Assembly (NCBI GenBank): GCA_963920665.1
Contig: OY987266.1
Coordinates: forward strand, 6,639,001-6,703,000
Length of the DNA: 64,000 nt
Direction of reading: 5' to 3'
From: Straminergon stramineum
Lineage: Eukaryota; Streptophyta; Bryopsida; Hypnales; Calliergonaceae
Shown here: in pieces, positions 1 through 64,000 of the stretch
How positions within the stretch are numbered: position 1 is the stretch's first letter
Layout of the letters: every line of letters starts with the position of its first letter
Position numbers and translations under genes: made by a program
Notes under the pieces: model-generated
Told to the model about the DNA's origin: nothing
The model's input: only the letters and a program-made list of their open reading frames with translations
The model's database searches: none

Positions 1-1925
1 GCGCTACTTCTTGACCAAAATTAGGGTTTCTTTTGCGCAAGGTCTAAGGGTGAGGCTCCGTTTCATTCGTGCAGTGAGGACTGATGTTATTTTCTCTGTG
101 GTCACTTGGGAATATTGTTATACATGCATGTCTATTTCTGAAAACTGCAGTACATTTCGTCCAGCGGAAATTTTGTCGATTGTATCTTCTGGCGAGTGTT
201 TTTCTTCTTATTGGTATTCTTACTTATGTCTTGACCACCGTATTATTGACGTGGAGATTTTTCTGACATGAAGTCGCTGTTTACGATTGTAGAGCTATGA
301 GGTGGGGGATATCAAGGAGAGGGAAATTTATGATCATGTCTTTAAGAACGTTTTTAAGGGGCGTCTGACTTTCAAGCATCTTGTGAAAGGCGTTGAAATG
401 ACGCCTACATTTGCGAGTCAAGGGGAGATGTTACTTATTCGTTCCCTTCCGCGGCCTAGTCCAAGGTAGACATGATTCATAGGATTTTTTGTATTTCCTT
501 TTATCTTGTGAATTTGTTTCACTTTGCACCAGTGGTAATCAATTTTTCATGCTGTATCACTTGTGTGAGTCTTATACAAGGATTTTGCATCTCGGAATCT
601 TTTTGTGGTTTATTTGGATCTGAGTCGTAAGAATTCCTTCAATTGAACTTCATGATGAATCTCTGCAGATCAGTGTTTGTTGGCGATGTGGTGATGCTGA
701 AGGATCCGCAAAATGCAGAAACTAAATTAGTAAGAAGAGTTGCAGCATTAGAAGGAGAAGATATGGTTTCGTCAAACGCTGAAGATGAGCCTTTCCAACT
801 CGCCTCTGGAACGTGCTGGGTGCTATGTGACAATGAGAGCTTAAGTCCCAAGGTACCGGTATGGATATATTTACCGTACTCTTCACCACGCGGAGTATGG
901 ATTTCCAAAAGCTTGCTTCATAAACTTTGCTTCAGCTTGCGTACCTGTGCGAAATTCGTAGTCACATCGCAGATTTGGTGTCATGTTTTAGGGTTTAGGT
1001 TACCACATGGAACACTGGTTTTCTCTTAACTCTGGATACATGCACAGGAAGCATGAATGTAGACATGAGTCTATACGCATTTTAGTATTAAATTAAATGC
1101 AGTATAGATTGGAGCATCATAAGAAATTTCATGCGTCGATATGTTCTACTATCTCGGAAAGCAGATTATTTGCTACCGTCTGGGGGTGTATACTGAAAGT
1201 GGGCACGACAGTACACAGAAAACCATCTGAATGCGTCTTTTTTGCTTGCAGGAAAGCAGGGACAGTCGGAGCTTTGGTCCCTTGCCCTTAAGTAATATAG
1301 TCGGGAGAGCGATTTATGGCAGTCGCTCTCCAGTTGACCATGGTTTTGTGGTGAACAGGTAAATGAGCACTTTTTCCTACTCCCTCCGTCCCGAAATAAT
1401 TGTCTACAATATTTTGTTGAGCCAATTTCATTGACCATACTGTGAAAAACATAATTAAGAAAGGTTCCAAATTTTATATCACTAGAATCAGTGAAGAACT
1501 GTGCATGTGTTCATTGCAACCTAAATAAAATTAGCCACAAGGAAGTATTTTTTTGACTTACTCAAGACAATCTTAAAAAGACATGACATTCAAAGTCGAC
1601 AATCATTTCGGGACGGAAGTAGTATTTTTTGTAGCCATTTGTATTTGACGCTGCAGAAACTTGCATGGTGTCAAGAGCAATCGTTTTTTTGACGAGAGAC
1701 CTTAGTTACGTTTCGCTGATGTCTTCCCTCAAGTAGCTTGTAGGATGAGACCCACTTTGCAGAAACTTAAAGCAAATCCTGAGTAGGCATTTCCTGGAAT
1801 GCATATCAATCTGTATACTGACGAACTACTTCCTCTTGCATTATCGCAGTGATGATGCTATGCATGCTGATTCACCAGTTTTGGCGGTTGAACTTGATGT
1901 CGAAGATATGACAAGCGAAAAGTAA
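1..1925 (+). CDS. S26 signal peptidase / mitochondrial inner-membrane-protease-like protein, 5' end outside window
   Basis: The coding model is join(<1..49, 293..465, 669..852, 1252..1358, 1850..1925), stop TAA at 1923-1925. All introns are GT-AG and the phases agree. In order, the exons read RYFLTKIRVSFAQGLR, SYEVGDIKEREIYDHVF..GVEMTPTF, SVFVGDVVMLKDP..LVRRVAALEGED..CWVLCDNE, ESRDSRSFGPLPLSNIVGRAIY, and ..VLAVELDVEDMTSEK. This order of blocks (GDVV, RVAALEG, DSRSFGP, IVGR) is that of the S26 family (bacterial signal peptidase I, mitochondrial IMP1/IMP2). It fits best, from memory, a plant subgroup typified by Arabidopsis At2g31140/At1g06200. The serine expected just before the Met of GxSMxPT is Glu (GVEM), and the lysine expected in the KRV box is Arg (RRV). 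A catalytically dead relative is therefore inferred. The N-terminal Met lies before the window. A 243-bp MITE sits in the fourth intron. Confidence 0.85.
1380..1622. mobile_element. Stowaway-like MITE in intron 4 of the S26-like gene
   Basis: The left end CTCCCTCCGTCCCGAAATAA and the right end, read inverted (CTACTTCCGTCCCGAAATGA), are near-identical terminal inverted repeats of about 25 bp. Both ends are flanked by TA (1378-1379 and 1623-1624), the Tc1/mariner (Stowaway) target duplication. The CTCCCTCCGTCCC end is a widespread plant Stowaway signature. The 243 bp element carries no coding sequence and lies within an intron, away from the splice sites. Confidence 0.9.
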
Positions 1926-3757
1926 TTTGGCAACCGATGACGGAGATTTATCACTGCTGATATATTTTTGGAGATCTGTTGTTTCAAGTCTATGCAGACC
2001 CGGAGATCAGAAGTTTCAATTATGAAGGTACTTTGTATTGTAGGAGTAGAGTACAAGCAATCAACCAATCTCCGGAAGGAAGGCTCTGTGGTTGCTTTGC
2101 TGCCATCAAGTGTGCAGTGACGGTTGTTATCGCAGCCATATCAGCGTATCTCTAGTTGCATATTTATCTTGAAATCAGGTATATAATTGTCACACAATCT
2201 TACTCGTCAGGTGAATATTCAACGAGTTACGACGTAGTGTTTTTCCTACGTTTATTGTCACCACATATACCTGGATTCAACTCATCATTTAATGCTTGAT
2301 AATGTGTGCGTTTTTGCTTGAATTTTGTAACCGTTCTTTGAGAGTAGTACGTGCTGGGTTTTGGAGTAGGGTTCAACTTAAGTTACCTGGTACGTGCATC
2401 ACTTTTTTAGTCCTCACAGGAGCCATGGGCAATCATTTTGGGTATACGATATGAGGTGTCACTATTTTGACTCGGTCAATACTTTAGAATCAGTGATGCT
2501 GTTATTTTGGAGGGCATTCTGGCGGTTGTATATGACTCGAAAGTGAAGTCTTACTCATGTTTTATTTCGGCTGCTAGATATCTTTGCGAGACTCTCTTTG
2601 ACAGCACGCATTTGAGTTTTAGTTGATTTTTAGGAATGTTCATGAGCGGGGCAGTTCATAAAATTGCCTACAAGGTCTTCTATGAAGTTGTTGATTGGAT
2701 CCTTGATGGGACCTACATATCGTACATCCTAACCAGATGTGAGGACGGAACTCGTAGGACAGTTGAAATTTGACTATTTTTACTTTCTAGTACTCTGTAG
2801 GAGTTTACTTCGTAGGAGTATGATTTTTAATTTGGAAACTTATTTATTCTTGTTATCGGTATTGTATTTGTTGGAAAGTAGGTTACCGTTTGCAGATTTT
2901 AAGTGTGGTGGCTTGATTTGAATCGAACCGAACTCTTGTAGGGTTAAGCACCGAGGATCAGTCAGAAGAGATTTCTCTTGAATATTTGAGAATGGACCAG
3001 GGCAAAACGTAATTGGAGGATGTAATTGGAAGTTTTGAATTAATTGAAAGTTTATCCTAGGCATCTAAAGAGAGATAATACCTTTGCACTATGGGGAGGA
3101 CCACATCAGAAAAGTTGGGCCAGATTATTTTTGTGCCATTTTGACACCAAAGGCTGCATACAGGTCATTCTGGCATCATTTTATCCATACTAGGTTGGTA
3201 TGGAGGTTGGCACCAAATTAACTTAATTGCATTTCAATGCACCATTGTGGCACCATGTTCTCATGCCTTGAAGCTCTTGATGCATTGCTTGGTAATGCAA
3301 TGTTATGTCCAAATTGAAAAGTACACTAAGAGATTCCTTAGCACTTCAATCCAATAATGTTGTCAAGGACAAAATGTGTTTAATAAAAGACTTTTATAGG
3401 ATTCTTTTAGAAACAAAAGAATGTTCCTATTTGTCTAGTTTAAGGATTGTCTTTCTATAAAAAGCTCCTTTTCCATTGTCATCATATTCATATGACTTTT
3501 GGTGTTGAACTTTAATACTGCACTAGATGTGACTTTTATATGGTGTATAATTTCCACTTTTTGCAATTGTAAATTTAAAAAAGTTATTGAAATTTTAAAG
3601 CATATGGAGTTCATTTGAATATCTCATCTAATGTGGTATTAAATTGAAAGTTATATCAATGTCATATGACAATAACAAAGGGGATTTTTTTAGATGTTGG
3701 TTGAGTACATTGATTTGTCTTATTTGTGCATGTTCCAAAACAAATTGACATGCAATA
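1926..3757. other. 3' flank of S26-like gene and unassigned intergenic DNA
   Basis: The 3' UTR of the first gene probably runs a few hundred bases past the stop codon, but no clear polyadenylation signal was chosen. The rest is AT-rich, with only short chance ORFs. No terminal repeats, RNA gene or protein similarity were recognised. Confidence 0.4.
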
Positions 3758-4337
3758 CTCCCTTTATCTTAAAACATTGATGTTGGACAAAATGTCTACA
3801 ATTAAGGTTGAAAAGAAGATTATTTCAACTTGTTTCACTCTTAAGTTGGTATCAATGCACTCCTATCATTCTAGAACTTTGAGTTTTGTAGCCCTTTTCA
3901 AAATGCAATTTTAAAGACTAAAAAATAGAATTTCTTGGGCATTTTCAAAGAGCACTAGTAGGCATTTAATTCTTAAATGTGAGGTTGTCATTTTTTAGGT
4001 AGATAGTATGGGCCATGGGCCAAGGGCCACATAGGGACCTTTGTTCCACCTCCTAGAAAGGCCAATAGATTCATCTCCCTCAATCACGCAAGACTCAAGA
4101 AGATGCACAAAACAAGAATGAATAGTATTGATTGATACCTTTAGTCAATTTATTTGTCTTTCCCTTGATGATTGCACGGATGGAGGGGGAACTAATATCC
4201 AAAGTTGCTTTGTCAATCCCAGATAACAATTGAAAGCCAAATTTGACCAATTTGCAATGTGACAACATACAACTAGAATATCATTTTTAAACATAAAAAT
4301 AAAGGCAAACAAGAATATCATTTTAGGACAAAGAGAG
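3758..4337. mobile_element. Diverged Stowaway-like element
   Basis: The left end CTCCCTTTATCTTAAAACAT is mirrored at the right by CTCTCTTTGTCCTAAAATGA (inverted reading). TA lies outside each end, at 3756-3757 and 4338-4339. At 580 bp it is long for Stowaway. The arms match only imperfectly, so it is older than the copy at 1380-1622. No coding capacity. Confidence 0.6.
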
Positions 4338-4367
4338 TATAACTTTTTACAAGGGATGAATCCATTG

Positions 4368-5547
4368 CAACGGTGCTATTTTGTGAGCCTGTGAGCATGA
4401 GCCTTTGAGCATTGAGTAGGGATTATGTGAGCGTTGAGCTCAAAAATTTGAAAAACATTAGAAACTTATTAATATTTCAAAAAATAAATTCCATCTTAAA
4501 ATTTGGATCAAAATTTATTATTTGTAGTAAATTTTAGTACCTACTACCGTGGACCTATTACCATGGGTATATATAATTCAAATGAAAATTCTAATTTTGA
4601 ATCTTATCTGGTAGTATACATTATGAAGATGAAGAATCCAATTGATATGAAAGATAAATGGAGATGAAAATAAGTTTGCTTAGAATATTGGTTGATCATT
4701 ATCCTATAAGAACATGGACCCTCCTGAGATCAATGGGAACACACCAATAATTTTTTCTTGATGTGCTATTATTGAATTTTTTTAGATTTTTAAAAAAATT
4801 GTTGATAATATTTCATTACATGTGTCAGAAGAACTTAGCCTCACCAAGTTTCATTTTTGTTGATCACTATCCTATAGTAGCATGGATCTTCCTAGGACCG
4901 CTAGGGGTAGTATCTTTGCTTACATCTTAATGTGTTGATAATTAGACTTGTTAACATTTTAGAAAAATATTGTTTAGATTGTTAAGATTTTAAGAAAATA
5001 TTTGGTTGATAGGGATTATTTGTGTAAGGAATGAACTTAGTTTTACCCTAATGTTGATTAGTTGATCATCGTCTTCTTGTAGAACCTTTTGGGCATCAAA
5101 CTCTTCTATCTTGATCAAATTGTTATTTGATTGATCACTCCCCTCTTAGTTCTTGGTACCTCTTGGCGCTGAGGGGAGCCACCCTCCCAAGGAAAATTTT
5201 GAAATTTTTTTTTTTTTTTTTTTTTTTTCAAAATTCATGATAGGAGGGCTCCCCTCGGTGCCGAGGGGTACCAAGTAGCAAGAGGGGAGTGATCATAAAA
5301 AACTAATTTTCAATGGAACAACCATATTTGATTTCAAAATAATCCTAATTAATTGTTAGTTTTTTTCTTCTTAAAATCTAGTGAAGTCCAAAGAATGGCA
5401 CATCAAGGTTGTTCAAGGGACCATGGTAATAGGTTCACAGTAATAAGTATTAATAAAATTTATTAAAAATAGGAAATTTGAACCAAAATTTTAGATGGAA
5501 TCTCTAAAAAGTTGTATGCTCACAGGCTCACAAAATAGCAACCCTGG
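4368..5547. mobile_element. Mutator-like foldback element, copy 1, with 9-bp target duplication
   Basis: The 9-bp direct repeat AATCCATTG occurs at 4359-4367 and 5548-5556. Just inside, both termini share GCTATTTTGTGAGCCTGTGA in inverted orientation. The middle is a second large inverted repeat, about 5143-5190 against 5245-5292 (arms with GATCACTCCCCTC and ACCCTCC), around a T-run loop near 5203-5228. The left half carries repeated units (GTTGATCAYTATCCTATA near 4690 and 4860). A 9-bp duplication with long subterminal repeats is typical of Mutator-like elements. No transposase ORF is present. Confidence 0.75.
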
Positions 5548-5556
5548 AATCCATTG

Positions 5557-5990
5557 TATGTGTACTTGTGCTATTTGTGTTGAAAAATCTTTACAAATAT
5601 TATTTTATAACTATATACAATTTTACCTTTTTACCTTTTTAGAGTTGAAATCACTTATCTTCTAGAAGTCAAATAATTTCTAGATGTTTTTGAGAAGACT
5701 TGAATTTGTTGATATTTTTAAAGAAAGTGTGAAGAAATTTCATATCAAATACAAACATGCTTAAAAATTATAAAAATTCACTAAAGGTGTATATTATAGT
5801 GTAGAATATCAAGATGAGAACATTTTTTTCATATCATTCTAAATTTGAAAATTAGTTCTAGACTCTTTATCTATAAACTTGTTATGGTAAATACAATTTG
5901 TTATATAATCTTGACACATTGTCATCCCTATAGATGGTCAAATTCTCATCCATTCATTTATTCAATCCAAACTACATTGGATGCATTTGG
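5557..5990 (-). repeat. Partial copy of dispersed repeat J
   Basis: The segment around 5740-5930 (GTATATTATAGTGTAGAATA and flanks) resembles blocks near 48300-48420, and in the opposite orientation 24220-24480 and 51900-52130. It is an incomplete, decayed copy. No ends were identified. Confidence 0.45.
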
Positions 5991-6639
5991 TAAATTACCC
6001 AATCTTTAGTTGAAAAAGAACTCTCGGAATTATGTCCCTCTTTTGGAAATAAATATTGTTCTTCTTTTGGAGAAGAATGTATTGCAATGTACAATGGAAT
6101 GTATTATCGAAGTTAATTAATTAAATTACTTGGATAAGTGATTATAGTTAGTAAAAAAATAATTCTAAAAATAGATTCCAAAATTTTTGGAAATGAATTT
6201 ACTAAAATAGATCAAATTTGTATGGACAAATAAGGAATATTGTAAAATATTGGAAGAATATTTATTGTTTTCAATATATTAACCCCAAAATTTCTTTCAT
6301 ATATAGAGGCCCAAAATTACTCCAAAATACTAGTCTTCAAAGCAAGGCTAAAATATTCAACTATATTTGTTTTTAACAAATCAAACTTTAGGATCTTTTA
6401 GTGAACTTATTAGAGTGCACCCTCCTAAAATTTCAAATTAAGAAACCCTTCCAATTGCAAGATCATGATGCTTGGATTCAAAACAAAGTATTTTCAACTC
6501 TTTCTAATGATTAGGTTTCATCCAAGTTCAAACTTTTATGCCAAAATGTGGAGATCCTACAACTTGCAACTCTCTGTAATATAGTGAAGAAATAAATTGG
6601 GAACACATATTGAGAATTTCAACAAAAAATATTTCATAT

Positions 6640-7207
6640 TCATGCTTAAGAAAATAATAAGTAGAAAGAAATAGAGACTGATTTAAAATACTAAATTGTT
6701 AAGAATTTAGTTATGTAATAATTGAAAAATGCCAATCCTAATGGTTGTAATGTTGTAATAAACAACCTAGATCCTATGATTTTATTTTTTCCAAAAATTT
6801 TTAAAATTGAATTAAATGAAGGACTTCAAAGTTTATTTTATAGTAAAGATTCTATAATTGCAAACTAAAACTCTTCATAACTTTCATTTCATTAATCAAA
6901 ATGGCATGATTTGAAGTTGTATTCACACAATAGAGAGAGAAAAAACACCAATTTTAAATTTTTATTTCTTAAAAAAATGAATGTTTTATAAGATGTTTGC
7001 GTTGCTTAAATTCCAAAAGAACTATATATCATACAATAACTTTTTAACCGTGTAATGAAAAGTTATGAAAATTCTTGCTCTTGAAAGCTACTACTTCACT
7101 GCACATTATGTGAAAATTTCAAGAAAAAGAATAAAAATTCCATTTGTAAGTAGATGACCAAAACGCTATCTTGCCAAAAAAATGCTACTTAGCCCTTTAG
7201 GGGTTGA
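6640..7207 (+). mobile_element. TTAA-type element family B, 5'-truncated copy (B1)
   Basis: Shares internal blocks with 13500-13700, 15840-17337, 28600-29159 and, inverted, 24542-25000: AAATTGTTAAGAATTTAG, AAAATGCCAATCC, and GTTATGAAAATT. The right end CCCTTTAGGGGTTGA is a one-base-off version of the GGGGTTAA terminus. The left part is missing or too diverged to trace. Confidence 0.6.
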
Positions 7208-7429
7208 ATAATTATTCAATAAAGATTGTTGAACCTATCTTCCAAGTACAATAGTGTGAATTTATAAATAGTTCAAGATCTCTTACAATTTCCCTCTCCT
7301 AAGTCCTCATCTACAAAATTCATCCACACATCATGGAGAATTAGAATAAGCTTAAATATCAAAATAGTGGCAGAGCATTTATGGTGTACTCCATTTTGTT
7401 TGCTAATTATGGAACGAGACAAATAAATA

Positions 7430-8890
7430 TACAAATAAATGTAAAGATGGTTGCCAAAAATTCAAAGAATCCATCAATTCAAATATCAATGTCGTTTAAC
7501 CATCTACCATCAAAAAAACATTTGATGGCAAAGTGAAGGAATGGAATTATTGGTAATGAAAATAACATTGGGTGGAGAGATTATTTTTACAATGAAATCC
7601 ATTGTCCATCATGAATCCTCAAAGGGTATGGGATAATTTGAAGATGAGAGCTTGATCCTTCATTATATTTCAAAGTAGAATTCTAGACCTCATTTTGGCA
7701 TAGTAGAATGACTTCTATCAAAAAAACTTGGAAGTATAGTAGTATGCTCTTAAAGCGACCTTTTAAGGGTTGGTTGGCCTTTTCAATGGTTCTTAAATGC
7801 ACGGAATTATTTTTCCTTATTTTTCACTTGAAGAAAAATTGATGTGGATTCTAACCCCCAAGTAGTTTCATATTTTTGGAGCATTTTTGAATTACTTATG
7901 AATTTTCAAAGAATTATGTGGTAGGCACCTATTTGTGATCATAGGCCTTGCAAAAACCACACACATGCACTTTGAAAAAAAATATGGCTTGACCAAAAAC
8001 AAGCACTGCAACATTAAAAAATTAATACACAAAGTTCTTAAATGTAACCACTACTAAACTTAAACGGACCCTAAATTCTTTTAACATTTGTAAGAAGACA
8101 ATTGGGCAATCAAATTTCATCTAGAAAAAAGTAAGTGGACATACCCTAGCTTTGAAATGGACCCTCTCTGACTCTTATTCCCTGCATTGGCAAAGTATGA
8201 ATCATCACTTGACAAATCTTAATTACGCTTAAAAATTTTTGACAATCTATTTCAAAGGGGCCTACTACGTTGTTTGAAGAAGATGGTTGCAATAAGAGTA
8301 TACTACCTTAAGGAAAGTCGGGAAATTAGAATAAATTTCATCTCCAAAAATCCTTTGAGATTTTGATCCTCCAATCTAAAGTTATAGACAAAATTTAGAA
8401 AAGGTGTTTATAAATGTCAAATAAATGTCCCTTCCAACCCTCTCTAAATTTTGTTCATAGCTTTTGATTGGAGGCTCTAAATGTGAAACAAATTTTTGGA
8501 GATGAAATTTAACTTGATTTACCATTTTTTCTTTCTTTCAATTTTTTATAAAAGTTATTCTACTATGCCTTAATGAGAATTGAATTCTACTTCAAACATC
8601 ATTCCTACATTTAATTTTACAATGAGCAGTTAAACTCCTATTAATATTCATATCCCATATAGATTGTTTTACTTCCTACCACCCCATATGTCTATAAAGA
8701 CATTGTCTTCTACTTTCTACACTCAAAAATTGAAATGACTATTGGAATGATGTAAGGTAGGTGTTGAATCCATTTCTCTCAATGAATTAAATGTCAATTT
8801 ATTTAAAGTTCCATTTGAAAGCATTGAAACTTAATATTGTACTTTCATTATTAATTATAGTGCTGAAATTTCAAATTAGGTATGACATTG
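7430..8890. repeat. Dispersed foldback repeat H, copy 1, interrupted by element I
   Basis: The left arm (7430-7730) is the inverted counterpart of the right side of the copy at about 20580-21300. The block 8330-8510 folds on itself: AATTTCATCTCCAAAAATCC pairs with GGAGATGAAATTTAAC across a short loop. A different element (7740-8305) has inserted between arm and hairpin. Non-coding. Confidence 0.6.
7740..8305. mobile_element. MITE family I, copy 1, nested in repeat H
   Basis: The ends TAGTATGCTCTTAAAGCGAC and TAGTATACTCTTATTGCAAC (right end, inverted reading) form imperfect terminal repeats. The 566-bp body is about collinear with 25672-26256, including the blocks GGTAGGCACCTATT and GAAGAAGATGGTTGCAATAA. 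The copies share these limits, which supports a discrete element. Superfamily not assigned. Confidence 0.6.
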
Positions 8891-9321
8891 AATGCCACTT
8901 GCCCTCATAGCTATTGATGGGGGTGTGAAATACTCCACATCATATCATCCAAAGATGATATAATGTGAAATATTTCACATCATTCCATTGGGGGAAAGGC
9001 AAACTTGTTGATTGTTGCTTAATGTTATGTGAGTTTATGTTATTGTTGTGGAGTGCATGAATTGAATTAACTTTCAGGGTTGTACTACAATACTCCTTCA
9101 TTTTGACCCTTAAAGGACACACTAGTGATCGTGGAAATACTCACTCTTAGAACCATGTCACATCATCTACTTCATAAAATCCAAAAATATTCATTGGAAG
9201 TCATACTACTATAGAAGACCTAAGCTTTTCTCACAAAATTCCGAGGATGAATAGTCACAATTTTGTCTTATATAGAGAGATTCTTTGTCATCCATCAAAC
9301 ACAAAATGTCTGTGTTGACAT
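8891..9321. other. Unassigned stretch containing a short palindrome
   Basis: The only structure seen is a foldback at about 8926-8985, where GTGTGAAATACTCCACATCA pairs with TGTGAAATATTTCACATC around CAAA. The remainder is AT-rich without a gene. Confidence 0.4.
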
Positions 9322-10234
9322 TTAACCCCTAAACGCTTCAACGTCCATTTTCTGGATGATGAACAGATTGAAACTTCAATTTCATCCTCCCAACTACTTG
9401 GATGAAAGTTATTTTAATTTGTGAAGATACATTATCAAGTTTTTTTCCTATCTAAGGGTTGGATTTGATGTTACAAGAGTTCATATTTTTCTAAAATTAC
9501 AAATGTGCAAGTATGTCAAGTGGTCAAATTGTATTGACTTTAGTTCAAAAGTGGATTAGCCAAAATGAGGTCATCAATAGGAAGAACATAAAAATTTCAA
9601 AAAATCACCATGTGAAGAGAACCTCATTTCAAATCCATTCCAATAAATTTTACTCAAAAATGATAATATTTTACTTGCAATCGATTAAAATTTTTTTTTA
9701 TTCTTTTAACAAATGAAAACCCATTGCATTAAAAAAACCCAGAGAAGGACAGCCAAGCCAGAGGTTGAACAAATGAAGAGAAATGAGCAGCAAACGTGGA
9801 AACAAAGAAACTAGAGAAAAAGAACGGGGGGACCCCCTATTCCAAATAATGCAAGTGTCAACTCTATGAGCTAGTGTTGGAGAGCAAAGCCAAATTTTAT
9901 CAAACCCCGCCCAACTTTTGTCATAATTTTGAGGTTGGGGCTGTACCCTACGTTGAGTCTTTAGCATCACCATATGCCCTAAGTTGAGAAGGCTGTCTCA
10001 TAAAGCTTGCAATTGAATTTTGAAGGAATTTTGAAATTTCTCTTTCAAAATTTATAAAAAAAGATTGGTGATAGCATTGGTGAATCTAACTATACAGATG
10101 GAATCTACAAATCAAAATCTGCAACTTCTATTTGCATTTCAATTCCAAAATATGCTTCCAAATAGCACCTTATAATGATTTTTCTCAAATCGTCAATTCT
10201 GGAGATGAATCTAGACGTTACGTTTAGGGGTTAA
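9322..10234. mobile_element. TTAA-type element family K, carrying a nested retroposon
   Basis: Begins TTAACCCCTAAACG at 9322 and ends CGTTTAGGGGTTAA at 10234. The inverted match continues inwards (ACGTC) with a short offset. Without the retroposon at 9692-10006 the element would be about 600 bp. TTAA at both limits matches the other families in this window. Confidence 0.75.
9692..10006 (-). mobile_element. 5'-truncated LINE-like retroposon with target duplication
   Basis: Read on the minus strand, it ends with an AATGCAATGGGTTTTCATTT block followed by an A-rich tail (the T-run near 9692-9700 on plus). Flanks CTTGCAATCGA (9673 onwards) and CTTGCAATTGA (10007 onwards) form a near-perfect target duplication. 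GC content is higher than its surroundings. A minus-strand ORF (9698-9973) shows no recognisable domain. Confidence 0.65.
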
Positions 10235-10365
10235 GGGTTAAAGCCTTTAGTTTCTGAGGATTTCAAGTTGATAAAAAAATTAGAGTTCTTAAATTTCATT
10301 TTGTCTTCTAAAATTGTTGAAACTAAAGAGGATCATTTAGTCATTATGAATCAATTTTTTTTAAA

Positions 10366-11012
10366 TTACCCCCTAAATGCCCAAGGCACCAAGATTCTGG
10401 TGTTCCAAAAACTTTGAAGTTAAGTAGAACCCAACCAAATTGCTGTTATTAGTAGATTGTATTTTTGGTGAACTCTTTTTGAAGTCTAGTTTTAGGATAA
10501 AAAAGCCAATCTTAAAAATGAAGGATTATGATTTATCTATTTAAGATTTTGTACAAGGATGCCCATTGCAATCTCGACCTCCTGTAGTGTTGACAGCTCT
10601 TGGAAATGAGACTCAAATACACTAGATCTTGGAGGAAAAATCACATTAGAAATTCATTTAAAAAAAATCGTAGAATAGATTTTGAAAAACTGTAAATTGA
10701 TTGGGGTTGTGAATGTTGAGCCCTATAACCTCATATTTTTTTAGTGACCAACTTTTTAGAGTTGACATGCAAAAAGATAATTGAAACTTTTTCATAGTTT
10801 TAACACCCTCATGATCAAACATTATAATCTTTCAATCCGTAAGTGATATTGTTATGTTTTCTTTTCCTATGTGATCTCTAACATGTCTAGTTTGAATTTG
10901 TACGGTTGCAATTCAAAAGAAATTGGTATAACTTATGAAAATGTTGACTTTTTGTTCAATTTTGAACAAATTTCAAGAAGCTCCAAACAGGCCTTGGGCA
11001 TTTAAGGGTTAA
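10366..11012 (-). mobile_element. TTAA-type element family A, copy 1
   Basis: The left end is TTACCCCCTAAATGCCCAAG, with one base of TTAA changed. The right end is CCTTGGGCATTTAAGGGTTAA (CTTGGGCATTTAAGGGTTAA at the limit). The interior is the reverse complement of 11617-12281, including the GATCAAACATTATAATCTTT block. It is 647 bp and non-coding. Confidence 0.8.
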
Positions 11013-11053
11013 AAGAACCAACTGAAGAGTGTTATGGATTGATAAGCTGGCAC

Positions 11054-11235
11054 TTCTGTTTGGTGACGGTCTCCCTGTGAGCTTCTGGCTCTTTCTGGTT
11101 TGGTTGGTCCTTAGGTTGTCTAAATATTAAAAAAATTGCCGCCGGGGATTTGCTCCCTTGGTTTCTTCTTTGTACTGTTTCCTCTATCAATGGAAATTGT
11201 CCATGTGTTTCAAAAATAAATAAATAAACAAATAA
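11054..11235 (+). mobile_element. Short LINE/SINE 3'-end retroposon with 12-bp target duplication
   Basis: ATAAGCTGGCAC occurs at 11042-11053 and 11236-11247, exactly flanking the insert. The insert ends CAATGGAAATTGTCCATGTG followed by an (AAAT)n-type tail. The same 3' motif occurs in the insert at 23376-23474 (minus strand). A short body, A-rich tail and 12-bp duplication indicate target-primed reverse transcription of a 5'-truncated LINE or a SINE. Confidence 0.8.
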
Positions 11236-11616
11236 ATAAGCTGGCACAAATCCCAACAAAATTCGCAGGTGTCAGATAATTGACAATTTCAATCAAATTC
11301 TAAAACTGAAAGCACAGTAATTCTAATCAACACCTTTTTAAAATTAAATAATACAATTGATGGTAATCAGTACAATAAAACTGGGCGGGACCCCCGCCAC
11401 TCACCTGGCGAATTATTAATAATTTAAGGGTCGTGAAGGAATTGGGGCAATATTCATGCCTGGCAGTCTGGGTCCATTGATGACGCAGGGATATCACATG
11501 TGGTTTGCCACATGGCAACGAGCCACTGGTCCAAACAGTTGGCGAACAATTCCAATATCAGAATCAGAGTGGGGTGAGAGGGTCCGGCCGGCGGGAGTTT
11601 TTAGAGAGAGACCCTT

Positions 11617-12170
11617 TTAACCCCTAAATGCCCAAGGCCTGTTTGGAGCTCCTTGAAATTTGCTCTAAATTGAACATAAAGTCAACATTTTCACAAGTTG
11701 TACCAATTTCTTTTGAATTGTAACCGTACACATTCAAACTAGACATGTTGGAGATCACATAGGAAAAGAAAACATAACAATATCACTTACAGATTGAAAG
11801 ATTATAATGTTTGATCATGAGGGTGTAAAAATTGTGAAAATTTTTCAATTCACTTTTAGCATGTCAAATCTAAAAAGTTGGTCACTAAAAAAAATGAGGT
11901 TATAGGGCCTAGCATGTACAACCCCAATCAATTTACGGTTATTCAAAAGCTATTCTACAATTTTTTTAAATGAATTTCTAATGTGATTTTTCCTCCAAGA
12001 TCTAGTGTATTTGAAGCTCATTTTCAAGAGCCCTCAACACTACAAGAAGTCAAGATTGCAATGGGCATCCTTGCACTAAATCTTCAATAGAAAAATCATA
12101 AGCCTTTATTTTTCAGATCAACTTTTTAATTCTAAGACTAGACTTCAAAAAGAATTCTCCAAAAATATAA

Positions 12171-12204
<34 letters not shown>

Positions 12205-12281
12205 GCAATTTGGTTGGATTTTACTTAACTTCAGAGTTTTCGAAACACCAAAATCTTGTGCCTTGGGCATTTAGGGGTTAA
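11617..12281 (+). mobile_element. TTAA-type element family A, copy 2
   Basis: Starts TTAACCCCTAAATGCCCAAG and ends CTTGGGCATTTAGGGGTTAA, so the terminal inverted repeats are essentially perfect over 20 bp or more. It is 665 bp long and contains an (ACT)n microsatellite. The terminal TTAA (12278-12281) is also the first four bases of the next copy. Confidence 0.9.
12171..12203. repeat. (ACT)n microsatellite
   Basis: About eleven uninterrupted ACT units inside TTAA element A2. The related copies A3 and A4 carry only one or two units at the same site (near 12843 and 46430), so it expanded after insertion. Confidence 0.95.
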
Positions 12282-12932
12282 TCCCTAAATCCCCAAGATC
12301 TTTTTTGAACTTCTAGGAATTTGCTCTAAATTGAATGAAAAGCCAATATTTTGATAAGCTTTATCGATTTAAAAAAAAAATGTAATAGTACAAATTCAAA
12401 CTAGATATGTTAGAGATCACTTAGGAAAAAGGTAGCACAACAATTTCACTTAAGGATTGAAAGATTATAATGTTTGATCATGTGGGTGTTAAAACTGCAA
12501 AAGCGACTTGAAGTCTTTCGATCCTCTTTTCACACATCAAATCTAAAAATTTGGTCACCCAAAACTATGAGGTGAAAGGAACTAACATACATAACCTCAA
12601 TCAATTTTTAGTTTCTAAAAATCTACTTTGCAATTTTTTTAAATGAATTTCAAATATATTTTTTCTTCCAATATCTAGTGTATTTGATGCTCATTTCCAA
12701 GAGCCCTTAACAATACAAAAAGTCAAGATTGCAATGGGCTCCCTTGTACAAAATCTTGAATAGAAAAATCATAATCAATCATTTTCAAGATCAGTTTTTT
12801 GATACTTAAACTAGACTTCAAAAAGAAGTTTTCAAAATACAAACAACTAATAATAGCAACTTGGCTAGGTTTTATTTAACTTCAAAGTTTTGCAAACACC
12901 AGACTTTGGCGTCTTGGGCATTTAGAGGTTAA
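12278..12932 (+). mobile_element. TTAA-type element family A, copy 3
   Basis: Starts TTAATCCCTAAATCCCCAAG and ends CTTGGGCATTTAGAGGTTAA. It is collinear with A2 across the body. It shares its left TTAA with the right TTAA of A2, giving a TTAA-element-TTAA-element-TTAA chain. More diverged than A2 and non-coding. Confidence 0.85.
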
Positions 12933-12954
12933 TCAGGTTCTAACAACTTCAACC

Positions 12955-13085
12955 TTTTTTTTCCAAACAAATGGAAATCCATTGCAAAACAGATAATACA
13001 CTTCAACCCTTTGGGAGGTGGGTGGCTTTGAATTCTTTTTAAACGACAAAAAATGAAAATGAAAAATAAAAAACAAGACCTAAGG
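12955..13085 (-). mobile_element. Probable short retroposon tail
   Basis: A T-run followed by CCAAACAAATGGAAATCCAT resembles, in inverted sense, the LINE/SINE 3' ends at 11054-11235 and 23376-23474. TAACAAC lies on each side (about 12943 and 13087) as a possible short target duplication. The body is barely 130 bp, so the call is tentative. Confidence 0.4.
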
Positions 13086-13136
13086 TAACAACACTCAATA
13101 TTGTCCAATAAGGGATTGAGAATGGTTATACCACAT

Positions 13137-13700
13137 TTAACCCTTAGCCCCTAAATGAATTTGACTATGTTTTCACCAAAAATGTTCCCAAATTGCCATT
13201 TCTAGTATAAGTATCAAATCTTAGAAAAAAAGAACATTTTGGGACACTTAAAACCATAGGATCTTGTACTACATTGGTTTGAGAAGCTAGGGAAAAAATT
13301 TCAGAAATTTTCACCTTGTAGATTGCAAGATATTAGCATTTGAATGGATAAAAAATCCTTTGGGGGGCCTTGCAAAAAATTGGCAACTGCACAAGGTTAC
13401 ATTTGTATGAAAAAATGTCCCAAATGGTGATCCTTTGGATTCATTATTCAAGGCAATTTGGCTACATGCTTGAAAAATTTCAGATCAATTGGAATTGTAC
13501 AACATATAGGAAAAAAAATAGAAAGTAGAAAGAAATAGAGAATGATTCAAATTACTAAATTGTCAAGAATTTAAGAATGGAATGAAAAAATGCCAATCCC
13601 AATGGTGGTAATGTTGGAATTAACAATCTACATCCTAAGATTTTATATTTTTCCAAAAATATTGAAAATTGAGTTAAATAAAGGACTTCAAAGTTTATTG
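13137..13700 (+). mobile_element. TTAA-type element family B, 3'-truncated copy (B2)
   Basis: Starts TTAACCCTTAGCCCCTAAAT. The body then matches 15470-15880 and the reverse complement of 24542-25403 (GACTATGTTTTCACC, GATTGCAAGATATTAGCATT). Similarity stops near 13700, so the right terminus is lost. Confidence 0.65.
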
Positions 13701-13996
13701 TAGATACATAACTACAACTAGGTTCAAGGTTCACATGCTCATGTCTCAAAACTCATGCACTAGCATCATTGGATATGGAAGCCTACTATTCATTGTGAGG
13801 TTGACCAATCAAACTATCTTCACCTTCATTTTAAAGTTCTATATTCAAAACATTCTATACAAGTGATCATGGATCTCAATACACTATAGAAAGAGAAAAA
13901 TAACTCCAACTATTCTAAGTAGTTGGTGTACATTGAGAGCTATGCATTTTGCTTGCATGCTTGTGAGCTTCTATATTTGCATCTTTGGCTACGTTA

Positions 13997-14915
13997 TTAA
14001 CCTCTAAAGGTTCATAGTCCCATTGGGGGACAAATGGAATTTTAGGCAGGTACCTATGGTCTCAATTTTTGTCCTAAGTTTTTGAAACTTTTTCTAAAGA
14101 TAGAAAAATTTATAAGCTTCATGGTAATTTAATTATTTTTTCATTTGATGCTCGGGAACAAAAGTTATGCCCAAACAAGCTCAAAATAGGGGAGAAGGGG
14201 TAGCCAAAAAAAATTCAAAAATTTGAATTTTATTTCTTTATATAATTTCTCCTCGTAGGTTATATTTTTGTCTACATGGAAAGCTTTGATTCATTCCGTT
14301 TTGATTTGTTATGAAAAAGTTATGGACAATCTTGTTTTTCAAGCAATTAGAATATCTTCTTGAAAAAATAACTTGCAAGATTCATTTCTAAATGCAATTT
14401 TTACAATTTAAAAAAAAAGGTCCACATGGTTTAATTTGCTTGCTAGAAAAATCTCACCATTGGAATTAGTGCATTTTAATTCCATCTTAGAGATATTAAT
14501 AATTTAGATTTTCCTTCTATCTTGGACCTACTTCTACTTAACAATTTTTTAAAGAATGAAAATCATGAGTGCTTCTTTAAAAAATAAATTATAGACTATC
14601 AACTCAATTCTTCAACACAAATATTTTTTTAATTCAAAGTCCACAATGCAAAAAATTTCAACAAAAGGTAGTCAAAGTCATTTGAAATTGCAAGCCAATG
14701 TTCAAAAACCTTTGTTTTCCAACTTTGAATGCTAATGTCTCTCAATCTGTAAAGTCCAACTTCATGAAACTCCTACCACTTGATCTTAGACAAGTAAAGT
14801 ATAAGATCATGCAGTTAGATTCTAAAAAAAATTCGTTTTCTTGGGTGGATGTAGTAAAAATGGATGTTTTGAGTGTTTTTTGACCAATAAAATGGCCTTT
14901 GTCCTAAGGGGTTAA
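13997..14915 (+). mobile_element. TTAA-type element family D, copy 1
   Basis: Starts TTAACCTCTAAAGGTTCATA and ends TTTGTCCTAAGGGGTTAA. The interior matches 46568-47494 and 49110-50021: GACAAATGGAATTTTAGGCA, CAATTTTTGTCCTAAGTTTT, and GTTATGGACAATCTTGTTTT. It is 919 bp and has no ORF of note. Confidence 0.8.
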
Positions 14916-14919
14916 CCAA

Positions 14920-15060
14920 GTCAATGTTATTTGAAAAAAAAATTCTACTATGCCTAAATGAGGTTTGAAATTCTATTTTGAACACAATTCTTGCTTTTGA
15001 CTTAATTATGAGCATTTGAGCTCCTACTAGTCCTAATTTATGTATTCTATATAGGTTGTT
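14920..15060 (+). repeat. Fragment of dispersed repeat H
   Basis: TTCTACTATGCCTAAATGAG and the following 120 bp match the outer arms of repeat H (8560-8700 and 20990-21080). Only one arm is present here. Confidence 0.5.
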
Positions 15061-15094
15061 TTAAGTCCTACCACCCCAATTGTATAGTAGGCAC

Positions 15095-15400
15095 CCCCCA
15101 AAATACCACCTTTTGCTACTATGCCTTGTTACTATTATGGAGTATTAGACTAGTCAAATTTTCTTATTGGCAAGTGAAAGGAGATTCGAACATACTAAAG
15201 AATAGGACATTTTGATACAATATGCAAAAATTATGAAAGGCCAAAGTTTTTCGTAGAAGTTCTAAAATAGTTTCTTCCATAGAAGTACATATTGATTTTG
15301 GAGATGTACATTGAGTGATGATGGCGATTTTTGATTAGTAGCACATACATTAGAGGGCCACTTTATGAAGAGTTTGTCTTTGCATCTCTATGCCAACTCA
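15095..15400 (+). repeat. Dispersed repeat G, copy 1
   Basis: Collinear with about 17555-17830 and 35690-35910. Shared blocks include GCTACTATGCC, GCAAGTGAAAGGAG, and GTACATATTGATTTTGGAGA. Terminal structure was not resolved. Non-coding. Confidence 0.6.
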
Positions 15401-15459
15401 ATGAGTGACTTTTTAAGCTATGTGAGAGACTTTTGCTTTACAATGAGTGAGTAGTTGTC

Positions 15460-17337
15460 TTATTCTCTAAAGTTCCTTAACTATGTTTTCACCCAAAATA
15501 CTCCCAAACTGCCATTTCTAGTACAAGTACCAAATCTTTGAAAAAAGAACATTTTTGGACACATGTAACCACAGGATCATGCAGTACACTGGTTTGAGAA
15601 GATAGGGAAAAAAATTCAGAAATTTTCACCATGTGGATTGCAAGATATTAGCATTTGAATGGACAAAAATCCTTTTGGGGCCCCTATGAAAAACAGGCCA
15701 ACTACACTTTACAAGGTCACATTTGTAAAGAAAATTTTCATGTTGCTGGTGCTTATTTGGATTCATTATTCAAGGCAAGTTGGCTACATGCCTGAAAAAT
15801 TACAGATAATTTGGAATTGTACAGCACATAGGAAAAAAATAGAAAGTAGAAAGAAATAGAGAATGATTCAAAATACGAAATCGTTAACCCCTCACCGCCG
15901 AAGGGGACCAAAAGTGCCCTAAGGTCAAATTCAAAGTGTTGTAACTTTTGCGTCCGATGTCCAAATTCAAAAAAACTTGTTGAAAAATTTGAGCTCTCTC
16001 TTCTAGTTTGTGTGGTAAAATTTTCAGATCAATCTAGGATTTGCTAAGTTTTTGAAAGCCAATCGAAGTTTACAAGTTCAATTTGAGTTCACCAAACTGC
16101 ATTTGATGGTTGCAACTTTGGGGGCTTGAATCTCCTTCATCCAAAGTTTGTTTTCAATAAAATCTATTGGGTTATGTTCCCCTCGAAGTCTACTTATTGT
16201 GGTAGAATTTTCATGTCAATCCAAGTTGTTTTGAGCAATTCAAAGTTCAAAATCCCAACATTTTTGGAATACAATGAACTTTGACAACTTGTTTCTTCTT
16301 CATACAATGTTCGTTTCCAATAATTGCTTTTGGAAAAGTTGCGCATACTAGTCTAGTTTGTGTGTATAAAATTTCATATCAATCCAAGAAGTTATGAGTG
16401 AGTGAGAAGCATTTTAATAGAAGAAGGTTCAAATTTTGATGTATTTTTTGCAACTTTTCTTGTTATTTTTTGACATTTCAAAGCCATTTTGTAGACACAA
16501 TGAGTCAATTGAATGATATTTTTTTTCATCAAAATTTTTTTATGCTGATTTTGTAAAACTTTATCATTTAAGGTTTCTTCATTTGAGTAGATTTAGAAAC
16601 CAAATTTCGCCTCCAAATGTATTTTTAGAAAAATTTCAGCATCCTTTTTCAACACTAAAACATTATAATCTTGCAATCTATGCAATCAAATGACATCAAA
16701 TTTGATGCACATCATCTACAACAAGTGCACTACAAGATTTTACAGTTGAAATCTCTCTATCTCAATGAAAATTATATCTATAACACTTCAGAAGAAATGT
16801 CGTTTTTGAACTCGTTCAGGCCTTGGGTGGTGAGGGGTTAAGGATTTAGTTATGGAATTGAAAAATGCCAATCCCAGTGGTTGTAATTTTGTAATAAAAA
16901 ATCTACATTTTATGATTTTTTTCCCAAAAAATATTGAAAATTGAGTTAAGTAGATGACTTCAAAGTTTATTTTAGAGTGAAGAATCCATAACTACCCACA
17001 AACTAAAACTCCTCATAACTTTCATCTCATAAATCAAATGGAAGGATTTGAAGCTTTCCACAGATATAGAAAGATGGAAAAAAAATTCAAAATTGTTTTT
17101 ATGAAAAAAGTGAATTTTCTTAATTTGTACAAGTTGCCTGAGTTGAGAAAGAAACTACATGTCATACAATAACTTTTTAACTATGTATTCAAATGTTATG
17201 AAAATTGTTGTCTATTAAAGCTATTCCTCGCCCCCATGTTATATGAAAATTTTATAGAAAAAAAAAATTCCATTTGTAGTGAGCTGCCCAAAATCACTTT
17301 GTTGCCAAAAAATTCAATTTGGTCCTTTTGGGATTAA
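15460..17337 (+). mobile_element. TTAA-type element family B, copy 3, split by a family C insertion
   Basis: The left part (to 15893) and the right part (from 16842) rejoin to match other B copies. The right end is GGTCCTTTTGGGATTAA. The left end near 15460 (CTCTAAAGTTCCTTAACTAT) has lost a clear TTAA. Across the join the sequence reads AAATCG-TTAA-GGATTTAG, matching the uninterrupted AAATTGTTAAGAATTTAG of the B copies at about 6700 and 28660. Confidence 0.8.
15894..16841 (+). mobile_element. TTAA-type element family C, copy 1, with demonstrable TTAA target duplication
   Basis: Starts TTAACCCCTCACCGCCGAAG and ends CTTGGGTGGTGAGGGGTTAA; 948 bp including both TTAA. It lies inside a family B element whose other copies carry a single TTAA at this point, so TTAA was duplicated on insertion. 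The body is AT-rich, non-coding, and nearly identical in order to 37671-38638. Confidence 0.93.
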
Positions 17338-17554
17338 GGTAGAATATCTAGGTTAAGTGAACAACAACATACTTAATTAGATGGATCCCAATTTTTGTTT
17401 TGTTTTGTTTATCAAAATTATATTTTAAGTGCCAAAGCTTCTTTTTAAACTTTAATATAATATCCAGCACCCAAGTACAAAAGTTGTTATTTGAGTATGG
17501 TCCCTATTTTTGTACTTTACTATGAAATACATGTATTGTACCATCTAAAGTGTG

Positions 17555-17830
17555 TACCCCACAAACTGTCATTTATTGCTACTATGCCTAATTACTATTA
17601 TTAGACTATTAAAAAAATTCTTCTTGGCAAGTAAAAAGAGGTTCCAACGCACCAAAGAACACAATATTTTGGATTTTGTATGCAAAAGTTTTGATGGAAC
17701 AAAGTTTGGTTCTAAAAGAGTTTCTTCCATATAGGTACATAATTGATTTGGGGATGTAGTAGTAGTGAAGATGGTGGTTTAGGGTCATTGGCACATAGGG
17801 GACTGCCCATCATATTTTTCAAAGGAACTC
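17555..17830 (+). repeat. Dispersed repeat G, copy 2
   Basis: Matches copy 1 at 15095-15400 in the same order and orientation: TTGCTACTATGCC, GGCAAGTAAAAAGAGGTTC, and GTTTCTTCCATA. Limits are approximate. Confidence 0.6.
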
Positions 17831-19080
17831 TCGAATTTAGAGTGCTTGGTTGTAAAGAAAATGGTAGGAATGCCTTGTAGGATGCTAAACCCATCATTCG
17901 AAGAATGCCTTGTATGTTGAATTTGTGTGCTATGATGAATTTGTTTCCTATATGGTAATTGTAAAAAAAAAGCTCCCTATTTTTGTGTTACGTTAATTCT
18001 ATATTCTTCACCCCTCCTTGCTAATTTGGAGCCTTTGATTGAAAATTTGCAAATTTTATTAAGTGTGAAATAAAAAAATTCATGTATTTTTTCCAAGGCA
18101 AAAATTCACCTTGTAGGACCCACTTCAAATGACAAGTTTAGCATTTTGCAAATGCCTTTCCTCGTGCAATTAAGTTATAAGCACCCCCTTTAGGGGGACA
18201 CTATGGAACCCAATTGCACCATTTCAAATTAAATGTCTACTTTTCACCAGATAAAAGTAAATTTTTTGCCAAAATTTTTATATTTCTATATTAAATGTGG
18301 ATGAAATCACCAAATTTGGATGAAAAATGTGTAAATAGAATTGCAAAATATGTTTGGGGTCCCAAAGATGGATGAATGTAGAAATACAAATGCCCTTCAC
18401 CAAATTTTTGAGTGATTATCATCTTGGCACTTTCTAAAAGAGTAAAAATATAAAAGGATTGGTTCTAAAGAAAAGCCATGAGTAATAAGAGTACTAGTAT
18501 GGATGTCAACTTCATATAAGTTAATAATTCTGAAAGCCCCATCGTCCACTACACAAAATAGTGAAATTAGGTTGCCCCACACTAATTTCTCAACATTTGA
18601 CACTATTAAAATATTTGTAGTTATTGTACAAGAATGCACTACTTTTGAATTAGATATTGTTGTAATTGAGACTTGTGAACCTCCATGTGTACAAATGGAA
18701 ACATTTTTAGAAATATTTGTTGGCTTGTAAAGTAACTTTCTTGTTGTAAGGCAATCTGATTGTCACTATTTTGTGTAGTTGTCGAATTGGACCCTAAGTC
18801 CACCCCTAATGATCCCTGCCCAAGAATCATGAAAATAGGAATTCTCTCCTTCCTCACTAAGTTATGGCCGAATGGCAGACCCACTGATGCTCTGCTCGCT
18901 GCGCTGCTGCTCGTATCTGAGAAGATAAGCTAAGCTCCACTGTAGTGGAGTCCACATGATGGGAATGTTCATATCATATTGGCCGGGGGCCTCCGGGATG
19001 ATTGTAACTTACCCCATCTTCTTTGGGTGGGGCTGACTCCTGAAGGAAAAATGAAGTGAACACTTCATTACTTTCCTTTT
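17831..19080. other. Unassigned intergenic stretch
   Basis: AT-rich DNA with short chance ORFs on both strands. A brief GC-richer patch (about 18860-19040) contains GCTCCACTGTAGTGGAGT, a small palindrome. No gene or element ends were recognised. Confidence 0.4.
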
Positions 19081-19816
19081 ATAACCCCTCACCACCCAAG
19101 GCTTGAACAGGTTCAAAAACGACATTTCTTTTGAAGCATTATAGATATAATTTTCACTGACTTAGAGAGATTTTAACTATAAAATCTTGTAGTGCACTTG
19201 TTGTAGATGATGTGCATCAAATTTGGTGTCATTTGATTGCATAGATTGCAAGATTATAATGTTTTAGTGTTGAAAAAGGATGCTGAAATTTCCCTAAAAA
19301 TACATTTGGAGGCGAAATTTGGTTTCTAAATCTACTCAAATGAAGAAACCTTAAATGATAAAGTGATTCAAAATCAGCATAAAAAAATTTTGATGAAAAA
19401 AAATATCATTCAATTGACTCATTGTGTCTACAAAATGACTTTGAAATGACAAAAAATAACAAGAAAAGTTGCAAAAAATACATCAAAATTTGAACCTCCT
19501 TCTATTAAAATGCTTCTCACTCACTCATAACTTCTTGGATTGATATGAAATTTTATACACACAAACTAGACTAGTATGTGCAACTTTTCCAAAAGCAATT
19601 ATTGAAAACGAACATTGTATGAAGAAGAAACAAGTTGTCAAAGTTCATTGTATTCCAAAAATGTTGGGATTTTGAACTTTGAATTGCTCCCAGACATTCA
19701 AAACAAGTTGGGTTGACATGAAAATTCTACCTAAATAAGTAGACTTTGAGGGGTACATAACCCAATAGAATTTATTGAAAACAAACTTTGGATGAAGGAG
19801 ATTCAAACCCCTGAAG
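19081..19816 (-). mobile_element. TTAA-type element family C, truncated copy 2
   Basis: Starts ATAACCCCTCACCACCCAAG, with one base of TTAA altered, and is the reverse complement of most of 15894-16841. Similarity stops near 19816, where an unrelated GTTGGGTCAGGGATC begins. About 200 bp of the far end is missing. Confidence 0.8.
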
Positions 19817-19999
19817 TTGGGTCAGGGATCATGCCATGAGATCCTCTACATACACCAGAATAGTGAAATTAGGTTGCCTTAAAGATCAATCAATTGCATT
19901 GCCTTACCCATCAAAAGTTACCTCATGATTTACTACTAGTCCACATGAAGGTGCATGGAACTCTCTGAAGTGTGCACCTTGAACTAGTGCATCAATCTG

Positions 20000-20205
20000 C
20001 GCATCAATAGAAAAGTGCATTGCCTTCAAAAAAAATCTAGGTGACGCATTTTTCCGTTGCATGTCCTAAAACGCAAAATCTGCGTTTACTGTAACGCAGT
20101 TTTTAGAAACATGCGTTTACAGTAAATGCAGATTTTGCGTTTTGGGATAGAAAACGGAAAAATGTATCATTGGATTTTGTTGAAGGCAACGCTTTTTTCT
20201 ACTAG
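20000..20205. mobile_element. CACTA-derived foldback MITE
   Basis: One long hairpin: GCATTTTTCCGTTGC pairs with ACGGAAAAATGT, and AAAACGCAAAATCTGCGTTT pairs with ATGCAGATTTTGCGTTTT, with a loop near 20100. The right end, inverted, reads CACTAGTAGAAAAAAGC, close to the CACTACAAGAAAA end typical of plant CACTA transposons. The left end is more diverged. Confidence 0.65.
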
Positions 20206-20579
20206 TGGCACCACACATAGTTTTGGGTTGATGAAAATTATTGCATCATTGCCAAGGAATGGGGAGATCCAAAGGGGCTAGAAGGAAATCAACCAATAGA
20301 AATAATTGGATTACTGCCTTAATTTCAGAATTTTAGGTCATATCACCGAATACAAAACAAGGAGTATATGAAACTTCTTATGAAAAAGAAATGACAATTT
20401 TTGCACCTTTTCACCACCAAGAATAAGGAGATTTTAACTTCACCACACAACCTTATACTATTTTGTAGATGAGTAGCCCTAGGTATAGCTAGCATTCAAT
20501 TCAAATTGAATCAAGAATGTTTAATAGTTGTCTGCATAAGATTTTTCAAGCTATTATTTATGAATGTGTAAACATCAGA

Positions 20580-21300
20580 AGACAAGTTGTTTATACAAGT
20601 GGAGTGGTAGGAGGTAAAGCAATCCATGTAGCATATGTAAATTATGATTAGTAGGAGCTCAATTACTCATAGGTGAGTCAAAACTAGAAATCATGTTCAA
20701 AGTAGAATTTCAGACCTCATTTAAGCATAGTATAATAACTTTTTTCAAAAAACTTTGAACTAGATTAATGTGGAAAATTAAACTAAATTTCATCTCCTAA
20801 AAACCGTTTGTGATTTCAAGCATTCAATCAAAAGTTATGGACAAAATTCAAAGAAGGGTTGAAAGAAACATCCTCTCTATATTTTATCCATAACTTTTGA
20901 TTGGAGGCTTGAAATCACAAATGGGTTTTTGGAGATGAAATTTAGCTTGATTTTTTTCATTAAACTAATTCAATTTTCTTTTTTAAAGTTTATTCTATTG
21001 TACCTAAATGAGGTCTGAAATTCTACTTTGAACACAATTCCTTTGTTTTTGACAATGAGAAGTCAACTAGCTTTCATCTTCAAATTGTCCGATGCCCTAT
21101 GAGGATTCATGATGAGTAATGAATTTCATTATAAAAATAACCTCTCCACACTCCACTCATGACATGTCAATGAAGTAATTCCTTCATTTTGCCATTAAAC
21201 TCTTTTTTGACAATAGATGGACAAATGATAAATTGATATTTGACTCAATGGATTGTTATTAGATTCTTTGGATTTTTGACCAACCATCTTTACATTACAA
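20580..21300. repeat. Dispersed foldback repeat H, copy 2, intact hairpin
   Basis: The arm at about 20690-20860 is inverted at about 20880-21055. ATTTCATCTCCTAAAAACCG pairs with a GTTTTTGGAGATGAAATTTA block, and CATTTAAGCATAGTATAA with the opposite CTATTGTACCTAAATG block. The outer right part (21060-21300) matches, inverted, the left side of copy 1. Confidence 0.75.
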
Positions 21301-22692
21301 AAAAATTAAACACTTGTTTTTCATTCATTTAAATTGAACCTGCTATCTAAGTATGGTAGTGTGCAAATACATTGCCTTGAATTGATGAATTGCCTTTAAC
21401 TTAGTTTTTGAAATGAGTTGTATTATATGTGTATGTTTTTAAACTAACTAATTTTGCAAACTTAAGAAAATTGACTGAAATGCCAAAAAGAAATTAGTTC
21501 TTTTACCAAATTAAATGACTCAACTTAGACAACAACTGAATAACTATGGAGAACCACCAAATGACATGTGAAAAGAAAGGCAAAAAACCAAGTCACCCCA
21601 TAAACTCCTCACTCGTTGATCCTTGTACAATAACATAAAATATTTATATAATGTAAAATGTGAAGAAATTAATAAGGAGCAATAGAATTTCACTATTCAT
21701 TGTAGTATCATTTGAAAATTTTGAGTCCAAGGATTCCAAGCTAGTACATGATCTCCAACATTGAATCTTACAACCTACAATAGTCTACAAGGATCTTATA
21801 AACTTAATTGTTTTAATGAGACCTACTATTCTCAATCTACATTAATCTAATGAGAAGGGATTTGTAAGCTATCTTTAATATGCTAAAAGGGGTTCTTTTC
21901 AATAAGGGATCCCAACAACCCCAAAAAATTGGATGTAGTTTTGATTGGATCCCATCTAAAGAAAATTGGATGTATTATTAGTTTTATATATCATTACATA
22001 TCATAAATAGGCATCCCATGTCATAAAGCTCAAGATATCATCAATGCAATGCAAAAAGGGATTAATAAATATATTCATATCTAATTATTGGTATAAATTT
22101 AGAATTTGAAATTATTATCATTGGAGGAGCATAAAACATCACATATAATTAGACCATATCTAGACTTTGATGATTGAAATAGAACCAATTGAAAAGAATA
22201 TAAATCTTAAAAAATCATAATATACCTCATCAAATAAGAATTTTTGGTAGGAAGAAATTAGTAGATCTGAAGCTTTAATTAGGAAAATAATTAAGTATGG
22301 CTTTTAAAGATTCAAGACTTAAAGTCTACATTTTTGCAAGTTATTTTTCTTTTATCTATCCCTACATTAATTGATTCATAATTTTGCACAAAGATCTTGA
22401 ATCATCAAGAAATCGATAGACATAATTTTTGTTCTTAACATACTTGTATGTAATTCATCTGTTTCATGTAGCCTTTGTAAGATTTTCTTGAAATCACTTG
22501 TAATCCACCTAGAAGATGCCAAGACTTCCAGGGGTTAAAAAGGAAAAAAAATATGTAATGGCATGGAAAATTTCAAGCTATAAGCCCTTTGGGCATTAGA
22601 GTCCTAGGAAATTTTTGGTGAACACACATTTTTCTCATTTTGAAATTTATAATTTATTCATGCATTGTCCAAAACTACATGCAAAGACAATT
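21301..22692. other. Unassigned intergenic stretch
   Basis: Low-complexity AT-rich DNA. No ORF above chance length, no terminal repeats and no shared family block were recognised. Confidence 0.4.
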
Positions 22693-22974
22693 TTAACCCC
22701 TAAAGGCTTAAAGTCCTAGAATGGGTTTTAAAAGATTTTGGGTAAATTTTGTTCTTGCATGTCAAATTTTACTTTATTTTTTGAAACTTTTTTAGAAGGC
22801 AAGGGAAAATTCAAAAATTTTGAAAACATAATTTTTATTTCATTTGGTATCCATGAGAAAAAATTATGGCCTCTTATATACATAATGCTTAAGCCAAGAT
22901 AACAAAGGAAAAAACACCAATGAAAACTTGAAATAAAATTTTTTTTAAATTTTATTTCCTCAAAGAGAATATTT

Positions 22975-23174
22975 CACTACAAGAAAAAGGGGTGTTTTAA
23001 GTATAGTCCTAATAGTATAGCCCTATAATGACTTGAAAGGGGTCTTCTCAATAAAAATTTAATAGAAATACATGTGTTTTAAGCAAAATTTTACTATGAA
23101 CACTCCTTTCAGGTCATTACTTATAGGACTATACTACTAGGACCATATTTGAAATACCCCTTTCTCTTGTAGTA
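22975..23174. mobile_element. CACTA MITE with 3-bp target duplication
   Basis: The left end CACTACAAGAAAAAGGGGTG and the right end, inverted (TACTACAAGAGAAAGGGGTA), are classical En/Spm-CACTA termini. TTT on both sides is the expected 3-bp duplication. Subterminal arms (AGTCCTAATAGTATAGCCCT and its inverted mate) extend the pairing over about 65 bp. It is 200 bp and non-autonomous. Confidence 0.9.
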
Positions 23175-23375
23175 TTTATGTCTACACAAAGAACTTTGAC
23201 TTACTCCTCTTGGATTAGTGATGTGAAAGTTATGAAGGGTTCTACTTAACAAACTTCGAAGGATGAGAATCATTAATTCGAAAAAATCCTAGATTTTCAA
23301 CTCAATTCCCCACCATAAAAACTTAAACTTCAAAACCTTGTAGTAAAGGAATTTGATGTTTAAGAGAACTCAAAG

Positions 23376-23474
23376 TTTTTTTTTTATTTTTTATTCAAAC
23401 ACATGGACAATTTCCATTGCAAAAGGAAACAGTACAATGAACCAAAGGCACAAATCATGAAAAAAAATTTACAT
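23376..23474 (-). mobile_element. 99-bp retroposon tail with 12-bp target duplication
   Basis: GAGAACTCAAAG (23364-23375) and GAGAATTCAAAG (23475-23486) flank it, with one mismatch. Read on the minus strand, it ends with a CAATGGAAATTGTCCATGTG block and an A-rich tail, the same 3' end as 11054-11235. An extremely 5'-truncated LINE/SINE copy. Confidence 0.75.
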
Positions 23475-23819
23475 GAGAATTCAAAGTTTGAAAACCTAGT
23501 AAGGAAAGGTCCAAGGAAATCTTTTTCTTTTCTACTTTGAACATTAATATCATACAATCTATATTGTTAAAGTTCCTGAAATTTATTCCATATATTCTCA
23601 TACAAGTCTCATGCAAGATCCTACTATTCATTCCAAAAAAATAGTTTTTATTTATCTTAGTTTTGTGCACTTGAAAATGGAAGTTTTCAAGTGCTTTTGG
23701 GTGAAACATAGTCATTAACTTTTTTGAAATTAAACCCCTTTGACTTCCAAGAAAGATCCAACTAAAATGCTTGGCAATATTATGACGAATTTAGGTGTAG
23801 TTACCTTAGAGAATTTGAG

Positions 23820-24540
23820 CTTTAACCCTAAAAATGTTGATGAGGTTGTTGAACGTCCTTAGATGACAACACCTAAGATTGTAGGATGGAAACAAACGTT
23901 TTTTTCCTCCCATTTTCTTGTGAAGTTTCTTGAGTACATTTTAAGTGAAAAATATTGCAAATTTCCTCATTATGGCATTATAGACTTTTCTATAGAAGAA
24001 GATGCTTAATCCATAGATCATCCTTGTAGAATATTTTGGTCATTTCTTGCTCTTTACTCTTGATGTGGATTTTAGACATGAAAATTATATTTTTTGAATT
24101 TTATTCCATCTAATGAAACAAAGCTTATCAAATGTAGTTCCTACTCCAATTGGATATTTTGAATGATTTGTAAATTTCAATATTTCATAGCAATATGAAC
24201 TTTGGGTCTATAACCATGGTTTGTTGAATTTTTTAATTTCAAAGTGACATGGTAACTTTGGTTCATACCATGATGTTATTTACTATAAATATACATCTAT
24301 GGTGAAATTTTCAGATTTTTCAAGTACATTTTGTATTCGACATGAATTTTCTTCATTTTTTTATATTGAAAAAGTCACTATACTTCAAATTATCTCCAAA
24401 AATATTTGAAAATTTTACATCTTATAGTAGACCTATGATTTTCATCTCTGAAAAAAATAGTTGTAATTAAAAAATTTCATTCCTATCTAGTTGCAAATTG
24501 GTAGCAAACAATGTGATGGATTGTAAGGCTTGAAATCAAG
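23820..24540 (+). repeat. Dispersed repeat J, copy 1
   Basis: Collinear with 51130-52240 once the insertion there is removed: GTTGTAGGATGGA, AGTTTCTTGAGTACATTTTA, TTACTCTTGATGTGGATTTT. The inverse of this repeat appears at about 48120-48760. Non-coding. Confidence 0.6.
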
Positions 24541-24541
24541 G

Positions 24542-25403
24542 TTAACCCCTGAAGGACCAAGGTGTGTTTTTTAGCAACATAACTTTTTTGGGCAGGTACG
24601 TGTGACTAGAGATTTCCATATTGTTGGCCCAAATTTTAATAGAAGGTGTGGATGAGGAATATCTTTCATATGCACTAAATTTCAGGACATTTGGAAATAT
24701 GAGTCAAAAGTTATGGCCTAATATGTAGTTTGTTTCTCAACTTGGGCAGTCTAGGCACATCTGAAAAAATCATTTTTTTCAAAAATAAAAATTTGAAATT
24801 GGTTTTCTAGATTTATATATACATAGAAAGCTTTTAATCATTCCATTTTGATCAATGAGTCAAAAGTTATGAGATGTTTTAGTTTGCGGGCAAGTATGGA
24901 TTCTCTACTCTAGATTTTTTATTAGAACATTACAACCATTGGGATTGGGATTTTTCAATTCCATTATTAAATTGTTAACAACTTAGTATTTTGAATCATT
25001 CTCTACATCTTTCTACTTACTATTTTTTTCCTAGTATATGTTGCGCAATTCCAAATGATTTGAAAATTTTCAAGCATGTAGCCAACTTGCATTGAAGAAT
25101 GAATCTAAAGAAGCACCACCATTTTGGACATTTTTTCATACAAATGTGACCTTGTGAAATGTAGTTGCCCGTTTTTTCACAAGGCCCCCCAAAAAATTTG
25201 TCACATCAAATGCTAATATCTTACAATCTATAGGATGTAAATTTCTAAAAAAATTTCCACATACTCTCAATATAGTGTACTACAAGATCCTATGGTTACA
25301 TGTGTCCCAAAATGATATTTAAAAAAAATTTGGTACTTCTATTAGAATTGGTTGTTTTTGAGGTTTTTTGGTGATAATATAGTCAAGAAACTTTAGAGGT
25401 TAA
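24542..25403 (-). mobile_element. TTAA-type element family B, complete copy (B4)
   Basis: TTAA occurs at 24542-24545 (TTAACCCCTGAAGGACCAAG) and at 25400-25403 (CTTTAGAGGTTAA). The 862-bp body is the reverse complement of family B. This is the best copy for defining the family length without nested DNA. Confidence 0.8.
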
Positions 25404-25671
25404 TGAGCAAATTGCTCATCCATACCTCTAATGAAATTTTTTGTTTTGATTTGATTGTTATAGTGAGATTTCTGAAGTTGTGCATCCCCCACTCGTGTTC
25501 TTGATACCATCAAAAATCTGTCTTCGGGGAGGAGTGCATGGGCTGGGACTCATGTTAGGAGAGATATTGAATTTCAAAGTTATTATGGATTTGAAAATTA
25601 AATTTTTTTACCCTTCACTTTAATATTTTATTGCCACATGGCACACTACAATAGTTGAAACTGATGATAAG

Positions 25672-26256
25672 GTAGAGTGTTCATAAACCTTCCATTTAAG
25701 GGTTGTTTGGCCTTTTTATGGTTTTCAGATTCCCAAAAATATTTTCACTTATTTTTCACTTGAAAAAAACTTGATGTGGAATCTAACACAAGTGGTTTCA
25801 TATTTTTTGGATCATTTATGAATAACGTATGAATTTCCAAAGAATTCTATGGTAGGCACCTATTCTTGACCATAGGCCTTGCAATCCCCCCCCCTCCCCC
25901 CCCAATCTGAAAAAGGATATGGCTTCACCAAAAACAAGCATTGTGGCATTCAAAAAGTAATCTAGAAGGTTCCTAAATGCAGCCATTATTAAACTTAAAT
26001 GAATCCTAAATTCTTTTGTAAGAAGGCAATTGGGCAATCAATTCTCATTTACAAAAATTAAGTGAACACACCTTGACTTTGAAATGGACCTTCTTTGACT
26101 CTTATTCCATCCATTGGCAAAATATGAATCAATACCTGACAAATCTTAACTACACTCTCATATTGTTGGCAATCCATTTTAGAACCATTGACTGTCCATT
26201 TCAGAGGTACCTACCGGTCTGTTTGAAGAAGATGGTTGCAATAACAGCATACTACT
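25672..26256. mobile_element. MITE family I, copy 2
   Basis: Collinear with 7740-8305: TTTAAGGGTTGTTTGGCC, GGTAGGCACCTATTCTTGAC, GAAGAAGATGGTTGCAATAA. The right end, inverted, reads GTAGTATGCTGTTATTGC. It contains a C-run near 25887-25903. Non-coding. Confidence 0.6.
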
Positions 26257-26704
26257 ATAACTCAAGCTTCCTTAGGACAATGCAGGGAAGAGCCCCCCCT
26301 GTGATGTGATATGCTATGATAAGCTTATGATATGATACAAAGCCCATCTTTCTGAGTGAGTGGGAGTGTCTGTTTGCCTGCTCCAATCGCCATCCCCAAA
26401 GTTTGGCTGATAAGCAGCTCCCAATTTCCAATTGACAAGTCCTTTATATTCTACCTGGCCAGAGCCTACTGTAGTTTCTGGCCACTTTGTAATAACCAAA
26501 CCTGCATTTCCAAAGTCCTCCTCCAAGACGTTTGGTATGTCTGTCCATCCGTCCACACTGAATGGAGGCTCTTGCCAGGACAACTGAAGCTGCTTTCTCA
26601 AGGCCCGTGGCCGTGCAGCACGGATGAGACCGGACTGGATGGAGCATCTTTGCATATATTATTTTACAGTAGTTCTCTTACTCACTCACATCGGGAAAAA
26701 GCCC

Positions 26705-27097
26705 CCCATTGCATGAGTATCTTACTATTGCAATACTGTTGCAATGGGGTAACAGTCCAATACTGAAATAATATTGTCGCAAAATCTGTATAGGTAAGGT
26801 AAGAGCACCCAATGGCATCCCTATACCCAATGGCATCAGATTCTATAGAGTATAATCATTTCATGCTGTAAATGTAAGTAGACAATAGAGAGCTTATTTT
26901 TTTGACCTAAAATTATAAGATGTCTACAATCCAGCTACATTTATGTTCTAGAACTATATTCCTAACGTAGAAAGGGACGCCATTGGATGCTCTTACCTTA
27001 TATTGAAAATCTATTGTTGCAATACTAATTGCAATATTGCAACAATGTTATTTTAATATTAGACTGTTACCCCATTGCAATAGTACTGATGCAATGG
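26705..27097. mobile_element. MITE with long terminal inverted repeats, host of a nested MITE
   Basis: The left arm GCAATGGGGTAACAGTCCAA is mirrored on the right by an inverted GCAATGGGGTAACAGTCTAA. The similarity extends to CAATATTGCAACA-type blocks, giving arms of about 60-80 bp. The middle is occupied by a second inverted-repeat element (about 26793-27001). Confidence 0.65.
26793..27001. mobile_element. Inner MITE with AAGGTAAGAGCA ends
   Basis: The left end AAGGTAAGAGCACCCAATGG and the right end, inverted (AAGGTAAGAGCATCCAATGG), differ at a single base over 20 bp. About 205 bp, non-coding, lying between the two arms of the outer MITE. Exact target duplication not resolved. Confidence 0.75.
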
Positions 27098-27905
27098 TGG
27101 GGTGGGGGTAGTTTCTTGATGAGTAACTCTTCATAATTCTTCCCCATGCTCCATCTGTCTGTCTGCCCATCCTTCCGTCTGCTTACTTGTGTCCAGCTGT
27201 GCGCTCGCAGAGTGCGACAATTGGGGGTGGCTGAGCTTCGTGAGTGTTGGGGTGATTGCCCTCGTCCTACCTACACATAGGAAGGGAAGGAAAGGCAAGG
27301 GAAGGAAAGGAGATGGATCATTCCGTTCCAGGCATGAATGTACAGTACAGTACTGTAAGTATTATGAGTTGAGGTGCTGTACGTGGAGTTGATTGGCTTG
27401 CGCGTGGGGTTGGAGCCAGTCAGCCAGCCAGCCACAGCCACAGCCACAGCCACAGCCCCAATTGGAAGGCCTTATCAAAATGGCCTCCACCCGCTGCTCA
27501 GTCCCTCCTCACCTTTTTTCCTCACCTTTCCTCACCTGCCTCAGTCCCTCAGGCACTTTAGAGAAGAATTGATGCAGGCGGGACAGTCATGCAGTAGTCC
27601 AGTACAGTCTATCATTTGACTGGGTAGCACCCCTCTTGCCAAGTGGCCAGGCAAAGGGGAAGGGAAGGGGCCAATGGGAGGAGGGCATTGCACGGGTGAA
27701 AAAATGATCATAACGTACACACTTTGGAACCTGCCTGAGGAAGAAAGAAAGAAAGAAATGGTTCCTGACCACCAGTCAGTCATCTCCAACTCCAACTCCA
27801 ACTTGTCCTGGGGTTCTGTCATCCAATGGAGGGCGTCATTTATTGGTAAGGGATTCATAACATTAGGGAACCCGTGAAGGACGTGGAGGACAAAATTAAA
27901 GTGTC

Positions 27906-29276
27906 CCCATGGATGGATGACTTCATTGTTCACTATAGAAACAAAGAAGAGCCAGGCACCTATTGGTCCAATAATCGGAGCAGTTTTTTGTGAATACCTT
28001 AGTCAAGAGGATGTAATCATAGGATCCTATAGTTTGACCTCCAATGGATATTTTTGGGGTTTTTTTAAAGTAGATGATGTCACTTGGTTCCAAAAGTCAT
28101 GAATTTTGTCCTTTAAGGGTTAAAACCATTATTGCACCTCCTACATGATGGAAAAGCTGAAAATGGTCATGTATTCTACATGTATAATGCCTTATTTGAA
28201 CATGATTAGGTTTAGATATTAAAATGACTTCTAGATGTAAAAGGTTAGTGTGTGTTAAATATTCAATTCAGCACTATCTGTCTTGCCATATTTTAGTACA
28301 AACTTCATATTCTAAGAGTAAAATGCATGACTGTACACACAGTCCCCATAAGACCAATTTGACTTCCATTGGAGGTCATATGTAATCATAGGATCCTATA
28401 GTTCGATGGTTTGAAAAGATGTGGAAAAAATTTTAAAAATTTCCACCATGTAGATTGCAAGATATTAGAGTTTGAATTGACAAATCTCTTTCAAAGGGGT
28501 CTTGTGAAAAAACGGGCAACTGCACTTCACAAGGTCATGTTTTTATGAAAAAATGTCCAAAATGGTAGTGCTTCTTTGGTCACTTGGATTTGTACAACAT
28601 TTAGGGGAAAAAATAGTAAGTAGAAAGAAGTAGAAAATAACTCAAAATATAAAATTGTTAAGAATTTTGTTATGGAATTGAAAAATGCCAATTCCAATGG
28701 TTGTAATATTGTAATAAACAATCTACCCCCATTGTAATTTCTTTTTTTAATATTGAAAATTGATTTAAATAATGGACTTCAAAGTTTATCTCAAAGTAGA
28801 GATTCCATAACTACCCACAAACTAAAACTCCTCATAACTTTCATCTCATTAATCAAACTAGAATGATTCAAAACTTGCCAAGTATATATAAATCAAGAAA
28901 ACTATTTTCGATTTTTTTAAAGTAATATTTAAGAATTTTTTGAGCTGCCATAAGGCCCTTTGAGCAATGAAAATTATATGTCATGCAATAACTTTTTAAC
29001 CATGCAGTCAAAAGTTATGAAAGTTGTTGCACCTAAAAGCTACTTCTTGGGCACATGTTGTGTTAAAATTTCAAAGAAAAAAATAAGAAATTTATTTGTA
29101 GTGAATTGCCCCAAATTGCTATGTTGCCAAAAAATGCAATTTGGGCATTTAGGAGTTAAAGATTAGTCCTTGAAAAATGAAGCCCCCTTGACCGAGGTAG
29201 TCATCAAAATGCTCCTATTATTGAACCCATAGGTGCCTTCTTTGTTTTTATAGTGAACAATGAAGTCATCCATTGA
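27906..29276. repeat. Widely spaced inverted repeat flanking a family B copy
   Basis: About 85 bp at 27906-27990 (GATGACTTCATTGTTCACTA) recurs inverted at about 29195-29276. The 1.2 kb between holds a TTAA terminus at 28120-28123 and the family B copy ending at 29159. The arms may be ends of an older element into which the TTAA elements inserted. Confidence 0.5.
28360..29159 (+). mobile_element. TTAA-type element family B, copy 5
   Basis: Matches the right two thirds of family B and ends TTTGGGCATTTAGGAGTTAA, TTAA at 29156-29159. The segment AAAATTGTTAAGAATTTTGT near 28650 shows the uninterrupted site into which element C1 inserted in copy B3. The left end is not clear. Confidence 0.65.
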
Positions 29277-29279
29277 CCA

Positions 29280-30590
29280 CTTTTCGGACATCGCATCCTG
29301 AGCGTCCAACACATCATGGGGGGGAGGGCTATTTCCTCCTCTTGAAAGAGGTAACCCCAATATTGCAACATCCCAACCATCCAAATATTCATTATATTGA
29401 GACTTTTTGTAGATTTTGAGATAGAACGCTAGTTATTGGAAAATTCATTTAAAAAAATTGTAATTGAAACCAAAAATAAATAATGCTCAAGTATTGATCC
29501 TATAATGAAATTCTAAAAGTTAGTGTTGTTATCTATTTATAAAAAAAATACTAGTAAAGAGATAAAGTAGTTTATCTTTGAATTGAGGATAAAAATGAGA
29601 CTGCAAAAAATCTCAATATAATGAATATGGCCTTGAATCACTATTCTACAATTTCCCAACGGCTCTTTGCATATGAAACAAAATTCATTCCCAAAGATCT
29701 AAGGAGAGATCATCCCAATTTCCAAGGGGGAATGGTTTAGGCTGGTTAACAATGTTATGATTTCCCCCAATAGAATTGCACCCCCTACGTACTTTTGAAC
29801 CCAATTGTGACTTCTTACATTCTAATGTAGTGCAAATTGTAACAATTTGCATTGTGCCTTTTTTTAGTATGAAATTGGGGTTGAAAGGGTTGGAATTGAG
29901 TTAAAAAGTCATGGTTTTATAACTTCAAGGAATACCACCATGAGGTTTAGACACATGGAAAAGGTTAATTCATCATTCCATAATTTGAAGGAATACTTTG
30001 AGACTTTAGGGATTAGAGTTACAAGACATGCTCCTCATTTTGCTTGGTTATTTATGAAACTAATTGGTAACTTGAATAATTTTTGTAGCATCACATCAAA
30101 AGGAAATTCTATGCGTTACCTCATGATATGTAAAGAAGGTTACTAATTGGACTCATAGTCACCACAATTGTACAATATGCACAACCTTTTCTACCAATAA
30201 AAAACAAATTTATCTTATTTTCAGCTCCCAAAATATATATACAATTCTTTTTAAATTCCATTATATAGAAAAATTGTACCATTTCCCTTTGTTCAATATT
30301 TCCTAAATAATACCTTTAACTATTAGAAAAATTTCTAGAATATAGTATAGACACCCACACTTTTTGAGTTACTAAAAAAACTTAACCCTTTAAGACTTCC
30401 TTCCCATCCAAATCTAACTTAGTATTTAAAAAAATTACACCTTGCAAACCTTGGGATCAAATGTATTTAAGTCCCTTATGGAGAAAAATACTGGCTTTAG
30501 TTGGCTAGTCAAAGCCAATGAAGAGGTTAATGGAGGGTTAACTTATACTAAAAGGATCCATTCAAAATTCTAGTATGTATATTCTATAAG
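29280..30590. other. Unassigned intergenic stretch
   Basis: AT-rich with no element ends recognised. A 68-residue ORF at 29940-30146 (plus) has no domain or splice context. Confidence 0.4.
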
Positions 30591-31850
30591 TTAACCCCAC
30601 CCCCTAAAGTCCCATTGCTCTCTTGGAAGACGAAATGGATTTTGGAGAGGGTTTTATGGTCCCAATTTTTGTCATGTTTTTTTAAGATATGAAAACACAT
30701 TAGCTTTGGAGAAATGTAAATTTTACTCAAATTGGTGCCTAGGAGCAAATTTTTTGCCACAATAAGCCCAAAACATAACTTATCAAACAAATACAAAATA
30801 ATATATGAAAAGTCAAAATGAAATTTCCAAAATTTTGTTTCACATAGAAAATATTTTGTCTATGTGAAAAGATTTGATTCATTCTATTTGGCTAGTGACA
30901 AGAAAGTTGTGGACAATCTTTTTTAAGGGGCAATCTAAGCATTGATTTGAAAAAATAACTTACATGATTCATTTTTTAGTACAATTTTTACAATTTTTAA
31001 AAAGTAGTTTTTTAGAGTTTAGTTCGCTTGATAGAAGAATCCTACTATTTGGATTATAATTGTGTTTTAATTCCATGTAAGACCTATTAATAATTTAAGT
31101 TTTCCTTCAATCTCATAACTACTTCTATTTAACAATTTCTTAGAAAATTTAAATAAAATATTTTCTCAAAAAAAATTCCTAGACTTTCAATAAAAAATTT
31201 TAACATAAAAAATTAGAAATTCAATATTGATAGTACAAATCTTTAAGCCAATAAGAAGGCTTGTCTGACCTCAATTTTTGACATGATTTTTATGAATTGA
31301 AAAAAAATCGGAAATCACATTAGCTTTCTAGGAATATAGTTCTTATTTCAACTGGTGCTTGATAGCAAAAGTTATACCACCTGAAGTTTAAAAAGTAATT
31401 TGCTAGGCAATACAAAAAAAATCTCAAATTTTTTATTGATTTTTTAATTTCTCAAAGATTATGTTTCTATCACATATAAAGTTTTGATTCACTCCATTTG
31501 GATTAGTGATGTGAAGCTTATGAAACTTAGTTTTTGTTTTATGAGCAATCACTTTATCTTCTTGAGAAAATAACTTGTAGGATTCATTTATGAACTCAAT
31601 TTTTACAATTTTTTAAAAAACAAAGTTCATCATAGTTTACTTTGATGAGTAGAGTAATCTCACTATTAGGATTAATGTATTTCAATTCTATCTTGGAACT
31701 CTCTTAACAATTTAGTTTTACCTTCCATCACGTACCTACTCCTACTTAACAATTTTTTTAAAAGGAAGATTAAATGTGTGCTTTTTGAAAATTTTCCCCA
31801 ATTTTCAACTCAATCTTTAACATATAAAATTATAATTTTTATATTTAGGC

Positions 31851-31890
31851 CCTAAGCCCTAAAATCCTAAATCCTAAATCCAAATTCTAA
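31851..31890. repeat. Degenerate telomere-like CCTAAA repeats
   Basis: CCCTAAGCCCTAAAATCCTA and following CCTAAAT units resemble decayed plant telomere repeat (CCCTAAA). Only about 40 bp, within family D compound DNA, so likely chance or microsatellite. Confidence 0.4.
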
Positions 31891-32134
31891 ATTGACAATG
31901 CAAAGTTTTTAAATTAAGAAGATTCAAATCTAATAAATCTAGTCAAGCAAAGTGCGAAAAACTTGTTTCTTCATTTTAAATGCAAATATCTCTGCAATCT
32001 ACAAAGTCAAAGCTTTTGAAATTTCTTCCACGCACTCTTATATTAGTCTAGTACAAGATCCTATGGATAGATGTGAAGAATTTTTTTTACTATTTTGAGT
32101 GTTTTTTTATTTAAAAAAAAAGACTTGAGACTTT

Positions 32135-33574
32135 GGGTAGGTTTGCTATTTTGTGAGTATGTGGACATGAGCTTGTAAGCTTGTGAGGATACATTTTTTT
32201 CAAAATTCCACCTATAAATTTTGGATAAATTTTAGTACATATTGCCATGAACCTACTACAGTGATCCCTTGAACAACCTTGATGAGCTACTTATTGGACT
32301 TTGCTAGATTTGAAGAGAAAAAAAATTGGTGATTAATTAGGATTTGTTTGAAAGCGATTCAGGTTGCTTCATGGAGAATTTGATTTTCATAGTCACTCTC
32401 TTCTTTTTGTTGGGTACTTCTTGGCATTAAGTGGAGCCCCCTAGTTGTGGGAAAAAAAATTTATTAAAAAAAACAAAAAAAACAATTTTTTTCTTGTAGC
32501 TAGGGGAATCTTCTCAATGTTGAGAGGTACCCAACAATGAGAGGGAAGTTGTTATATCTAAATGGAACAACCTCAGTCGATTTCAAACGAATCCAAATTA
32601 GTAACCAATTTTTTTTCTTAAAATCTAGAAAAGCTCAATAAGTAGCACATCAAGGTGACAAGTGCTTGATCCTCCTCTTGGTGCCAAGAGGTTCTAAGCA
32701 ATAAGAGAGGAGTGATTAACTAAAAGCCCATTTGATCAAGGGTAAAAGAATTGGACCCTGGGAGATCCTAAAAGAAGACAATGATCAACTAATCAACAAT
32801 TTGGTGTAACGAAGCTCATTTCTTCCAAAAACAATCCCTATCAACCAAATATTTTCTTCTAAAATCTTAAGAAGTTCAATTACCAGCACATAAAGATAGA
32901 AGTGTAGGTATCCCCCATTGGCTCTAAGAGGATCTACACTACTATAAGATAGTGATCAACAAAAATGAAATTCAGTGCGACTAAGCTCTTTCCACATGTA
33001 AAGAATTCCAATCAACAGTCTCCTCCCATTGACCCTCAAAAAAGATTCATGATGCTACAAGACATGGGTCATCTAAAATAAAATTCATTGTGCCAAAGAT
33101 CCTTAGTTACAAAAATATTTCTAATGAACAATTTTTTTTCTAAAATTTAAACAAGAAAAAATTATTGGTACCCTCCCATCAACCATGAGAGGACCCATGT
33201 TGTTATAGGACAATGACCAACCAATATTCTATACAAACTTATTTCCATATCCATTCATCTTTCACATCAATTGAGTTCATCATTTTCATATTGTATACTT
33301 CTGATATTTTAGAGAACACTGAAAATTATAATTTTCCTCTAAATTTTACATAATATCTATATTCTACATGAAATCCACGGTAATAGGTACAAGATATCCA
33401 CAATATTAGGTTTGCATTAATATGTATTCAAACTTACTAGAAATAATAAATTTAGACCAAAATTTTTTAATAAAATCTATTTTTAGAAATATTATTAAGT
33501 TTTCTAGTGCTTCTTCAAATTTCTAAGCTCAACGCTTATAGGCTCATGCTCACACGCTCACATAGTAGGACCTT
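32135..33574. mobile_element. Mutator-like foldback element, copy 2, with 9-bp target duplication
   Basis: TGAGACTTT at 32126-32134 and 33575-33583 is a 9-bp direct repeat. Removing the insert restores a normal family D right end (GACTTTAGGGGTTAA). The termini share GCTATTTTGTGAG-type sequence with copy 1 at 4368-5547. It holds an inner inverted repeat at about 32406-32530 and several diverged units of roughly 110-120 bp (about 32600-33180, each with AGCTC, CAATCAACA and CTAAAAT landmarks). Confidence 0.75.
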
Positions 33575-33639
33575 TGAGACTTTAGGGGTTAAATTTCTAT
33601 ACAAATATCCCAAGAACAAACAAAAAATTGTGATTCAAA

Positions 33640-34565
33640 GATCTCTCATTTTTTTTGAAACGAAGGAAATAGAATTTCATTCCAAAAGAAGAAGAACAAT
33701 ATCTTCTAGCTATAAGTGTCTTAATAGGGAGAAAATACAACCAATACTCTAGCCAACACTAAAATCTATCACAACCCATGGAAAAAATTGTATGCATGCA
33801 AGGATTATTCGGGGTTATGAGGCCACATTGGACCTACCATTGCAAGCCAAGGGGTTGCCTTGATTTATTGGGCACGCCTTCAAGGAGGTTGAAATACAAA
33901 ATCAACATTGGACTCTACCATCCCCCAACACGTTGACCCTCAACTATATTCACAAAGAATCTAAATATGCACCTATGGTCAAAGAAAGTGCCTCACAACT
34001 TGAGTTGAATTTGTAGCTCAAGGGGCTTTGGCTTCTCACGATAACCCTCTCAACGTTACCATAGTCAATCAACCATTTCCAGATGTGACTAAGCAACTGC
34101 TCCAAGATCCATGGTTGGTTATTGAACACTGTATCATATCTTTGAATCCAAAGTGTCTACAACACGTTGTCCTAACCTCCACCCAAAACCTCTAAATCGA
34201 GTTGAATTTCTATAGAAAGATGATTGAGAAGATCCTTTTGTGAGGGGGTGCCAAGGTCCTTGCGCCTCCCTACCAATCAATGTTGCATTCATGATGTGAA
34301 TTGCCCCCCCTACCATGCTCTTTGTGTAGAGAGACACTCCTAGATCCAATGAATAATTGTTTCTTTAGAGCAACGTAGACACACTAGACAACAAGTGTCA
34401 ATCTCTCCATCCATCTTCCCTCTCCAAAGCTTAGCTACAACCACTCTAGGCTAGATAACCTATAGTAGCCCTCCTTTTCTAATGTGCTTGCAAGGCCACA
34501 CCATTTTTGACTTCAATTGGTAGTCCTCAATTAGCATTCCGCATCCGACTTCCTTGTGACAAGTT
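33640..34565 (-). pseudogene. Decayed LINE (non-LTR retrotransposon) 3' region with zf-RVT-like remnant
   Basis: On the minus strand, broken frames give ETIIHWI*ECLSTQRAW (about 34310-34370) and TLWIQRYDTVFNNQPW followed by HIWKWLIDYGNV (about 34070-34155). These resemble the zinc-binding and C-terminal region of plant L1-type LINE polyproteins (the H..W.CP.AQ.AW and W..RND.VFN landmarks). The T-run at 33649-33657 would be the poly(A) end. Stops are frequent, so it is dead. No target duplication was confirmed. Confidence 0.65.
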
Positions 34566-34570
34566 TGGCA

Positions 34571-34615
34571 CAAAGGTCTCTTTCTCTCTCTCTCATTCTC
34601 TCTCTTTCATTTTGA
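34571..34615. repeat. (TC)n-rich microsatellite
   Basis: Imperfect CT dinucleotide tract immediately beyond the LINE remnant. Confidence 0.85.
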
Positions 34616-34639
34616 TATCTAAACTGCTACTAACTTAGA

Positions 34640-34890
34640 GGCCATGTTTAGAACAATGTTCAAGAAGTTGTTTGAGTTTTCCTGACTATTTTCCTACAAT
34701 TCCTACATTGAATTGGTTTTTCAAGTATGGAGTCCGATCATTTTCTCTATCTCCCATTCAAACTCAATTTTTTTTTCATTTTTTTCCACTGATTTTTAGC
34801 CGATGTTTTTAAATTGCAAACAGATTTTTTCTCCAATTCCACCGGCTAGCTTTGAACTAGCCGCCGGTTCTTCCCGGGCATTGGTTAAGA
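34640..34890 (+). repeat. Dispersed repeat R, copy 1
   Basis: Collinear with 57485-57690: TTTGAGTTTT, TTTTCTCTA, CAATTCCACYGGCTA and GGCGGTTCT-type ends. It includes a small palindrome, CCGGCTAGCTTTGAACTAGC. Type unknown. Confidence 0.5.
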
Positions 34891-35440
34891 AAACTTTCTG
34901 ACTCATAATATTGAAAATGCCATGCCCCAATGCCATGTTCGTGCAGGCAGTCTGGATTCCCGAATTGCAACCCTTCACTGGTGAACCTGACGCCGGAATG
35001 GGGTCTTCAGGGCGAGCGCGGCTCCTTGGTCGGCGCTCTGACAACCCCGGCAGTCCTGCCATTCCATTCCCAATTCCGTCTGCGTCTGGCTGGGACCCCA
35101 CCCCAGCAGCAGCCCTTAAGTTAAGTTAACTTAACTTCAGTTAAGTTAATATAAGGTACCCGACCCATCTGGGCCAGTGATGAGACCTGCCACTCATTCA
35201 CTGCAGTAGGCTACCCCACTCCAGTACCCGCCCGCCGTGAGGACGGGGGACTCATGATTTTCTTATTATTATTTCATTCCGACCCCTGGATGGATGGCTG
35301 TCCTTTTATTTTCTCCTCCCAGCTGCCCAAACCCGTCGGTAAGGTAATGGACTAATGGCAGGGCAACCCCCGCCCGGCACTGATGAGAGACAGCTCCAGC
35401 CCTGAAAAGAAGACAAAAACAAGACCTAACTTAAGTGCCC
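34891..35440. other. Short GC-rich patch with TTAAG palindrome
   Basis: GC-rich sequence on both sides of AAGTTAAGTTAACTTAACTT (35117-35136). Overlapping ORFs on both strands (about 34911-35129 and 34796-35101) point to base composition rather than a gene. No domain recognised. Confidence 0.4.
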
Positions 35441-35689
35441 ACGGACCCTGAACCGCTATCTTCACTCGGTGTACAGACATCTCCAAAATCAAATCTGTAC
35501 TTTATATGTGGGAAAAACTGGTTTAGAGTCAAACTTTGATCTCTTGTAACTTTTGCATAATGTATCCAATGTCCCGTTCTTTGGTGTGTTGGAACCTCTA
35601 TTTCTTTGTCAACCAGAATGAATGAAAAATTTGACATGTATAATAAGAACTAGGTACAAAAACGAAAAAAAATGGCAGGTGGGCACTAT

Positions 35690-35910
35690 CCAAAACGTCA
35701 CTTTTTGATACTATGCCTACAATAACTCATCAAACTTTCATTGATTTTCTTGTTTTCAAGTGAAAGAGGGTTCTAACATACTAAAGAACAGAATTTTTTT
35801 TGCAAAGGTTCTAAAGTTGTTTCATCTACATAGGTACATATTGATTTTGGAGATGTACCAAAAGTGATAATGGCATTTTTTGGGTCAATGGCATACTTTG
35901 GGGGACTCAC
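35690..35910 (+). repeat. Dispersed repeat G, copy 3
   Basis: Matches 15095-15400 and 17555-17830 in order: GATACTATGCC, CAAGTGAAAGAGGGTTC, and GTACATATTGATTTTGGAGA. Limits approximate. Confidence 0.6.
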
Positions 35911-36191
35911 CTTAGATGCATTCTTCATTTTCACAGCCATCCATTGTCCATTTGGGGGGCGAAGGGGGTGTTACTAGAACAACAAAATTTCATTTTATAC
36001 ATTTAAAAAATATAAATATCCATCCATTTATGTTACAAGATTTACCTCAATTAAAAAAAAGATTAGGGGCATGCTTCTTCTAGTTTGTGTAAGAGACATG
36101 TGACAATACTCACCAAGGTGAAAAATTTGGAGTTTGTGCACTTGGTTGGGTCATCAAGACCACATGTGATAAAGTCCTAGTCAACCCAAAC

Positions 36192-36680
36192 TTAACCCTT
36201 AAAGGACAAAGTTTTAGGATCAAAGTTCGTTTTCAAATAATTATGGATTTGAAAATTTTCAAATCTTAACTAAGAAAATGTGGTTCTAATAATATTTTTT
36301 ATTCCTTTCTTATCTTTTTTCCAAATTATTAAAATTGTAATTGTTGTGGAACTTTGAAGGTAGCATTTGAAAGCTTAAAATACAACACTTTTGAGCTTTT
36401 CTATTGAATTTCTATTTCTCTATTCTATTAGTCCATGATATTTATTACTACCATCTCCAAATTTGCTAAAAATTTCATATTGTTTTAAAGTTTTTTGTGA
36501 TTTTAATTATTTTTCCAAAGAAATTGCTTTATAAAAGTAAATAAATTTTCATTTCATGATTTTTAATTGTAAAAAATGAAGTTCAATTTGAATATACATT
36601 ACTACATAAGAAAATATCAATTTTGAGAAAACTAATGGAGTTTGGCCAAACATGAATATGAAATGTCCTTTAAGGGTTAA
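36192..36680 (+). mobile_element. TTAA-type element family E
   Basis: Starts TTAACCCTTAAAGGACAAAG and ends ATGTCCTTTAAGGGTTAA, TTAA at both limits. The terminal inverted repeat is about 17 bp. At 489 bp it is the shortest complete TTAA element here. Single copy in the window, non-coding. Confidence 0.8.
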
Positions 36681-37670
36681 TTTGGATGAAGTGATCTAAC
36701 ATGGTGTAGATCAATTTTTTTGGAGTTATATTTTTGTTCACAAGTAAAGCAATTTTTTTCAAAGAGATGCTTAATGATATATTTCTACATTCTCAATGGA
36801 TGAAATAATCAAGATGCTTCAATTTTTTTGGATGAGTGTATACAATTATAGATGAAAAGTTGAAATTTCATCCATATTTTGCATATTTCATCCATGTAAA
36901 TAGCTTCATTACTCCAATGAAAACTCTTTTTCTACATTGAATGTAGAATTAGAAACAAGCATCAGTACTCCATAAGGTCGTATCTTTACAACACTGTCTA
37001 GGCATAGAATTTCGTTTCATTCATTTCATTCGTTTCAAATAAAAATAAAAATTGACTCACTTTTTCAAGTCAAATAAGTACTCAAACTTTCAAACTAAGT
37101 GTAAATTAGTGTAGGACAATGCCCAAGAAGGAGGGGATTGTGGGAGAAAAATGGATTGACAAGGAAGGCAAAGCCCAACAAGGAGGCACATTTTTTCCCA
37201 CAATCCCTAACGGTGAGGACATAGCACGACATAAACTAAAGCCAAGAAATTGTATTTCATTAAGATATTGTAATAGATTCAATTTGGATGAAAAATTCAT
37301 AATCAAGTATTACAACCTATTTCTAGACCAAAGTGTGTGATTTCTTAGGAGTGGTTTAAGAGAGCCACATCTAATTTCGATTGGTTCCCAACATCGAATA
37401 ATCTAGATTCTTGCCTAAAATGCATTCCTATTATTCACGAGAGCTTATGGTCGGTTTTAGAAAGACATATTTTCATCACTTTGAAAATTCATCGTTTATT
37501 CATACGGTGTCCAAAAAATGCATTCTAAGAGAATCTAGAATCCCCTTTTGAATGCCAACAAGATCCCACAAAAAGTTTTTCAATATAATATTAGGAACCA
37601 TGCTTAATTGCTTAGAATTGCTTCTTCGGTCAATTTTAGGTGTAGTTACTATACTTGTCATTAACCCCTC
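36681..37670. other. Unassigned intergenic stretch
   Basis: AT-rich; a 73-residue ORF at 37119-37340 (plus) overlaps one on the other strand and has no recognised domain. No element ends seen. Confidence 0.4.
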
Positions 37671-38638
37671 ACCGTTGAAGGGGACTAAAAATATCCTTAG
37701 GTCAAATTCAAAGTGCTATAACTTTTGCATCTGATGTTTAAATTCAATAAAACTTGTTGAAAAATTTGAACTCTCTCTTCTAGTTTGTGTGGTAAAATTT
37801 TCAGATCAATCCAAGATGTATTGAGTTTTTGGAAGCCAATCGAAGTTTACAAGTTCAATTTGAGTTCACCAAATTGCATTTGATGGCTGCAACTTCGGGG
37901 GCTTGTATCTCCTTCATCCAAAGTTAGTTTTCAATCAAATTTGTTGGGGTATGTTACCCTTGAAGTTTGATTATTGTGGTAGAATTTTCATGATTGTCAA
38001 TCCATGATGTTTTGAATGTCTTAGAGCAATTCAAAGTTCAAAATCCCGACAATTTTGGATTACAATGAACTTTGGTGGCTTGTTTCTTCTTCATACAATG
38101 TTTGTTTTCAATAATTGTTTTTGGAAAAGTTGCACATAGTAGTCTAGTTTGTGTGTATAAAATTTCATATCAATCCAAGAAGTTATGAGTGACTTAGAAG
38201 TATTTTAGTAGAAGAAGGTTCAAATTTTGATGTATTTTTTGCAATTTTTCTTGCAATTTTTTTGACATTTCAAAGCCATTTTGTAGACACAATGAGTCAA
38301 TTGAATGATATTTTTTTTCATCAATGTGTTTTTATGCTAATTTTGAATCACTTTATAGTTTTAAGTTTCTTCATTTGAGTAGATTTAGAAACCAAATTTT
38401 GTCTCCAAATGTAATTTTTAGGAAAATTTCAGCATCTTTTTTCAACACTAAAACATTATAATCTTGCAATCTATGCAATCAAATGACACCAAATTTGATG
38501 CACGTCATCTACAACAATTGAACTACAAGATTGTACGGTTGAGATCTCTATAACTCACTCAGAGAAAATTATATCTACAACACTTCAAAAGAAATGTTGT
38601 TCTTGAACTTGTTCAGGCCTTGGGCGGTGAGGGGTTAA
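37671..38638 (+). mobile_element. TTAA-type element family C, copy 3, abutting the APL-like gene leader
   Basis: Starts TTAACCCCTCACCGTTGAAG and ends CTTGGGCGGTGAGGGGTTAA. It is 968 bp with TTAA on both sides and is collinear with 15894-16841. It ends two bases before the GC-rich block that leads into the MYB-CC gene. Confidence 0.92.
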
Positions 38639-38640
38639 CT

Positions 38641-40564
38641 TCTGTCGGTGCAAATTGCAAAGCCTCGCCCGCCTTGGGTCCAGAGCCGGGGGAAAAAACC
38701 TGAGTGCGACAAAGATTACATCACATACTGCCCGATTGCCCGACCGGGCAGCTGACCGACGAGAAACCAAACTTTCCGTCGTGCTTGAACGAGTCCGTCC
38801 ATCTCTTCCCCTTCTTCTCTTTCTCGCCCTTCTTCTCCACTACCTTCCCTTTCTTCAGCCTCGTCGCCATTCCTCCAGTTTGTCCTTCTCTTGCCATCAT
38901 CGAATCTGCCACTGGAGCTTCGATCGGATCCAGCGACTTGGCTCTGCCGGCTCTCGCTTGGTCCATTCCTCTTGGTCCTGCACCATGTGACTGAGCCAGT
39001 CACCCGTAGCCTCAAATCTAGACAGACACGTAACGTATAGTACTGTCCGACCTAGCCTGGACTCACTGCGGTCCGTTACGTTGCCTGTTTCCCTTGTCAA
39101 CTTTTATTCCCTGGGAAGGTGTCGGACGAAGTTAGTCCTCGCTTCCTCGCAGAGAGATCCAAGCTGTGGTCTTCGTGGTGATTTTGTAGGCTGGGATCGA
39201 GATTTGGCTGGGTGCTCGCAACCATTGGGGTCCACAGTCTTGCATTTGGTTTGTGGGTGATTTTCGATCTCCACTGGCTGGGGGCTGTCGATCATTGGGG
39301 TTCACAGTCTCGGGTTTCCAATTCTTGCAACTTTGATTCCCTGGGAAGCTGTCTAAGTCCTCACTCTCTCGCAGAGGAGTTCAAACTGTGGTCTTCTGGG
39401 TGCTTCTCTGAACTGGGATCGAGATTTAGGTGTTTCCGATCATTGGGGTTTAGTCTTGGATTTCAGTTTTGGGGCGGTGGTGTTAGCCGGTTGTCTAATT
39501 TCTATTGGAGGAAGATATCAAGGTTTACGTCGGAACGGCAGAGACACCTGCATCCGTTTTCTTCACCGGTCAGATTGATAGTCTCCTGAAGGGTATATCC
39601 GTTACGGGAATTATCAATCCTTAAGGTCGCAACTGAACTTCGACTGGGAGGAAGCTGAATATTAGTACTGAGAGTACGTTGTGCTGGCCGAACTTGAAGG
39701 AGCGCATGCCGTCTGCATTAAGAGCATCCAATTTCTGCTAGGGGTGCAAGTTTCCTTACTTTGACGAAGAAAAGAAGAAGAAGATCGCCGGGAATACTGC
39801 GGTGTGGTCGTGAAGCTTCTCACAATTCGATGAAGGGTAGATGTACAGGCGTGGACTAAGTTCCATTCCAACACTATTATATTGTAAACGCGGTTGTGAT
39901 CCTCGCCTGTGCATTGCGAAGCGTCCATGATTCCGTAGTACATATCCGGTATGAAAGTCGTCGAACGACTGAAGTGATATACTCTCGTGTTGAAGTCGAG
40001 AGTTTGTTGGGCTAGATCTCGTAGCGTGGGCTTGGCTGTTTCCGAATTGGCAAGTTGATCGATCCGGCCCCGTTGCCGACGTGCTGGTGGTCCCGTGGTG
40101 CCAGCATATGGTACATTACAGCAGTAGTCATGGTCCTTGCGCCGACGTCGAGCTGTTCACCGCCTTACTCCAGAGATTGTTGACAGCAGAGCCTTCTGAG
40201 GAGATTGCTGTGAAAGAAATCACAATAGCGCCCAATAGCCAGCCCGTTTCGGTGATGCACTTCGGTGAGGTCATCTCTTAGATCCGGCCTAGCCCTCTCC
40301 TCTTTCTCTTCCCAGATCATCACGACCTTTGGCTGCAGTCACGGGTGCTAATGATCCCTTTCACGATTGGATAGGTTCTGGACAGTAGTCCACCTCAGAA
40401 TTAGTTTTTTTCCCGGCACAAGATTACTTGCCAACTGGAGGAATATTTTTTCATCGGAAGCCGAGGTAATTACCTCCCCTAGTGCTGCCCCTTTCGCAAG
40501 AGAATTTCAAGCACACAACTATTTCGAAGAAGAACCATCTTTCGCACTGAGTTCTAACTTGGCA
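38641..40564 (+). promoter_or_regulatory. GC-rich promoter and long 5' leader region of the MYB-CC gene
   Basis: Composition jumps from AT-rich to GC-rich at 38640 and stays so to the ATG at 40565. I could not fix the transcription start or leader introns. Only non-ATG or short out-of-frame ORFs occur. The region contains an imperfect tandem duplication with a 230-bp period (39101 onwards and 39331 onwards). Confidence 0.5.
39101..39475 (+). repeat. Imperfect 230-bp tandem duplication in the leader
   Basis: ATTCCCTGGGAAG, TCGCAGAG, TGTGGTCTTC, CTGGGATCGAGATTT and CATTGGGGT recur in the same order starting at 39101 and at 39331. A third partial copy of the CATTGGGGT-CACAGTCT block occurs near 39292. 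Direct orientation, well diverged, so not a recent duplication. Confidence 0.75.
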
Positions 40565-43500
40565 ATGTATCAAATGAAGAAGTACACCAGCCCTGGATTA
40601 ATCCCGCACAGACCACAGACCATGTCCTACCAAGACAGATCCTCCATGTATGGCGCCCACGTCATGGCCGGCGAATTCAGCCCTACAGACCCGAAGCCAC
40701 GGCTTCGATGGACTGCGGAGCTTCATGAGCGCTTTGTGGACGCCGTGAACCAACTCGGTGGTGCCGACAGTAAGTGCCATCTCCGATCCTTCCTCCACGC
40801 TTGAAATTTTATCAATCAACGAGTGTACTAAGTCTCCTCTTTGGGTACTGCTATGATTGAAGTTTGATGTGGAATGTACTAAAGCTGAGCACCTGCATTA
40901 TGGGGATGGACAAATCGTCCGGGATTTAATATTATTCGATTCGAAAAAGGGATATATGCATGAGGGAATCTTACACATCAATGAGTGAAAGAATAATCCG
41001 CAGGGCCATTGCTTAGAATTCAAATCTCATGACGTGTCAATGAACGTCGAGTCTATTAGAGTTGGTCCTAGGTTCACCCAGTCCTGTCACTTACAGTCCA
41101 TAGTAAGTCTAGTTCAAATTAAGTGTACATGGTAATGAAAAAGCACTAGAGACACCAAATGGCCGTTTTAGTAATGTATGAGTGCCCTAAAGTTGTGAAC
41201 ACAATGTTCGAGTTGAGAGTGTTTGTCTAGGTCACACATGCAGCCTGTCGGTAGCACTTGCTTATATTTTAGTGTTTACTTCAGCTTGCTGTACATGTTC
41301 TTCCGTATTGTTTTTGTTTTTTCCTTAGTATGTTAAACTTTGTTCTTGTGTAGAGGCGACACCCAAGTCTGTGATGCGAATGATGGGCGTGAAGGGCCTC
41401 ACCCTTTACCATTTGAAAAGTCATCTGCAGGTTAGATCTCTGCCATGTACTACGTACTCACACATCAATCAGTACTTTTGGATAACTGGTAACTAAAAAG
41501 AGAATGTCGTACTGCTTCCTGGTTTCGACGGTACGGGCTTTGTCTAAATTGTGAGCACGTACTGGAATCGTTTGTTTTCGTCTTGCAGAAGTTCAGACTT
41601 GGGAAGCAGCTGCAGAGAGACTCGCATGAGTCAAACAACGACGGTAATTCATGAATATAACCCTTCAGTCTCCAAGTTTTGTGGAAAGCATATTTATGTC
41701 AGCTCTCATTTGAATTTTTCTTATGCTTGACTTTTTACTGAAAGCTTTGAGTTTTTCCAGGGTCTCCAAACCTGAAGGGAACAGGCCATGGTGCATCTGA
41801 CAGTAAACTTGCGATCACGCAAAACACCCAAAAGTATGTTGACAAACCGCTTCAAATCTTCTCTAGTAATGTTGGTAATTAGCAATATCCATTTGCCTCC
41901 GATGACAATAGGGTTCGGATTTCTACAGTGCAGTGCCCACTTCATTTAAAATCTCTCCCAAGAGGAAAATTCCATCTTCTGGTGAGGTTTCACAGAAGTC
42001 GAAAGGGAAGAAATCACAGCAAACTTCATCTTTAATGTTAATTCACATCTCCTTTCCCTGATGTGCTATTCTCATGCATGTGAGATGGGCTATCCTCATA
42101 TGAGATGGGAACATCAGTTTCGTTAAATTGGGCGGTATTCCAATACTTTGGCACGTTTCAGAATCTGATGCCTTGCAACAAATACAAATATGTACATACC
42201 TGTCCTAGTTTGTGGCCTGAAATTAGACCTTACTGAAGATATATGTCACAATTTTTGGCACCTGCATCGTGCCAATTTAATGAAATTGACGATTGGACCT
42301 CCTTTCCCCCTGCCCATGCTGACAATTGATATGGATGCAAATACTATATAACCACCTCGAAAACATTTGCACCCATAGAACCACAGCAAACGCAAGGGAA
42401 AAGATGTACACGCATGCACAATTCCCATATGGGAATTACCCAAGATGTTGTCTTGTGAATGCGTGTCTTCTTAAAAGTGGATTAGCCCTTAAACGTCACA
42501 GTTTTCGAAAATACATTGAAAAGCTAGCCCGAGGTGCTGGCTGTGACGTGTGACGACGTTTAATGTTCCAGAACCCTGAAACTACAGAGAAAGCTGACAG
42601 CTGTGCCATACATGTATCCCTATCTGCAGCAGCAGCATGCCGAGCAGTGAAGCCAGGCAACTTCAATTGGAAGTTCAGCAACGGCTGCAAGAGCAGCTGG
42701 AAGTGCAGCGTCACCTGCAGCTGCGGATCGAAGCGCAGGGGAAGTACCTCCAATCGATTCTGGAGAAGGCAAAGGAGACCCTGGCGGATCACACCTCCGC
42801 CTCGCCCGTGCTCAAAGCCGCGCACCAGGAGCTCACGGAGCTCGCCACCAAGGTTCTGTGCGAGCCTCTGCCCGGCCTGCCCTCTTTCGAGTCACTCAAC
42901 TTGCCAGGCTTGAACCCTCCTGAGCTAATACACAACAGCAGCAATAATATCAACAACAATAACAGCAATAACAACAACAATAACCTCCTCCCGGGGGGGC
43001 CACCCGACGTCGTGGGGGTTCCGGCTATGGCAAACCACAACATGCTCCAGCAGCAGCCCATCAGTGAGTCTCAGAAAAACTTCCTCACCAATCTCTCGAC
43101 CCACCCCATCGCGGAGCAACACAGCAATGGCGGCGAATTCACGGGTATGGAAAAATCGTGAACTCTAAACTCTTCAGCAACTTGTTAATATTCGCTAAAA
43201 TCAATTCCTTTACTGCACCCTTCATTCCGTTCAATGGCGCAATCGGTCCTTAATGCGAAGTGATACTGAGAGAAAACTACCCTTGCGAGGTGTTTCTCCG
43301 CTATAATCGAATCGAAATAAATCGAAATAAATTGCGTCTGAATTTCCGCAATAGTAGCGTGTAAATGTCACCGGAGATTTTCTTCTGATGGTGCACTAGG
43401 TTATGGCTATATAGGTTTGGAGGTGTCTTCGATCTATTGTTTGAGTTGGTGGAATAGCTACAACAAATGTGACGATTAATTACTAGTGCAAGTAATATTT

Positions 43501-44367
43501 TATTAGGTGAAAAAAATGCTCAAACCAAAGTTCCTGTAAATTACCCATAGGGAATAGCTGGTAAGTTAATGGTTGAGCTCGTTGGCCTTTGAGGTTTTGT
43601 TGGGTTCAATTCCTCTTGGTGTTCATTGCCCAAGCTCGATCGCCTGGCTCCTTGGGGAAACAAACTAAAGCTTCTGTCATTGGTGGGGTGGGATCATTTA
43701 TTACTTATCCCTGCACAGCTTGGTTGTACCTTAGCAGCCAGTTGCACGTTCCAGTAATTAAGTTGTATGAAAAGTAACTTGCTTTAACCCCCAACACTAA
43801 ATAGCACTAAATAGAGTGAAGAGTAGTGCAGCTAGCTAGCTATCTAGGCCTGGGCCGAGGGCGATCAATGCAATGAATTGCAGCGGTGTTTGCACGGGAC
43901 CTGGTGGCCATGAGCTCACTGCCGTCCTTGCAGGGTTCCGGCCATGAAGTACGTAACTGCTGCATGTGACGTATTGCTGCGTGCAAGAATGATCGAATGG
44001 AAGGGCCGGGGAAGCCTGCATAAGCGTAATCCATCCAACAATGTACGTATCAATGCTAGCTGGTGGCTGCAGTGGCTTATAGTATGGCATGGGGTGGAAT
44101 TGGGGGATTACAGAAGGAGGCTCGGGCAACAGTGGACGGTCCCCTCACGGAACCTTCGTGCGTCTGGAAAATGGCGCCATGTCCTCCGCGTTTGAGAGGC
44201 CTGCACCTCGCCGCCATGATCTTGCCATCAAAGGTGGTGCCGCTGGTCTCATGGCGGATCTCGATTCCAATGGACACAACTCGTTCCGTGCTGGCGATGG
44301 ATCCTCGCTCCTGTCGCGCTCGGGTGGTCGCCTGGACCTCAATGCCTTTGGATGGGATCGAAACTAA
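40565..44367 (+). CDS. APL-like: MYB-CC (GARP) transcription factor, APL/PHR-like class
   Basis: Proposed exons: 40565-40769, 41354-41430, 41589-41643, 41761-41833, 41929-41986, 42601-43144, 44114-44367 (stop TAA), giving about 421 residues. The exon 5 donor and exon 6 acceptor are uncertain. The start is the first Met in frame (MYQMKKYTSP). The GARP/MYB domain (about residues 43-100) reads PRLRWTAELHERFVDAVNQL, then KATPKSVMRMMGVKGLTLYH and LKSHLQKFRLGK, including the SHLQKFR DNA-recognition helix. Exon 6 carries the coiled-coil LEVQQRLQEQLEVQRHLQLR followed by IEAQGKYLQSILEKAKETLA, as in Arabidopsis APL and related PHR1-like factors, then an Asn-rich tract. The last exon ends RLDLNAFGWDRN, with an LxLxL-like/DLN (EAR-type) repression motif by inspection. 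Expected role: nuclear DNA-binding dimer, with phosphate-response or phloem-type regulation by family. Intron 6 holds a SINE-like sequence. Confidence 0.88.
42938..42989 (+). repeat. Asn-coding AAC/AAT trinucleotide tract
   Basis: Imperfect AAC/AAT/AGC repeats encode an Asn-rich stretch just after the coiled coil of the MYB-CC protein. The frame is maintained, and such tracts are common low-complexity linkers in plant regulators. Confidence 0.85.
43565..43640 (+). mobile_element. Possible tRNA-derived SINE head in intron 6
   Basis: GGTTGAGCTCGTTGG (43571-43585) resembles a pol III A box, and GGGTTCAATTCC (43602-43613) a B box (GGTTCRANNCC), spaced about 30 nt as in tRNA genes. No cloverleaf could be drawn, so it is not called a tRNA. 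SINE limits and target duplication were not found. Confidence 0.4.
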
Positions 44368-44919
44368 GGGATATGTGCAACTGGCTTCTGTCTGCCTTAG
44401 TTCTGCAACATCTGTCTGCGCATGCATTAGTTCTGCAGCTTCTGCATCCACTATGTGTGCATTAGTTGTACAACTCCTGTCTGTGCTTGCACTGGTTTCT
44501 GCAACTTCTGCATGTATGTGTACAGGTATTAGCTCTGTAACTTCTGTCTGTGCATTAGTTCCGTCGCCGTCGCCGTCGCTGTCTCCATCGCTTTCTAGTT
44601 TCATTTTCCTTGCTGTACGTTGCTTCTGTACATGTAACTACAGAATAAGTCGTAGGTTTGTATACCTAAGTAGATTTGGTTGTTTGGGGCTTTCTACTTT
44701 TTTTGTACTGTATTCGACTGGGCGTAGCTTAGCTTACGAAGTCGGACCTGAAGCTGGTTTGATATGCATTTAATTAGAATTTCGAGTAATAGTTGGGGAC
44801 CCAAGTGACTTGTTTTGACGGGATTTTTTTAATCAACTTTTCGTGTTCTTTTCTGGCGCCGTAAATTCTTGTGACCGTGAGAAACTCTGTGTTCCAGTTA
44901 TTCTGGATCATCGAATAAA
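44368..44919 (+). promoter_or_regulatory. 3' UTR of the MYB-CC gene with AATAAA signal
   Basis: Follows the stop codon. About 44385-44560 is built from diverged direct repeats around TTCTGTCTG, GCATTAGTTCTGCA and GCAACTTCTGCAT. An AATAAA polyadenylation signal lies at 44914-44919, directly before the start of repeat F. A long minus-strand ORF across this region is a shadow of the repeats. Confidence 0.6.
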
Positions 44920-45333
44920 GGAGATCACCCATTTCCGATCAGCCTCCCCCATTCTCGTAGTTTAGGCTTCTCCATTTCTGATCAGATGAAGTGTAGGTGA
45001 CAGCTCATGCACTGCACAACCCCGGGGACAACAAAAATGTTTAGGTGGTGTACATTGAAAGCTTACAATGATCAAATCTTGTACTCTGGAAGCCTTACAT
45101 CAATTTTGGAACCATCCTATGGTTGAAAATAGGTTTACCTATATATCAAGAATGGGACAAATAGAATCGTCACCAAAAAAATTCATGATAATTTTACTTT
45201 TAAGGGAAAAAATTTAGGAAATTATGAAATCCTTCTAAAATCTATATCTTTACACAGGAAAAAAATTTCCTGAACTTTTCCCATGCCGCAGATAGGCTGA
45301 ATTGCTTAAGTGGTCGGAAATGGGTGATCATCC
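44920..45333 (+). mobile_element. MITE family F, copy 1, at the 3' end of the MYB-CC gene
   Basis: The ends GATCACCCATTTCCGATCA and, inverted, GATCACCCATTTCCGACCA form terminal repeats of about 19 bp. About 410 bp. The body matches 47496-47906 (GTAGTTTAGGCT, GGTGTACATTGAAAGCT, GGAACCATCCTATGGTTG). It begins one base after the AATAAA signal. Confidence 0.75.
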
Positions 45334-45798
45334 AGATTATACTCCGGAGTATTTTAGAGTGGCTGGTTTTGTCAGGAGGTGTCAGAAGTGACATGAGTCT
45401 TCAGTTTGGAAACGGTGATCATTGGTTCAATTCTGAGTTATTCGATACTTTATTTTATTTTTATTCGCCATTGGGTCATTTTTCGGAGGAAGAGAAGAAT
45501 TGTCAAAAGTGAAATATAAGGATTAAGGAGTGCATGGCATGCAGATATTTTGCTGCACTATATTTCGTCAACTCGCTCGAAAACCAACAAATATTTGGAT
45601 GGATGAAAGATAAAGTGTTTTTTTAAGTGTGCGTGACAGCTGTTAGATAAGAACAACTTGATTCTGGGTCCGTCACTCCGTCAATGCGGGCGAATAGAAT
45701 ACGACGCTGATTCCACAATCTAAAGGTTGAAGACCGACTTCAGGGTTTTGAAAATGTCCAATTCAATTAACCGGCCACAGCACACGTGAAGAATAGTA
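45334..45798. other. Unassigned stretch between repeats
   Basis: A 62-residue ORF at 45324-45512 has no recognised domain. No other signal seen. Confidence 0.4.
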
Positions 45799-46533
45799 CT
45801 CCCTCTGTTTTCTGAAAAAAGACCTGTGTTTCCTTTGTGTTTTACAATGGCAGCACGGCTCTTTTTAACCCCTAAATGCCTAAGGCCTGTTTTTGAGTTT
45901 TCTGGTATTTGCTCTCAATTGAAGAAAATGCCAACATTTGGATGAGTTGAATCAATTTTTTTGGAATTGTAACCGTATAACTTCAAACTAGACATGTTAG
46001 AGATCATTTAGGAAAAGTAAACACAACAATATCACTTATGGAGTGAAAGATTATAATGTTTGCCCATGAGGGTGTTGAAATTGCAAAAGTGATTTGAAGT
46101 CTTTCAATCCTCTTTTCACAAGTCAAATCTAAAAATTCGGTGACCAAAAAAATATGAGGTTAGAGGACCTAACATGCATAACCCCAATCAATTCATGGCT
46201 TCTCAAAATCTACTCTACAATTTTTTTTAATGAATTTCGAATGAGATTATTTCTCTAAGCTCAAGTGTATTTGAGGCTCATTTCCAAGAGCCCTCAACAC
46301 TACGGAAAGTCAAGATTGCAATGGGTACCCTTGCACAAAATCTTGAATAGAAAAATCACTATCATTCATTTTCAAAATCAGATTTTTGATGCTAAAATTA
46401 GACTTCAAAAAGAACTTCCCAAAAATACAAACTACTAAAAATAGCAAATTGGTTAGGTTTTATTTAACTTCAAAGTTTTGCAAACACCAAATTTTGGTGC
46501 CTTGGGCATTTAGGGGTTAAGAAACAGAGATAG
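45799..46533. mobile_element. Small Stowaway-like MITE split by a TTAA element
   Basis: The left end CTCCCTCTGTTTTCTGAAAA and the right end, inverted (CTATCTCTGTTTCTTAAAAA), are separated by the insertion 45865-46520. With it removed, a MITE of about 80 bp remains, bordered by TA (45797-45798 and 46534-46535). Confidence 0.7.
45865..46520 (+). mobile_element. TTAA-type element family A, copy 4
   Basis: Starts TTAACCCCTAAATGCCTAAG and ends CTTGGGCATTTAGGGGTTAA; 656 bp. Collinear with A2 and A3 throughout. TTAA is present on both sides, and the flanks join into a Stowaway-like MITE, so the limits are independently supported. Confidence 0.93.
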
Positions 46534-46567
46534 TATTGAAATAGGGTCAATTTTGATATCTCCCAAA

Positions 46568-47494
46568 TTAACCCCTAAAGGACCTTTGTTCCTTCAGGGG
46601 ACAAAAAAAATTTCGGGTAGGTACCTAAGGTCTCAATTTTTGACCTGATTTTTTGAAACTTTGTATGAGGATAGAAGAATTGATAAGCTTCATGGAAATA
46701 TAATTTTTTTTCATTTGGTGCATGGGAACAAAAGTTATGCCCAAATAAGCTCAAAATAGGGGAGAAGGGCTAGCAAAAAAAAAGTTTCAAAAATTTGAAT
46801 TTTTTTTATTTTTTTCCCTTATAGATTATAATTTTTTCTATACGGAAAACTTTGATTCATTCCATTTGGATTTGTTATGAGAAAGTTATAGACAATCTTG
46901 TTTTTCAAGCAATTAGAGCATCTTCTTGAAAAAATAACTTGCAAGATTCATTTTCGAATGCAATTTTTACAATTTAAAAGAAAAAAAGGTTCCTAGAGTT
47001 TCATTTTCTTTCTAGAACAATCTCACCATTGGGATTAGTGCATTTTAATTCCATCTTAGAGATATTAATAATTTAGATTTTCCTTCTACCTTGTACCTAC
47101 TTCTATTTAACAATTTTTTAAAGTATAAATTTTTTGTTTCTGTTGTATTTTCTTTTTTTTCCTAGACTCTCGACTCAATTATCCACCATAAAAGTTTAAA
47201 GCTCAAAACTCTGTATTGCAAAAAATTTAAGTTAAGAAGGTTCAAAGTTGAATAACCTAGTCCCGCAATGTGTGAAAAAATTTGCTTTCTTGACTTTAAA
47301 TGTAGATATCTTGCAATCTATGTGGTCAAAATTTCTGAAATTTTTTCCAGACATTTTCATACTAGTTAGGTGTAAGATCCTATGGTTAGATGTGAAAAAA
47401 AATACAATTTTCAAATTCTTATACTCTTTGCTCTAAAAATGGCAATTTTGAATGTTTTTTTTGTAGAAAAAGGCCTTGGTCTTTTAGGGGTTAA
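46568..47494 (+). mobile_element. TTAA-type element family D, copy 4 (most intact)
   Basis: Starts TTAACCCCTAAAGGACCTTT and ends TTGGTCTTTTAGGGGTTAA; 927 bp with TTAA at both limits. The internal order matches 13997-14915 and 49110-50021. Short ORFs occur by chance only. Confidence 0.88.
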
Positions 47495-47495
47495 A

Positions 47496-47906
47496 GGAGA
47501 TCACCCATTTCCAATCAGCCTCCCATTCTTTGTAGTTTAGGCTGCTCCATTTCCCACCAGATGAATTGTAGGTGACATTTCATGCACTACATGACCCTGG
47601 GGACAAGAAAAATGTCCTGGAGGTGTACATTGAAAGCTCACATGATCACAATGTGTACATTGGAAGCCTTACATTGACTTTGGAACCATCCTATGGTTGG
47701 AAATAGGTTTGCCTACATATCAAGAATGGGACAAATAGAATCTTCATGAAAAAAATTCGTGATAATTTTTCTTTTAAGGGAAAAAATTTAGGAAATTATG
47801 AAATCATTTTAAAATCTATTTCTCTACATGGGGAAATTTTTTCCTAAACTTTTTCCATGCCGTAGATAGGTTGAATTGCTTAAGTGATCGGAAATGGGTG
47901 ATCATC
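47496..47906 (+). mobile_element. MITE family F, copy 2
   Basis: The left end GATCACCCATTTCCAATCA is mirrored at the right by TGATCGGAAATGGGTGATCA. Collinear with copy 1 at 44920-45333 over the whole length. It starts one base after the TTAA of element D4. Confidence 0.75.
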
Positions 47907-48109
47907 TTGATAGTGGAAAATAGTATACCTTTGATGGAAAGACAAATGAAAGCTAGAATATCATGGTGTAACTTACTCAAAAAAATTGTCCCCCAAAGCA
48001 TGAAGCACACAATTTGGAACCTTTGTCCTCCAACCCTGGGAGGAAGGGTTGTGACCACTGATTTCAAGCGTACTTGTTCTTCACTCTATTTACTTCCATT
48101 TTGCAACTA

Positions 48110-48760
48110 GATAGGAATGAAAAAAAATTATACTCCATAGTATTTGTTTTTAGAGATGAAATCACAGGACTACTACGAGTCATAAAATTTTCAAATGGGG
48201 GGGGGATAATCTGAAATTATTGTGAATTTTTTAATAAAAATGCAAAGAATTTTTTTGTTAAATACAAAACATACTAAAAAAAATCTGAAATTTTCACTAT
48301 AGATGTATATTATAGTGTGGAACATCATAGTATAAACCAAAATTATTGCACCATTTTTAAAATTAGAGAATAAACAAATTATGGTTATAGGTCCAAAGTT
48401 CATATCGCTATAAAATATTGAAATTTATGAATTTTTCCAAATTTCCAATTGGAATAGAAACTACACAGGATAATCCTTGTTTCCTTAGTTGGCATTAAAT
48501 TAGAAAAGTATCCATTTTATGAATAAAATTCACATTTAGAGTAAAAAGTAGGAAATGGCCAAAATACACTATAAGTATGATCAATGGATGAAGGATCTTC
48601 TACTTCAGAAAGTTAGTAGTACCATATTAAGGTAGCTCAAAATACTATTCACTTAAAATGTATTCAAGCAGCCTTATTTTTAAAAATTGGATGAAAAAAA
48701 AAATTATTTTTTCTATCCTACAATCTTAGGTGAAGTCATCCAAACGGACATTTAGTGTCT
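48110..48760 (-). repeat. Dispersed repeat J, inverted copy
   Basis: Reverse-complement match to blocks of 23820-24540 and 51700-52200 (CATAGTATAAACCAAAATT, CTATCCTACAATCTTAGGTG). Limits approximate. Confidence 0.55.
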
Positions 48761-49109
48761 ACAACATTGTTAGAAGGTTAAGGAGGAAACATCTAAAACC
48801 ATCAAATGAAAAAATTGAACATAGTTGCAAGTTGTCTTTAGAGGGGGGGGGTTGGGGGATTTTTCCTTGGATAGCAAATGGAAATTATGGATTTACCAAA
48901 CACAAATATATATTTTGTGGCCCATCCATGTGAGTTTCATAATTTTTCAAATTAGAAAGTGTGTAGACCATTAGAACCCACTCTATACTTGCCTATTACT
49001 AACCTCGTTCATGGCCACTCATTACATGTAAAAGGCCCAAAGGGGCATATCATAGCCTTAAATCTATGTCAAAATTAATTACACTTTAACCTAGGTACTT
49101 CACTATACC

Positions 49110-50021
49110 TTATCCCATAAAGGACCATTGTCCCCTCGGGGGACAAAATGGATTTCGGATAGTTTCTTATGACCTCAATTTTTAGTGAAACTTTTTGAAA
49201 CTTTCTTATAAGATAGAAAATCTTATTAGATTTGTGGAAATATAATTTTTCTTTCAATCGGTGACCAAGACTAAAAGTTATACCAAAAAAAGCCCAAAAT
49301 TTCATTCAATGAGCAAAAAAATAAATCCACAAAAACTTTAATTTTTTTCTCATAGATTCTATTTTTGTCTAAATCTGGAGCTCTAATTCATTCCATTCGG
49401 ATTAGTGATGTGAAAGTTATGAACAATCTTGTTTTTCGGGCAATATGAGCATCTCCTTGAAAAAATAACTCCTAGAATTCATTTTGAATGGAATTTTCAC
49501 AATTTTTCCAAAAAAATCATTTGACTAGGTTAAGTTTTCTTGCTAGAACAATCTCACCATTGGGATTATTGTGTTTCAATCTCATCATAGAGCTATTAAT
49601 AATTTGTTTTTTCTTGTAATCTTGAACCTACTTCTACTTAATAATTTTTTAAAGAATGAAAATCAAGAGTTTTTTTGTTTTGTTTTTTTAAATTCCTAGA
49701 TTATCAAAAGAATTCTTCAACACAAAAAAATTCAAATTCAAATTTCATAGTGCAAAAATTTTCATCAAAAGGCAGCCAAAGTCATCTAAAATTATAGGAC
49801 AATGTTGAGTTTTTTTTTCAAATTTGAATGCTAATATCTCTCAATTTATGCAATCAAATTTCATGAAATTCTTACCACTTGGTCTCAAACAAGTAAAGTA
49901 CAAAATCCTATAGTTAGATTCTAAATAAATTACTTTTTTTGTTTTCTTATATGAATGTAATAGAAATTGCAATTTTGACAAGTTTGTGACATAAAAACGG
50001 CCTTGGTCCTTGACGGTTTAT
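49110..50021 (+). mobile_element. TTAA-type element family D, copy 5, with eroded ends
   Basis: The left end TTATCCCATAAAGGACCATT and the right end TTGGTCCTTGACGGTTTAT both keep the family pattern but have mutated TTAA. The body follows family D (CTCGGGGGACAAAATGGATT; GGATTAGTGATGTGAAAGTT). Confidence 0.75.
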
Positions 50022-51129
50022 ATTCCAAATATATATGCATCCAAATTTTTTTATTACGAAGGCTATTTAGCTATTATTTCACAATAGGAATATGTCCCTA
50101 CATTTTCTACTTCTACTTTCTGCCCATTTTCCCACACCCTATCATAGTTGAAATTGAAATTTGAGGCATTTAAACCTGTTTCTACTATAATTCAAAAATA
50201 TATATGCATTTTTAAGGTTGATCAATACAACATGTACACTCTAACTAATATTAAATACAAACCACACAAATATCATATATCAAACAACTTATACTAATGA
50301 ATCATACATATACAATAGGAGAAAAAGTCACAAAATTGAAAGCCCACAAGTAGTATTATATTGGCTAAGGTATGACATGCATTTACAAATGAAGTGGTAT
50401 AGGGTCCCAAAATCTTACAAATTGTGCTAGTATGTGGACTACTTTTAGAGTTTAGGGTTTAGAATATAGTATAATGATAGCTCCTACCTAGAAAAAGACT
50501 TCACTGTACACACATGGCCCAAAATGAGATGTTCATTTTTTTATTTGCATATGGAAAAGGGAAATTCTTCATGCAAATTCTTCTCCTCTCTTTCAGACTA
50601 CCCCTAGTATAGATTTACAAATTATGTACTATGAATCATTACAATGTCTTATATAGTAATTATAATATTGTATGCTTCAAATAAGTAATGCTATAGTAAT
50701 TTGAGTATTTTTGAAATTATTAGATCTAAGATTTAAAATGTACCTTGTAATAGGTCTCATGTTCTTTCTAAAGTAACCACTAGTGAAGTACCTAAGCACT
50801 TTGTCTCCAAATGATGCAAAAGCACCTTGCAAGTAATTGAAGGTAGTTCATACGAGCTCAATTACTTTAATGGCATGGTAGCAATGCAACTATTTAGTTG
50901 TCTTTAATAGGGTCTTCATTATTTGCAAATATATTCAATAATCACTCTAATATGTTCCTATTGTGTCCCATGCATGACTTCAAATACCCCTCATTATATT
51001 CCAAGTATCAAATGATGATTTCAATGGAAGTCAAATGTTAAATTAAAAGTACTTTTAATAGGTGGGTACACAAACAATATTAGATGTTTTCACATTAGAA
51101 CCTATTTCCACATAAGTTTGACCTTGAAT
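50022..51129. other. Unassigned intergenic stretch
   Basis: AT-rich DNA with no ORF of note, no shared family block and no terminal repeats recognised. Confidence 0.4.
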
Positions 51130-52240
51130 CACCATTGAGAGTATTTGTGTCTTCTAAATGACTTTAGAGAAGGTTGTAGGATGGACAAAAATAAATTTTC
51201 ATTCAATTTTTTTGGGGAGTTTCTTGAATGCATTTTTAGTGAATTATAGTGTTGCATAGAGTAAGTGACCCATTCTTGACCACCACCCCATTTTCACAGT
51301 ATAGGCTAGTGTATTTCCAATCAATTGTGTTTTACATTTATGTTCACAGCTGACATGTATTAGTTGGAGCAACATAAATGTTCAAGAAGTGTACATTGAA
51401 AGCATAGAATGATCACAATATGTACATTGAAAACCACAATTATCACTCTCATTGATTTTGTAACAAGCCTATGATTAGAAATAGATTGACCTATATAACA
51501 AGAATAGGTTTCATAGAATCTTCATGAAAAAAATTCATAGTAATTTCATTTTTGATTAAAAAAATGAAAAAAATTCCAAATCCTTCTAAAATCTATTTCC
51601 TTGCATGAGGAAATTTTTTCCTTCACCAAACTCACCTTGTAGCTACATTCAATTCCTTAAGTGGTTGAAAATGGGTCATTTACTATAATTCTTATTTCAT
51701 TATGATATTATTGACTTTTCTGAAGAAAAAGCTACTAAATCTATGGATTACCCTTCTCTATTTTGGCAACTTCTTGTGATTTACTCTTGATATAAATTTT
51801 AGCTATAAGAAGGATATTTTTTGAATTTAGGCCCAAATAGTGAAATATATTTTATCAAGTTTAGTTTGTTATCCAATTCAAAATTTTAAAATATTATTAA
51901 AATTCAATATTTTATTTTAGAATGACATGACAACTCTTTTTAAACCATAATGTTCTACACTATAATACATACATATGGAAAAATTTTAAGATTTTTGGAG
52001 CAAATTCTTTATTTGATATGAATTTTCTTCACTTTTTTTTTTCAATTATTTTCACTAATTTCACTAATTTAAACTTTCCCCCCACAAATTTAATTTTTTT
52101 ATGACTGATAGAAGACAAGTAATTTCATCTATGAAAAATAAATTTGAAAAATTTCATTTGTAAAAATTTGTAAAATGGAGGAAAATAGAGTGATGGATTT
52201 GGAAGCTAGAATATGTGTCTATTGGCATGTCCTTTCAAGG
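51130..52240 (+). repeat. Dispersed repeat J, copy 3, interrupted by MITE F
   Basis: The flanks of the insertion 51261-51684 (GTTGTAGGATGGACAAAAAT upstream; TTCATTATGATATTATTGAC downstream) rejoin to match 23820-24540. Non-coding. Confidence 0.6.
51261..51684 (+). mobile_element. MITE family F, diverged copy 3
   Basis: The ends GTAAGTGACCCATTCTTGAC and, inverted, GTAAATGACCCATTTTCAAC make terminal repeats of about 23 bp. The body shares GTGTACATTGAAAGC and CCTATATAACAAGAATAG with copies 1 and 2. Inserted within repeat J. Confidence 0.7.
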
Positions 52241-54300
52241 TTAATGCATGCCCTTACATTTGGCAAGGTTAGGGTTAGTCACATGTCCTCTTTCATTTTT
52301 CCAACCCATCAAAGAGATGGCAAGTTATCAAATACGTAAGATTGTAAAATGTGTGGGAGGGTCTTCTAACTTCATGCGTGATTTTCTTTGGTTTAAAAAA
52401 CTAGAAAAAGAGGTCAACAAGTCTTCTCTTGCTTTTGTTAGCTTTTTCCTAGAAAAGCTCCCAAAACTTAGGGAATCTTGAGAGAGTTGATGTTTATATT
52501 TTGTCTAACTAGATTAGTACATACAAATAACCCACCTAATATTTCCTACAATTGTGTGGACAAATCAAGATCATGGAAAGTTATAGGAAAAATGATGGGA
52601 ATGGACTTTCATGTGGTTGTACTCTTAGCCTAATAGGTTCAACAACCCTTGAATGAATAGTGTTGAATCTATATATCATACTAAGTTGGAAGCACTACAC
52701 ATAGATTTTTTACCATTATGGCTTATAATATCACGTTACATCAGATGTTTTTTAGCTACATTGGAGGGCCATTTCAGGTTGGTTTTCCATGTTGGGGAAC
52801 TAGCCATTGCTAGCAAGAATTAAAAATTACAAAAAATTCATTTAAGATTATGAAATTTTAAAAAGAAATAATAGAAATAAAAAAAGAAATTCTTTCAAAA
52901 GATATATATTTTTCTTATGATCTGACATGACAATTGTTCAACCACACAGCTAGACTATAGTTGAGTTCCTGCAATCCAAGAACTTGGGGAACTTGCAACC
53001 CTCTAATGTAGCTGAAAAACATCTAATGGTTACATGTTTGCCATTAAATAGAAAAGTGTAGGACATGCACCCCCAATTTGCCCATTGTATTAAAAAAGTT
53101 TTGGACAATATAACTAATGATTCAAGTATTCAACGATCTAGGTTGCATATGATCAAAATAAAAATTACATCCCCCCAAAGCCCTAATGTTTCTACCCATT
53201 ATGTTAAATTTTTTCAAAATGAATTTCAAATGAATGTTGTAGAAACCTATCCAAATTTTGAGTTGTATTCTGAAAGATTAAATTGAAAGAGTCTAAAATG
53301 TGACTACTACAACAAATTGATGTGAAATTTCTATCTTGAGGGATTGAGGTTATAACTTTCAAAATTATATGATAATATTTTTAGGAATTTGTTGTATTCC
53401 TCATTCGACTTGAAGATCAAGAATTTAAAATTCTTTAAGAGTTTAAATGCTCTTGAAAATTGGTAGTGAAAACAAGTGTGTACCTATGAGAGAGAGAGCA
53501 AAGTTAATATTATTTAGTGTAAATGATTTGTATATGAACTCATTGGAAACTCAAAGACGATTCCCATAAACTTTAGCACGTATTATTTGAATATTGTATA
53601 AATAAGTTGTGAATTTCAAATTATTGTCTCTTTAGATATACAATAAACCAACAATAGGCTCCGTCTCACAGACTTTCATGTATTGATTGTGTATCTTATG
53701 TAATTGATATCTAAAAAAAAATTTTGGTCTAAATGTAGATGTGACATTTTGGGCAATGTTGATAATGGGTGCATATACCTTAATGGCCATACCATATTGT
53801 AGGCCTTTAAAGTAATTTATCCAACAAACCAATAAATTAGAACTATTACATTGATATAAATTAGTGGTGTAAATTTTGGACTCAATTTTTGGAGAATTCA
53901 TCCATACATCAAATTTTCAAATTGGCACATTTGATAATCCTTAAAGGTAGAAATAGTAGGACCAAAAAACTGCCACTTTTAAATAGGTATTGTTATCATA
54001 GTGCCAAAGTGACAATTTTATCAACTTTCAAGATGATATATCATCTTAGACATCCAAAAGGTTTTGTAATTAAATGTTCTTTGTATAATTCTTTGCAAAT
54101 CATTGTATACAATGAACAATTGGGATTTCTATAAATCATTGAAAGTTTTTTGGGATACCAAATATTCTCCTCATATTGTTTGCTCATTGATTTAGAGGAC
54201 TTATAAACATTTTGTTTCCAAGTTTGAAAAACACTTTGTACAAACATTATGATCTTGAAGAAACACAATCACAATTTTCTTAAGGTGATGCATCTTTAAG
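52241..54300. other. Unassigned intergenic stretch
   Basis: Several ORFs of 70-90 codons (for example 52248-52481 plus) have no recognised domain or splice partners. No terminal repeats identified. Confidence 0.4.
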
Positions 54301-54303
54301 ATA

Positions 54304-54619
54304 TATTCAATCTTCTAATATTAGGGGAGATTTGAGGCCTTTACATGTTCGTTTCAGGATTGTTCCCCTACTTGTTCTCTGTGTTGTCTAGGAATGGTTG
54401 GCTATTATCAATAAAATAAATATAATAAAATAAAATAAAATTTGAAATGCAAAAAGAATTTGAAAAAAAATAAAATTCCATTTTTTGGACGTGGCATGGT
54501 CTCATCTACGTCAAACTGCCGTAGTAGTGTAGTTCTTGCATTCCCCGCAAGTTGGAACTCACAAGCATGGAGAGGCCTCAAATCTCCCCTAATGGATTAA
54601 ATGATTAAAATATTGAATA
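54304..54619. mobile_element. Inverted-repeat element of about 315 bp with an A-rich tract inside
   Basis: TTAGGGGAGATTTGAGGCCT (54331-54350) pairs with AGGCCTCAAATCTCCCCTAA (54573-54592), and the outer TATTCAAT/ATTGAATA also pair. The centre contains an (AATAA)n-type run near 54410-54445. Superfamily not assigned. Confidence 0.6.
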
Positions 54620-55038
54620 CATGGACAATAATACATGAATTTCAAACAATAGGCCAGGATGTCTGCATGGTTGAGTAGACCAAAGTGGACGGAAGTCCAT
54701 ATCTATAGAACTCAGTACATGGCTAGTCATAAAAACTTTGCATGTAAAAAGTGAGTACAATAATCCGGAGATAGACATAAAGAGGTATAGAATAAGCGTT
54801 GTTGCATTGTAAGTGCGAACATTATGTAAAAATGTATGTTTACTTGTTTTGGGATGGATTTGATTACAGTAATGTAGTATGAAATATAACGTCAATTGAA
54901 GTAGCTTCAAGATGACGCCTTCTTCTTGACAAATTATAAAGAAGAAGGATCATTGAAGAGCTTCATGAAATTGATATAGTTCTCTTTGTTTTTCTTACTT
55001 TGGATTTTAGTATGTCAAACTAGAGGGTTTTTTTTAAT

Positions 55039-55228
55039 CTCAAGATGAAGAACCTCAACTGGAGTTTGAATTTGAATTTCCCTTATCACAACTGCCGAAT
55101 CAACCTTTTCTATCGTTAAGTCTTGTACCGACACATGAGTGTCCACAAGAAGAAATTGGGCCTCCTCGACCGTCAAAGCAACCTCGATTAGAGCAATGGT
55201 GGTACGGGAGCCTTCAACGCGATGTTTG
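55039..55228 (+). pseudogene. Possible copia-type polyprotein scrap
   Basis: One plus frame reads QDEEPQLEFEFEFPLSQLPN and later GPPRPSKQPRLEQWWYGSLQ, then stops. An acidic stretch followed by R/P-rich text and WYG is reminiscent of the integrase-RT linker of Ty1/copia polyproteins. No catalytic motif (DDE, YVDD, GAG-pre-integrase zinc finger) is visible and no LTRs were found, so the call is weak. An antisense ORF of 117 codons (55015-55368) is treated as a shadow. Confidence 0.25.
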
Positions 55229-55499
55229 AGTGTTGGTGATTTTTGTTGCAAGTTAGATGTGTTGAGCCCGAAAGTCAAAAAGTGACATTTGAAAGGTGTT
55301 TTGAAGGTTTTAATGTTGACCAATATTATTGTATGGCTAGACTTGTCAAGGGGAATCATGGCAACCAATGTTGGTTAGAAGGGTTAGTCAATCCTTTAAC
55401 TGAGGCAAACTGTGCAGAATATGTGACAACTACCATGCAATGTATTCTCAAGTTCTTGAAGATGGAGTGATAGTCCGATTGGAATTCTATTTTTATACC

Positions 55500-57480
55500 T
55501 CTAATAGAGATATATATATTAAATTCTAGTTCCTTTATTTTGTATTTAGAAGTAATTTCAAATTTTATTTTATATATGTGAAGATGTAGGAGAAAAATAT
55601 ACAAATAGTTTTGCCTTCTAGTGATTTTGAAGTGATTTATTTTCTAGATAAGGATGTAAATTGAATTGAATGGTCAAAATTGATGATCAATGGATGATAA
55701 GGGAGACACATGGATAAAGTATGGGCTGAAGTCCACTTGATTTGTGTGGTTAAGGTAAAAGATAAGGTGGAGAAAAAATGGGACACTATTCAACGTCTCT
55801 CTCATTGTGTTTGTGAGACTTGAATGTGTGAGGAGCCATAGTGTATTGATTTTTTCGAATTTTGAAATGAAAATTGGAGGAGTTTTGTATCATAGTGTTG
55901 TAATTCTAAATTGATTTCACTTGCTTGAATTGGAATTGACAATCAAAAATCGTGCTAGTTTGAGTGGGGGAAAGTCTGTTGTCTTCCATATAGAAGGGTA
56001 CAAACTTTGAACGAACATAGAAGATGAAAAAAATCTTTTTTTTGCAATGAAACTTAGAGAGAGTCAAGGAAATTTTGTTAGATTTTCATGAAGCTATCAT
56101 TCATTCTATTTGGAGTTTGTATGAGTGAGCTGTGAGTGTCGAAATGGAAAAAGGTCTGTTGCCTTCAATTTCAAAGGTTAAAACTTTGGGCGACCATAGA
56201 AGTTGGATAGAGTTTTAGATTGATTTGAGATTTAGAGGATGAGTGGAAAATTGTGTTAACTTTCTAAAAAGTTATCACTCATATCATTTGGACTTGTAGA
56301 ATTTTGGTGGCATCAAATCAAAGTTCAACCAAGGAGTTGGAGTTTGGAAGAGATTTTAAAGACTTGTGTGTTGTGGCTTTCAATTTCATTGTAAACTTTG
56401 TTGTTGCAGGCGGCATGGGTCAAACCATTGCTTAACCTCATTTTGTGTCGTAGTGACAAAGTGGGTTTAATGGCCTACATAGTCGAAACTTGCTCTGTTC
56501 TCGTGGTCAGGCATGATTATTGGTCACTAGGAGTTTGAAATTTAGGAGCCAATCTTTTGGACAGTTCAGTTCTTGATCTGACCGTCCCGTTTTACCTATG
56601 TGAGGCCTGTGATTTCTTATCACCCACCTTGACCGTTACACCCGTTTAGAGCTTATGACATGATACGTCAATGAGAAGCAATTCTACGAGGATTTGGAAG
56701 ATTCAACGAATGACATTCAAGATTTTACATGAATACGTTTACTTGTGTTTTTTAGTCATTTCCGGTTGTAGCCAAGATCCCGTCGATTTTCAAAGGCAAA
56801 CCACTCTCTACTTGACAACGTTGAAGAGGATCTTTTTAGAACCTTATAATGGGGCTTGTTTAAAATACCTAGTGACATCATCCACTCATCTTGGTGCCCT
56901 TAATCTTGAAAATGCCAATGATTGAAAATTGATTGAAGCTCATTTACAATTTCTAGTAACATTTAGGATTTTCAATTATTTTTGGGAAAATACATTGTTT
57001 TAACTCTTCTATGGACTTTTGAAAATATGATTACATTAACCCTTTCAAAAGTCCATAACTACTATTTTAAGATCAATATCAAGTAAAATAATATAATTTT
57101 TGAGCACCTCAATCTACATCACAACACAAGATGAGTCACTAATACAATAAAAAGAATGCTATATGGAGTTTTCAAAATTCATATTGCAACTTTAAAAGTT
57201 CATAGTTCTTTATTTAAAGTAGAAACCTTCTAAAAAATTATGTAGTTGTCTTTTCATTCAAGTTGAGAATGTATATTCAAATTTATAGTTACAATGATGT
57301 AGTGAATTATCTACAACATGGCTTTGAATGCAAAAGTCATGCTAAAAACAAAATTGTGACTTTAGAAGTGGTCCACTCAACCAAGTATATACCCATTGAT
57401 CAAGCATATGGTCACTTCTTCCTACATTACACTTAGCACTAAAAGACAAATGTACTCAAAGTAGGATTTGACATATTTTT
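55500..57480. other. Unassigned intergenic stretch
   Basis: Mixed composition. An 84-residue ORF (56671-56925, plus) has no recognised domain. No gene model could be built. Confidence 0.4.
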
Positions 57481-57484
57481 TGAG

Positions 57485-57690
57485 TTTTACCAACTATTTT
57501 CTATTAATTCCCATGGTGAACCGTTTCTCAAGTATTGAGTTTGGTTTTTTCTCTACTTTTTATTCTAAAAAGAAATTTTATAGTTTTTTTCACCTTTTTT
57601 TTCCTAATGTTTTCAAATAGCTACTCAGTTTTTCCCCAATTCCACTGGCTAACAATGAATTGATTGGCGGTTCTCCGTGAACATTGACTC
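57485..57690 (+). repeat. Dispersed repeat R, copy 2
   Basis: Collinear with 34640-34890 (TTTTTTGAGTTTT, CTCAAGTATTGAGT, CCAATTCCACTGGCTA). Limits approximate. Confidence 0.5.
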
Positions 57691-57713
57691 AATGCCTTAT
57701 TGCCCATTGTTAG

Positions 57714-58034
57714 GGTAGGAGGTTCTTAAAGCACTTAAGCTCTAAAATTGCCCACTTCCTTAAATGTACTCTTTTTGTACATGTTGCTTTTCTATTGTAC
57801 TAGCAATGTACAAATTGTGTACATTTGAGGAGGAAGGCAATTTTAGAGTCCTATGCCATTTCAACTTCAAAAATTTACAACTAATTCCAGAAAGCTCCCC
57901 CAAATATGAAACGACTTGGGTTAGATGACAATTCCATTTGTCTTTCAAGGAAACTTTACTGAAAAATATTTCACCTTCCCATATTCCCATATTCAGTTTC
58001 AGCTCTTAAATGGGCGCTTTAAGAACCTCCTACC
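57714..58034. mobile_element. Harbinger-like MITE with nested hairpin
   Basis: GGGTAGGAGGTTCTTAAAGC (from 57714) is mirrored by GCTTTAAGAACCTCCTACC (58016-58034). TTA lies just outside each end (57711-57713 and 58035-58037), fitting a 3-bp TWA duplication of PIF/Harbinger. An internal hairpin pairs CTCTAAAATTGCC (57741 onwards) with GGCAATTTTAGAG near 57836-57848. 321 bp. Confidence 0.7.
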
Positions 58035-58624
58035 TTATGCAGTTCCCTACTGATTGTAAAATAGCTCCAATGTTGCTCAGCCTGGAAAAAGGTACACTAT
58101 TGAGACACCAATTCTTCTAATTCTTCACACATAATCAATGATTTCAAGGCGCCTGAGTGAGTGTACGTAAATTATCTTTACTCCAGAATCTCCAACGAGA
58201 GGAACTTCAAGGCAACCAATTAATCTGCCAAGCTTGAGGCCTTCCAGCCGGCAGGGCATGACATCAAATTCCCATTCTCTCCAAGGAATCTTCTAGGGTA
58301 GCATTAATGAAATTAAAACCCCTCGATACGTACAATCTTATGCCAAAGTTGCACCGGCTTCTGACTTCCAAATTCAGAGTATGCTTCGTCACAGGCGCGG
58401 CTTGCCTAAAGTTACATATACTAGCTAGTTCTGTCACTTGCGATGGGTACGTGATGGAGCGTGAATTGCGAACGTTTTTCCTATACAACAATACTAGTCT
58501 AGTCTGCTTAGCTCCAAGGGAGACACCAAGGGTAGAATAGAACTGCCTCCTATTGATAGACTCTCAGTCATTTCAGTTCGGCCATCGTTTCATTTTCTTC
58601 TTCATGTTGATACAAGGATTCAAG

Positions 58625-61425
58625 TCAAGTCCTCACAGCAGGTCTCATGAGTTCCACCCACCCAAACGTCCCAATCGATTTGTTCCGCTGATGTTTCACA
58701 ATCTCTCCGTCAACCTGCAAAAGTAGAGAGACTGAGAGAGAGAGACAATCTATCTGATCACGGAAATCTTGCATTATGTTGACCAATGTAGGAATCATGA
58801 AAAACTACACTAAATCAAAGTTACAATCTTAATTAATATGCTAAAGATTGTGATTGAACTGTCCAGCCACCCAAAGTTGAAAATAGCGTTAGTAACATTA
58901 ATTATTATTTAGCGTACGTGGTGGTCAAGGTCGGCATTCTCTGCGGAATATTTAACTCGAGTTGGCAAATGTGATTAAGAAAATGCTTAAAATGAAAAGG
59001 GTATGGACATTTTTTTCTTACTCAAATTTAAAATAAATATATAAGAATATCCCCCAAATTGGAGCATCTGTTTTTAGAAATAATTTTTGTCGACCCTAGA
59101 CCACCAGATACGATAACCAATTCCTTGGCCTCGTGAAAATAGCTAGAGACCCATTTTTATTAAGGAGTTAATGATCACTTCCTCAAGGTCTAAGTGAGTC
59201 AGGAAAATTTGGGGTAATCAAATGTTATGAACGCTTAGCAAACATCCACACTGAAAGAGAGATTAGTATTGTGTTCCGTTGTGCATCCTCAGGTTTTGAC
59301 ACAAACAGTTCATATTGAATTCCATGTGTGGAAAATGCGCGCAGCCGGAGAAGAGTAGTCACACATCAATCGTGGGATCACGTACTCAATGTAAACATTT
59401 CTGACACATTGGGTTCACTAAGATGTGACTGCGCGTGCGTACAATGGAAAGAATCTATAATTGATCGTTGAAAACGTAAATTGTGTTGTTGGTAAACAAG
59501 CAAATGTTCGAAAGAAGTGGTCCCGAACTCCCAATGCATTCATTCTGGGGGAATGCAAAGCAACAATTTGCAGAGTGGGGAGGAAAGTACGTACCCTGTA
59601 AGACCAGCCATATTTTTTAGCATAAGAGATAGCGTCTTCTCTGCTGTCGAAGTCCAAACCAGGTTCTCCGACTCCCAAATATGCATCACCTGTGAGCGAC
59701 CATCCCTGTAATGGGCTCTCCCACCTGCAGTGAATTACCACCAATTTTCAAATTTAAGAACACAAGGACTACCATAAATTGAAGGTTCAGTAAAAGAGCA
59801 CCTACCGATATAAAGAGTCTCAATTTCCCAGATTCAATGCTCAACAAGGTACCATCCATTGTGGTCAGTATTTTGCATAATGACTTCAAACTAAACTAGA
59901 GCGAGGACTGTTGAAAACAGCACCAAAAAGGTTTCGTCAAGTTTTCATTGAGAAAAGATTTGGATGTAATCGGGATTTAGCAAGAACGAATTAATGGAAA
60001 CTGTGCGGATGAAATTGATGACTAAATTTGCATTTAATATAAGAGTTTGTCGATGACTAAAATTTTCACTAGCAAATAGTATTGGTTGCCAATGACTGAC
60101 TGAGAGTGTTAATTAATTCTCTGGGACAGTGTGAACCATTGAATATTTGGTCACAGAACCGTATTATTTAGCTGTAGATGAAAATCAATCCAACCTCTGA
60201 CCTGTTAGAATTTTCAAAGCCGATCTTCCATTGGCCATTCATGGCTATCATGGATCCAGAATTGGGGGGATATATGATCACCTGTCACAGCCAACAAGTT
60301 ACCAGCCCATCGGACAGTTAGTTCTTTTAACTTCTGGAAGAATTGAAGACATAATTTGAAGACACTACTTTGAAAATCATTCTCCTACCTGAGAACTAGA
60401 AATGGATTGATTTCCAGTTGAGCTTGAAAAAACTCTTAGAATTAAAATCAGCCAGCCAGAAGAAATATTTTCCCGTAGACATTTGAACCCAAACTTACAC
60501 TTGATTCCTTATATTCACAGTAGTACAACCCTTGGGAGAACTTTAATTTTGTATGGTGACAGATGAACGCCATGACCCAAAATACCTTGTTATCAATGCA
60601 CAAACTCATGAAATTGTGATCCTCAAATGGTAAGATGAAAGAGATTTGAGTGTAGTACGTCGAATGAAAACTCAATTGCGTTCCTCAACTAATAAGATTA
60701 AGGAGGTTTGAGTGCAGAATGAAAGTTTCTTAATTGTGTTTCTCAATTGCAAAAGAATAAAGCTCTGGGTGAAAGTGTAGAATGAAAACGCAACTGGTAA
60801 GACGAACTATGAGGATTGACTGTAGAATAATGAAAACTCGTGCAATTGTGTTTCTGAGCAATTGTTTAACCGAAAGAGGTTTGAGTGTGCACAGAATTCA
60901 TGAAAACTCATACCATTATGTTCCTCAATAGGCGAGTTGAAAGGTTTAACTGTAGATTAATAACAGAAAACTGAAACGGCAAAAGAATTAGAGCACCTTT
61001 CTTTGCAGCTGGCTACCGAGAGCAGGCACCTTTCTCTGCACATGAGGCAGATGCGGGCTCCTGATTTCCGGGGCCTTGTATGGCACCAGTTGATTCAAAG
61101 CCTCAGGCACCTTCCGTGGAGCGTAAGGCAAATGCTTGCTGTACTCTGTCACAGTGAACTCGTCGTCCTCGTCTCCCAAAGTGGAAGGACGACAACACAA
61201 AGGAAACTTGAACACGCCCTTCACAAGCCTCCTGGCAATGGCTCTCGACCTCCGCCTGGACCGAGCCTTCTTCTCCTCCGCTCTCTCGTCCAAGGCCAGA
61301 GAAGTTTCCCGCAAATTATTGTCCCGCAAATGAGTGTTGCCCTGCTTGTTGCAATTGTTCGTCACTGCTATGCCAAGAAATGTGTACTCGATTTCATTGC
61401 AAATGGGCTCCACTAACACCGACAT
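58625..61425 (-). CDS. NDUFS4-domain (complex I 18 kDa subunit-like) protein with atypical N-terminus
   Basis: Exons on the minus strand: 61425-60997, 60281-60202, 59724-59595, 58714-58625 (stop TGA). Phases agree and give 242 residues. Exons 2-3 join as RKVIIYPPNSGSMI, NGQWKIGFENSNRWESPLQG, WSLTGDAYLGVG and LDFDSREDAISYAKKYGWSY. This matches the NDUFS4 core (RKVIIY.P, W.I.F, W.NPL.GWTSTGDPY, L.F....AI.FA...GW.Y). The last exon, VDGEIVKHQRNKSIGTFGWV onwards, keeps only a faint version of the usual KSYxxNFxW end. Residues 1-143 are unusual: acidic start MSVLVEPICNEIEYTFLG, an Arg-rich block (KKARSRRRSRAIARR, about 52-66), and Pro-rich segments repeating RKVP. An in-frame TAG 18 codons upstream supports the start. 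NDUFS4 stabilises the complex I N-module in mitochondria. Whether this paralogue does so is unknown. Confidence 0.85.
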
Positions 61426-61700
61426 TGTGATCCCGAGGTGGCTGGGAGTGGGGATGCAGGGATGGGACCGATCGAGCTACAGAATCGACATTCGGGGAAT
61501 CGATTCAATGGAGGACAGGTCCGGAACTATAACCGAAAGCAAACAACAAAGCAAAGTACAACTCGAACAAAAACCACACTACAAACCAAGCAACAAAGCA
61601 AACCAAGCAAACTATAATGCTAATTAAGCAAGCTATCAAAGTAATCAACACCCAAGTTTTCCTTCTTTATTTTCTCTAGATTTTGGGTTTGAAATTGGGT
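61426..61700 (-). promoter_or_regulatory. Upstream/5' leader region of the NDUFS4-like gene
   Basis: Read on the minus strand, TC/TG-rich DNA precedes the ATG, and the first in-frame upstream codon that stops is TAG. The CAAAGCAAACCAAGCAA-type repeats (plus strand, 61540-61620) form a pyrimidine-rich leader. The transcription start was not fixed. Confidence 0.35.
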
Positions 61701-64000
61701 CTTTGAATGGAGGTTCGTAGATGGGTTTTATAACTGATTGAGCTTGTTTCAAGTGCTGGAGAAGATCGATTCCGACTGATTTTCTCTTTCATTTTGGGTG
61801 GTGGTTTAGTTTTGGGGGGCTCATAGGGAGCATGTGAGTTTGGTTGCCATGGAATGATTGTGAGCTCAAGCGTGAGGAGGATACGTGGAGAATAATCTTG
61901 TGATTAAGCGGCCCACCAATTCGTGGTTCTCAGGTGGTGGTAGTGGAGTGTTGAAACACGTCTTGCTTAATTGAGGTTTCATTTTTTGGAGTGGGGGACA
62001 TTCTTAGAATTAGGCCTTGTGGAATGGCTGATGGGTGAGTCATCTGATTTGGTTTTGGGACGCAGGAATCAAGCCTCTGGAAATGAAATGAAATGACATA
62101 AAATTGATTGTAGCGTGATTCAGAATTCCAGATATCATGGGCAAACGGAGTCAACGCAACAGCCAGGTACATGGAGTTATCCTATTAGTGAGGGGCACAA
62201 TTAGTGTCACTGAAATTTTTTTATAGGCTCTGGACAGAGCATATGGCATCGACTCTCGGCCTATGATTTTTTAATCCAAGTTTCCAAATCCGAACTACAT
62301 TAAATTCTCATTGCGCAATGTGGTTAGGGTTTGGTCAGAGGGGGGTCTAACTAGTTGGATTGGGATCTATTTTTTATTTTGCTTGAGTATGATTGATTCA
62401 ATGTTTTCTTTGTTTAATTTGAGCCCCACAATCCACTTTTCAAAAAATGAGTTTTCCTAAAAAATTGGAAATCATGTTCATGTAGTTGCTTTATTTTTGA
62501 CATCTTCTCCATGCAAGATTTATATGTGTTTGTTAGACACTTGCATTGTCTTTGAAAATTGGCATGCAAGTAACTAATATTAACACCTACCTAATGGTTT
62601 TGAGTTTCTAAAGTTGGATATTGCCTCCTTCTCTGCAAAGTTGAGTCAAACTTTGTTGACTGTATTGGGTAGGGCCCAAAAAAAATTCTTCTAACTTCAA
62701 AGGTAATAATCTTGCAATCTACAAGGTCAAACAATCTATAACGTTTTCCACAAATTTTTATAGTATTCTATTACAAATTTGTATGGTTGAAATTTTTTAT
62801 TTAAAAAAAATATTTTAGATACTCTCAATACACTAAAAAGTGACAATTTTGGACACTTTTCAAGAAAAATTGTCAAATAAAATTAGAGATTAAAGATTCT
62901 TAAAAATAATAGTATAAAAGTTAGTTTTTTCTGGAAATTTAAATATGTATCTTTTTTGTAAATAATTTTGAAAACATCATTTTGCATCCCAAGTCCAATT
63001 ATTTCAACTGCTATTCCATACTTCACCTCTTTCTATGTGAGAGTGATTACAATTTTGGAGTATAGATGGATGGAATTGGGCTCCAATTGATTTTAGGCCA
63101 GACTCCCTCAAAGTAAACCAACCTATGACAAACAAACCATCCATGATAAACACTTAGGAAATGACCCCCTACAATCTTGCATCAAACCATGACAAAAAAA
63201 TTCAAGAAATGAAGTTAAGTTAGTGGGCAAAATCAATATCTTGGATGATGGTGATGGAGTGATTAGTGTCTACAATAGGAACTTCCACCCTTTTGTATAA
63301 ATTCATCACAAGGAGTGACTTTTTTTAGGCCTCCATGTTGTAACCATGTTAGGAAATAATGTGACTATTGTAGTTGAGTAACATGACCACCATGGATGCA
63401 CTTTTTTGTTGGTTTTGGAGTAGTTGAGATCCTCTTTGAGACTAATTGGGCTACACACTTCAAAAATTCATAAGTAATTCATACTTCTTTAGGAAAATGA
63501 AATTTCAATGGCTCTCCCCATTTCTCAAATTTGTCTATATATGGAAAAAAAGTTAATTAATTTTTCAACAATGCTAAGAGGGCAAACCAATCATTCTGTC
63601 ATAGGCTAGTTTACCTTATATGGTGTTTAGATCATGCCTCTTTTAATTTTAATCCAGAAGGTGGAGTGTGTTGCTTTGAAGGTGAAAAGATGATCAACCT
63701 TCCACCAGATTGTGCCACCTCAGAAAATTTATCACCTGGTGGTAGGTCCACCATGTACAACTTTAGGTACAAGAATTGGTCTGATTTTGGGGCACCATAA
63801 AGTGTTAATCCCATGCATTTTGGGTGCACCAACAATTGTTTTGGACAAATTTTTGTGAGAATTTTATGTAACTTTGGCACTAGATAATTTAACACAAAAA
63901 AGGGATAAAAATGCGGATGTAATTGTCAAAGCTCTCTCATGAATAAATTAGTTTTTTTCAATATTTGGGTGGAAGTTACTAATAATAGATGATTTTGTAG
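61701..64000. other. Unassigned flank to window end
   Basis: AT-rich DNA. ORFs of 80-87 codons (61930-62172 and 63632-63895, minus) have no recognised domains or splice structure. No clear repeats shared with the rest of the window. Confidence 0.4.

Follow-up and report, generated by a model that had tools for sequence, protein, structure and literature searches.

The short elements in the window, a 64,000-nt stretch of contig OY987266.1 from the 326-Mb genome of the moss Straminergon stramineum, are very probably non-autonomous nuclear elements (MITEs) belonging to piggyBac, a superfamily of cut-and-paste DNA transposons most familiar from animals. They are accompanied in the same genome by several diverged piggyBac lineages whose transposases most likely mobilize them. 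The plastid matK shows 95% identity to a Hypnales cluster. A sequence-only reading of this DNA had described at least six families (A, B, C, D, E and K) of AT-rich elements of about 0.5–1 kb, without a transposase and with ends TTAACCCC...GGGGTTAA, and had taken them for piggyBac-type MITEs in a plant. Both the description and the assignment are borne out: TTAA is duplicated, the ends are of the CCC type, and piggyBac transposases with such ends are encoded in the same plant genome. As is typical of MITEs, the families are short, free of transposase code, bounded by terminal inverted repeats (TIRs) and present in many copies. What emerges is a land plant in which piggyBac has radiated into several lineages together with associated MITEs.

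Table 1. Elements recognized in the window (positions are those of the 64,000-nt stretch).
Element	Position	Strand	Remarks
C-family copy, degraded	near 6648-7207
MITE family K	9322..10234	+	TTAA on each side; foreign insert of 321 bp at 9685-10005
MITE family A	10366..11012	-	Target site duplication degraded at the 10366 side (TTAC, + strand)
MITE family A	11617..12281	+	TTAA at 12278-12281 common to the next A copy
MITE family A	12278..12932	+	Paired element
C-family copy, truncated/degraded	13144..13704	-	Homologue of the D insertion site without the element; TCAA
MITE family B	13997..14915	+	TTAA on each side
C-family copy	15460..17337	-	Interrupted by a D element
MITE family D	15884..16841	+	Sits within the C copy; element absent from nine homologous places
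D copy, partial	19081..19819	-
MITE family C	24542..25403	+	TTAA on each side; ends fit L010/L011/L013/L014/L030 transposons
C-family copy, degraded	28350..29159	-	Homologue of the D insertion site without the element; TTAA
MITE family E (old)	36192..36680	+	TTAACCCTTAAAGGAC at each end
MITE family D	37661..38638	+	TTAA on each side
MITE family A	45865..46520	+	TTAA on each side; middle part used as the genome-wide family A query
MITE family B	46568..47494	+	TTAA on each side
MITE family B	49110..50021	+	TTAT on each side; beyond the 9322..47494 span of the sequence-only reading

TTAA is common, with 493 sites in the window, and the TTAA/CCCC pattern might be ascribed to chance in AT-rich DNA combined with unrelated repeats. 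However, end-like 12-mers (TTAACCCCTAAA, at most two mismatches, both strands) occur 46 times in the window against 7–19 times in 20 first-order Markov sequences. Moreover, copies from different places match as far as the pattern but diverge outside it. Chance is therefore an extremely improbable explanation and is not viable on present data. The families had also been considered internally different, but B and C are not entirely so: they share stretches of 64–295 bp at 67–77%. The window copy of family K is longer (909 bp) than the other 21 aligned K copies (571–583 bp) because of its foreign insert. Family E is much older than the other families; its window copy is 71–75% identical to 39 other scored places.

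We sampled copies throughout the genome with internal queries. For each of the six families all 40 scored places matched (40/40). These places were drawn from larger sets of first-look candidates, which are not verified copies and numbered 515 for E and 2636–6183 for the other five families. Exact TTAA was present at both ends in 45 of the 70 high-scoring copies read (A, 15/20; K, 13/20; D, 9/10; B, 6/10; old E, 2/10) and was missing on one or both sides in the remaining 25. Non-TTAA sites include ATAT for one K copy and TTAT for one B copy. Comparison of filled and empty sites indicates that the target is TTAA, duplicated over four bases. Among the nine homologous places lacking the D element found within the C copy, five were read base by base, revealing TTAA in four and TCAA in one. 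Likewise, window positions 50791-50610 represent an empty site, with a single TTAA, for the transposon at locus L031. The target and its duplication are thus those of piggyBac, the ATAT and TTAT sites being exceptions. As to whether new copies settle preferentially beside existing ends, 5 of 20 K copies, judged by eye, abut another end, compared with 8.6% of TTAA sites in the examined sequence (P 0.024). The corresponding number for A is 0 of 20, and the pooled value (5/40) is not unusual (P 0.26), so we rejected such a preference.

A casual reading of the flanks is ambiguous, since TTAA includes both TAA and TA. This leaves some room for another superfamily with short AT targets: PIF/Harbinger (Tourist), Tc1/mariner (Stowaway) or TTAA users such as Kolobok and Sola, which have their own transposase types, short AT targets and use of TTAA. 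Filled and empty sites speak against such an origin, as the duplication comprises four bases and not the 3-bp TAA/TTA given for PIF/Harbinger (Tourist) in a review (PMC10004981). In addition, transposons with such ends encode a DDE_Tnp_1_7 transposase, and the structures matched by its sequence are those of piggyBac and piggyBat. We consider an origin from another superfamily very unlikely.

The genome contains at least 118 matches to DDE_Tnp_1_7 (PF13843), a lower bound obtained with 116 of 472 candidates scored. None of these matches is in the window, and a tblastn search of the window with transposase domains from 23 loci produced nothing better than E = 0.2, in agreement with the earlier statement that the window has no transposase. 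TTAA ends could be assigned for 19 of the 23 transposase loci read, delimiting elements of 4.9–6.6 kb. Fifteen of the best 20 loci were paired with ends at once, L024 and L028 followed on re-reading, and two of three further loci were added; L016, L026, L027 and L032 yielded no pair. Borders were also chosen without reference to the motif, by comparing nearly identical copies in seven pairs (L010/L011/L013/L014 and L009/L018), and the breaks fell at the TTAA/CCCC junction or at most 8 bases outside it. Most ends start with CCCCT, while L017, L024, L028 and L031 start with TCCC or CCCT on one side. Uninterrupted TIR runs span 0–16 bp across the 19 elements; for piggyBac, TIRs of 12–19 bp starting with CC[C/T]T are given in PMC2872659.

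The DDD triad, which according to PMC11707139 is also that of piggyBat, is kept in 22 of the 23 loci, the exception being L024 with N at the second position. Uninterrupted frames are present in L011 (840 aa), L013 (798 aa), L014 (810 aa) and L025 (616 aa). In sequence comparisons with PDB structures, L025 matched piggyBat (E 3e-33) and piggyBac (E 2e-26), as did L011 (E 3e-25 and 3e-21, respectively). The transposases read form several lineages, interleaved with homologues from other sources.

Might these transposases be relics or domesticated genes unconnected with the spread of the MITEs? Eighteen of the 23 domains contain a stop (17 loci, two of which, L022 and L012, best fit the ends of families A and B, respectively) or an altered triad (L024). 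On the other hand, the transposases reside inside TTAA-flanked elements with matching ends, and three uninterrupted copies (798–840 aa) at different sites are 96.9–97.5% identical. We therefore regard the relic explanation as unlikely; recent activity of these elements is possible.

The ends of the MITEs point to individual lineages. The highest score among 400 random controls was 18, a value exceeded by 18 of the 27 window ends. The nine ends that did not exceed it were three of A (16–18), three of D (16–17), both of E and the 3′ end of K. Over 50 bases, family B ends scored 27–45 against L012, four of eight family A ends scored 32–44 against L022, and family C ends scored 25–35 against the L010 group; the next-best lineage for the high-scoring A and B ends reached 11–17. 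By their ends, then, the apparent partners are L022 for A, L012 for B and the L010 group for C. Family D ends weakly fit L020/L025, only one end of K appears to fit L028/L024, and for E, with both ends within the control range, no lineage was assigned among the transposons read.

This result goes against the earlier proposal that a single piggyBac transposase mobilized all six families, which would share only their ends and carry different captured cargo. CCCCTNA-like starts are common to all ends, making partial cross-recognition possible, and several B and C ends agree with the L012 and L010-group 5′ ends over the first ~12 bases. However, a comparison of 50 bases links the MITE ends to different lineages, and the transposases of L012, L022 and the L010 group are well separated. 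A single transposase thus appears quite unlikely. We also ruled out that family C is an internal-deletion derivative of L024: the L024 transposon (2399-8951 of its locus) is nested inside a C copy, and because of this nesting the outer ends first given to L024 were those of the C copy. As the host copy lacks ~13 bases present in other C copies, this site does not offer a straightforward comparison with regard to TTAA.

Under the preferred multi-lineage reading, several diverged lineages each have a DDD transposase of the DDE_Tnp_1_7 type in a 4.9–6.6-kb element, mostly ending in 5′-TTAA/CCCC. Each transposase would recognize the ends typical of its lineage, and short relatives carrying those ends would have moved into TTAA sites, duplicating TTAA. 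We infer that these transposases act on the MITEs, that they do so by cut and paste, and when this happened; the TTAA target with its 4-bp duplication, the transposase elements with such ends, the match of A, B and C ends (weakly those of D, and one of K) to separate lineages and the open frames in a few copies are seen in the sequence itself. A further, tentative possibility is that several piggyBac lineages of this moss were recently active and perhaps still are, each distinguished by an end code and by high-copy MITE families, with occasional non-TTAA targets. They would then be a naturally occurring plant equivalent of piggyBac as it exists in animals.

In work with animal cells, piggyBac serves as a standard transposon tool. 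Wuneng and Microuli are rice elements. Plant MITEs have been filed under piggyBac by target site duplication and TIR (PMC10004981), and Wuneng and Microuli are MITEs with TTAA (PMC2872659). The moss families resemble both in being non-coding plant elements associated with TTAA. They differ in that transposase-bearing elements are present in the same genome, no such partner being mentioned for the others in the available text of these sources. The view that piggyBac elements are rarely reported in plants agrees with the papers listed as far as transposase-encoding copies are concerned, but plant MITEs of piggyBac type and plant repeats labelled piggyBac have been published (PMC10004981, PMC4438587 and PMC6890710). 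Among the matches listed from the partly accessible open-access literature, we found no report of transposase-bearing piggyBac elements of a moss or other land plant, and the natural history of piggyBac in land plants is thinly covered there. Because open transposase frames, MITEs whose ends match and discernible end codes occur together in this moss genome, two questions can be put to the test: the extent of piggyBac in plants, and the degree to which a transposase depends on the ends of the MITEs that belong to it.

Among animal elements, coral CMITEs (piggyBac/TTAA MITEs) are likewise non-coding, with TIRs and a TTAA duplication, but are only ~100 bp long (PMC2872659), compared with 0.5–1 kb for the moss MITEs, which in addition reside in a land plant and have partner transposons proposed by lineage. 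The larger moss elements share with piggyBac and piggyBat (Myotis) the TTAA duplication, CCC-type ends and a DDE_Tnp_1_7 transposase with a DDD triad, at 26–30% identity to three animal proteins. A further possible likeness is a Cys-rich C-terminal stretch in four moss frames: L011, L013, L014 and L025 have Cys/His-rich tails, that of L025 giving a weak second aligned stretch with piggyBat (12.5 bits); there was no match to PF13842 at E 0.01. Unlike the animal elements, those described here have a moss host, a length of 4.9–6.6 kb, CCCCT ends and, in the L011 type, a long acidic N-terminus bearing repeats.

End-like words (TTAACCCCTAAA, at most two mismatches, both strands) occur 46 times in the window, against 7–19 times in each of 20 first-order Markov sequences used as random controls. 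The words pair to delimit elements of 485–974 bp between TTAAs, and alignment sorts these elements into families A, B, C, D, E and K. The sequence-only reading had described six internally different families; the six families stand, but "internally different" is slightly too strong, because B and C have internal stretches in common (64–295 bp at 67–77%). The K copy in the window carries a 321-bp insert (9685–10005) that is bounded by 11-base repeats (CTTGCAATCGA/CTTGCAATTGA), has an oligo-T stretch at one end and has no match in the 39 further K places that were scored; it looks like a retrotransposed (SINE-like) sequence. A further repeat family is present at 45068–45337, 47642–47911 and 51450–51575 (76–91% to reference copies), and another repeat, mostly inverted pieces about 69–70% identical, lies at 4430–5533 and about 32170–33540.

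Flanking TTAA was assessed genome-wide. For family A, an internal query lacking the ends gave 40 scored places, all at 90–100% identity, and 15 of the 20 best among the 39 copies outside the window have exact TTAA at both sides. Family K, with 20 of 39 copies fetched, has TTAA at both sides in 13 by strict column; copies L062, L063 and L071 also have it, displaced by one column at one end, and L054 and L058 share the same flanks and are not independent. D, B and E were judged by a set criterion (TTAA, then the family's 12 end bases with up to three mismatches), which gave 9/10 for D, 6/10 for B and 2/10 for E; copies L115 and L117 duplicate each other. For family C, 40 places were scored genome-wide, and the tally covers the other five families. 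The proposed TTAA duplication is thus found in 45 of 70 copies, a high-scoring rather than random sample, but in only two of ten copies of the old family E.

Empty sites were also found. The D element at 15884–16841 splits a C copy. Its flanks, when joined, correspond to nine C copies without the insertion among the sequences compared; of five read base by base, four have TTAA and one TCAA. For the transposon at locus L031, the unfilled site is seen at window 50791–50610, with a single TTAA. Non-TTAA flanks occur as well. A K copy in transposase locus L026 (L026:3125–3711) has ATAT on both sides, and in a gapped alignment its three empty counterparts read ATAT (L028), ATAC (L009) and ATTA (window 18555–18706); it is likely, though not certain, that this copy inserted into a non-TTAA target. 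The B copy at 49110, for which no unfilled counterpart turned up, has TTAT on both sides.

Older B/C-like remains and unoccupied D insertion sites
Feature	Location	Target	Strand	Basis
Older B/C-like remains	about 22693–24000			alignment
Older B/C-like remains	about 30591–32080			alignment
Empty D site	window 6699	TTAA		
Empty D site	window 28658	TTAA		
Empty D site	near 24978	TTAA	reverse	
Empty D site	in L024	TTAA		
Empty D site	window 13563	TCAA		

As the sequence-only reading had stated, the window holds no recognizable transposase: it contains none of the genome's PF13843 (DDE_Tnp_1_7) matches, and tblastn with transposase domains from 23 loci gave nothing better than E 0.2. Transposases of the type it proposed to look for are present elsewhere in the genome, with at least 118 matches, a lower bound because scoring covered 116 of the 472 first-look candidates. 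The 23 loci, the 20 best plus three more, were read with their flanks. A TTAA end pair could be assigned in 19 (17 of the best, two of the further three), and none in L016, L026, L027 and L032; the ends of L017, L024, L028 and L031 are less regular, with TCCC or CCCT at one side. Since ends were picked by the TTAA/CCCC pattern, the pattern needs an independent check. Near-identical copies that occupy different sites were compared in seven pairs (L010/L011/L013/L014 and L009/L018), and in these similarity stops at the TTAA/CCCC junction or 1–8 bases beyond TTAA, where flanks agree by chance.

Sequence matching identified piggyBat (9c0f) and piggyBac (6x67/6x68) as related structures. All three catalytic aspartates are retained in 22 of the 23 loci, the exception being L024, with N at the second position; L024:2399–8951 nevertheless has an open frame of 756 aa. 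In L014, Q replaces E beside the first aspartate. At least one stop interrupts 17 of the 23 domains. Among seven loci examined, four have uninterrupted frames from methionine to the Cys-rich tail (L011, 840; L013, 798; L014, 810; L025, 616 aa). L011, L013 and L014 are 96.9–97.5% identical over most of their 6.3–6.4 kb, which suggests fairly recent movement. An N-terminal E/G/Q-rich repeat region varies in length among these near-identical transposases (L011:3194–5716, L013:3826–6222, L014:3071–5503). Protein searches gave relatives from metagenome collections at up to 71% identity, and the only organism-named ones are three animal proteins at 26–30% identity.

For each of the 27 ends of window MITEs, the 50 bp on the inner side of the TTAA were compared by alignment with the two ends of each of the 19 transposons. 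Of these MITE ends, 18 scored above 18, the maximum of 400 control draws joining CCCCTAAA to random non-MITE window sequence. A single transposase for all families, as first envisaged, fits these scores poorly. In each of four A copies, one end scores 32–44 to the 5′ end of L022 (opposite ends, 16–19); all six B ends score 27–45 to L012, and all five C ends 25–35 to the L010 group (L010/L011/L013/L014/L030). One of four D ends exceeds the limit (25 to L020, 24 to L025; the rest, 16–17), the K 5′ end scores 30 to L028 and 28 to L024 (3′ end, 10), and no E end exceeds the limit (12–13). In a transposase tree built by a quick method with SH-aLRT only, one starred clade unites L010–L014 (L012 among them), L016, L022, L024, L026 and L028; another contains L009, L015, L018–L021, L023 and L025, whose ends are mostly of the CGCCC type; L017 and L027 stand apart. 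Database proteins interleave with the moss rows, which need 10 changes, at least seven forced by starred branches. On the end scores and the tree, the MITE families are most probably served by different lineages of transposase; for D, K and E this reading is tentative at best.

Family C was also considered as an internally deleted L024, and this was rejected: the C parts are the two outer pieces of the L024 locus with the transposon proper (2399–8951) between them, and other C copies continue past the insertion point, where most of them have about 13 bases more. The L024 transposon is nested inside a C copy, and C therefore pairs with the L010 group.

Earlier papers already describe TTAA MITEs and apply the piggyBac label to plant repeats: piggyBac appears among seven MITE superfamilies of angiosperms (PMC10004981) and among superfamilies present in all groups studied in PMC4438587, and a fern table gives 0.12 Mb of piggyBac repeats (PMC6890710). 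Among the matches listed, our literature search returned no paper describing a moss with piggyBac elements that carry a transposase. The host is read as a moss, probably of the Hypnales. The assembly (326 Mb; window at C4:6639001–6703000) has a plastid matK 95% identical to its best database cluster, named for Campylium stellatum (order Hypnales), and a window exon with the MYB-CC motif PF14379 (E 1e-20) agrees with a plant host.
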